A DNA stretch of 34,588 nt from a virus. The translations under genes and the position numbers were made by a program. The notes beneath the pieces are model-generated. The model worked only from the letters and a program-made list of their open reading frames with translations, had not been told where the DNA came from and made no database searches. Of this stretch, positions 1 through 34,588 are shown piece by piece (positions within the stretch are counted from its first letter, which is position 1; every line of letters begins with the position of its first letter). The stretch spans positions 1 to 34,588 of IMG/VR virus record IMGVR_UViG_3300045921_000964. One strand, 5' to 3'.

Positions 1-44
1 TCATAACCCGAAGGTCGTGGGTTCAAATCCCTCCCCCGCTACCA
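1..44 (+). tRNA. 3' part of initiator tRNA-fMet (CAU), probable attL
   Basis: Only the 3' half is in the window. The sequence starts in the anticodon loop (TCATAA, anticodon CAT). It continues with the stem end CCCGA, variable loop AGGTC, T-loop TTCAAAT (22-28), acceptor strand CCCCGCT (34-40), discriminator A41 and encoded CCA (42-44). The CCC following CATAA and the AAGGTCGT run match initiator tRNAs such as that of E. coli; elongator Met or Ile2 fit less well. The T-stem GTGGG/CCCTC has one T-T mismatch (18/32), which could mean that the 3' end is a hybrid attachment-site half. The recombinase gene runs into it from the other strand, so this is the likely left attachment site. Confidence 0.8.
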
Positions 45-1578
45 ACCCTTTCACAACGACCTCGGCCTCGTCCGAGGTCGTTGTCTTTTTGTCGATGGTT
101 CCGTCGGTCTTCAGGACCATTGGCCCGACGTACTTCTCCACGAAATCCCGCAGTTCTTCCGGCGTGGCCGCGGCCGCAAGAGATGCGCGGGCCTCGTCCA
201 AGGCGGCCCGCACCGCGGCCGCCAGGCGGGCCGTGTTGTCGTTGGCCTGTTGCGCCAGGTCCGCCACCACCTTCTGAAGCCGTTCACGCTCCGCTTCCAG
301 GTCGCCCATCTGCCGGGAGACCGCCTTCTTGGCCGACGGCTCGATGTCCGGGTCCACGAGCAGCCGGGTCATGGCCCCGATGCGCCGGTCCAGGTCCGCT
401 ATCTGGCCGCGCAGACGCTGCACCTCGCCGCGGTTGGCGCTGGCGAGTTGGCGGGCCTCCTCGACGGCCGCGCGGATGATGGAATCGGCGTCGTCGAAGA
501 CGGCCTCGTAGGTTTGCCGGACGTTATCCATCAGTTCGTCCTCCCGGACGGCGGCGGCGTTGGCGCAGGCGCTGGGGCCGTGCCGCTGGCGGCACCCGCA
601 GTTGTAGTAGTGATACTCGCCCTTGCGGTTCTTGCTCGTGCGGCGGTAGCACACGCTGCCGCAAACCTCGCAGAAGATCATACCCGTGAACGGCCGGTGC
701 GCGGCAGTCAGAAGCCGCCCGTCGCCCTTTCGCGGACGCGCATGAAGCGCCAGCCGCCGCTGGGCCTCGGCGAAGACCTCTTCCGGCACGATGCGGAGCC
801 GTTCTTCCACATGGACCAAGTGCTCCGATTCGTTCCGCCAGACCGGCACCCGCCGGCCGGTCCGCTTGTCGAGTTTGAATCGGCGGCGGTTGTAAACGAT
901 ACGCCCGATGCAGATGTCGTTGGTCAGTATCCGTCGAACGCTGGTGTGGGTCCACGTCGGGCAGCGGCGAGTCGGGATGCCGCGTTGGGCCAGCCGCTTG
1001 GCCAGGGCCTTCAGACCTACGGACTGGGTGGTGTAGACCTGGAACAGCCAACGGACGACCCTGGCCTCGTCCTCGTTGACGGTCAAACGGTGAAGTCCTT
1101 CGGGCGTCTGCTCGATGCGGTAGCCGTAGGGCGGCGGTCCGCCGGTCCAGGCCTTCTGCTCGAAGCGCTTCACCAGCCCGTCGCGGGTCCGCTCCGCCAG
1201 GACGCGCGAGTAGTGCTCGCTGATAACGAGGTGCATCCCACGGGCCAGGGCGTCCTTGCCCTCGGTGACGCTTATGACTTCGACCCCGCAGTCCTCCAGT
1301 TGCGCGATGATGGCGCTGGTCTCGGCCAGGTTGCGGCCGAGCCGGTCGTACTTGTAAACCAGGACCTTGTCGATGACCCGCGCCTCGGCGTCGGCCAGGA
1401 GTCGTAGGAGCGCCTCGCGTCCGGCGGTGGTCCGGCCGGTGCGGGCGCGGTCCACGTACTGGCGGTAGGCGTGCGGCTCCAACCCGCGGCTGCACGTGTC
1501 GAGCTGGACCTCGATGGACGTGCCGCCGTCCTGGGCGTGGGAGGAATACCGCGCGTAGATGGCCGTCGTCCTGTTCAT
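1..1578 (-). CDS. Large serine recombinase (phage integrase)
   Basis: This 525-residue site-specific recombinase should integrate and excise the prophage. The N-terminal resolvase domain (about 1-145) has the nucleophile motif YARYSS (Ser12/13) and the YKYDRLGRN motif (75-83). The recombinase domain (about 150-280) is followed by a zinc ribbon (Cys303, Cys306, Cys310, then Cys327/329 and Cys338) and a coiled coil (about 385-455), the usual order for large serine integrases. The start at 1576-1578 (MNRTTAIYARYSS) was chosen because the catalytic motif is normally within about 15 residues of it; the frame is open further upstream. The last residues, GFEPTTFGL, and the TGA stop (bases 1-3) are encoded by the reverse complement of the tRNA T-arm and anticodon loop. 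The ATG overlaps the stop of a small upstream ORF. Confidence 0.95.
   Translation of the reverse strand: MNRTTAIYARYSSHAQDGGTSIEVQLDTCSRGLEPHAYRQYVDRARTGRTTAGREALLRLLADAEARVIDKVLVYKYDRLGRNLAETSAIIAQLEDCGVEVISVTEGKDALARGMHLVISEHYSRVLAERTRDGLVKRFEQKAWTGGPPPYGYRIEQTPEGLHRLTVNEDEARVVRWLFQVYTTQSVGLKALAKRLAQRGIPTRRCPTWTHTSVRRILTNDICIGRIVYNRRRFKLDKRTGRRVPVWRNESEHLVHVEERLRIVPEEVFAEAQRRLALHARPRKGDGRLLTAAHRPFTGMIFCEVCGSVCYRRTSKNRKGEYHYYNCGCRQRHGPSACANAAAVREDELMDNVRQTYEAVFDDADSIIRAAVEEARQLASANRGEVQRLRGQIADLDRRIGAMTRLLVDPDIEPSAKKAVSRQMGDLEAERERLQKVVADLAQQANDNTARLAAAVRAALDEARASLAAAATPEELRDFVEKYVGPMVLKTDGTIDKKTTTSDEAEVVVKGLVAGEGFEPTTFGL
53..90 (+). terminator. Intrinsic terminator downstream of the tRNA, inside the recombinase coding region
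   Basis: A perfect 12-bp stem (ACAACGACCTCG at 53-64, CGAGGTCGTTGT at 73-84) with an 8-nt loop is followed by C and five T (86-90). It starts 9 bases after the tRNA CCA, so it fits as the tRNA terminator. The same bases encode part of the last residues of the recombinase on the minus strand. Confidence 0.8.
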
Positions 1579-1820
1579 TCGCCCTCGTCCTCTGCCTTGA
1601 GCATCTCCACGGCGCGGCGGGCGATGACGTGCACAAGCCACGCCCGCGCCCCGCGGAGCTGCTCGGGACCGGGTCGAAACGCCTCGGCAAGCAGTCGCCC
1701 GGGCGACGCCCGGCAGAGACGATCAGGCCAACTTCGGCGGCCAAGCCAAGGGGAATCCGCCGGTCTTCGGCGGATTTTTAGCCGCTCATCCAGAACGGCC
1801 ACCGGAGGGGATTCCATCAT
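1575..1820 (-). CDS. Small hypothetical ORF, ATGA-coupled to the recombinase
   Basis: This 81-residue ORF ends in a TGA that overlaps the recombinase ATG, as in a translationally coupled pair. The C-terminal part (ARAWLVHVIARRAVEMLKAEDEGE) looks like a real amphipathic helix; the N-terminal half is Arg/Pro-rich and less convincing. A start at 1820 lies 8 nt after the structured element at 1829-1922 but has no clear ribosome site. The hairpin at 1754-1779 lies inside the ORF, so the true start may be internal, or the ORF may be untranslated leader. No family is recognised. A recombination directionality factor is possible from position alone. Confidence 0.35.
   Translation of the reverse strand: MMESPPVAVLDERLKIRRRPADSPWLGRRSWPDRLCRASPGRLLAEAFRPGPEQLRGARAWLVHVIARRAVEMLKAEDEGE
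1754..1779 (+). terminator. Hairpin with T-tract, orphan intrinsic terminator
   Basis: A perfect 9-bp stem (AATCCGCCG at 1754-1762, CGGCGGATT at 1768-1776) with a 5-nt loop is followed by T residues to 1779. It reads as a plus-strand terminator, yet no plus-strand gene lies to its left. It could stop transcription entering from the tRNA side, or act as an mRNA hairpin in the minus-strand leader. Confidence 0.5.
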
Positions 1821-1828
1821 GTCGTCGG

Positions 1829-1922
1829 GCCGCCTCTTCGTGCCAGTGCCGCGACTGGCAGCGCCCGTCCGTGGGCGCTGCTCTCCACCTGCCTACTTCT
1901 GCAGGAGGCGGCTTTTTGTTGC
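1829..1922 (-). promoter_or_regulatory. Structured repeat element, copy C (upstream of integration genes)
   Basis: Read on the minus strand, GCAACAAAA is followed by six variable bases, CTC and CTGCAGAAGTAG (1904-1893), the core shared with the elements at 5319 and 20022. The variable part GCCGCCTC (1912-1905) pairs perfectly with GAGGCGGC (1836-1829). Two further hairpins lie inside: AGCGCCC/GGGCGCT (1879-1873 with 1866-1860) and GCCAGT/ACTGGC (1859-1854 with 1847-1842). The result looks like a multi-branched RNA in the leader of the leftward transcript. The function is unknown. Confidence 0.55.
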
Positions 1923-1933
1923 ACTGAACACGA

Positions 1934-1962
1934 TTGACGCAGTCGAAATGGCGCGGTATCTT
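1934..1962 (+). promoter_or_regulatory. Sigma-70-like promoter candidate
   Basis: TTGACG (1934-1939), a 17-bp spacer and TATCTT (1957-1962) are good matches to housekeeping -35 and -10 boxes in GC-rich DNA. It lies about 190 bp upstream of the 2149 gene and would drive the two-gene cassette while the prophage is resident. No other gene lies between 1821 and 2148. Confidence 0.4.
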
Positions 1963-2148
1963 GCCACGTGTTAGGTTTTTGATAGGCATCAGGCCGGGCC
2001 CGGCAAGGCCCAGGTCGCCTCGGCCATAACGGGTTGGCGGGTCTAATGTTACGGCCCGTTTGTCAGGGTTTCCGCCGGACGGGCCGGCGGCCGCGGGCCG
2101 CAGTTGGGACGCTCCTCCGCGCTGAACGGGGGACCGGGAGAACACATC

Positions 2149-3357
2149 ATGGCAAGCAGTTACCGACTCAAGCACCTGTCCAATCCGGGCATCCTCAAGA
2201 AGATGGCCTTTCCGCTGCTCCTGCGTCTGCTGGAGCCGTACCGGGACTACCTCCAAGGCCGCGGGCTGACGTGGGCCGACCGGGAAGACGGCTTCGACTA
2301 CGCGGCCCTGGCGGTGGTACTGGCCTCGCCGACCGAGGAAACCCCCGAGGTCCTCCTGGACGCCCTCTACATCATCGACGCGACGGCGGAGGAGGAGTTG
2401 TTCGACGACATCCGCGACCGCGCCGCCGAGGCAGGCGTGGACCTGGGCGGGTTGGCCGAGCCGTCGCCGGCGGACCTGGCGGCGCTGGTCTGGCTGGAGC
2501 GGCCGGCGCTGCTGGAACAGATCCACGCCGAGCAACACCTGACGCGCCCCCGGCGGTTCGTCTCGTTCCTGTCCCGTCGGGGACCGGGGGCGTTGCCGGC
2601 CCAGCCGCCGCCGGAAGTTCTCACCGCCCTTCAGGAAGACCTGGACCGCTGGTTCGCCGAGCACAAGAAGGGCCATCGGGCCGTGCGGGTGTTCTTCTTC
2701 CCGCGGCAGGACGGTGCGTGGTTGCTCGTTCGGCACGGCCTGCGGATCACCCGCGAGGGGACGGTGGAGTCGGACGGTCGGCCCGGCCGGGTGTACTACC
2801 GGCCGGAGAAGTTCGACGTGCTCATCTATCACGCCGAGCGGGGCGAACTGGCCATCCACACCGCCACCAAGGGCGAGCAGGAGGCCTACTGTCGGCGGTT
2901 CGGCAGGCACCTGCTGGGCGACGAGGGGTACTTCGACTTCCCCAACGTCCGGCCGAAGTACACGCTCCGGCCCATCATCGCCCGGGGGCGGGCGGCGCTG
3001 GCCTGCCGGCCCGACGAGTACATCGAGGCGGTCCGGCTGGTGGAACTCCAGTTCCTTCACGACAGTCGGCAGCGGTACGTGGAGATTCACCGGGCCGACG
3101 ACGTGTTCGACGCGATGGAGGAGAAGGGCCGCAGGGTGCCGGAGGATGCGCTCCTGGTGTGCATGAAGCTCCAAGTCCTGTTCGCGGGGGCTTCCAGGTG
3201 GCGGAGCGTAGTCCTGCGGACGCCGAACGTTGCGGTCTTGGACCGCGACTCCGACAGCGAGGCCGTCCACGCCTGGCTGGATGAGCGCGGGTTCCTGCGC
3301 GGCGAGGAGGCCGAGGCTGGCGATGTTGCGGATGAGCAGACTGTGGCGGTTCCTTGA
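2149..3357 (+). CDS. Hypothetical protein, first gene of a two-gene cassette
   Basis: This 402-residue protein is not assigned to any family. The start MASSYRLKHLSNPG at 2149 has GGGAG about 10 nt upstream; the frame extends further 5' without a ribosome site. It has an acidic helical N-terminal part (about 1-150), an Arg/Phe-rich middle (VRVFFFPRQDGAWLLVRHGLRIT, about 183-205) and a C-terminal part that ends with a DRDSDSEAVHAWLDERGFLRG stretch and an acidic tail. No signal peptide or membrane segment is seen. It overlaps the next gene by 35 bp, which suggests co-translation. Its position next to the integrase, away from the lytic operons and with its own promoter-like site and terminator, fits a lysogenic cargo gene such as superinfection immunity; that role is inference. 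Confidence 0.75.
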   Translation: MASSYRLKHLSNPGILKKMAFPLLLRLLEPYRDYLQGRGLTWADREDGFDYAALAVVLASPTEETPEVLLDALYIIDATAEEELFDDIRDRAAEAGVDLGGLAEPSPADLAALVWLERPALLEQIHAEQHLTRPRRFVSFLSRRGPGALPAQPPPEVLTALQEDLDRWFAEHKKGHRAVRVFFFPRQDGAWLLVRHGLRITREGTVESDGRPGRVYYRPEKFDVLIYHAERGELAIHTATKGEQEAYCRRFGRHLLGDEGYFDFPNVRPKYTLRPIIARGRAALACRPDEYIEAVRLVELQFLHDSRQRYVEIHRADDVFDAMEEKGRRVPEDALLVCMKLQVLFAGASRWRSVVLRTPNVAVLDRDSDSEAVHAWLDERGFLRGEEAEAGDVADEQTVAVP

Positions 3358-4591
3358 GGCCAGGCCCGCGGCCACGGCCGTCGAGGCGGAATGGAAGACC
3401 CGCTTGGGCGGCCTGTTCGGGTGGGCGAGTCGGCTGCTCGTTCCGACACACGAGCGGGCCACGAGCTACCCCAACCCGGACCCCCAGGGCCTGCCCCTGG
3501 GCATTGTCCGACACAGGGACGGCAGCGTTGTCGCCGTCTGCATCGAGGGGACGGGCCGGAGGCTCGCGCTGACGGAAGCCGACACCGTCATCTACCGCCT
3601 GTCCTTCGGCGACCTGCGGACGATCCTGGCCGGGGCGCTTTCGCTTCGGGCCTGCACGGGTGACCTGTCCGGGCGGCCGGCCGTCGTGCCGTTGGGTTGG
3701 TGGGAGCCGCGTCCTGCCAGCTCCGTCCCCGTAACTCTCGTACTGGCCGACGGCTGCGAGGGACTCCGCCGGACGCTGGCGGACGTCTGTCCCGGCCTGG
3801 ACGGGCCGGCCATGTTGCTTACGCCCACGCGGAGGCGATGGAGCGACCAGGCCGTTCGCTGTGCCTCCGCGGCCCGGGCGATGCTGGTGCCGCTGGACGA
3901 GGTCGTGGCCCTTGAGGACCGCGGCGACGTGTCGGCTACTGCCGCGTGGGGAACGTATCAGGCGGCCTTCTGCGGGGAATTCCTGCCTGAGCTGGCCGTG
4001 GCGGCCGAGCCGCCGTATCTGTTCGCAAGGCGCGGCATGTGGGTCATCCGCTTCGAGGGCCGGCCGACGTATCTGGACGGCGGCCTGCGGGGCGCGGCGT
4101 TCCTGCAATATGTCCTCAGGCACCCCGGACGGGACGTGCCGGTCGTCCAGATGGCAGCGGATCTGGCTGGCGCCCAGACCGCCGACGCTGACTCCGCCGC
4201 TGCCGACGGGCTGGCCATGCACACGAAGTCCGCGGCCTTGGCCGACCGCCGGACCATCGCCCAGTGCAAGGCCCGGTACGAGTCGCTCCAAGAGGAACTC
4301 GACGACGCCCGCCGCAACAACGATAAGGGCCGGGCCGAGCGACTCCAGGACGAGATGGACAACCTCGCCGACTACTTGTCGGGCGTGCTGGGCCTGGACG
4401 GCCGCCAGCGCCGCACCGCAAGCGACGCCGTCCGGCTCAGGAAGCGCATCGCCCGGGTCATCGGCATCACCATCGACAAGATGGCCGAAAACGATTCCGC
4501 CCTGGCAACCCACCTGAAAAACAGCCTCACCTACTCCGGCGCGACCATCCGCTACGCGCCGGACCGTCCCATCGACTGGTCGTTCTCCTGA
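3323..4591 (+). CDS. Hypothetical protein with C-terminal regulator-like domain, second cassette gene
   Basis: This 422-residue protein has an unrecognised N-terminal region (about 1-220). The C-terminal part (about 220-422) is recognisable: a W-I-x-F-E-G-R strand, LQYVLRHPGRDV, a coiled coil (YESLQEELDDARRNND to about 370), LGLDGRQRR and a closing THLKNSLTYSGATIRYAPD stretch. This is the arrangement found at the C-terminus of many large actinobacterial ATPase or LuxR-like regulators, there usually ending in TGTxCxYxP. Here it is fused to a different N-terminus and no Walker motif is visible. The ATG at 3323 lies inside the end of the upstream gene; a second ATG at 3332 is possible. A sensing or regulatory partner of the 2149 protein is a guess. 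Confidence 0.7.
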   Translation: MLRMSRLWRFLEARPAATAVEAEWKTRLGGLFGWASRLLVPTHERATSYPNPDPQGLPLGIVRHRDGSVVAVCIEGTGRRLALTEADTVIYRLSFGDLRTILAGALSLRACTGDLSGRPAVVPLGWWEPRPASSVPVTLVLADGCEGLRRTLADVCPGLDGPAMLLTPTRRRWSDQAVRCASAARAMLVPLDEVVALEDRGDVSATAAWGTYQAAFCGEFLPELAVAAEPPYLFARRGMWVIRFEGRPTYLDGGLRGAAFLQYVLRHPGRDVPVVQMAADLAGAQTADADSAAADGLAMHTKSAALADRRTIAQCKARYESLQEELDDARRNNDKGRAERLQDEMDNLADYLSGVLGLDGRQRRTASDAVRLRKRIARVIGITIDKMAENDSALATHLKNSLTYSGATIRYAPDRPIDWSFS

Positions 4592-4605
4592 AAAACCTTC
4601 CGGCT

Positions 4606-4637
4606 ACGCCAAACGTGGCCGGGCCACGCCAAGTGTG
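4606..4637 (+). promoter_or_regulatory. Two direct repeats, possible operator
   Basis: ACGCCAAACGTG (4606-4617) and ACGCCAAGTGTG (4626-4637) are 20 bp apart, two helical turns, in the gap before the sigma-like gene. The palindrome CGTGGCC-G-GGCCACG (4614-4628) spans them. The layout suits a DNA-binding regulator, but no binding protein is identified. Confidence 0.3.
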
Positions 4638-4642
4638 ACGCC

Positions 4643-4671
4643 CCCGCCGGCGAAGGGCGAAAGCCGGCGGG
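4643..4671 (+). repeat. GC-rich hairpin
   Basis: A perfect 9-bp stem (CCCGCCGGC at 4643-4651, GCCGGCGGG at 4663-4671) with an 11-nt loop. No T-tract follows. It may assist the terminator 20 bp downstream. Confidence 0.4.
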
Positions 4672-4689
4672 AACGGGTCAATCGAACCG

Positions 4690-4737
4690 AGGCCTGCTGA
4701 AGCGCCCCAGCGCCGGTGTCCTTCAGCGGGCCTTTTT
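4690..4737 (+). terminator. Strong intrinsic terminator after the two-gene cassette
   Basis: A 13-bp stem with one G-T pair (AGGCCTGCTGAAG at 4690-4702, CTTCAGCGGGCCT at 4721-4733) is followed by a T-run to 4737. It separates the cassette from the sigma-like gene, which begins 30 bp further on. Confidence 0.85.
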
Positions 4738-4766
4738 CGTGCCCACGGCACGGAAAGGCGTCACGC

Positions 4767-5357
4767 ATGGATACCGCAGTTGCATCCCCTCACGGCACCG
4801 GCAATGTCGGCCTCGACGATTACGCCATCCGTCGCATCGACTTCTGCGTCAGGCGGCTGGTGCGAGCCTTCCACCTGAACCAGCACGAGGCGGACGACAT
4901 CCGCCAGGACCTGGCCCTGGACCTGCTGAAGGCCCTGGAGCGGTTCGATCCCGCCCAATGCGCCCGGTCAACCTTCGTCAGCAGGGCGTTGAACCGTCGG
5001 TTCAAGCACATCGCCCGCTCGCTGCGGAACGGCCGGCGGCACGGGGCCAAGAGTCCCCTGCTGCTGGGCGACCGCGAGCCGGTCTGCAACGACCCGGCGC
5101 AGGGGGAGTTCTCCGAGCAGGACCTTGCCGACCTCCGCATGGACCTGACTGACATCCTGGGCCGGCTGTCCCCTCGCCACCGGCGCGTCGTGGAGGCGGT
5201 CGTGGCCGCCGGCAGTCGGACCGGGGCCGCACGGGCGCTGGGAGTCCATCGCTCCACGGTCCTGCGAACTCTGGCCGAGATTCGGCCGCACCTGGAGGCC
5301 GCCGGATACGGCCCCGGAAAAATCTCCGCAACAAAATCGCGAGTGCTGCAGAAGTAG
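4767..5357 (+). CDS. Sigma-70-family-like factor
   Basis: This 196-residue protein resembles small sigma factors. The N-terminal helices (about 17-90, with HEADDIRQDLALDLLKALERFDP and STFVSRALNRRFKHIARSLR) look like region 2. The C-terminal segment (about 130-185, LSPRHRRVVEAVVAAGSRTGAARALGVHRSTVLRTLAEI) is a region 4 helix-turn-helix. The start at 4767 has AAAGG upstream; an earlier in-frame ATG at 4716 lies inside the terminator. It is the first gene after that terminator and could switch on phage operons. Its last 13 codons (KISATKSRVLQK) are encoded by repeat element A, a sequence that also occurs outside any gene at 20022. A DNA-binding regulator without sigma activity is the alternative. 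Confidence 0.7.
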   Translation: MDTAVASPHGTGNVGLDDYAIRRIDFCVRRLVRAFHLNQHEADDIRQDLALDLLKALERFDPAQCARSTFVSRALNRRFKHIARSLRNGRRHGAKSPLLLGDREPVCNDPAQGEFSEQDLADLRMDLTDILGRLSPRHRRVVEAVVAAGSRTGAARALGVHRSTVLRTLAEIRPHLEAAGYGPGKISATKSRVLQK

Positions 5358-5406
5358 GAGGGCGGAAGGGAAGCGCATCTCCCCGACGGTGACGGAGACT
5401 CTCGAT
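5319..5406 (+). promoter_or_regulatory. Structured repeat element, copy A (upstream of the recombination operon)
   Basis: AAAATCTCCGCAACAAAA (5319-5336), six variable bases, GTGCTGCAGAAGTAG (5343-5357), GAGGGCGGAAGG and GAAGCGC (5370-5376) match copy B almost base for base outside the variable part. Possible pairing: ATCGCGAG (5336-5343) with CTCTCGAT (5399-5406), one mismatch, which covers the first two bases of the next start codon; GTGCT/AGCGC (5343-5347 with 5372-5376); TCTCC/GGAGA (5378-5382 with 5394-5398). It overlaps the end of the sigma-like gene. Confidence 0.55.
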
Positions 5407-6208
5407 GGCCCGAACAAGCCTGGACTTCCTCATCCGCGAGCCGGACGCCGAGTATCGTGAGAAGGCCAAGACATTCCTGACCTCGCACCAGCTTGCGGAC
5501 TTCCGCAAGTGCCCGCTGCTCTACTGGCACAAGGTGCAGGGCCTGGTTCCCGACGAGGACCGGCCCGCCTACCTCCTGGGCCGGGCGGCGCACGTACTCA
5601 TCCTCGAAGGCCGCGAGCGCTTCGACGCGGAGTACGCCATCGGCGGACCCATCAACGCCCGAACGGGCAAACCCTTCGGCACGAACACCCAGGCCTACGC
5701 CGACTGGGCGGCCGCACAGGGCAAACCCGTCATCACCGACGAGCAATTCGCCCTGGTCGTCAACCTCACCACCGGCGTCCGCTCCCACGCCATCGCCGCC
5801 GAACTGCTGTCAGACGGCGTGCCCGAGGGCGTCGTCCGCACCGAGTACGGCGGCCGGCCGTGCCAGGCGCGGCTCGACTTCTTCAATCCCCAGCGCGGGG
5901 TCATCGACCTGAAGACCTGCGACGACTTGACGTGGTTCGAAGCCGACGCGCGGCGCTTCGGCTATGCGCACCAGTTCGCCTTCTACCACGCCCTCGTCGT
6001 TCGCGTCACGGGGCAGGAATCGCCAGTCCACGTCATCGCGGTCGAGAAGAAGCCGCCCTATCGCTGCGGCGTGTGGCAAATGTCAGAGCAGACCTTGGCC
6101 GTCGCGCGGCGGGAGAACGAGGCAGCGATTGCGCGGCTCGGCGAGTGCGAGTCCCGGAACCTCTGGCCCACGGGATACGAGGAGGTCCGGGCGTTCGATT
6201 ACGTGTGA
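5405..6208 (+). CDS. PD-(D/E)XK exonuclease, RecE/exonuclease VIII-like
   Basis: This 267-residue protein resembles phage 5'-3' exonucleases that resect double-strand ends for annealing recombination. The nuclease core reads RLDFF (Asp158), VIDLKT (Asp168, Lys170) and, after a helix, YAHQFAFYH (188-195), the usual order for PD-(D/E)XK enzymes of the YqaJ/RecE type. An N-terminal SHQLADFRKCPLLYWHK segment (27-43) and LLGRAAHVLILEG (57-69) are also typical. The start at 5405 has GGAG 8 bp upstream. It is followed by a Sak4-like ATPase and a DUF669 protein, which together would form a phage recombination set. Confidence 0.85.
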   Translation: MARTSLDFLIREPDAEYREKAKTFLTSHQLADFRKCPLLYWHKVQGLVPDEDRPAYLLGRAAHVLILEGRERFDAEYAIGGPINARTGKPFGTNTQAYADWAAAQGKPVITDEQFALVVNLTTGVRSHAIAAELLSDGVPEGVVRTEYGGRPCQARLDFFNPQRGVIDLKTCDDLTWFEADARRFGYAHQFAFYHALVVRVTGQESPVHVIAVEKKPPYRCGVWQMSEQTLAVARRENEAAIARLGECESRNLWPTGYEEVRAFDYV

Positions 6209-6323
6209 ACCGACGGGCGGGCGGGATGGCGTGACCGGGCCTCGGGCCATCCGGTCGGGACTCCCTGTGCCCGCTCGCCCGTCAACTTGAGTCCGCCGCG
6301 GCGGACAGGAAGGAGACATTGCG

Positions 6324-7124
6324 ATGGGACTCATGCAGACAATCCAGCGCGGCAAGACGCCGATGCCGCCGCGGCTGCTGGTCTATGGAACCGAAGGCAT
6401 CGGCAAGAGCACGCTGGCGGCCAGTGCGCCGAGGCCCGTCTTCATCCAGACCGAGGACGGCCTGAACGAGATCGCCTGCGAGAAGTTCCCGCTGGCGACC
6501 ACGGTCGATGACGTGCTGGCTGCCCTGGCGGAGCTGGCCGCCGAACAGCACGACTACCAGACGGTGGTCCTGGACAGCCTGGACTGGACCGAGCGGCTCA
6601 TTTGGGACGCCGTCTGCCAGGAGTTCCGCGTCACCAGCATCGAGAAGGCAGATGGCGGCTACCAGCGCGGCTACATCCACGCCCTGACCCACTGGCGGAA
6701 GGTGGTGGACGCCCTGAACGCGCTCCGCGTCGGCAAAGGGCTCGCGGTCATCCTCATCGCCCATGCCAAGGTCGAGAAGTTCGAGGACCCCGAGGCGACG
6801 ACCTACGACCGCTACAGCCCCCGCCTGCACAAGCACGCCTGCGCACTGCTGACCGAGTGGTGCGACGCGGTCCTCTTCGCCACGCGGAAGTACCGCACGG
6901 AGACCGAGGACACCGGCTTCGGCCGCACGCGGACCATCGCGGTCGGCGTGGGCGCGGAGGGCGGCGAGCGCATCTTGCGCTGCGCTGGCTCCCCGGCGTG
7001 CGTGGCCAAGAACCGCTTTGGTCTGCCCGCCGAGCTGCCGCTCTCGTGGCCGGCCCTAATGTCGGCGCTGACCCAGGAAACCCAGCAACCTCAGGAACAG
7101 GAAGGAGAACTGGCCCATGGCTAA
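6324..7124 (+). CDS. Sak4-like AAA ATPase, phage recombination protein
   Basis: This 266-residue protein carries Walker A GTEGIGKST (22-30), a QTEDG segment (41-45), Walker B TVVLDSLD (79-86) and a later IAHAKVEKF strand, matching the RecA-like ATPases of phages called Sak4 or AAA_24. These are thought to promote single-strand annealing with a phage single-strand binding protein. AGGAAGG precedes the ATG at 6324. The Gln/Glu-rich C-terminus overlaps the start of the next gene by 8 bp. The 115-bp gap before it contains nothing recognisable apart from the ribosome site. Confidence 0.85.
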   Translation: MGLMQTIQRGKTPMPPRLLVYGTEGIGKSTLAASAPRPVFIQTEDGLNEIACEKFPLATTVDDVLAALAELAAEQHDYQTVVLDSLDWTERLIWDAVCQEFRVTSIEKADGGYQRGYIHALTHWRKVVDALNALRVGKGLAVILIAHAKVEKFEDPEATTYDRYSPRLHKHACALLTEWCDAVLFATRKYRTETEDTGFGRTRTIAVGVGAEGGERILRCAGSPACVAKNRFGLPAELPLSWPALMSALTQETQQPQEQEGELAHG

Positions 7125-7572
7125 CCTCAATGGCTTCAACGCCCACGAAGTGGAACCGTCCGCCGACTTCGAGCCGCTGCCGGCGGGCAAGTACGTCGCC
7201 GTCGTCACGGCCTCGGAGATGAAGCCGACCAAGAACGGCAACGGCTCGTACCTGGAACTCACCTTCCAGGTCATCGAGGGGCCGCACAAGGGACGGCTCG
7301 TCTGGGAGCGGCTGAACCTCGACAACCCGAACCCGCTGACGGTGAAGATCGCCCGTTCGGAACTCTCGGCCATCTGCCGCGCTGTCGGCGTCATGCAGCC
7401 GAAGGACTCGGTGGAACTGCACAACCTGCCGCTGGTCATCAGCGTCAAGCAGAAGACCGACGCCGACGGCGAAGTGCGGAACGAGGTCAAGGGCTACGCC
7501 AAGCGGGAGACCGCCAACGGCGCAAAGCCCGCCCAGAACGCAAACGCCACGCCTCCGTGGAGGCGCGGATGA
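7117..7572 (+). CDS. DUF669-like protein, probable single-strand DNA-binding partner
   Basis: This 151-residue protein has the features of phage DUF669: a PLPAGKYVAVVTASEMKPTKNGNG opening, LELTFQVIEGPHKGR, and NLDNPNPLTVKIARSELSAICRAVG. The family is found beside Sak-type recombinases and is often annotated as a single-strand binding protein. The C-terminal tail after residue 130 is low-complexity (Ala/Asn/Pro) and ends PPWRRG, unlike the acidic tip of cellular SSB. GAAGGAG precedes the start. It overlaps both neighbours. Confidence 0.8.
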   Translation: MANLNGFNAHEVEPSADFEPLPAGKYVAVVTASEMKPTKNGNGSYLELTFQVIEGPHKGRLVWERLNLDNPNPLTVKIARSELSAICRAVGVMQPKDSVELHNLPLVISVKQKTDADGEVRNEVKGYAKRETANGAKPAQNANATPPWRRG

Positions 7573-7964
7573 CGCTGCTCGAACTGCCCTGGCCGCCCAC
7601 GGTGAATCGGTACTACCGCAACGTGGGCTTCCGCACGCTGATCAGCCGCGAGGGCCGGGCATATCGCCGACACGCCTGCGCCCTTCTGGGCGGCAACGGG
7701 CCGCAAAAGCCCCCGGCGGACGGGCGGATTGCGCTGGCGATGGACGCCTTCCCGCCAGATAGGCGTAAGCGCGATCTCGACAACCTCCAGAAAGCGGTCC
7801 TGGACGCCCTCCAGTACGCAGGCATCTATCGGGACGACAGCCAGGTGGACCTGCTGGTCGTTCGGCGGCGCGAGCCGGTCGCGGGCGGCCGGGTCTGCGT
7901 CCGCGTCGATGAGTTCCCTCTACGCACTTGTCCGCTATGCGGACGCATCTGGGAGAGCAACTGA
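7569..7964 (+). CDS. RusA-like Holliday junction resolvase
   Basis: This 131-residue protein has the RusA fold signature: N-terminal LPWPPTVNRYYR (6-17) and the acidic cluster RKRDLDNLQKAVLDAL with Asp69, Asp71 and Asp79, followed by IYRDDSQV (Asp89/90). RusA resolves branched DNA intermediates. The start at 7569 forms ATGA with the previous stop; a start 12 bases upstream is less likely. The C-terminal extension RTCPLCGRIWESN (119-131) has one CxxC pair and is not part of standard RusA. It may help form a metal site in the dimer. Confidence 0.85.
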   Translation: MTLLELPWPPTVNRYYRNVGFRTLISREGRAYRRHACALLGGNGPQKPPADGRIALAMDAFPPDRRKRDLDNLQKAVLDALQYAGIYRDDSQVDLLVVRRREPVAGGRVCVRVDEFPLRTCPLCGRIWESN

Positions 7965-7966
7965 CC

Positions 7967-8584
7967 ATGGGGCGCATCTACATCGCAGGCCCGATGACCG
8001 GCATGCCGGAGCACAACTTCCCCGCGTTCCACGCCGCGGCCGACCGGTTCCGCCAGGCCGGGTGGGAGGTCGCCAACCCGGCGGAGAACTTCCACGGGCG
8101 GACGGACCTGCCGCGCTCGGCCTACCTGCGAGCCGACGTGGCCTTGCTCGCCCAGTGCGACGCCATCGCTTTGCTCCCCAGATGGGATAGGTCCCACGGC
8201 GCGACGCTCGAGGCCGTCATCGCCGCCGAGATCGGCCTGTCATTCTTCGACGCCATCTCCGGCGAGCAGATGGTGGAGCCGATGGTCTGTTTCTCCGCCG
8301 AGCACGGCGCAGCCTCCATCCTCGATACGGCCAAGCGGCTAACCGACGGCAGCCGTCAGGCCGACTACGGTCACCCGTGCGACGACTTCGCTCGCACGGC
8401 GGCCATGTGGAACGGCATCCTTTCGGCCAAGCTCCGCGACGGGGCGGCGATCTCCGCGATGGACGTGCCGCTATGCATGATCGCCGTCAAGCTCGCCCGC
8501 CAGGCCCACCGCCACAAGCGCGACAACCTCGTGGACATCGCCGGGTACGCCCGCACGGCGGCCATGGTGGCCGGGGAGGAATAG
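7967..8584 (+). CDS. DUF4406 / DUF6378-like fusion, probable nucleotide-related enzyme
   Basis: This 205-residue protein seems to have two parts. The N-terminal half (1-90: RIYIAGPMTGMPEHNFPAFHAAADRFRQAGWEVANPAE, then CDAIALLPRWDRSHGATLEAVIA) is the DUF4406 fold, related to nucleoside 2-deoxyribosyltransferases. The C-terminal half (about 115-205: ADYGHPCDDFARTAAMWNGIL) matches phage proteins called DUF6378. The two parts are more often separate, so the fusion is notable. The start at 7967 has GGGAGAG upstream. The substrate is unknown; a base-exchange or nucleotide-pool role is inferred from the fold. Confidence 0.7.
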   Translation: MGRIYIAGPMTGMPEHNFPAFHAAADRFRQAGWEVANPAENFHGRTDLPRSAYLRADVALLAQCDAIALLPRWDRSHGATLEAVIAAEIGLSFFDAISGEQMVEPMVCFSAEHGAASILDTAKRLTDGSRQADYGHPCDDFARTAAMWNGILSAKLRDGAAISAMDVPLCMIAVKLARQAHRHKRDNLVDIAGYARTAAMVAGEE

Positions 8585-9352
8585 ATGGCCAAGCGCGGCT
8601 CGAAGACCATGCTCGCCTTTGGCGACCTGCACATCCCCCAGCACAACCGCCGGGCCGTGGAGGTCTTCTGCCGCGCCGCCGAGCGCATCCGGCCAGAACT
8701 GGTCGTCTGCCTGGGGGACCTCTTGGACTGCGGGCAGTTTTCGCCGTACCCGCCGATCCTTGGAGAGCCTCAAAGCGAATACATCGACGATCTACGCGAG
8801 GCCAATGCGCTGCTGGATCGCATCCAGGCAACTTGCGACCGCCTGGTGATAGTCGAGGGCAACCACGAGTATCGCCTGGACCGCTGGGCGGCGGCTACCG
8901 CCGAAGGCCGGGGCGCATATTCCATGCTCGCGCCGCGCGTGCAGCTCACGCGGGGGCGCGAGTGCGTCTACGTGCCCTACGGCTCGGCCGACGGACGGTA
9001 TCCGCACTACCGCGTCAACTCGCGGATCATCGCCGTGCACGGCTGGTCCTACGCCAGGCACGCCACCAAAAACCATTTGGCCGTCAGCCAGGGCAAGAGC
9101 GTCATCCACGGCCACACCCACCGGGCCGACGCGTCCATCGTCCAGAACATCTGGTCGCCGGGGCGGGTCATCGAGGCCCGAAGCGCGGGCTGCCTGTGTC
9201 GGCCCATCCCGCTTTACGGCGCGGGCCGGCCGGTCGAGTGGGTCAACGCCTTCATCCTCGGGTATCTCGGCCGGCGCAGCGACACGCTCTACACCATCCC
9301 CATCATGGACGACCGCTGCATCCTGCCCGACGGCACGGAGGTGACGGCATGA
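8585..9352 (+). CDS. Calcineurin-like metallophosphoesterase
   Basis: This 255-residue protein carries all blocks of the metallophosphoesterase family in order: FGDLHIP (12-18), LGDLLD (about 43-48), GNHEYR (about 95-100), HGWS and HGHTHR. These residues bind two metals and hydrolyse phosphodiesters. Phage members are variously linked to end processing or RNA repair; the substrate is not evident here. It starts directly after the previous stop, and its TGA overlaps the helicase ATG. Confidence 0.9.
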   Translation: MAKRGSKTMLAFGDLHIPQHNRRAVEVFCRAAERIRPELVVCLGDLLDCGQFSPYPPILGEPQSEYIDDLREANALLDRIQATCDRLVIVEGNHEYRLDRWAAATAEGRGAYSMLAPRVQLTRGRECVYVPYGSADGRYPHYRVNSRIIAVHGWSYARHATKNHLAVSQGKSVIHGHTHRADASIVQNIWSPGRVIEARSAGCLCRPIPLYGAGRPVEWVNAFILGYLGRRSDTLYTIPIMDDRCILPDGTEVTA

Positions 9353-11106
9353 CGGGGGCGCTGCTCAGTCCGCCGACGGGGTCGCCGACCATCACGCTGC
9401 GGCCATACCAGCGTGAGGCCATTGAGGCGGTCTATGACCACCTGCGCCAGCGGGATGATAACCCAGCGGTTGTTTTACCCACAGCGGCGGGCAAGACAAT
9501 GGTCATCGGAACCATCTGCCGCGACACGGTCGAGCACTGGAACGGTCGCATTCTCATCCTGGCCCACGTGAAGGAACTCCTTGAGCAGGCCGTGGACAAG
9601 CTCCACGCGATGGCCCCGGACCTCTGGCACCGCATCGGCGTTTACTCGGCCGGTCTCGGCAGCCGGGACACCGAGCACTCGATCATCGTCGCCGGGATTC
9701 AAAGCGTCTATCGACGGGCCCAGGAGCTGGGACGCTTCGACCTGGTTCTCATCGACGAGGCCCATATGGTGCCGCCGGACGGCGAAGGGATGTACCGCAC
9801 GTTCCTGGCGGATGCGAAGGCCATCAACCCGAACGTGCGTCTCATCGGTCTTACCGCCACGCCGTTCCGCATGACGACGGGAACAATCTGCTCGCCGGAG
9901 AACCTGCTGAACAAGGTCTGCTACGAGGTGAGCGTCCGCGAGCTCATCGTGCAAGGGTATCTGTGCCCCCTGGTGGCCAAGGGCACGCGCGAAGACCTGG
10001 ACACGAGCGGCCTGCACGTCCGGGCCGGGGAGTTCGTGGCCGACGAGGTCGAGGCCCTGATGGACCAGCAGAGCCGCGTGGAGGCCGCGTGCGCCGAAAT
10101 TGTCGAGCAGACCAAGGACAGGCACTCCGTCCTGGTCTTCGCCGGCGGAATCCAGCACGCCCAGCACGTCTCCGAGACCCTCCAGCGCATGGGCGGCCAG
10201 GTCGCCACCGTCTTCGGCGAGACGCCAGACGACGAGCGCGCTCGAACCATCGCGGAGTTCCGCGCCGGGCGGCTGAAGTATCTCGTCAACGTGGGCATCC
10301 TGACACACGGCTTCGACGCTCCGAACATCGACTGTGTGGCGCTCCTTCGGCCCACCAATTCCCCGGGCCTCTACTACCAATGCTGCGGTCGCGGGTTCCG
10401 GCTGCATCCCGGCAAGTCCAACTGCCTCATCCTGGATTTCGGCGGCAACGTCCTTCGCCACGGGCCGGTGGACGACCTGCGAATCAAGGAGAACGGCAAG
10501 GGCACCGGCGAAGCGCCGGCCAAGAAGTGCCCCGAGTGCCTTGCCCTCATCGCCACGGGCTACGCCGTCTGTCCACAGTGCGGCTACGCCTTCCCGCCGC
10601 CCGAGCGCCAAGGGCACGACGCGCGGGCGAGCACCGCCGCGGTCCTGTCGGGTGAAGTCACGGTCGAGACCTACCCTGTGCAGGAAGTGGCCTACTCGGT
10701 CCATGTCAAGCGGGGCGCGCCGGAGGACCATCCGCGAAGCACGCGGGTCGATTACCGCATTGGGTTTTCCCGCTGGCAGTCGGAATGGGTCTGCTTCGAG
10801 CACACCGGCTACGCGCGGCACAAGGCTGAGGCTTGGTGGCGAAGGCGCTCGGAGCTGCCCGTGCCGGACTCGGCGGAGGACGCGGTGTATTTCGCTCGGC
10901 GCGGGGCGCTCGCGCCCACCAAGAGCATCACCGTACGGCACGTTTCCGGCGAGGAGTTTGACCACATCGTCGGCTACGAGCTCGGCGAGAAGCCCTTCTA
11001 CCGGGAACCCGGCTGGGATGACGACGCGGACGCGGGCGAAGCCATGGCCAGCGCCATCGTGCCTGCTGGCAGGCAGGTCGATGACGCGGAAGACATCCCG
11101 TTCTGA
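9349..11106 (+). CDS. DEAD/DEAH-box superfamily 2 helicase
   Basis: This 585-residue helicase has a Q-like LRPYQREAIEAVYDHL (17-32), Walker A PTAAGKT (44-50), DEAH (136-139), TATPF (169-173), motif V NVGILTHGFDAP (314-325) and motif VI QCCGRGFRLHPGK (344-356). A zinc finger follows (Cys394, Cys397, Cys408, Cys411). The C-terminal region (about 430-585) ends DDAEDIPF. The domain order matches phage helicases that act in recombination and fork remodelling. The ATG at 9349 overlaps the previous stop. A short palindrome (11060-11075) is translated near the end as part of VPAGRQ. Confidence 0.9.
   Translation: MTGALLSPPTGSPTITLRPYQREAIEAVYDHLRQRDDNPAVVLPTAAGKTMVIGTICRDTVEHWNGRILILAHVKELLEQAVDKLHAMAPDLWHRIGVYSAGLGSRDTEHSIIVAGIQSVYRRAQELGRFDLVLIDEAHMVPPDGEGMYRTFLADAKAINPNVRLIGLTATPFRMTTGTICSPENLLNKVCYEVSVRELIVQGYLCPLVAKGTREDLDTSGLHVRAGEFVADEVEALMDQQSRVEAACAEIVEQTKDRHSVLVFAGGIQHAQHVSETLQRMGGQVATVFGETPDDERARTIAEFRAGRLKYLVNVGILTHGFDAPNIDCVALLRPTNSPGLYYQCCGRGFRLHPGKSNCLILDFGGNVLRHGPVDDLRIKENGKGTGEAPAKKCPECLALIATGYAVCPQCGYAFPPPERQGHDARASTAAVLSGEVTVETYPVQEVAYSVHVKRGAPEDHPRSTRVDYRIGFSRWQSEWVCFEHTGYARHKAEAWWRRRSELPVPDSAEDAVYFARRGALAPTKSITVRHVSGEEFDHIVGYELGEKPFYREPGWDDDADAGEAMASAIVPAGRQVDDAEDIPF
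11060..11075 (+). repeat. GC-rich palindrome, TGCCTGC/GCAGGCA
   Basis: TGCCTGC (11060-11066), TG, GCAGGCA (11069-11075). The same core recurs at 14431, 14505 and 29309. Here it is translated in frame near the helicase C-terminus. Confidence 0.6.
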
Positions 11107-11114
11107 GGAACCGC

Positions 11115-13322
11115 ATGGAAGAGTTCCTGAACATGCTGTTTGCCGAGGCGGTCGCCCAGGACCGGCGGCTGTGCGTCTTCACCCTACCCGACCGGCGGAC
11201 GAGGCATTTTTCGTCGCTCACCGCCGCTGCGCTGCATGCCGCCGAGGAGGCGAAGACCAAGGAGGTCTACTTCGGCGTCGGCTTGGCGGGCCGGAACTTC
11301 GGCAGGCGCAACTCCTCGTCCGACATCGCCGCCATCGTGGGACTCTGGGCGGACGTCGACCTGGCCGCGCCGTGGCGGGCAGAGAAGCCCTTGCCGCGCA
11401 CCATCGACGAGGCCCGGACCATCCTGGACAAACTGCCCCTCGCGCCAAGCGTACTTGTGGACTCGGGCCATGGCCTGCACGCCTACTGGCTCTTTAAGGA
11501 ACCGTGGGTATTCGAGACGGAGGGCGAACGCATCGAGGCGGCCAAGCGCGCCCGGGGCTGGGTCGAGACCGTCCGCAACGCGGCACGCTCGTTCGGTTGG
11601 GATGTCGACTCCGTCGGCGACCTGGCCCGCGTGCTGCGTTTGCCGGGAACGATGAACCGCAAGGGCGACACGCCCGTCGAGGTCCGCGTCCTCGAGTCCA
11701 GCGACCGCCGTTACAACCCCGACGACTTCGAGCCGTTCGTAGCCGCCGAGGTGCCTGTCGAGGCGAACGAGGTGCAGACGAGCGCGCTGGCGCTGCGCCC
11801 CGACGCCGAGCCGCCGGCCGACAAGTTCGCCCGCTTGATGTGCATGTCGCATGCGTTCTCGGATTCATGGAATCACTGGCGCGACGATTTCAGCGACCAA
11901 TCGCAAAGCGCCTACGACCAATCACTCGCAGACATTGCGGCCTTGAGCGGCTGGACCGACCAGCAGATCGCAGACCTGCTCATCGCGGTCCGGCGCAGGC
12001 ACGGCCACAAGCCGGAGAAGGCGCTCCGCGCCGACTACATCGCCAAGACCATCGCTGTGGCCCGGCGCGGCGCGCAAGAGCGGGCCGCCGAAGGCGTGGA
12101 CCTTTCCACCTGTCTGCCCGCTCAGACTGCTCAATCCGCGGCGAAAGCCGATGACCAACCCGTTGTCTCGACGCCCAAGAGCCTCCGTCAGCTCGTCCAA
12201 CTCTACCCCGCCCTGCGCAAGCCGGTGATCGATGGGCTACTGCGCGAAGGCGAGACCATGAACGTCATCTCGGCCCCCAAAATCGGCAAGAGCTGGCTCG
12301 TCATCGACTTGGCGCTGGCTGTCGCCACGGGCTGCCCATGGCTGGGCATGGACTGCGTGCCGGGCGAAGTGCTCATCCTCGACAACGAGCTGCACGGCGA
12401 GACCAGCGCCAACCGCATCCCGAAAGTGGCCGAGGTGCGCGGCATCGACATCGAGGCGGTCGCCGACCGGGTCTATGTCGAGAACCTTCGCGGGCGGCTC
12501 CAGGACCTCTTCGCGCTCGGCCCGTACTTCCGGCAGTTCGCGCCCGGGCGGTTCAAGGTGGTCATCCTCGACGCCTTCTACCGCTTCCTGCCCATGCGGG
12601 CCGACGAGAACGACAACGGCACGATGGCCAGTCTCTACAACTACCTGGACTCGTTCGCCGACTACCTGAAATGCTGCTTCGTGCTCATCCACCATACGTC
12701 CAAGGGCAACCAATCCCTGAAGGAACTCACCGACGTGGGGGCCGGTGCCGGCGCGCAATCCCGCGCCACGGACACGCACCTTATCCTGCGCCGCCACGAG
12801 GAGGAGGACGCGGTAGTCATGGAGGCGGCGGTGCGTTCCTGGCCGCCCGTCCCGCCGCGCTGCCTGCGCTGGGCCTGGCCGGTCTGGATGCCCGCCGACG
12901 ACCTCGACCCGGCGGCGCTGCGGAAGGAAGGCGGCAAGAGGAACGCCAAGAGCACTGACGACGAGGAACCGCCGTCCTACGACGCCGCCGGATTCGTGGA
13001 GCGATTCCTCGGCGAAGAGCCCAAGAGCCAGGCCCGCATCCTGGAGGAGGCCGAAGCCGAGGGACTGTCCTCCCGCCGGGTGAAACGCCTGCTCGACCTG
13101 GCCGAGGAGGAGGGTCTCGCCTTCCGCTGGGCGCTCGGACCACGGAAGACCCCGGCCTACGCCACAGTCGAACAGCCCCAGGACGAGCCGCAGGATGACA
13201 GCAAGCGCGCGGCGGTCGAGGCGCTTCTGGCCTCCGCCCCGGGGCTGTCCACGAAGGAGGTCGCCGAGCGCTGCGGCGTGTCATGGCAATACGCCAACCG
13301 CATTCGGAGGGAATCCACGTGA
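11115..13322 (+). CDS. Primase-helicase: AEP-like primase plus RepA-like ATPase
   Basis: This 735-residue replication protein should prime and unwind DNA. The N-terminal part (1-220) has WADVDLAAP with Asp80 and Asp82, SGHGLHAYWLF (117-127) and DLARVLRLPGTMNRKG, the pattern of archaeo-eukaryotic primases in plasmids and phages. The central domain has Walker A SAPKIGKS (about 386-393), Walker B VVILDAFYRF (from about 482) and VLIHHTSKG, as in RepA/AAA_25 hexameric helicases. The C-terminal 110 residues carry two helix-turn-helix-like segments (QARILEEAEAEGLSSRRVKRLLD and STKEVAERCGVSWQYANRIRR). Its TGA is the first base triplet of the TGAAAC repeat field downstream. Confidence 0.88.
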   Translation: MEEFLNMLFAEAVAQDRRLCVFTLPDRRTRHFSSLTAAALHAAEEAKTKEVYFGVGLAGRNFGRRNSSSDIAAIVGLWADVDLAAPWRAEKPLPRTIDEARTILDKLPLAPSVLVDSGHGLHAYWLFKEPWVFETEGERIEAAKRARGWVETVRNAARSFGWDVDSVGDLARVLRLPGTMNRKGDTPVEVRVLESSDRRYNPDDFEPFVAAEVPVEANEVQTSALALRPDAEPPADKFARLMCMSHAFSDSWNHWRDDFSDQSQSAYDQSLADIAALSGWTDQQIADLLIAVRRRHGHKPEKALRADYIAKTIAVARRGAQERAAEGVDLSTCLPAQTAQSAAKADDQPVVSTPKSLRQLVQLYPALRKPVIDGLLREGETMNVISAPKIGKSWLVIDLALAVATGCPWLGMDCVPGEVLILDNELHGETSANRIPKVAEVRGIDIEAVADRVYVENLRGRLQDLFALGPYFRQFAPGRFKVVILDAFYRFLPMRADENDNGTMASLYNYLDSFADYLKCCFVLIHHTSKGNQSLKELTDVGAGAGAQSRATDTHLILRRHEEEDAVVMEAAVRSWPPVPPRCLRWAWPVWMPADDLDPAALRKEGGKRNAKSTDDEEPPSYDAAGFVERFLGEEPKSQARILEEAEAEGLSSRRVKRLLDLAEEEGLAFRWALGPRKTPAYATVEQPQDEPQDDSKRAAVEALLASAPGLSTKEVAERCGVSWQYANRIRREST

Positions 13323-13566
13323 AACGGCAGATGAAACAGCGGGCGAAGTACACGATGAAACTGGCCGCTTGTTTCATGCTCTGCGGCCTGTTTCATGTTT
13401 CATCGGTTGTTTCATCCGCAAGTGCTTGTGCAGACAGCGGATACGCCGATTCTGAAACGATGAAACGCCCTTGCGCGCACACCCCCCCATACCCCCCGGC
13501 GCGCGAACGGCCTGAAGGCCGTCGCGCGGGCTGGGGTGCGTGCGCGCGTGCGAGTTTCATGTTTCA
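13319..13566 (+). other. Repeat-rich non-coding region, candidate replication origin
   Basis: Eleven copies of TGAAAC or its complement GTTTCA start at 13320, 13332, 13356, 13371, 13390, 13397, 13409, 13453, 13461, 13554 and 13561; eight extend to ATGAAAC/GTTTCAT. Copies lie in both orientations, several as close pairs. Between the last two groups are two C-runs (within 13480-13497) and a hairpin (13500-13505 and 13507-13512 with 13517-13528, loop TGAA). The field follows the primase-helicase gene directly, a common site for a phage origin with iterons. Short ORFs here arise from the repeats and are not believed. Confidence 0.5.
13500..13528 (+). repeat. GC-rich hairpin within the repeat field
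   Basis: CGCGCG (13500-13505), a bulged A, ACGGCC (13507-13512), loop TGAA, GGCCGT (13517-13522), CGCGCG (13523-13528). The 12-bp stem is very stable. No T-tract follows, so it is not a standard terminator. Confidence 0.5.
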
Positions 13567-13672
13567 CGGTTCCTCCGCCGCGAGCACGCGCCGAGACGGC
13601 GGCGGGAACGGTCGCGCGTATAAGCAGAGTTTCCGACCGGTGTCCGGTTTTTCGGACGGGAGATAACGATGC

Positions 13673-14089
13673 ATGTGCACGGATGCGACGCGAGTCTGGC
13701 GGCGGTCTGTTCCGCAACTTGCGAGCCGCCTCAAGACGGACAGGCACAATGCCTTGATGCTCGCCGACCCCTGGTCGCGGGCGGCCCACAGCATGGTGCA
13801 GGGCTGGCGGATTCGGATGAGTCGTCCGCCCGCCAAGGGCAATGCCCGCGGGCTGGGCAAGCCGACATGGGCGGTATTCGCGCGCTGGGCGGTATCCATC
13901 GCCGCGACGAAGGCGAATCGCGCACGGAAAAGCGACTGGCATCTGTGGGCCTCGCGTCGCGTGAGCGGCGGGAGCCGCTATATCCCCAAGCGGGACCGGC
14001 ATTGGCTTGGGGCACGGCCCCACGCGGAGCGGTGTCGGTCGAAAACGTGCTGCGGTTACTTGAACACCAGCAATATCGTTGCGCCTTGA
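13673..14089 (+). CDS. Probable N-terminal part of an HNH-endonuclease locus
   Basis: This 138-residue ORF has GGGAGA at 13658-13663, 9 nt before its ATG. It is Trp/Arg-rich (DPWSRAAHSMVQGWRIRM, KPTWAVFARWAVSIAATKANRARKSDWHLWASRRVSGGSRY), with the coding-like codon use of its neighbours up to about 14030. From there its frame gives an unlikely tail (CRSKTCCGYLNTSNIVAP), while the frame one base back turns into a clear HNH domain. Either it is a separate small DNA-binding protein that overlaps the HNH gene, or one gene is split by a -1 frameshift or a sequencing error near the AAAA run at 14041. ATGs at 13669 and 13757 are alternative starts; the former is in another frame. Confidence 0.5.
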   Translation: MCTDATRVWRRSVPQLASRLKTDRHNALMLADPWSRAAHSMVQGWRIRMSRPPAKGNARGLGKPTWAVFARWAVSIAATKANRARKSDWHLWASRRVSGGSRYIPKRDRHWLGARPHAERCRSKTCCGYLNTSNIVAP

Positions 14090-14319
14090 CCGGTCGCAGG
14101 CTCACGCCCCAGACGGCCTCCCTCGACCACATTGTCCCCGTCCGCCTTGGCGGTGAGCATGCCATCGAGAACACCCAGGTCCTGCACAAGGACGTGAACC
14201 GGGCAAAGGGGGCGCTGACCAACGAGGAGTTCCGAGCGATGTGCCGGGAGGTAGTGGCCTGGGCGGACTCCAGCAAGACGCACCGGACCATCGGAGAGGA
14301 GGAGGAGGAACGTGAATAA
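14032..14319 (+). CDS. HNH endonuclease domain
   Basis: The 95-residue stretch from the GTG at 14032 contains YRCALTGRRLTPQTASLDHIVPVRLGGEHAIENTQVLHKDVNRAKG, a typical HNH core: DH, then N, then H in the beta-beta-alpha-metal fold. The frame is open further upstream, but that part reads like a shadow. The GTG has GGAG only 2 nt before it, which is too close for a good ribosome site. This supports a frameshifted join with the upstream ORF. HNH enzymes beside phage methylase or terminase genes often nick DNA for packaging or act as homing enzymes. Confidence 0.65.
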   Translation: MSVENVLRLLEHQQYRCALTGRRLTPQTASLDHIVPVRLGGEHAIENTQVLHKDVNRAKGALTNEEFRAMCREVVAWADSSKTHRTIGEEEEERE

Positions 14320-14536
14320 CGGAATGACCGACGCGCCAAGTCGCACCCAGGCGCGGCCGGTTCGTGGGGTCGAGGAATCCGCCGCCCCGGCGGAAAGGTC
14401 GCAACCTGGTGCAACCTGGTGCGAATGGGGTGCCTGCCTGCGCCGCAACCGCGGCAGGCAGGGAACCCTGGAGCGATTTCGGACGCCCGCCGGGTCGGCG
14501 GGCCATGCCTACCGGCAGGCAGGCAAGGAGGATTGA
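14312..14536 (+). CDS. Small hypothetical ORF built partly from repeats
   Basis: A run of GGAGGAGGAGG lies just before the GTG at 14312, so initiation is plausible, and the ORF overlaps the HNH stop by 8 bp. The 74-residue product (Pro/Arg/Ala-rich, one CEWGAC segment) has no recognised family. Its second half is encoded by a tandem repeat and two GC-rich palindromes, which suggests a degenerate or repeat-invaded gene. Confidence 0.3.
   Translation: MNNGMTDAPSRTQARPVRGVEESAAPAERSQPGATWCEWGACLRRNRGRQGTLERFRTPAGSAGHAYRQAGKED
14401..14525 (+). repeat. Tandem repeat plus two GGCAGGCA palindromes
   Basis: GCAACCTGGT occurs twice in tandem (14401-14420). TGCCTGCC (14431-14438) pairs with GGCAGGCA (14453-14460). 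A second imperfect palindrome, TGCCTACC/GGCAGGCA, lies at about 14505-14520, and another GCAGGCA-type unit runs into the ribosome site AAGGAGG of the methyltransferase gene. Confidence 0.55.
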
Positions 14537-14539
14537 GCC

Positions 14540-15892
14540 ATGAAGGTCGAACTTCGCAAGGTTTCGGACATCAAGCCCTACGAGCACAACCCCCGCGACA
14601 ACGACGGCGCGGTCGAGGCGGTCGCCCGGTCCATCCGGGAGTACGGGTTCCGCCAGCCCATCGTCGTGGACGCCGAGGGCGTCATCGTCGTGGGTCATAC
14701 CCGCTGGAAGGCGGCGCAGAAGCTCGGGCTGGAGATGGTCCCCGTCCACGTGGCGACCGACCTCACCCCGGCGCAGGTCAGGGCGTACCGCATCGCCGAC
14801 AACAAGGTCGCGGATTTGGCCACGTGGGATATGGAACTCCTGCCCATCGAATTGTCGGAACTGCGCGGCATGGACGTGGACCTGGAACTCCTGGGCTTCT
14901 CGTCGGCGGAGCTGGAGAAGATGCTCGGCGCGACAGGCACCGAGGGCCTGACCGACCCGGACGCCATCCCCGAGCCGCCGGACGAGGCAGTCACCAAGCC
15001 CGGCGACTTGTGGACACTCGGCAACCACCGGCTGCTGTGTGGCGACTCCGGCAAGGCCGAGGACGTGGACAGGCTGCTGGACGGGGCGACCGTGCAGCTC
15101 GTGAACACCGACCCGCCCTACAATGTCGGCGTCGCCAGCCGGAGCAACAACGCCATCGCCGCCAGCGGCGACCGGCCCATCGGCCAGCAGGGCATGGACA
15201 TCGCCATCCGGGGCGAGACGCACGCCACGACGGGCAAGCTGCGCCCCAAGGACAGGCCGCTCGTCAACGACTTCATCTCCGACGAGGAGTTCGCCCGGCT
15301 CCTGCGGCTGTGGTTCGGCAACATCCAGCGGGTGCTGGAACCGGGCCGGGCCTTCTACATCTGGGGCGGGTACTCGAACATCTGGAACTATCCCAACGCG
15401 CTGCGGGAATCGGAGCTCTACTTCTCGCAGATGATCATCTGGGTCAAGGAGCATCCGGTCCTCACGCGCAAGGACTTCATGGGCAACCACGAGTGGTGTT
15501 TCTACGGCTGGAAGGAGGGCGCGGCCCACTACTTCAACCCGGAGATTACCAACGCCACCGATGTGTGGTCCGTGAAGAAGGTCAACCCGCAGTCGATGGT
15601 GCACCTCACGGAGAAGCCGGTCGAACTCGCCGTCCGCGCCATGACCTACAGCAGCAAGCCGGGCGAGAACGTCCTGGACCTCTTTGGCGGCTCGGGCAGC
15701 ACGCTCATCGCCGCCGAGCGGACCGGGCGTCGGGCACTCGTGGTGGAGATCGACCCGCTCTACTGCGATGTCATCGTCCGCAGGTGGGAAGAGTTCACAG
15801 GACGGAAGGCCGAGCGGACGGCCCTGAACGACCAAACCCCGGCTTGCGCCGGGGTGGTCGGAGCGGAGGGATTGAAGCGTGCTACGCCTTGA
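14540..15892 (+). CDS. ParB-like domain / DNA methyltransferase fusion (N4- or N6-)
   Basis: In this 450-residue protein the N-terminal 120 residues form a ParB/Srx-like domain (NPRDNDGAVEAVARSIREYGFRQPIVVD, VVGHTRWKAAQKLG). The methyltransferase follows with the catalytic motif DPPYNV (191-196) before the AdoMet motif LDLFGGSGST (about 380-389), the beta-class order. TEKPVELA is also typical. The fusion is common in phages and mobile elements; it probably methylates adenine or cytosine amino groups to protect phage DNA. The target site cannot be read from sequence. AAGGAGG precedes the start. The C-terminal tail is encoded by a GC-rich hairpin (TPACAGVV), and the last 11 bp overlap the convergent minus-strand gene. 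Confidence 0.9.
   Translation: MKVELRKVSDIKPYEHNPRDNDGAVEAVARSIREYGFRQPIVVDAEGVIVVGHTRWKAAQKLGLEMVPVHVATDLTPAQVRAYRIADNKVADLATWDMELLPIELSELRGMDVDLELLGFSSAELEKMLGATGTEGLTDPDAIPEPPDEAVTKPGDLWTLGNHRLLCGDSGKAEDVDRLLDGATVQLVNTDPPYNVGVASRSNNAIAASGDRPIGQQGMDIAIRGETHATTGKLRPKDRPLVNDFISDEEFARLLRLWFGNIQRVLEPGRAFYIWGGYSNIWNYPNALRESELYFSQMIIWVKEHPVLTRKDFMGNHEWCFYGWKEGAAHYFNPEITNATDVWSVKKVNPQSMVHLTEKPVELAVRAMTYSSKPGENVLDLFGGSGSTLIAAERTGRRALVVEIDPLYCDVIVRRWEEFTGRKAERTALNDQTPACAGVVGAEGLKRATP
15837..15854 (+). repeat. GC-rich hairpin translated as TPACAG
   Basis: CCCCGGC (15837-15843), TTGC, GCCGGGG (15848-15854), near the 3' end of the methyltransferase gene. It adds a C-terminal tail outside the conserved domain. 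With no T-run it is not a normal terminator, though it may dampen convergent transcription. Confidence 0.5.
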
Positions 15893-16685
15893 GCGTGAAC
15901 ATCCCGCGGTCGGCCTTGGCGAACCGCGACGCGTCGCCCTTCTTGGCGATCTCGCGGATGATGGCTGCGTAGACCGTCGCGGACGGCGTCTTGCCGCCGG
16001 TCTTCCAGTACCCCTTCTCGATGGCCCGCTCGACGATGGTCTTGCAGCCCAGCGGCTCGCCCGCGTCGGTCAGCACCTTCGCCGCTGCGTCCAGGCCGCT
16101 CATCGTCCCGTCCTTGCGCTCGGCCTTCTTGCGGGGCTTCGGCTCGCCCGTCGCCTTGGCCTTTGGCCGCACGACGCCGACCGGAACGCCCAGGACCTTC
16201 GAGGCGACCTTGGCGGCCGTCTGAAGCGCCTGGGTCTCGCGCTCCTGCTTACCGTCCTCCTGCTTCTTCCGCCACTGGTCCTCCGGCTGACCATCGCCCC
16301 GGACGCGGTCGGTCGAGAACTTCACGGTCCTCTCCTTGCCGTCGGGCTGGAGGACCGTGCCCTCGTACCGCCCGTGCCCGAGCCCAGAGTCGACCCGCAC
16401 CGGGAGGTACGAGCCGCCCACGGCCACGGAATAGACGTGGCCCAACACGACCTGCTTCTTCGCCTTGCTCATGTCCGTCTCCTCGCCGGCGATTGCTTCC
16501 CGCGTTGCGGCGTCGGCCGGCCTGCGAAGCCGCTGCGCTCCTCTGATGCGGACGGCGCGGTGCGTCTCGGCGTTGACCGCGTCCCATCCGCCGTACGGGG
16601 ACTGGCCGGTGATCCGCACCGGCACGACCCGGCCGCTGACCTTCGCCAGGTAGCGGCCACCGATGACGACCTCGTTCTTCTTCAT
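15882..16685 (-). CDS. HARE-HTH domain protein with two SH3-like repeats
   Basis: In this 267-residue protein the C-terminus (about 195-267: SGLDAAAKVLTDAGEPLGCKTIVERAIEKGYWKTGGKTPSATVYAAI) matches the HB1/ASXL/restriction-endonuclease winged helix (HARE-HTH), linked in the literature to modification or restriction of DNA. Two N-terminal repeats, starting KKNEVVIGGRYLAKVSGRVVPVRI and KKQVVLGHVYSVAVGGSYLPVRV, look like tandem copies of a small beta-barrel. The middle is Lys/Arg-rich. The start MKKNEVVIGG at 16685 has AGGAGG upstream. It ends convergently over the methyltransferase stop, so the two may work together; that is inference. Confidence 0.75.
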   Translation of the reverse strand: MKKNEVVIGGRYLAKVSGRVVPVRITGQSPYGGWDAVNAETHRAVRIRGAQRLRRPADAATREAIAGEETDMSKAKKQVVLGHVYSVAVGGSYLPVRVDSGLGHGRYEGTVLQPDGKERTVKFSTDRVRGDGQPEDQWRKKQEDGKQERETQALQTAAKVASKVLGVPVGVVRPKAKATGEPKPRKKAERKDGTMSGLDAAAKVLTDAGEPLGCKTIVERAIEKGYWKTGGKTPSATVYAAIIREIAKKGDASRFAKADRGMFTLKA

Positions 16686-16697
16686 GGCTTGCACCTC

Positions 16698-17003
16698 CTA
16701 CCTGCGGTCGATGGTGATGTAGCCCAGTTCGGCCAACACGTCGTTGACGCGGTCCCAGCCGCCGAGGAGCTCGGCCAACTGCTCGGCGAACCAGCGGACG
16801 CCACGGTCCACGGCGTCGTCGCCCGTCGGACGCGCCCCCAGGAGCGCCGTGGCCATGACCGCCGCAGCCTCCGGCGAGACGCAGTCCTGGACCAGGTTCC
16901 GCAGCTCCTTGCCCGGGTCGGCGGGGTCGTTCGGCGGCACGGTCACGCGGACCTTCTTGCCGCCGAACTCCGCCTCGTAGGTCTTGAGTCGCTTACGTTT
17001 CAC
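16698..17003 (-). CDS. Hypothetical protein
   Basis: A 101-residue protein with a GTG start (17003) and AGGAG upstream. The N-terminus is basic (MKRKRLKTYEAEFGGKKVRVTV), followed by helical segments (AAAVMATALLGARPTGDDAVDRGVRWFAEQLAELLGG). No family is recognised and no membrane segment is seen. It is the middle gene of the three-gene minus-strand operon (gaps of 45 and 12 bp). Confidence 0.7.
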   Translation of the reverse strand: MKRKRLKTYEAEFGGKKVRVTVPPNDPADPGKELRNLVQDCVSPEAAAVMATALLGARPTGDDAVDRGVRWFAEQLAELLGGWDRVNDVLAELGYITIDRR

Positions 17004-17048
17004 GGTTCGTTTCTCCTTTCGCCGGATAGCGCCGGCCGCGCTTCTGTT

Positions 17049-17333
17049 TCAGTCCTCGAAGGTCTCAATGACCCGCCGGTAGGCGTCGATGTCCAACCCG
17101 GTGCCGCGGTGGCCGTCGAGGTAGACCTGGAGCGTCCGGGCGACCTGCCCGTTCAGCGCCGTCTCCTTCGCGTCGGCTTCGAGCTGGAAGGCCTCGCCGA
17201 CCGGCACGCCCTCGCCGTCGCGGCGCTCGATGACCTTCGTCACCCGCGTGCCGGTGATCATGATCCGCCGCCCGTCGCGGCGGATGGTCGCCGTTCCGAG
17301 CGGCCCTTCAATGTCGATTCGCGTCGTCTTCAT
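17049..17333 (-). CDS. Hypothetical protein, first gene of the minus-strand operon
   Basis: The 94-residue product starts MKTTRIDIEGPLGTATIRRDGRRIMITGTRVTKVIERR. AAAGGAG lies 8 nt upstream of 17333, and the frame further upstream is a shadow. It is predicted to be mostly beta-strand with a helical end (DIDAYRRVIETFED). No family is recognised. It is transcribed away from the terminase genes, across a region that contains inverted repeats. Confidence 0.7.
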   Translation of the reverse strand: MKTTRIDIEGPLGTATIRRDGRRIMITGTRVTKVIERRDGEGVPVGEAFQLEADAKETALNGQVARTLQVYLDGHRGTGLDIDAYRRVIETFED

Positions 17334-17469
17334 GGTCTCGGCTCCTTTCGGTTTCGCGCTGGCCATGCCAGCGATCCGATCAGGCCGTGGCCGGGCGGGC
17401 ATGCCAAGTGGAATCTGCCGGGAAAGTGCGGAATTCCCGATGTCGCATGTTGCGATGGGGTAAAGACTT
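17334..17469. promoter_or_regulatory. Divergent intergenic region with inverted repeats
   Basis: This 136-bp gap separates the minus-strand trio from the packaging genes. It contains TCGCA-TGT-TGCGA (17443-17455), GGAATTCC (17430-17437) and GCTGGC-CAT-GCCAGC. These could be operator sites for a regulator that controls both sides. No clear -35/-10 pair was found. Confidence 0.35.
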
Positions 17470-17733
17470 ATGTCGCGTAGCGAAGATTCCGGGCAGATTC
17501 CGCCGCACCCGGCGCAAGGACCTGCCGCACCCGGCGGCGGAGGGGCGCTGAGCCCGTCGGCCATGACGCCGGAGCAGGCCGCCCGCGTCCTGGCGGCCGC
17601 GGGCGCGCGGCACGCGACTGTCGAGAACATCCGCCGGGACATCGAGGCTGGTGCGCCGGTGAACGCCGACGGGACCGTCAACCTCGTGCATTACGCCGCC
17701 TGGCTGGCGCGGGAGTCCGCCCGTGGCGATTGA
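17470..17733 (+). CDS. Small terminase-like DNA-binding protein, paralogue of the TerL N-terminus
   Basis: An 87-residue protein just upstream of TerL, in the position of a small terminase subunit. The first 30 residues are Pro/Gly-rich. The remainder (MTPEQAARVLAAAG to VNLVHYAAWLARE) looks like a helical DNA-binding domain and resembles residues 8-57 of the adjacent TerL: P-x-x-x-AR-x-L, E-x-x-x-R, AG, DG, and the closing Y-x-AWL align with one 2-residue gap. Common origin by duplication or by fusion of TerS to TerL is likely. The ribosome site is weak, so the ATG at 17563 is an alternative start. It overlaps the TerL start by 11 bp. Confidence 0.6.
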   Translation: MSRSEDSGQIPPHPAQGPAAPGGGGALSPSAMTPEQAARVLAAAGARHATVENIRRDIEAGAPVNADGTVNLVHYAAWLARESARGD

Positions 17734-20011
17734 CCCCCGCAACCTGAAGCCCGCCGACCTGGCGCGGCTGCTGAACTCCACGCCGCTCGGCACGGTCCTC
17801 GACGAGCGCCAGCTCTACCGCCACCGTATGCGGGCGGGGTTCCGCATCGGCGACGGGCGGCGCGTGGACCTCTTCCGTTACGTGGCGTGGCTCGTGGACC
17901 AGCGGCACGTGCCGAGGAAGGTCGTCGACCCCGGTGCAGAGTACGAGGCGCTCAAGGAGCGTGCCGCCGCGCGGAACCGGGCGCTCTCGGAGGCCGGGCG
18001 GGACATCGGCGAGCTGCCCGCCGTCGTTGACCCGCAGCGCAAGGCGGCGAGCGAGAGGGACTTTCGGTTCTTCTGCCAGGCGTATTTCCCCATGACGTTC
18101 TACCTCGGCTGGTCGCCAGACCACCTGAAGGTCATCGCCCGCATCGAGCAGGCGGTACTGCACGGGGGACTGTTCGCGCTGGCCATGCCGCGCGGCAGCG
18201 GCAAGACCAGCATCGCCGAGTGCGCCTGCCTGTGGGCGGTTCTCTACGGCCACCGCCAGTTCGTTTGTCTCATCGGCGCGTCCGAGGTCCACGCCGTCGA
18301 GATGCTCGACTCCATCAAGATGGAACTGGACGGCAACGACCTCCTGGAGGCCGACTTCCCCGAGGTGGTCCATCCCATCCGGTGCCTGGACGGCATCGCC
18401 AACCGCTGCTCAGGCCAGCTCTACAAGGGCGAAAGGACGCACATCGGCTGGACGGCTAGCGAAGTCGTCCTGCCGACCATGCCAGGCTCGAAGGCCAGCG
18501 GGGCCATCATCAAGGTCGCCGGCATCACCGGGCGTATTCGGGGCATGAAGTACAAGCGGGCTGACGGGCAGACCGTGAGGCCGTCGCTGGTGGTCCTGGA
18601 CGACCCGCAGACGGACGAATCGGCGAGGTCGCTATCGCAGTGCGCTACGCGGGAGCGGATTCTCGCGGGCGCGGTGCTCGGCCTTGCCGGCCCGGGCAAG
18701 AAGATCAGCGGCATCATGCCCTGCACTGTCATCCGGCCCGGCGACATGGCCGACAACATCCTCGACCGTGACAAGCACCCGGAATGGAACGGCGAGCGGA
18801 CGCGGATGGTCTACTCATTCCCCAAGAACGAGAAGCTCTGGGCCAAGTACGCCGAGGTCCGCGCCGAGAGCCTTCGCATTCACGGCGACCTGCGCGAGGC
18901 GACGGCCTTCTACGAGGCCAATCGCGAGGCCCTCGACGAGGGCGCGGAAGTGGCGTGGCCGGAGCGGTTCAACCACGACGAGGCCTCGGCCATCCAGCAC
19001 GCCATGAACCTGAAGCTCCAGGACGAGGCGGCGTTCTTCGCCGAGTACCAGAACGAGCCGCTGCCGGAAAAGGGCGTGGAGGATGACGAACTCCTCACCG
19101 CCGACCAGGTCGCCCAGAAGCTCAACGGCTATCGCGCGGGCGAAGTGCCCCTCGGCGCGGACCACCTGACGATGTTCATCGACGTGCAGGGCAAGCTCCT
19201 CTTCTGGCTGGTCTCGGCCTGGGCGGATGACTTCACGGGATACGTCATCGATTACGGCTCGTACCCGGACCAGAAGCGCCGTTACTTCACGCTGCGGGAC
19301 GCGACGCGGACGCTCCAACTTGCGGCCAAGGGCGTGGGGCTGGAAGGCGCGATCTACGCCGGGCTGGAGGTCGTGACGAACGATCTTCTCGGCCGAGAGT
19401 GGCGGCGCGAGGACGGGGCGCACCTGAAGGTCGAACGGTGCCTTATCGACGCCAACTGGGGCACGTCCACAGACGTGGTCTATCAGTTCTGCCGCCAGTC
19501 CGCCCATGCGGCGGTCCTGACGCCCAGCCACGGGCGGTTCGTGGGCGCATCGAGCATCCCGTTCTCCGAGTACCGGCGCAAGCGCGGGGACCGGGTGGGC
19601 CTGAACTGGCGCATCCCGAGCGTCCACGGCCGCCGGGCCATCCGCCACGTGCTCTTCGACTCGAACTACTGGAAGAGCTTCATCCATGCGCGTCTGGCCG
19701 TGGCGATGGGCGACCGGGGGTGCCTGTCCCTGTTCGGCCGCGACCCGGAAACGCATCGCCTCCTGGCCGAGCACCTCACGAGCGAGTACCGCGTGAAAAC
19801 CGAGGGTCGGGGTCGCGTGGTGGACGAGTGGAAGCTGCGCCCGGAGGCCTCGGAGAACCACTGGCTTGATTGCCTGGTCGGCTGCGCCGTGGCGGCGTCG
19901 ATGCAAGGGGTGACCCTGCGATCTCACGAAGAGGTGCCCCGGCCCCGCGGGCGGATCAAGTTGTCTGAGTTTCAGCGCCGCAGGGTCGCCGCGTCGGGCA
20001 AGATTCTCTGA
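17723..20011 (+). CDS. terL: Terminase large subunit
   Basis: This 762-residue packaging motor and nuclease starts with GTG at 17723. The N-terminal 60 residues form a domain like the small protein upstream. The ATPase has Walker A MPRGSGKTS (155-163) and Walker B LVVLDDPQTDE (from about 289). The nuclease part begins TMFIDVQG (about 483-490, Asp487), continues with IDANWGTSTD and ends near NHWLDCLVGCAVA. It is longer than most TerL proteins because of the N-terminal domain, and resembles lambda gpA-type terminases. Head genes follow in the usual order, after the element at 20022. Confidence 0.9.
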   Translation: MAIDPRNLKPADLARLLNSTPLGTVLDERQLYRHRMRAGFRIGDGRRVDLFRYVAWLVDQRHVPRKVVDPGAEYEALKERAAARNRALSEAGRDIGELPAVVDPQRKAASERDFRFFCQAYFPMTFYLGWSPDHLKVIARIEQAVLHGGLFALAMPRGSGKTSIAECACLWAVLYGHRQFVCLIGASEVHAVEMLDSIKMELDGNDLLEADFPEVVHPIRCLDGIANRCSGQLYKGERTHIGWTASEVVLPTMPGSKASGAIIKVAGITGRIRGMKYKRADGQTVRPSLVVLDDPQTDESARSLSQCATRERILAGAVLGLAGPGKKISGIMPCTVIRPGDMADNILDRDKHPEWNGERTRMVYSFPKNEKLWAKYAEVRAESLRIHGDLREATAFYEANREALDEGAEVAWPERFNHDEASAIQHAMNLKLQDEAAFFAEYQNEPLPEKGVEDDELLTADQVAQKLNGYRAGEVPLGADHLTMFIDVQGKLLFWLVSAWADDFTGYVIDYGSYPDQKRRYFTLRDATRTLQLAAKGVGLEGAIYAGLEVVTNDLLGREWRREDGAHLKVERCLIDANWGTSTDVVYQFCRQSAHAAVLTPSHGRFVGASSIPFSEYRRKRGDRVGLNWRIPSVHGRRAIRHVLFDSNYWKSFIHARLAVAMGDRGCLSLFGRDPETHRLLAEHLTSEYRVKTEGRGRVVDEWKLRPEASENHWLDCLVGCAVAASMQGVTLRSHEEVPRPRGRIKLSEFQRRRVAASGKIL

Positions 20012-20021
20012 CCTTCCTGCC

Positions 20022-20087
20022 AAAATCTCCGCAACAAAAATGCCGGTGCTGCAGAAGTAGTAGGGCGGAAGGAGGAAGCGCCGGCAT
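20022..20087 (+). promoter_or_regulatory. Structured repeat element, copy B (upstream of head genes)
   Basis: AAAATCTCCGCAACAAAA (20022-20039) is identical to copy A; then come six different bases, GTGCTGCAGAAGTAG (20046-20060) and TAGGGCGGAAGGAGGAAGCGCC. ATGCCGGTGC (20040-20049) pairs with GCGCCGGCAT (20078-20087) in a 10-bp stem with one T-G pair. The stem holds the first two bases of the next start codon, and the 28-nt loop holds its ribosome site AAGGAGG. This would affect initiation on the 20086 gene. Confidence 0.6.
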
Positions 20088-20286
20088 GGCTGACCAGGAA
20101 CTTGACAGCGCCATCCGCCAGAACGCCCAGGGCCCGGCACGGGCCGGCTCGGACGGCCTGAACGTGGAGCAGCACCGGCTGGCCGAGCAGATCGCCGCCG
20201 ACAAGTATCTGGCCAGCAAGAAGGCCTCGCGCCAGAAGGGGTTGGGCGTCCGGCTGGTCAAGCTCAGTCCGGGAGGGACCTGCTGA
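20086..20286 (+). CDS. Small conserved head protein between TerL and portal
   Basis: A 66-residue protein (MADQELDSAIRQNAQGPARAG, then VEQHRLAEQIAADKYLASKKASRQKGLG). In this position lambda-like phages encode gpW, a head-tail joining protein, and the size fits, but the sequence lacks obvious gpW features, so the role is open. The start ATG and AAGGAGG lie inside repeat element B. It ends 1 bp before the portal ATG. Confidence 0.7.
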   Translation: MADQELDSAIRQNAQGPARAGSDGLNVEQHRLAEQIAADKYLASKKASRQKGLGVRLVKLSPGGTC

Positions 20287-20287
20287 G

Positions 20288-21730
20288 ATGTGGCCTTTCG
20301 CACGGAGGCGAAGCAAGACCGGCCGGACGCCCATGGTGGTGCGGGCCCGCTACGACGCGGCCCAGACCACGCCCGACAACGTCCGCCACTGGGCCAACGC
20401 CGACGGCCTCTCGGCCGACGCGGCAGCCAGCCCCGAGGTCCGCCGCACGCTCCGCAATCGCGCCCGCTACGAGGTGGCCAACAACTCCTACGCCAAGGGC
20501 ATCATCCTGACGCTGGCCAACGATGTCATCGGCACCGGGCCGAGGCTTCAGGTCCTCACCGAGAACCAGTCGGCCAACCGGCTCATCGAGCAGGAGTTCT
20601 CCCGCTGGTCGGCCGCCGTGGGTCTGGCCGAAAAACTCCGCACCATGAGGATGGCCAAGGCGACCGACGGGGAGGCCTTCGCCCTGTTGACGGCCAATCC
20701 CACCCTCCCGGCCCTCGTCAAGTTGGACGTGCAGCTCATTGAGGCCGACCGGGTCTTCACGCCGACTGTCAAGCTCGCCCTGGAGAGCGTCGTGGACGGC
20801 ATCGAGTTCGACCAGGCCGGCAACCCGGTCCTCTACTACGTCAGCGGTCAGCATCCGGGGGATGCGGGCATCCACGTCGGCGAGTTCGACCGCGTGGAGG
20901 CGGAGGCGATGATCCACTGGTTCCGGCCCGACCGGCCGGGCCAGCATCGGGGCGTCTCGGAGATCACGCCTGCCCTGCCGCTCTTTGCGCAACTGCGGCG
21001 ATACACGCTCGCCGTGCTCGGGGCGGCTGAGACGGCGGCGGACTTTGCGGCGGTGCTCTTCACTGATGCGCCGGCCAGCGGAGAGGCCCAGGCCCTGGAG
21101 CCGATGGACGTGGTCGAACTGGAGAAGCGCATGGCCACCGTCCTGCCCGACGGGTGGAAGCTGGGGCAGGTCGAAGCCCAGCAGCCGACCACCAGCTACG
21201 CCGAGTTCAAGCGGGAAATTCTCAACGAGATCGCCCGCTGCCTGAACATGCCCTACAACATCGCCGCCTGCAACTCCTCCGGCTACAACTACGCCTCGGG
21301 GCGGCTGGACCACCAGACCTACTTTAAGAGCATCCGCGTCGAGCAGGCGACCTGCGGCGCGGTCGTCCTCGACCGCGTCCTGGAGGCCTGGCTGGAGGAG
21401 GCCGTGCTGTTGCCGCAACTGGCGTCCCTGGCCGGTCTGGGGGACGTGCCACACCAGTGGTTCTGGGACGGCCACGAGCACGTGGACCCGCAGAAGGAGG
21501 CGGCGGCGCAGGCCCAGCGCCTGGCCGGTCACACCACCACGCTTGCCCACGAGTATGCCCGCCAGGGCAAGGACTGGGAGACCGAGATTCGCCAGCGGGC
21601 CAAAGAACTGGCCCTGATGAAGGAACTGGGACTGGCCATCCCGCAGGCAGCGCCGCAATCGGCCGGCGATGCCGACGACCGGACCGACCGCCGAGACGAG
21701 GAGGAGGACCAGGATCGTGCCGCTGCCTGA
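20288..21730 (+). CDS. Phage portal protein, lambda gpB family
   Basis: This 480-residue protein should form the dodecameric ring through which DNA enters the head and to which the tail attaches. Typical features are an N-terminal basic stretch, RRTLRNRARYEVANNSYAKGIILTLANDVIGTGPRLQV (56-93), DVQLIEADRV, MIHWFRPDRPGQHRGVSEITPALPLF and EILNEIARCLNMPYNIAACNSSGYNYASGRLD. The C-terminus is acidic and Asp/Glu-rich. It overlaps the protease-capsid start by 14 bp if that gene starts at 21717. Confidence 0.9.
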   Translation: MWPFARRRSKTGRTPMVVRARYDAAQTTPDNVRHWANADGLSADAAASPEVRRTLRNRARYEVANNSYAKGIILTLANDVIGTGPRLQVLTENQSANRLIEQEFSRWSAAVGLAEKLRTMRMAKATDGEAFALLTANPTLPALVKLDVQLIEADRVFTPTVKLALESVVDGIEFDQAGNPVLYYVSGQHPGDAGIHVGEFDRVEAEAMIHWFRPDRPGQHRGVSEITPALPLFAQLRRYTLAVLGAAETAADFAAVLFTDAPASGEAQALEPMDVVELEKRMATVLPDGWKLGQVEAQQPTTSYAEFKREILNEIARCLNMPYNIAACNSSGYNYASGRLDHQTYFKSIRVEQATCGAVVLDRVLEAWLEEAVLLPQLASLAGLGDVPHQWFWDGHEHVDPQKEAAAQAQRLAGHTTTLAHEYARQGKDWETEIRQRAKELALMKELGLAIPQAAPQSAGDADDRTDRRDEEEDQDRAAA

Positions 21731-23825
21731 GAGACAAACCGGCGAGACGCACGAGCAGTTCATCGACCGCTGCATGGGCGATGCGGCCATGGTCCGTGAG
21801 TTTCCCGACACTGCCCAGCGCCGGGCCGTCTGCGAGAGTCGCGCGGGCGTCCGCGCCGGAGAACCTCTGGAGATGGCGCTTACGGCATCGTTCCAGGTGG
21901 AGGCCGCGCAAGGCCCCTCCGCCGACGGCCGGCCCCGCAACCGCCGCTTCGCCATGGTCGCCTACACCGGCGGCCCCATGCGCATCGCGGGCTTCTCGTA
22001 CCCCGTCGTGGTGGACCTGGCGGGGCTGGACCTTTCGCGGGCGTCGTTCCCGGTCTTCGTCGGCCATCAACAGGACCCCGACTACATGCTCGGCCAGGCC
22101 GACCGCGTGGAGGTAGTGGGGACGAACCTCATCGTCTCCGGGGAGGTCATCGACGTGTCGGCCCGGGCCAAGGCCGTCGTGGAGGCCCACGACAGGGGGT
22201 TCCGGTGGCAGGCGAGCATCGGGGCAGTCGTCCTCCAGCGGGAATTTGTGCCCGAAGGCCGGACGGTGAATGTCAATGGGACCAGCCTGCCGGGCCCGCT
22301 CATCGTGGCCCGCAAGGCCGAACTGGGGGAGATCAGCTTCGTGTTCCTCGGCGCGGACCGCAACACGTCCGCCACTATTGCGGCACAGACCGCTCGGAAG
22401 GAGAGCAACGACATGGACGAGACGAAGAACAATACCGCCACCCAGGGCAAGAACGCCCCCGTGGTCGAGTCGCGGGTGGGCAGCGGCGGGGATGCCAATC
22501 CCGCCGTGACGGAAAGTCCGCCGTCCGATCCCGTGGCGGACATCCGGGCCGCTGCCCTGGCCGAGACGCAGCGCATCGACGCCATCCGCAAGGTCTGTGC
22601 CGGCCGGCACGCGGACATTGAGGCCAAGGCCATTGAGGAGGGCTGGGACGCCGGCCGGGCCGAGCTTGAGGTGCTCCGCGCCGAGCGACCGAAGGCCCCG
22701 GCCGCGCACTTCCGCGACGGCACCGTCGAAACGGACGTGCTCGCCGCGGCCGTCTGCCTTAGCGGCGGCATGAAGCCCGACGAGTCGCGCTTCGACGCCA
22801 AGGTGCTCGATGCCGCCGAACGGCGGTTCCGTTCGGGCATCGGCCTCCAGGAACTCATCATGGAAGCGGCCTGGGCCAACGGCTACCAGGGCCGAAGCTT
22901 CCGCTCCGACATGGAAGGCGCTCTCCAAGCGGCGTTCAGCACGTTCCGTCTGCCGGGCATCCTTTCCAACGTCGCCAACAAGTTCCTGCTGGCCGGCTTC
23001 GAGAGCGTCGAGGACGCCTGGAAGCGCATCGCCGCCACGCGGAGCGTCCGCGACTTCAAGACCGTTACCAGTTACCGCCTGACCGGGGCCTTCGAGTACG
23101 AGGAGGTCGGTGCGACCGGGGAACTCAAGCACGGCCAGGTGGACGAGGAGACCTTCTCCAACCAGGCGAAGACCTACGGGCGGATGTTCTCCATCACCCG
23201 CACCGACCTCATCAACGACGACCTCGGCGCGTTGACGGCGCTGCCGCGGCGGATCGGCCGGGGTGGCGCGCTGAAGCTCAACAAGGTCTTCTGGACCGCG
23301 TTCCTCAACAATGCCGCCTTCTTCACCGCCGCCCGCGGCAACTACAAGGCCGGCGCGGACACGGTGCTTTCGGTGGACGGCCTGACCGACGCGGAACTCC
23401 TGTTCCTGGAGCAGAAGGACGCCGAGGGGAGCCCCCTGGGAATCACGCCCAAGGTGTTGCTGGTTCCGCCGGCGCTGCTGGTCCGCGGCACGCAGCTCAT
23501 GAACTCGACGGAGCTGCGCGACACGACCGCCAACACCAAGTACGTCACCAACAACCCACACGCGGGCAAGTTCAGCGTCGTCCACTCGGCCTACCTGAGC
23601 AACTCGACGCTGACGGGCTACTCGGCCAAGGCGTGGTATCTGCTGGCCGACCCCGAGGACCTGCCGGTCATCGAGGTGGCCTTCCTTAACGGCCAGCAGA
23701 CCCCGACCGTCGAGCGGGCGGATGCGGACTTCAACGTCCTGGGCATCCAGTTCCGTGGGTACTTCGACTTCGGCGTCGCCCTCCAGGACTGGCGGGCGGG
23801 CGTGAAGATGAAAGGCGAGGCGTAA
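21717..23825 (+). CDS. Prohead protease-major capsid protein fusion
   Basis: This 702-residue protein is counted from the GTG at 21717, which has AGGAGGAGG upstream; an ATG at 21669 is possible but deep in the portal gene. Residues 1-215 form a prohead protease domain with the probable catalytic His117 (VFVGHQQDPD) and Ser167 (FRWQASIGA). A hydrophilic linker (about 230-265) leads to a helical scaffold-like segment (DIRAAALAETQRIDAIRKVCAG) and then a Mu gpT-like capsid domain (about 350-702). Such fusions are known, and self-cleavage would release the mature capsid. An internal ribosome site and ATG at 22413 could also give capsid without protease. Confidence 0.85.
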   Translation: MPLPERQTGETHEQFIDRCMGDAAMVREFPDTAQRRAVCESRAGVRAGEPLEMALTASFQVEAAQGPSADGRPRNRRFAMVAYTGGPMRIAGFSYPVVVDLAGLDLSRASFPVFVGHQQDPDYMLGQADRVEVVGTNLIVSGEVIDVSARAKAVVEAHDRGFRWQASIGAVVLQREFVPEGRTVNVNGTSLPGPLIVARKAELGEISFVFLGADRNTSATIAAQTARKESNDMDETKNNTATQGKNAPVVESRVGSGGDANPAVTESPPSDPVADIRAAALAETQRIDAIRKVCAGRHADIEAKAIEEGWDAGRAELEVLRAERPKAPAAHFRDGTVETDVLAAAVCLSGGMKPDESRFDAKVLDAAERRFRSGIGLQELIMEAAWANGYQGRSFRSDMEGALQAAFSTFRLPGILSNVANKFLLAGFESVEDAWKRIAATRSVRDFKTVTSYRLTGAFEYEEVGATGELKHGQVDEETFSNQAKTYGRMFSITRTDLINDDLGALTALPRRIGRGGALKLNKVFWTAFLNNAAFFTAARGNYKAGADTVLSVDGLTDAELLFLEQKDAEGSPLGITPKVLLVPPALLVRGTQLMNSTELRDTTANTKYVTNNPHAGKFSVVHSAYLSNSTLTGYSAKAWYLLADPEDLPVIEVAFLNGQQTPTVERADADFNVLGIQFRGYFDFGVALQDWRAGVKMKGEA
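22396..22415 (+). promoter_or_regulatory. Internal ribosome site and start inside the protease-capsid gene
   Basis: GGAAGGAGAG (22396-22405) lies 7 nt before the in-frame ATG at 22413, which opens MDETKNNTATQGK at the protease/scaffold boundary (residue 233). Translation from here would give a 470-residue scaffold-capsid protein, like nested scaffold genes of other phages. Confidence 0.55.
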
Positions 23826-23851
23826 CCCTCACAGCCATAGGAGCCAACGAG

Positions 23852-24175
23852 ATGGCAACGTTCATTCACGACGGAAACAGCATCGACTACGCCCCCGGCT
23901 CGGCCGTCACGGCGGGCGCGGTGGTGGTTCAGGGAGAACTGGTCGGCGTAGCCAAGGTGGACATCCCTGCCAACACGCTCGGCGCATTGGCGGTCGCGGG
24001 GGTCTTCGACTTCCCCAAGGCCACCGGCTCTGGGATCACGGCCGGGGCCTTGTGCTACTGGGACGCGACCAACCAGCGGGCGACGACCACGGCCACGGGC
24101 AACAAGCTCATCGGCAAGTGCGTGAAGGCCGCTGCGGACGTGGACACGACGGTCCGGGTTCGCATGAGCCAGTAA
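23852..24175 (+). CDS. Capsid decoration-like protein (DUF2190)
   Basis: A 107-residue, beta-rich protein (MATFIHDGNSIDYAPGSAVTAGAVVVQGELVGVAK; GVFDFPKATGSGITAGALCYWD) with the features of DUF2190. Members sit right after the capsid gene and are thought to stabilise the capsid surface. GGAG lies upstream of the ATG. Confidence 0.8.
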   Translation: MATFIHDGNSIDYAPGSAVTAGAVVVQGELVGVAKVDIPANTLGALAVAGVFDFPKATGSGITAGALCYWDATNQRATTTATGNKLIGKCVKAAADVDTTVRVRMSQ

Positions 24176-24191
24176 CGGAGGCGCTTGAAGC

Positions 24192-24554
24192 GTGGGTGAC
24201 CTGTTGAGGCAAGGAAGCCAATGGCTGGAGCAGCAGCGCTCGGCGCACTGCTCCAGCCAGGTCACCTACCGACGCGGTGCCCAGGAGCAGGCGCTGAGCG
24301 CCACCTTCGGGCGGACGCAGTACGAGGTCCAGGACGACTATAGCCTCGTGGTCGCGGCGCACGTGACGGACTTCCTGGTGGCCGCGGCGGACCTTGAGCC
24401 GGTCTTCGGCGAGCCGCAAGCGGGCGACCGGATCGTCGCCGACGGCGTGGTGCACGAGGTGATGAGCCTGGCAAGAGAGGGGCATTGGCGGTGGAGCGAC
24501 CCGTACCGCACGACGATGCGGATTCACACGAAGGAAGTGGGCACGGCCCCATAG
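24192..24554 (+). CDS. Head-tail joining / head completion protein
   Basis: This 120-residue protein starts with GTG at 24192. MGDLLRQGSQWLEQQRSAHCSSQVTYRRG, then EVQDDYSLVVAAHVTDFLVAAADLEP, PQAGDRIVADGVVHEVM and HWRWSDPYRTTMRIHTKEVG fit the short beta-barrel proteins found between capsid and tail genes (gpFII/Gifsy-2-like). The assignment rests on pattern and position. Confidence 0.65.
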   Translation: MGDLLRQGSQWLEQQRSAHCSSQVTYRRGAQEQALSATFGRTQYEVQDDYSLVVAAHVTDFLVAAADLEPVFGEPQAGDRIVADGVVHEVMSLAREGHWRWSDPYRTTMRIHTKEVGTAP

Positions 24555-24565
24555 GGATGTGCCAC

Positions 24566-24802
24566 ATGAGCGAGTGCGAAGGACAGTACGAGCGGGTGTG
24601 CAAGGGCGAGTTTTCGGCCATCCACGCGAAGCTCGACCGGCTGGACGAGGCGATTCGCGGCAACTCCAAGCCCGGCATCCAGCTTCGGCTGGACCGGCTG
24701 GAGGCGGCCGAGGCCGTGCGGTCGAAACTCCTGTGGATCATCGCTGGGTCGGTGGTGTCCCTCGCCGTCGCGGCGGTGTGGAAACTGGTGATCGGAGGCT
24801 GA
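24566..24802 (+). CDS. Small coiled-coil protein with one C-terminal membrane segment
   Basis: This 78-residue protein (MSECEGQYERVCKGEFSAIHAKLDRLDEAIRG) ends in a clear transmembrane helix (KLLWIIAGSVVSLAVAAVWKLVIGG). AGGGA lies 8-10 nt upstream of 24566; an ATG at 24557 is the alternative. The layout resembles XhlA-type lysis-associated proteins, although the gene stands among head-tail genes. Confidence 0.65.
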   Translation: MSECEGQYERVCKGEFSAIHAKLDRLDEAIRGNSKPGIQLRLDRLEAAEAVRSKLLWIIAGSVVSLAVAAVWKLVIGG

Positions 24803-24803
24803 C

Positions 24804-25376
24804 GTGGCGAAGCGCTGGATCAACTCGGCGGACGTGCTGGTGGACGACCAGGGCCGCGTCGCGGTGCTGCTGCCGGCGGAACTCGTCCAGAACAACCGGC
24901 TGAAGGTGGACGCCGCGGGCGTGACGCTCACCGCCGACATCATCGACCTGGACGTCCAGGCCATCACCGGCGCGCCCCCGTATGCCCGGACGCTGGCCGA
25001 CCTGAACGACCGGCTGGAGTACGGGCTGTTCGACTACGGGTATCCCTTCTTCCAAGAGTTGCGCTGGGACCTCGAATACTACCTCTACAACAACTGGTAC
25101 GGCTACGAGCCGTGGCTGGCGACAGTCGACCGGTCCATCAACGACGGCTTCTATTACCAGCTCTACAACCAGTGGAACTACGAGCCGTGGATGCAGACGC
25201 TGCACTACGACTTGGATTGGCTGCTCCACTCGCCCTGGGGCGGGACCGTCGCCGAGATGCTCTACGCCATGCAGTATGACCTGGCCGACGTCAGGTGGAC
25301 GTTGGCGGACATGCGGGCGATCCTCCAGGACGTCTACGACTCGTCCGGTCACGCCCTGAGAACAATCGGCGCCTGA
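24804..25376 (+). CDS. Tyr/Trp-rich hypothetical protein
   Basis: This 190-residue protein starts with GTG at 24804 after GGAGG. Residues 1-50 look like a small beta domain. Residues 70-150 are extremely rich in Tyr, Trp and Phe (YPFFQELRWDLEYYLYNNWYGYEPW, YYQLYNQWNYEPWMQTLHYDLDWLL), with repeated NxWxYEPW-like units spaced about 34 residues apart. No membrane segment is predicted because acidic residues are interspersed. No family is recognised; it may be structural, since it lies in the neck region. Confidence 0.7.
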   Translation: MAKRWINSADVLVDDQGRVAVLLPAELVQNNRLKVDAAGVTLTADIIDLDVQAITGAPPYARTLADLNDRLEYGLFDYGYPFFQELRWDLEYYLYNNWYGYEPWLATVDRSINDGFYYQLYNQWNYEPWMQTLHYDLDWLLHSPWGGTVAEMLYAMQYDLADVRWTLADMRAILQDVYDSSGHALRTIGA

Positions 25377-25389
25377 GGAAAGGACTGAC

Positions 25390-25650
25390 ATGAAACCCAA
25401 CCTGAAAGTCGCCGACGTGGACGGCAAGAAGGCGCTGCTGGTCAACGGTCGGACGCTGCTGACCAAGAAGCAGGTCGGCGAGCAGATCGCATCGCTCCAG
25501 GAACGGATCACGAAGCGCCTGCCGGCGCTGCGGGCGTCGCTGGACGCCCAGGAACTCCTGAAGGCCGCTCAGGAGAACATCGACCGGCAGATCGCCGAGG
25601 GGACGGAGGCCAAGGCGGCCCTGGAGGCCGTCCTGGGGCAACTGGACTGA
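25390..25650 (+). CDS. Small hypothetical helical protein
   Basis: An 86-residue protein (MKPNLKVADVDGKKALLVNGRTLLTKKQVGEQIASLQERI). The first 25 residues may form strands, and the rest is strongly helical, probably a coiled coil. AGGAAAGGA precedes the ATG. It is only 3 bp from the next gene, so it belongs to the head-tail operon. No function is assigned. Confidence 0.7.
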   Translation: MKPNLKVADVDGKKALLVNGRTLLTKKQVGEQIASLQERITKRLPALRASLDAQELLKAAQENIDRQIAEGTEAKAALEAVLGQLD

Positions 25651-25653
25651 CGC

Positions 25654-26079
25654 ATGGCACTGATCGCGGACATCGCGGAGGCAGTGGTGACGGCCCTGAA
25701 CGGCCACACGTTCAGCCAGCCGTTCACGGCGGCACGGGCGTACAGGCCCGTCTTCGACCTGAAGGACATGACCGACCTTCACGTGACGGTCGTGCCCAAG
25801 GGCGTGGAACTTACCACCGCGGGACGGGGCCTCGCGCAGAGCGACGTGCAAATCGACATCGGCGTCCAGAAGAAACTCGCCTCCGGCGACAACGCGGAAA
25901 TCGACTCTCTCCTGGGCCTGGTGCAGGAGATCGCCGAGTTCATCCGCGCGACTGGCCGCTTCGGCGATGCAACGTGGGTGAAGACCGAGAACACGCCCAT
26001 CTACTCCCAGGAGCACCTGGGCGAGCTGCGGCAGTTCACCAGCGTCCTGACGCTGACCCTGCGGGTGATGACGGCATGA
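25654..26079 (+). CDS. Probable tail completion / tail terminator protein
   Basis: A 141-residue alpha/beta protein (MALIADIAEAVVTALNGHTFSQPF; DLKDMTDLHVTVVPKGVEL; DVQIDIGVQKKLASG; REFTSVLTLTLRVMTA-like end). Size, fold pattern and the place before the gp10-like and tail tube genes suit the neck protein that caps the tail tube. The call depends mainly on gene order. Its TGA overlaps the next ATG. Confidence 0.55.
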   Translation: MALIADIAEAVVTALNGHTFSQPFTAARAYRPVFDLKDMTDLHVTVVPKGVELTTAGRGLAQSDVQIDIGVQKKLASGDNAEIDSLLGLVQEIAEFIRATGRFGDATWVKTENTPIYSQEHLGELRQFTSVLTLTLRVMTA

Positions 26080-26504
26080 TCGGGATGGTGACCAAGCAGA
26101 TGTTTTTCGACCGCAAGGCGGTCACGAGGCGGGTGGACAAGGCCGCGCGGAAGGTTCTCTCGAAGTTCGGGGCGTTCGTGCGGACCGGCGCGAAGCACTC
26201 TATCCGCAAGCGCAAGGCGGTGTCGGAGCCGGGCAGTCCGCCTTCGAGCCACGTGGGCCTGCTGCGGAAGCTCATCTACTTCGGCTACGACCCGGGGCGC
26301 AGGAGCGTGGTCATCGGCCCGACGCCACTGCACGGCGCGGCCGAGGCCCCGCCGCTCCTGGAGTACGGCGGCAAGGCCCGGCGGCGCGGGCGGAAGGACA
26401 GGCCCGTGATGGCGACGTACAAGGCTCGCCCGTTCATGGGACCGGCCTTCGAGCGCGAGAAGCCGAAGCTCCCGGCGATGTGGGCCGGCAGCGTGAAAGC
26501 ATAG
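26076..26504 (+). CDS. HK97 gp10-like / virion morphogenesis protein
   Basis: A 142-residue basic protein. KVLSKFGAFVRTGAKHSIRKRKAVSEPGSPPSSHVGLLRKLIYF, VVIGPTPLHG, LEYGG and ARPFMGPAFE are the recurring elements of gp10-like and phage morphogenesis neck proteins that link head to tail. The start MIGMVTKQ at 26076 forms ATGA with the previous stop. Confidence 0.75.
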   Translation: MIGMVTKQMFFDRKAVTRRVDKAARKVLSKFGAFVRTGAKHSIRKRKAVSEPGSPPSSHVGLLRKLIYFGYDPGRRSVVIGPTPLHGAAEAPPLLEYGGKARRRGRKDRPVMATYKARPFMGPAFEREKPKLPAMWAGSVKA

Positions 26505-26516
26505 GAGGCCAAGGAC

Positions 26517-26933
26517 ATGGCGACGTTCATTCTGGGCAAGGACGCGAAACTCTATCACGGCGCGGCCGGCAGCACGCCCTCGACCGAGATGTCCAATGTG
26601 CGGGACGTGACACTGACCCTCGAGGCCGGCGAGGCGGACGTGACCACGCGGGCGAACTCCGGCTGGCGGGCGACCGCGCCGACGCTGCGGGAATGCACCT
26701 GCGAGTTCGAGATGGTGTGGGACCCCGCCGACGCCGGGTTCACCGCCATCAAGAACGCCTTTCTCGCGTCGGGGCTGATCGCGCTGAAGATTCTGGACAA
26801 GGCCGGCGGCCAGGGGCCTGACGGGGACTTTGCGATCACGTCGTTTTCTCGCAACGAGGCGTTGGAAGAGGCCATCACCGTCAGCGTGACGGCCAAGCTG
26901 GCCGTGTTCCGAAGCTGGATCGAGGGGACCTGA
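26517..26933 (+). CDS. Major tail tube protein
   Basis: A 138-residue beta-rich protein (MATFILGKDAKLYHGAAGS; NVRDVTLTLEAGEADVTTRANSGWRATAPTLRECTCEFEMVWD; AITSFSRNEALEEAITVSVTAKL). The ADVTTRANSGWRA segment and the length are typical of siphovirus tail tube proteins. AGGAGG lies upstream. The tail chaperone gene follows after 1 bp. Confidence 0.85.
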   Translation: MATFILGKDAKLYHGAAGSTPSTEMSNVRDVTLTLEAGEADVTTRANSGWRATAPTLRECTCEFEMVWDPADAGFTAIKNAFLASGLIALKILDKAGGQGPDGDFAITSFSRNEALEEAITVSVTAKLAVFRSWIEGT

Positions 26934-26934
26934 T

Positions 26935-27474
26935 ATGAAGACCTTCACCGACACCGCCGGGCGTACCTGGACGCTGGCGCTCACCATTGACGCGGCCAAG
27001 CGGGTGAAGAGCCTTCTGGACGTGAACCTGCTGGAACTGGAGGCGGGCGACCCGCCGCTGCTGACGCGCCTGGGCACGGACGTGATTCTCCTGTGCGACG
27101 TCATCTTCGCCCTCGTGAAGCCCCAGGCCGACGCGGCGGGAGTCACCGACGAGCAGTTCGCGGCGGCCCTCGGCGGCGACGTGGTCCTCGCGGCGCAGAC
27201 GGCCTTCTACGAGGAACTCGTCGATTTTTTCCGCAAGCTGGGCCGGCGCGATCTGGCCAAGGCCGTCGACGCCCAGCGACGGATGATCGACCTGGCGGTC
27301 GCGCGGATCGAGACGCGGCTGGACAAGCTGGACCTGGAGGCGGCGGTCTCGGAGACCCTGAGCGAAGCCGAAGGGGAGACGACCCTCGAAGCGGTGAGCG
27401 CGCGCAGCGAGTCGATCCGTGGCGAACCGTCTACGAGCTCGCCGCCGTCGTCGGGGTCGCCCCCGGCCCGCTGA
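26935..27474 (+). CDS. Tail assembly chaperone, short form
   Basis: This 179-residue protein (MKTFTDTAGRTWTLALTIDAAKRVKSLLDVNLLELE) lies directly after the tail tube gene. It is helical to about residue 145; the end (GEPSTSSPPSSGSPPAR) is low-complexity and out of phase with better coding sequence one frame back. This is the classic gpG/gpGT layout, in which a -1 frameshift makes a longer protein. The chaperones coat the tape measure protein before tube polymerisation. Confidence 0.75.
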   Translation: MKTFTDTAGRTWTLALTIDAAKRVKSLLDVNLLELEAGDPPLLTRLGTDVILLCDVIFALVKPQADAAGVTDEQFAAALGGDVVLAAQTAFYEELVDFFRKLGRRDLAKAVDAQRRMIDLAVARIETRLDKLDLEAAVSETLSEAEGETTLEAVSARSESIRGEPSTSSPPSSGSPPAR

Positions 27475-27707
27475 CGCTGCGGGAACTGTTGTGGATGGCC
27501 GAGGCCCGGGGCCGTGACAACTGGGCGCACACGTCGGCGGTCCTGGCGCTCGTGGCCAACGTGAATCGCGACCCGAAGAAGACCAGGGCCTACAAGCCCA
27601 GCGACTTCGACCCGTACTCGGCCAGGGACAAGCGCGACTCTGGCGTTGAAGTAACGGACATGGCGGTCCTGAAGGACGCCTTCACCAGACCTAAGGAAGG
27701 AAGGTGA
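27375..27707 (+). CDS. Tail assembly chaperone, frameshift extension (T domain)
   Basis: The frame from about 27375 to 27707 encodes DPWRTVYELAAVVGVAPGPLTLRELLWMAEARGRDNW, then VLALVANVNRDPKKTRAYKPSDFDPYS. This is convincing protein, with no ATG, GTG or TTG at its head before about 27490. It should therefore be reached by a -1 shift from the preceding gene, somewhere between about 27365 and 27430. The G-run in GAAGGGGAG (27370-27378) is one candidate, but no standard X-XXY-YYZ heptamer is seen, so the given start is only approximate. Confidence 0.65.
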   Translation, partial: GDDPRSGERAQRVDPWRTVYELAAVVGVAPGPLTLRELLWMAEARGRDNWAHTSAVLALVANVNRDPKKTRAYKPSDFDPYSARDKRDSGVEVTDMAVLKDAFTRPKEGR

Positions 27708-27711
27708 CGCG

Positions 27712-27987
27712 ATGAAGAAGGTTGCGATGTGCATTGCGGTGCTGGCCGTGCTGTGCCTGACCGGCTGCGGCAACGTGTACCTGCGGGGCGAGGCGCTGAC
27801 GGCCGCCGAGACCAGCACGATGGATGCCTACCAGGCCGTCCAGCGGACGGAGCCTGCGCGCGAGCCGGACTGCCCCGCGTGGCTGCGGGCGTACCTGGAG
27901 GAGAACTTCAAGCAGTGGCGGTTCTTCGTGCGGAGCGCCCGCAAGGATGAGGCCTGGGGGCCGAAGCTGGAGGGTGAGCAGCCATGA
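27712..27987 (+). CDS. Small lipoprotein
   Basis: The 91-residue product begins MKKVAMCIAVLAVLCLTGCGNVYL, a signal peptide with lipobox LTGC (Cys19). The mature part is short, with DCPAWLRAYLEENFKQWRFF. Phage lipoproteins of this size can be outer spanins (Rz1-like) or surface-exclusion proteins, but neither is shown by sequence. AAGGAAGG lies upstream, and the stop overlaps the next start (ATGA). A holin-like gene nearby supports a link with lysis. Confidence 0.75.
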   Translation: MKKVAMCIAVLAVLCLTGCGNVYLRGEALTAAETSTMDAYQAVQRTEPAREPDCPAWLRAYLEENFKQWRFFVRSARKDEAWGPKLEGEQP

Positions 27988-28331
27988 GCGATCTCAACGA
28001 GCGTGTTCAGCAACTTCTCGCCCGCATCCCCGAAGACCAGCGCCAGGCGGCAACGGCCCTGCTGGCCGAGTACGGGCCGAGGCTCTTCGACCTCGCCCAG
28101 GAGGACGCCTGGCAGTACCTGCGGCGGCTGATGGCGGGCGACATCGAGGCGGTGGCGGAACTGGACTCGAAACTCTCGAACGAGGAGTTCGTGGCCAAGG
28201 TCAAGTCCAACACCGCGCGATGGGAGGCCGTCGCCCGCTACAACAAGGTCCGCGAGGACCTGAAGAACGAACTTCTGCTTCGGATCGCGCCGGTCGTCGC
28301 CTCGATCCTCGCGGCCCTGGTGGGCCTTTGA
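27984..28331 (+). CDS. Hypothetical helical protein with hydrophobic C-terminus
   Basis: This 115-residue protein is helical throughout (MSDLNERVQQLLARIPEDQRQAATALLAEYGPRLFDLAQEDAWQYL). The end (LLRIAPVVASILAALVGL) is a short hydrophobic helix that could anchor it in the membrane. It lies between a lipoprotein and a holin-like gene, so it may belong to a lysis module. The family is not recognised. Confidence 0.65.
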   Translation: MSDLNERVQQLLARIPEDQRQAATALLAEYGPRLFDLAQEDAWQYLRRLMAGDIEAVAELDSKLSNEEFVAKVKSNTARWEAVARYNKVREDLKNELLLRIAPVVASILAALVGL

Positions 28332-28353
28332 CAAGCGCGACAAGGAGGTCGGC

Positions 28354-28554
28354 ATGAACAAGGTGCGTGAATTCCTCAAGGGGAAGAAGGCGTACATCAC
28401 CGCCGCCGTTGGCTTGGCCGGTGCTGTGATTGCCTGGGCCGACGGGCAGATCGACACGGTGGCGCTCCTGGCCGCCGTGTGGGCCGCGGCGCAGGCCGTC
28501 TTCATCCGGGCCGGCATCGCCAACGAGGTCGCCAAAGCGCAGGCAGGCGAGTAG
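28354..28554 (+). CDS. Holin-like small membrane protein
   Basis: A 66-residue protein with two hydrophobic helices (AYITAAVGLAGAVIAWADG at about 13-31 and VALLAAVWAAAQAVFIRAGIA at about 36-56), a basic N-terminus and a short polar tail. This matches small class II-type holins. AAGGAGG precedes the start. No endolysin gene is visible in this window. Confidence 0.6.
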   Translation: MNKVREFLKGKKAYITAAVGLAGAVIAWADGQIDTVALLAAVWAAAQAVFIRAGIANEVAKAQAGE

Positions 28555-28561
28555 GTGCGCC

Positions 28562-29377
28562 ATGCTCGACGTGGACCTCGTCAACTCCAAGGACGCCCGC
28601 GCCCTGTGCCTGCGGTGGCACTACTCGAACATCTTCCCGCCGCACTGCATGGTGCACCTGGGCTTCCACGACGGGCACGGCCTGGCGGGCGTGGCCATCT
28701 GGGGCTGGGGCACGAGGCCCCGGCATACCATCCGGCGGCTGTTCCCGTCCCTCGACACGCGGGACTACTGGGAACTGTGCCGCCTGTGCTGCCGGGACGA
28801 CCTGCCCCGCAACACCGAGAGCCAGCTCCTGGCCGCCTGCACCAGATGGTTCCGCGAGCGCCAGCCGGAGAAGGTGCTCCTGTTCACCTGGGCCGACGGG
28901 ATTCGCGGCAAGCCCGGCTACGTTTACCAGGCCGCGGGCTGGCTCTACGGCGGGTTCATCACCACGGAGATTTACCTCACGGCCGACGGTGAGCCGGTGC
29001 ACCCGCGCTTCATGATTACGCGGTTCGGCACGCGCCGCCGGGAGGTGTGGACGGGCCTGGGGCTTCGCAAGGTCTGGGGACGCCAGTTCCGCTATGTCAA
29101 GTTCCTCTGCGGGCACGCCCGCCGCAAGAGGCTGCTCCGCGAGAGCCCGGTCGAGTGGACCCGCTTGTATCCGAAGACGCGGGACCTGGCGTGGGCGATT
29201 GACGCGGGCGAGGGGTCAAGAGAGACCCGCGATCCTCCCAGGATCGAGAGGACGGGGCGGTTCCGTCAGCCCGCTCCAGCAACGACCCGGGCGCTGCTCT
29301 TCGAGAACTGCCTGTCCGGCAGGCAGGCGGCGGCCGGTTGCTCACCTGCCTTCGCCGAGGCTACGGCAGGCAGGTAG
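28562..29377 (+). CDS. Mom-like DNA modification protein (GNAT-related)
   Basis: This 271-residue protein resembles Mu Mom: KDARALCLRWHYSNIFPP, a hydrophobic GLAGVAIWGWGTRP strand, YWELCRLCCRDDLPRNTESQLLAACTRWFRER, then LLFTWADGIRGKPGYVYQAAGWLYGG. Mom converts adenines in phage DNA to a bulky N6-modified base that blocks restriction; family members use an acetyltransferase-like fold. The conserved region covers about residues 1-215. The last 45 residues, including SPAFAEATAGR and the stop, are encoded by a palindromic repeat cluster, so the original C-terminus was probably shorter. With the methyltransferase at 14540 it would give two layers of DNA protection. Confidence 0.65.
   Translation: MLDVDLVNSKDARALCLRWHYSNIFPPHCMVHLGFHDGHGLAGVAIWGWGTRPRHTIRRLFPSLDTRDYWELCRLCCRDDLPRNTESQLLAACTRWFRERQPEKVLLFTWADGIRGKPGYVYQAAGWLYGGFITTEIYLTADGEPVHPRFMITRFGTRRREVWTGLGLRKVWGRQFRYVKFLCGHARRKRLLRESPVEWTRLYPKTRDLAWAIDAGEGSRETRDPPRIERTGRFRQPAPATTRALLFENCLSGRQAAAGCSPAFAEATAGR
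29309..29377 (+). repeat. Palindromic repeat cluster at the end of the Mom-like gene
   Basis: TGCCTG-TCCGG-CAGGCA (29309-29325) is followed by CCTGCC (29345-29350) pairing with GGCAGG (29365-29370) around a 14-nt loop. The unit is translated as FAEATAGR and supplies the TAG stop at 29375. The AGGAG just after it serves the tape measure gene. Confidence 0.6.
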
Positions 29378-29388
29378 GAGTCGATTGA

Positions 29389-31398
29389 ATGCCGCAGGCA
29401 GGTGCAATCCGGGCGGGTCGCGCGTTCGTCGAGCTGTTCGCCGATGACTCGAAGCTCGTGCGCGGCCTCAAGCGCGCCCAGGCGAAGCTCAAGGCCTTCG
29501 GCGAGAGCGTCCGCAACATGGGCCTCAAGCTCGTCGGCCTTGGCTCGGCCGTGGTCGCGCCGCTGGCGGCATCCAGCAAGGTCTTCGCCAACATGGGCGA
29601 CGCGCTGGCCAAGATGAGTGCCCGGACGGGCTTCTCCGTCGAGACGCTGTCGGAGCTCGGCTTCGCCGCCGACCTTTCGGGTGCGAGCATGGAGGTCCTG
29701 GAGACCGGCATCCGCAAGATGCAGAGGACCATTCTCGACGCGGCCACGGGGATGAAGAGCGCCCAAGAGGCCCTGGCCATCCTCGGCCTGACCGTCGCCG
29801 ACCTCGACCAGCTCTCGCCCGAGCAGCAGTTCAAGCTGATCGCCGACCGGCTCAGCCAGATCGAGGACCCGACCATCAAGGCCGCCGCTGCGATGGAACT
29901 CTTCGGCCGCTCCGGCACAATGCTGCTGCCGATGCTCTCCGGCGGCGCGGCGGGCATCGAGCAGCTCCAGGAGCAGGCCCGCAGGCTGGGGCTGACCATC
30001 TCGACCGAGGACGCCAAGGCAGCGGAGCGATTTACGGACACGCTGAGCATCATGTGGAAGGTGCTCAAGCAAGGCGTTTTCACCGTCGGCTCGGCTCTGG
30101 TGCCCGTGCTCTCGCAGGCGGCGCAGTGGGTCACGCGCGTGGCCGTCGTCGCGGCCGAGTGGATCAAGCGGAACAAGGAACTCATCGTCACCATCTTCCA
30201 GGTGGCCATTGGTGTCATCGCGGCCGGCGCGGCGCTCGTGGTCCTGGGCTACGCCATCACCGGCGTGGCCAAGGTGATGGGCGTGCTGGCCGTGGCCGTC
30301 ACCGCCGTGGGCACGGTCCTGAAACTGCTGGGGGCGGTGCTGGCGTTCCTGGTCTCGCCCATCGGCCTGGTCATCACGGCCGTCGTGGCCCTTGGGGCCT
30401 ACATCCTCTACGCGACCGGTGCGGGGGCGAAGGCCCTGGGCTGGCTGGCCGAGCGGTTCGAGACGCTCCGCGACGACGCGGTGGCCTCCTACCAAGGCAT
30501 CGCCGACGCCCTGGCCGCCGGGGACATCACCCTGGCGGCGAAGATTCTCTGGCTGACGCTCAAGATGGAGTGGACCCGGGGCATCAACTTCCTGGAGAAG
30601 GCGTGGCTGAACTTCCGCAACTTCTTCATCAAGATCGGCTACGACGCCTGGCACGGATTGCTCGCCGTCGTCGAAATCGTCTGGCATGCCCTGGAGGTCG
30701 GCTGGATCGAGACCACGGCGTTCCTCTCGAAGACCTGGACTCAGTTCACCGGCTGGGTGACCAAGGCCTGGCACTGGTGCGGCAAGCAGCTCTCGAAGGC
30801 GTGGAACTGGATCAGGAAGCAGTTCGACTCCAGCTTCGACGCCGAGGCGGCCAACCGCGCGGCGGATGAGTACTACGAGGCGCGGAAGGCCGACATCGAG
30901 CGGGAGACAGGCCAGAAGCTCGCCGAGCGTGAGGAGCGCCGCCAGCAGGAGCGCGAACGCGCCACACAGGTGCATGAAGCCACGATGGCCGAGATCGGCC
31001 GGCAGAATCTCCAGAAGCACCAGGAACTCGACACCGAGTACCAGCAGCGCATGGCCGAGAACGAGGCCGACCTGGCCAAGGCCCGCAAGGAATGGCAGGA
31101 CGCCCTCGGCGAAGCCCGGCGAAAGCGAGAAGCCAAGGAAGCCGAAGGCCCCGGCAGGATGGAAGGCCCCGAAGACTTGCTCGCCAAGGTCCGCGGGAGC
31201 CTGTCGGGCCTGGGCGACCTGCTCCAGACGGCCCGAGAACGGACCATCGGCGTGGCGGGTACGTTCAACGCGGCGGCGCTCCTGGGCCTCCAAGCCGGCG
31301 GGGCCGACGACCGCATCGCCAACGCCACCGAGCGCACCGCCAAGGGCGTCGAGGGCCTCCGCCAGGACGTGCGGAACAACCGCGCGGCGTTCACGTGA
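29389..31398 (+). CDS. Tape measure protein
   Basis: A 669-residue protein that sets tail length. The N-terminal half has the typical FVELFADDSKLVRGLKRAQAKLKAFG opening, then MSARTGFSVETLSELGFAADLSG and AAAAMELFGRSGTMLLPML, features of the TP901/lambda-like tape measure. Several hydrophobic helices lie at about 265-345. The C-terminal part has Trp-rich segments (about 395-480) and a charged coiled coil (about 490-600). By length it would give a fairly short tail. TAGGAG from the adjacent palindrome cluster is its ribosome site. Confidence 0.88.
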   Translation: MPQAGAIRAGRAFVELFADDSKLVRGLKRAQAKLKAFGESVRNMGLKLVGLGSAVVAPLAASSKVFANMGDALAKMSARTGFSVETLSELGFAADLSGASMEVLETGIRKMQRTILDAATGMKSAQEALAILGLTVADLDQLSPEQQFKLIADRLSQIEDPTIKAAAAMELFGRSGTMLLPMLSGGAAGIEQLQEQARRLGLTISTEDAKAAERFTDTLSIMWKVLKQGVFTVGSALVPVLSQAAQWVTRVAVVAAEWIKRNKELIVTIFQVAIGVIAAGAALVVLGYAITGVAKVMGVLAVAVTAVGTVLKLLGAVLAFLVSPIGLVITAVVALGAYILYATGAGAKALGWLAERFETLRDDAVASYQGIADALAAGDITLAAKILWLTLKMEWTRGINFLEKAWLNFRNFFIKIGYDAWHGLLAVVEIVWHALEVGWIETTAFLSKTWTQFTGWVTKAWHWCGKQLSKAWNWIRKQFDSSFDAEAANRAADEYYEARKADIERETGQKLAEREERRQQERERATQVHEATMAEIGRQNLQKHQELDTEYQQRMAENEADLAKARKEWQDALGEARRKREAKEAEGPGRMEGPEDLLAKVRGSLSGLGDLLQTARERTIGVAGTFNAAALLGLQAGGADDRIANATERTAKGVEGLRQDVRNNRAAFT

Positions 31399-31406
31399 GA
31401 TGAACC

Positions 31407-32222
31407 ATGCCGCTTACTCTGACTGAAAAACTCGACAGCCGCAAATGGACCACGGGCGACAACGCCACGGTTGAGATGGTTTACATTCTCACCGGCACGA
31501 GCGACGACGTGACGGCCAAGACGCTCATCGAGAACTCCACCGCCAGCGTCTACAACGGCCTGGTCCGCCAGTCCATCCAGATAGAACCCGAATGGGTGGA
31601 CACGACCCGCGGCGACGGCCAGTGGGTCGCCACCGTCCGCTACGGCGTGCGGCCCCCGACCGAGGTCGGCGAGTCGTCGTTCGCCTTCGACACCTCCGGC
31701 GGCACCCAGCACATCACCCAGTCCCTGGCCACCATCCATCGTTACGGCGCGCCGGGGACGACCGCCCCGGACTTCGGCGGGGCCATCGGAGTCACGCACG
31801 ACAATGTCGAGGGCGTGGATATCACCGTCCCGGTCTACTCCTTCTCCGAGACGCATTACCTGGACGCTGCGGTCGTCACGCCCGCCTACAAGGGCACGCT
31901 GTTCTCGCTGACCGGCAAGGTCAACAACGCCTCGTTCAAAGGCCTGGCCGCGGGCGAGTGTCTCTTCCTCGGCGCTTCCGGCTCGAAGCGCGGCGCGGAG
32001 GACTGGGAAATCACCTACCGCTTCGCCGGGTCGCCCAACCGCAGCGGCCTGGTCGTCGGCCCCATCACCGGCATCTCGAAGAAGGGCTGGGAGTACATGT
32101 GGGTCCGCTACGCCGACTCGGAGGACGCCGCCGCCAAGGCCATCGTCAAGAAGCCCGTCGCCGTCTACATCGAGCGCGTCTACGAGGAGGGCAACTTCGC
32201 GGCGCTCGGGATAGGGACATGA
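31407..32222 (+). CDS. Hypothetical tail protein
   Basis: A 271-residue protein just after the tape measure, where distal tail or hub proteins are usually encoded. It is rich in beta-strands (MPLTLTEKLDSRKWTTGDNATVEMVYILTGTSDD; VYIERVYEEGNFAALGIGT) with many Thr, Gly and Tyr. No signature motif is recognised. The role in the tail tip is inferred from gene order only. Confidence 0.65.
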   Translation: MPLTLTEKLDSRKWTTGDNATVEMVYILTGTSDDVTAKTLIENSTASVYNGLVRQSIQIEPEWVDTTRGDGQWVATVRYGVRPPTEVGESSFAFDTSGGTQHITQSLATIHRYGAPGTTAPDFGGAIGVTHDNVEGVDITVPVYSFSETHYLDAAVVTPAYKGTLFSLTGKVNNASFKGLAAGECLFLGASGSKRGAEDWEITYRFAGSPNRSGLVVGPITGISKKGWEYMWVRYADSEDAAAKAIVKKPVAVYIERVYEEGNFAALGIGT

Positions 32223-32225
32223 CCC

Positions 32226-33059
32226 ATGGGCGACGCGATGAAGAAGGTCAAACCCGGCGACCCGCTGGTCATCCCGGCGGCCACGTTCAACACGTTCATC
32301 GATTCGGCGCGGGACTTCCTGGCGCGGCAGCACCAGCAGGCACAGGCCGGTACGCCCTCCGGTCGGCACAACTGCATCGTCCTCGTGCGTAACGACAGCG
32401 GCGCGGACCGCGAGCGGTTCGACGTGCTGGGCATCAGCGGCCCGGTCTTCGACCCGGCCTCCGACGAGGAGGCCTTCAAGAACTACCCGGCCATGACGGG
32501 CGTCACGCCCGCCGAGGACGACCACCAGGGCAAGTTCGTCATCCTGATCGAACCGGTCCTTGCCGGAAAGCTCGCCCGCGCCGTGGCCGCTGGTGTCGTG
32601 CCCGCCCGCGTGGACGTGCCCGACGAGGACTACCCGTACCGTCTGGCCGACGTGACGGACGGCTCGGCGGCGAACCTGACGGCCGCCAAGGTCGGCTCGG
32701 CCGCCATTCTCTGGCGCGAGGGCGGCACGGGCGTCCAGTGGGCGCTGCTCCGCCTGGGCAACCTGCCGCAACCGGGCGTGTTCCCGGTGGACCTGGCCCA
32801 GTACGGAGGCGAGCAGGGCGACGACCAGAATCCGGCCACGTGGACCTACGACGTGACCGACCCCGTCAGCGGTGAGACGCTCGCCAGCGGCGTGGACCCC
32901 GTCGCCTCCCCGCACAAGTGGCAGCGCCCGTCGGTCGGCTACATCATCCCGGCCACGTTCGGCTACGCACACTGGGACGCCGACGGCGAGCTCGTGCTCG
33001 GCTGGATCAACGAGGTCGCCGACCAGGAGGCCTGCGAGACCTCCGAGCCGGGAACGTAG
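32226..33059 (+). CDS. Hypothetical structural protein
   Basis: The 277-residue product begins MGDAMKKVKPGDPLVIPAATFNTFIDSARDFLARQ, then continues as a beta-rich protein (FVILIEPVLAGKLARAVAAGVVPARVDV; SAAILWREGGTGVQWALLRLG). Proteins with this opening occur in the tail-fibre or baseplate regions of phages and are thought to be virion parts. No enzymatic motif is seen. It starts 3 bp after the previous gene. Confidence 0.65.
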   Translation: MGDAMKKVKPGDPLVIPAATFNTFIDSARDFLARQHQQAQAGTPSGRHNCIVLVRNDSGADRERFDVLGISGPVFDPASDEEAFKNYPAMTGVTPAEDDHQGKFVILIEPVLAGKLARAVAAGVVPARVDVPDEDYPYRLADVTDGSAANLTAAKVGSAAILWREGGTGVQWALLRLGNLPQPGVFPVDLAQYGGEQGDDQNPATWTYDVTDPVSGETLASGVDPVASPHKWQRPSVGYIIPATFGYAHWDADGELVLGWINEVADQEACETSEPGT

Positions 33060-33069
33060 GAGGCCGAGC

Positions 33070-33696
33070 ATGTCCACGAGCGGCAAGGCGGTGGCGGTCT
33101 CCAGCGGCAAGCGCGGCGTCCTCATCGGCGGCAGGGCGGCCGTCTTCGACGCCGAGGGCAAGTGCGCCGCCTGCTGCATCGAGTTCACCCAGCGCTGGTC
33201 GTTCACGGACTCCGGCTTCATCGACGGCGGTCAGAACGGGGCGTATCGCGCCTACGACGACCCCGGCGACGTGCCGGCCAGCCCGTGGACCATCCTCAAC
33301 GATGGGCTGGGCCTGCGGCTGGACTGGGAAGACGACCAGAACTGCGTGGGCCACAATCCCTACACCCAATACGCCACGGCCACCTGCGAGATCACCGTGC
33401 CGCAGGCGATGATTATGACGGTCAACTGGTCCGGGATGGGCGAGACGCAGGACCCCAACTACGAGCTGATGAGCCTGTACGTCGACGGCGGCCTGGTCGG
33501 CTCGGCCCACGCGCCGGGCGGCAAGCTGGGCTGCGCGGGCGGCATGGCCCCGGTGGTCTCCAACCCGCCGCCGCCCCAGCAAGTGCTGCTCGAGCCGGGG
33601 CCGCACGTGCTGTTCATCGACGCCACGACCAACGACCCGCTCTACCACTTCGGCGCGTGGTATCGGTTCGACCTGTCCTTCGCCCCCGCGCCGTGA
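33070..33696 (+). CDS. Hypothetical structural protein, possible receptor-binding candidate
   Basis: A 208-residue protein with a short flexible N-terminus (MSTSGKAVAVSSGKRG), one CxxCC cluster (KCAACCIE) and then a beta-rich body (ATCEITVPQAMIMTVNWSGMGE; ELMSLYVDGGLVGSAHAPGG; HVLFIDATTNDPLYHFGAWYRFDLSF) that resembles a jelly-roll lectin-like fold. AGGAGG precedes the ATG at 33070. The receptor-binding idea is weak inference. Confidence 0.6.
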   Translation: MSTSGKAVAVSSGKRGVLIGGRAAVFDAEGKCAACCIEFTQRWSFTDSGFIDGGQNGAYRAYDDPGDVPASPWTILNDGLGLRLDWEDDQNCVGHNPYTQYATATCEITVPQAMIMTVNWSGMGETQDPNYELMSLYVDGGLVGSAHAPGGKLGCAGGMAPVVSNPPPPQQVLLEPGPHVLFIDATTNDPLYHFGAWYRFDLSFAPAP

Positions 33697-33732
33697 ACCG
33701 CCGGCCGGAAGGCAAGTATGGAGGTGCCGACA

Positions 33733-34179
33733 ATGTCTGAGACGCTCGTTCCGAAGCAGAAGAAGTGCGGCGACTGCCCGCCGCTGGTAGTCCCGCGCCG
33801 TTCCTACACCCCGAGCCGCCCGAGTTGCATCGAGTGCGTCGAGAAGCATCTCGGCGCGGCCTATGTCCTGCTGACGGAGCTGAACGACCTGCCTGACGAC
33901 CGCCACACCGAGCCGCCCAACCTCTCCCGCCGCCTCCGCGCCATCGGACACTTGTTCGAGGCCGAGGACGAGTCCCAGGAGTGGCCCGGCCTCCACGCCG
34001 CCATCCGCCAGGCCCGCAAAGCCTACCAATCCGACGGCACGATGCCCGATTGGAATGTCCTTGCAGAACTGATCTCCGAGGTTGCCCGCGATATAGCTGG
34101 GCCGACTCCGCGGGACACGGTCGCGGCGGCTCAAGACCCTGGTGCAAATCCGCAGCCGCAGGCTTTAGCGGGAGCATAA
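33733..34179 (+). CDS. Hypothetical Cys-cluster protein
   Basis: This 148-residue protein is counted from ATG 33733 (GGAGGT upstream); ATG 33718 is possible but lies before that site. Two CxxC pairs (KCGDCPP and SCIECVEKHLG) about 20 residues apart could bind zinc. Then follow AAYVLLTELNDLPDDRH and a helical region with RRLRAIGHLFEAEDE. Proteins with CxxCxxKHLGxAxVLLxE and GHLxxAE are common in phages but have no known role. Confidence 0.65.
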   Translation: MSETLVPKQKKCGDCPPLVVPRRSYTPSRPSCIECVEKHLGAAYVLLTELNDLPDDRHTEPPNLSRRLRAIGHLFEAEDESQEWPGLHAAIRQARKAYQSDGTMPDWNVLAELISEVARDIAGPTPRDTVAAAQDPGANPQPQALAGA

Positions 34180-34261
34180 CGTGTTCCACAAAAACCACTT
34201 GCGTCTTTTCGGCGACTGAGGCCCTTGTTGGACAACGGCACGAGACTTCAGGAGGACAACG

Positions 34262-34588
34262 ATGGCGAAGATGCAAGGAAAGCGCCGACAGGCTGACCAC
34301 CTGCGACCCGGCGACAAGGTCATTATCCGGCAGAACCCGCACGACCCTCGGGCCGAAGACATCGTCGGGACGGTCATGGTTTACCGCGCCGGGGCGGGCT
34401 TCGGCGGCTGCGACCTCGTGGACGTTCACTACAAGCGCCCGTGTGATGGTCAGGGCTCCACGCTGCCTTTCGGCCTGTGCTGCCTTGATGCCGCCACACC
34501 GGCGGAGCTCGTTCGTCTGGCCGAGCACCACGAGCGCCTCGCCGCCGGCCTGCGCTCATTGGCCGATGCCCTCGCCCAGTCGCGCTGA
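34262..34588 (+). CDS. Hypothetical small protein
   Basis: This 108-residue protein ends with the TGA at the last base of the window, so it is complete. CAGGAGGA precedes the ATG. The N-terminus suggests a small beta-barrel (HLRPGDKVIIRQNPHDPRAEDIVGTVMVYRAGAGFGGCDLVDVHYK), and the end is helical (TPAELVRLAEHHERLAAGLRSLADALAQ). No family is assigned. Confidence 0.65.
   Translation: MAKMQGKRRQADHLRPGDKVIIRQNPHDPRAEDIVGTVMVYRAGAGFGGCDLVDVHYKRPCDGQGSTLPFGLCCLDAATPAELVRLAEHHERLAAGLRSLADALAQSR

Follow-up and report, generated by a model that had tools for sequence, protein, structure and literature searches.

An element at the heads of three phage modules

The question raised by this locus is what a short element does that recurs at the heads of three modules of one phage. 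The earlier note on this DNA had described three copies with a common core and a variable segment able to pair with downstream sequence, and had likened them to antitermination sites such as HK022 put and lambda nut. A pattern scan of the whole window (the entire stretch of 34,588 nucleotides that was analysed) showed exactly three occurrences of GCAACAAAA-N9-CTGCAGAAGTAG, at 1893-1922 on the minus strand (copy C) and at 5328-5357 (copy A) and 20031-20060 (copy B) on the plus strand. No further copy was found in the window at up to three mismatches and no match in 100 shuffles of the window, confirming that the three copies share a core. The element is laid out as GCAAC-N15-GCAGAAGTAG, i.e., in a -35/spacer/-10 arrangement, and an extra upstream AAAATCTCC is common to copies A and B, inside a 60-nt self-match (88%, E 3e-14). 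The predicted promoters are as follows.

1893-1922, minus strand: copy C, predicted promoter, exact match, upstream of the serine integrase gene; -35 GCAAC 1922-1918, spacer 1917-1903, -10 block GCAGAAGTAG 1902-1893
5319-5357, plus strand: copy A, predicted promoter; AAAATCTCC 5319-5327, -35 5328-5332, spacer 5333-5347, -10 block 5348-5357
20022-20060, plus strand: copy B, predicted promoter between the terminase and portal genes; AAAATCTCC 20022-20030, -35 20031-20035, spacer 20036-20050, -10 block 20051-20060

The location at module heads was borne out by the neighbouring genes, which are a serine integrase for copy C, a RecE-like exonuclease and Sak4 for copy A, and terminase, portal and capsid for copy B. 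The site of copy C relative to the integrase is the same as in relatives. The integrase gene and the frames directly behind the copies are listed below.

1-1641, minus strand: large serine recombinase (integrase); PF00239, PF07508, PF13408; phrog_95
1575-1820, minus strand: possible short ORF of 81 aa immediately after copy C, without a family match
5405-6208, plus strand: RecE/exonuclease VIII-like gene, the first behind copy A; phrog_412, PF12684
20086-20286, plus strand: small head-module ORF of 66 aa behind copy B, followed by the portal gene at 20288-21730

At the extreme left edge of the window, beside the integrase gene, positions 1-41 (plus strand) weakly resemble a tRNA in its 3′ half, scoring 24.6 bits, which is under the gathering score, and may be an attachment-site remnant; ARAGORN found no full tRNA at this edge. 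A 32-bp inverted repeat (53-84, 87.5% self-complementary) lies within the end of the integrase gene.

The phage encodes an ECF-like sigma factor whose gene ends inside copy A

The 3′ end of the following gene overlaps copy A, with the last TAG of the motif serving as the stop codon.

4716-5357, plus strand: phage sigma factor gene, sigma-70 region 2 and region 4, ECF-like; start probably at the ATG at 4767, stop codon inside copy A

The product of this gene matched PF04542 (Sigma70_r2) above the cut-off and TIGR02937 (sigma70-ECF superfamily) with 44.3 bits against a cut-off of 42.9; its match to PF07638 (Sigma70_ECF) was below the cut-off of that family. An AlphaFold model of modest quality (pLDDT 74, pTM 0.42) showed two helical parts, one like region 2 and one like region 4, with a disordered link (94-114) between them, and the best match of this model in a fold search against the PDB was the ECF sigma factor SigL, with weak E-values. 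ECF (group 4) sigma factors have regions 2 and 4 only, a short linker and bipartite promoters (PMC8103513). The window sigma likewise contains regions 2 and 4 only, with a linker of fewer than 50 residues and a sigma-70 superfamily match, and the window promoters are bipartite with a -35 element, GCAAC, that contains AAC. However, the -10 block GCAGAAGTAG lacks the CGT of textbook ECF promoters, and most relatives have CGTCA or GGACA, not AAC. A further difference from ECF systems is that no motif copy lies upstream of the sigma gene in the window, the copies being found only behind it and elsewhere, so autoregulation from this motif is not indicated. No anti-sigma gene was identified, the ORFs examined upstream of the sigma gene having no assignable family. 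The approximately 2.8 kb between the integrase and sigma genes (1786-4591), which contain several long open frames without a usable family match, would hold the sigma gene's own control.

Relatives carry their own versions of the motif, which change with the sigma recognition helix

The window motif in its exact form is specific to this phage. When viral contigs were scanned with exact and relaxed patterns, one other contig (L001) proved to have copy B, matching the window there; apart from it, only chance-looking matches were seen outside the window. Relatives were gathered via the terminase, which gave a large phage family residing mostly in Planctomycetota genomes; when the sigma protein alone was used as query against viral contigs, no relative was found. 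Three overlapping samples of planctomycete genomes contained the sigma family in 30 of 294, 62 of 347 and 68 of 398 genomes, and many further predicted sigma-adjacent promoters were seen in the sampled planctomycete genomes.

Self-comparison showed that most relatives with the sigma gene have a short repeat of their own, built in the same way, and about 30 related planctomycete phages and prophages carry two to three copies each of their own motif version. These copies matched at 28-39 of 40 positions, versus a maximum of 24-28 for reversed-sequence controls. The two-block motif directly follows the stop of the sigma gene, in many cases at +4 to +20, and recurs elsewhere in the same genome. 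When aligned on the -35 pentamer, all versions share the order pentamer, 15 nt, second block; they read CGTCA..GGGTAGGTCTAC, GGACA..GGCATAGGTAACC, GTACA..GGCATAGGTAACC, GGCAA..AGATATAGAAGGTAG and GCAAC..GCAGAAGTAG. The distance from the -35 element to the start codon has a median of 72 nt.

In the approximately 30 prophages, one copy lies behind the sigma gene and before the exonuclease/Sak4/helicase module, and most have a further copy a few hundred bp before the portal gene, upstream of the serine integrase gene, or both. Where the integrase is in the opposite orientation, the copy flips too (G010, G031, G054, G060, G062 and G063), and where the head genes are inverted (G018, G026 and L267), the pre-portal copy is inverted as well. 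Directly behind the terminase gene, where the window has copy B, the relatives L013-L090 mostly have a short zinc-ribbon-like (CxxC...CxxC) frame. Two tandem diverged sigma genes occur in place of one in G011 (L164-L166) and G051 (L311), and no repeated promoter motif was found near them.

The conserved blocks are 92% identical within a genome versus 48% between genomes (the within-genome figure being inflated by the choice of copies by similarity), and within a genome the spacers agree much less than the blocks do. Since copies 10-20 kb apart change together, a shared trans-acting reader is needed. The recognition-helix class of region 4 agreed with the -35 class in 60 of 62 classified sigmas, seven more being left unclassified. 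PRT (PRTTL) helices went with CGTCA in 32 of 33 cases and SRR helices with xGxCA in 24 of 25, while HR-type helices (HRS, HRN or NRT) went with GCAAC, GCGAC or GGCA (GCxAC/GGCA) in all four (the window, L382, G010 and G070). The correlation with -35 distance was higher for region 4 (0.55) than for region 2 (0.44), with shared ancestry contributing to both values, and shared descent partly accounts for the covariation of sigma and motif. These comparisons, which are made at the level of sequence, lead us to predict with high confidence that the element is a sigma-factor promoter.

The spacer of the predicted promoter can pair with the next start region in the window

The pairings named in the earlier note for copies A, B and C all exist in the sequence, with seven of eight possible pairs in copy A. 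The arms are located as follows.

1905-1912, minus strand: copy C left arm GCCGCCTC, within the promoter spacer, pairs with 1836-1829
1829-1836, minus strand: copy C right arm GAGGCGGC, 9-16 nt upstream of the ATG at 1820
5336-5343, plus strand: copy A left arm ATCGCGAG, within the spacer, 7/8 pairs with 5399-5406
5399-5406, plus strand: copy A right arm CTCTCGAT, extends into the ATG at 5405
20040-20049, plus strand: copy B left arm ATGCCGGTGC, lies in the spacer and forms 10 pairs with the start region
20078-20087, plus strand: copy B right arm GCGCCGGCAT, overlaps the ATG at 20086, with an AGGAGG ribosome site in the loop

The partner segments of copies A and B thus reach into the start codon and the loop of copy B holds the ribosome site, just as had been described. 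Compared with shuffled spacers, pairing of the spacer with the start region (-25..+25) was significant for copy B (p 0.002) and copy C (p 0.005). The pairing of copy A showed no excess over shuffled downstream sequence (p 0.70), and copy A was not among the significant copies in the spacer-shuffle test. In the minimum-energy fold of the read-through RNA, the stem is present in copy A, and in copies B and C competing stems win. The predicted accessibility of the start region in the three copies was 0.42-0.44 in read-through RNA versus 0.53-0.56 in sigma-initiated RNA; shuffling the spacer of copy B or C left the predicted accessibility unchanged.

Spacer pairing in two groups of relatives shows compensatory changes

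The pairing survey covered 107 non-redundant copies, in which 12-nt segments were compared with downstream sequence. Pairing at E <= -18 kcal/mol was seen in 10-11 copies for spacer segments versus 0-3 elsewhere (n=107). In the spacer-shuffle test, spacers of 12 of the 107 copies, including window copies B and C, paired at p<0.01 with the stretch from -25 to +25 about the start codon, as against 0-2 of 107 for control segments upstream of the -35 element; the segment just behind the spacer, which contains the -10 block, showed some excess too (5/107 at p<0.01). About 88% of the 107 copies had no significant spacer pairing. Relative to the start, the right arms of the pairing copies lie between -25 and +22. 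Predicted accessibility was slightly lower with the real spacer than with shuffled ones over 91 copies (0.407 versus 0.430, p 0.0008), and the change on shuffling bases upstream of the -35 element was not significant (p 0.18).

Two pairing designs recur, one in which the arm faces codons 3-7 (GGCATA group) and one in which it faces a Shine-Dalgarno CGAGG (CGTCA group). The GGCATA group keeps a fixed register with codons 3-7, with 13-16 pairs in L286, L395, G028 and L421. In the GGCATA alignment A3 (seven sequences, whose members were chosen for pairing), 89.5% of cells were paired versus at most 49.5% when the arms were slid, 7 of 15 pairs had changed at both positions, and none of the 500 shuffles matched the covariation score. 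In the CGTCA alignment A4 (11 sequences, chosen by promoter type, with poorly pairing members included), 79.5% of cells were paired, both-side changes occurred in 6 of 12 pairs, and again 0 of 500 shuffles reached the covariation score. The pairing had been expected to fail in relatives; covariation above background, which the earlier note had named as support, held in two lineages. The claim that the kept pairing reflects selection on RNA structure stands in part: the compensatory changes in two groups of relatives, the excess being strongest at the spacer, and the pairing of copies B and C beyond chance speak for it, but it did not extend to copy A, whose pairing is within chance, and the stems of copies B and C are absent from the minimum-energy folds.

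Weighing of alternative readings

Taken as a whole, the reading that the elements are promoters of the phage's own ECF-like sigma factor (4716-5357) and that the spacer of a subset encodes a hairpin arm is very probably right as far as sequence comparison can tell. There is good evidence from relatives that the spacer may also serve as a hairpin arm in part of the phage family; the role of the hairpin in this phage is the weaker half of the claim and is uncertain. The strongest competitor, to which we give a substantial but lesser chance, holds that the elements are sigma promoters only and that the window pairings are coincidental or serve another purpose, e.g., mRNA stability. It fits the chance-level pairing of copy A, the minimum-energy folds of copies B and C that avoid the named stems, and the lack of pairing in most relatives, but it does not account for two of the three window copies being among the 12 of 107 at p<0.01, for the pairing excess being strongest at the spacer, or for the compensatory changes in two other groups.

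That the elements are operators for a phage repressor or activator rather than sigma promoters is very unlikely. Sites that change together within a genome would follow from any trans-acting DNA-binding protein; however, the sites are bipartite with 15-nt spacing, a copy stands right behind the sigma gene in most relatives, and the -35 class follows the sigma region-4 helix. Moreover, the relatives G007 and G027, which have no recognisable homologue of the window sigma, showed no such repeat in self-comparison.

The antitermination reading fares still worse and we regard it as highly improbable. Lambda nut consists of boxA and boxB, used with the N protein, none of which was noticed here, and the window element resembles it in its position at module heads. 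HK022 put is an RNA of about 70 nt with two stem-loops, transcribed from an upstream promoter (PMC9378689), and as with put, copies are found at the heads of left and right operons, an RNA structure has been proposed, and in some relatives the spacer pairing shows compensatory changes. In contrast to put, the window element has two conserved blocks at promoter spacing that do not form two stems, and Rfam gave no match at the element, either at the gathering threshold or in a permissive search. The blocks flank an unconserved spacer of fixed length (N15) with no conserved stem, most copies are unpaired, and the conserved part ends near the start codon, as expected of a promoter. The comparison with put and nut drawn in the earlier note therefore gives way to the constant 15-nt -35/-10 spacing, the promoter geometry and a divergence in step with the sigma recognition helix. 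That note had also set a transcription start within or after the element against its own proposal, and such a start is what the promoter model predicts. A site-specific recombination site, with six variable bases between conserved arms, was dropped, as the copies are spaced from genes as promoters are and change with the sigma helix, and so was a ribozyme, as relatives have no conserved structured core.

Proposed mechanism and comparison with phage T4

In the promoter reading with a hairpin arm, sigma region 4 would recognise GCAAC as the -35 element and region 2 would recognise GCAGAAGTAG as the -10 element, with 15 nt separating the two, and the spacer would vary because it is free of sigma contacts. 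Once the sigma factor is made, the recombination/replication module (copy A), the head module (copy B) and the integrase operon (copy C) would be switched on, with transcripts beginning 3-12 nt past the AGAAGTAG blocks. Some copies, here probably B and C, would carry in their spacer the 5′ arm of a hairpin that covers the ribosome site or start codon of the following gene. RNA reading through from upstream, which at copy A would be the sigma gene's own message, would contain this arm and be poorly translated, and the gene would stay off until sigma has been produced. RNA begun at the sigma promoter would lack the spacer, its expected 5′ end being downstream of it, and would be freely translated; if the element is a promoter, the pairing thus belongs to read-through transcripts only.

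We infer sigma binding, the start sites and translational silencing by analogy with the T4 genes e, soc, 49 and I-TevI, in which early read-through RNA is silenced by a hairpin and the DNA at the late promoter encodes the 5′ strand of that hairpin (PMC3014915; PMC2988022). As in T4 late genes, the phage sigma factor would drive promoters directly before genes, and the 5′ arm is proposed to occur only in read-through RNA. In the 12 of 107 copies with pairing at p<0.01, window copies B and C among them, the predicted promoter also shares the T4 feature of lying inside the region that encodes the 5′ arm, the arm being in the -35/-10 spacer. T4 is a lytic phage with the sigma factor gp55 and the late promoter TATAAATA (PMC3014915; PMC2988022), whereas the phages of the window group are temperate, with an ECF-like sigma factor and bipartite promoters, and differ further in having the arm in the -35/-10 spacer, copies at several module heads and divergence from phage to phage.

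For the family as a whole, we lean modestly towards the view that widespread temperate phages of Planctomycetota possess private sigma/promoter pairs that evolve new specificities (at least three recognition classes) and jointly control the replication, head and integration modules, with the spacer repeatedly recruited as a start-blocking hairpin arm, such that one 40-bp site would control both transcription and translation. No description of this system, or of transcription control in planctomycete phages, was found in the open-access literature, to which the search was confined (subscription papers lying outside it). Sequence alone suffices to recognise the sigma factor and its predicted promoters in dozens of prophages, which offers a natural set of sigma/promoter pairs for studying the choice of -35 sequences by region-4 helices, expression parts that may prove orthogonal, and a phage group that tests whether promoter spacers commonly serve as hidden hairpin arms beyond T4.

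The motif was found four times in each of two complete host genomes (10.8 and 4.7 Mb), with three copies in the known prophage region. One fourth copy, a perfect copy of the G065 prophage motif at G065:C1:5764105-5764141, lies about 270 kb from the prophage and may be a remnant, belong to a satellite, or mark a host gene that the phage controls.
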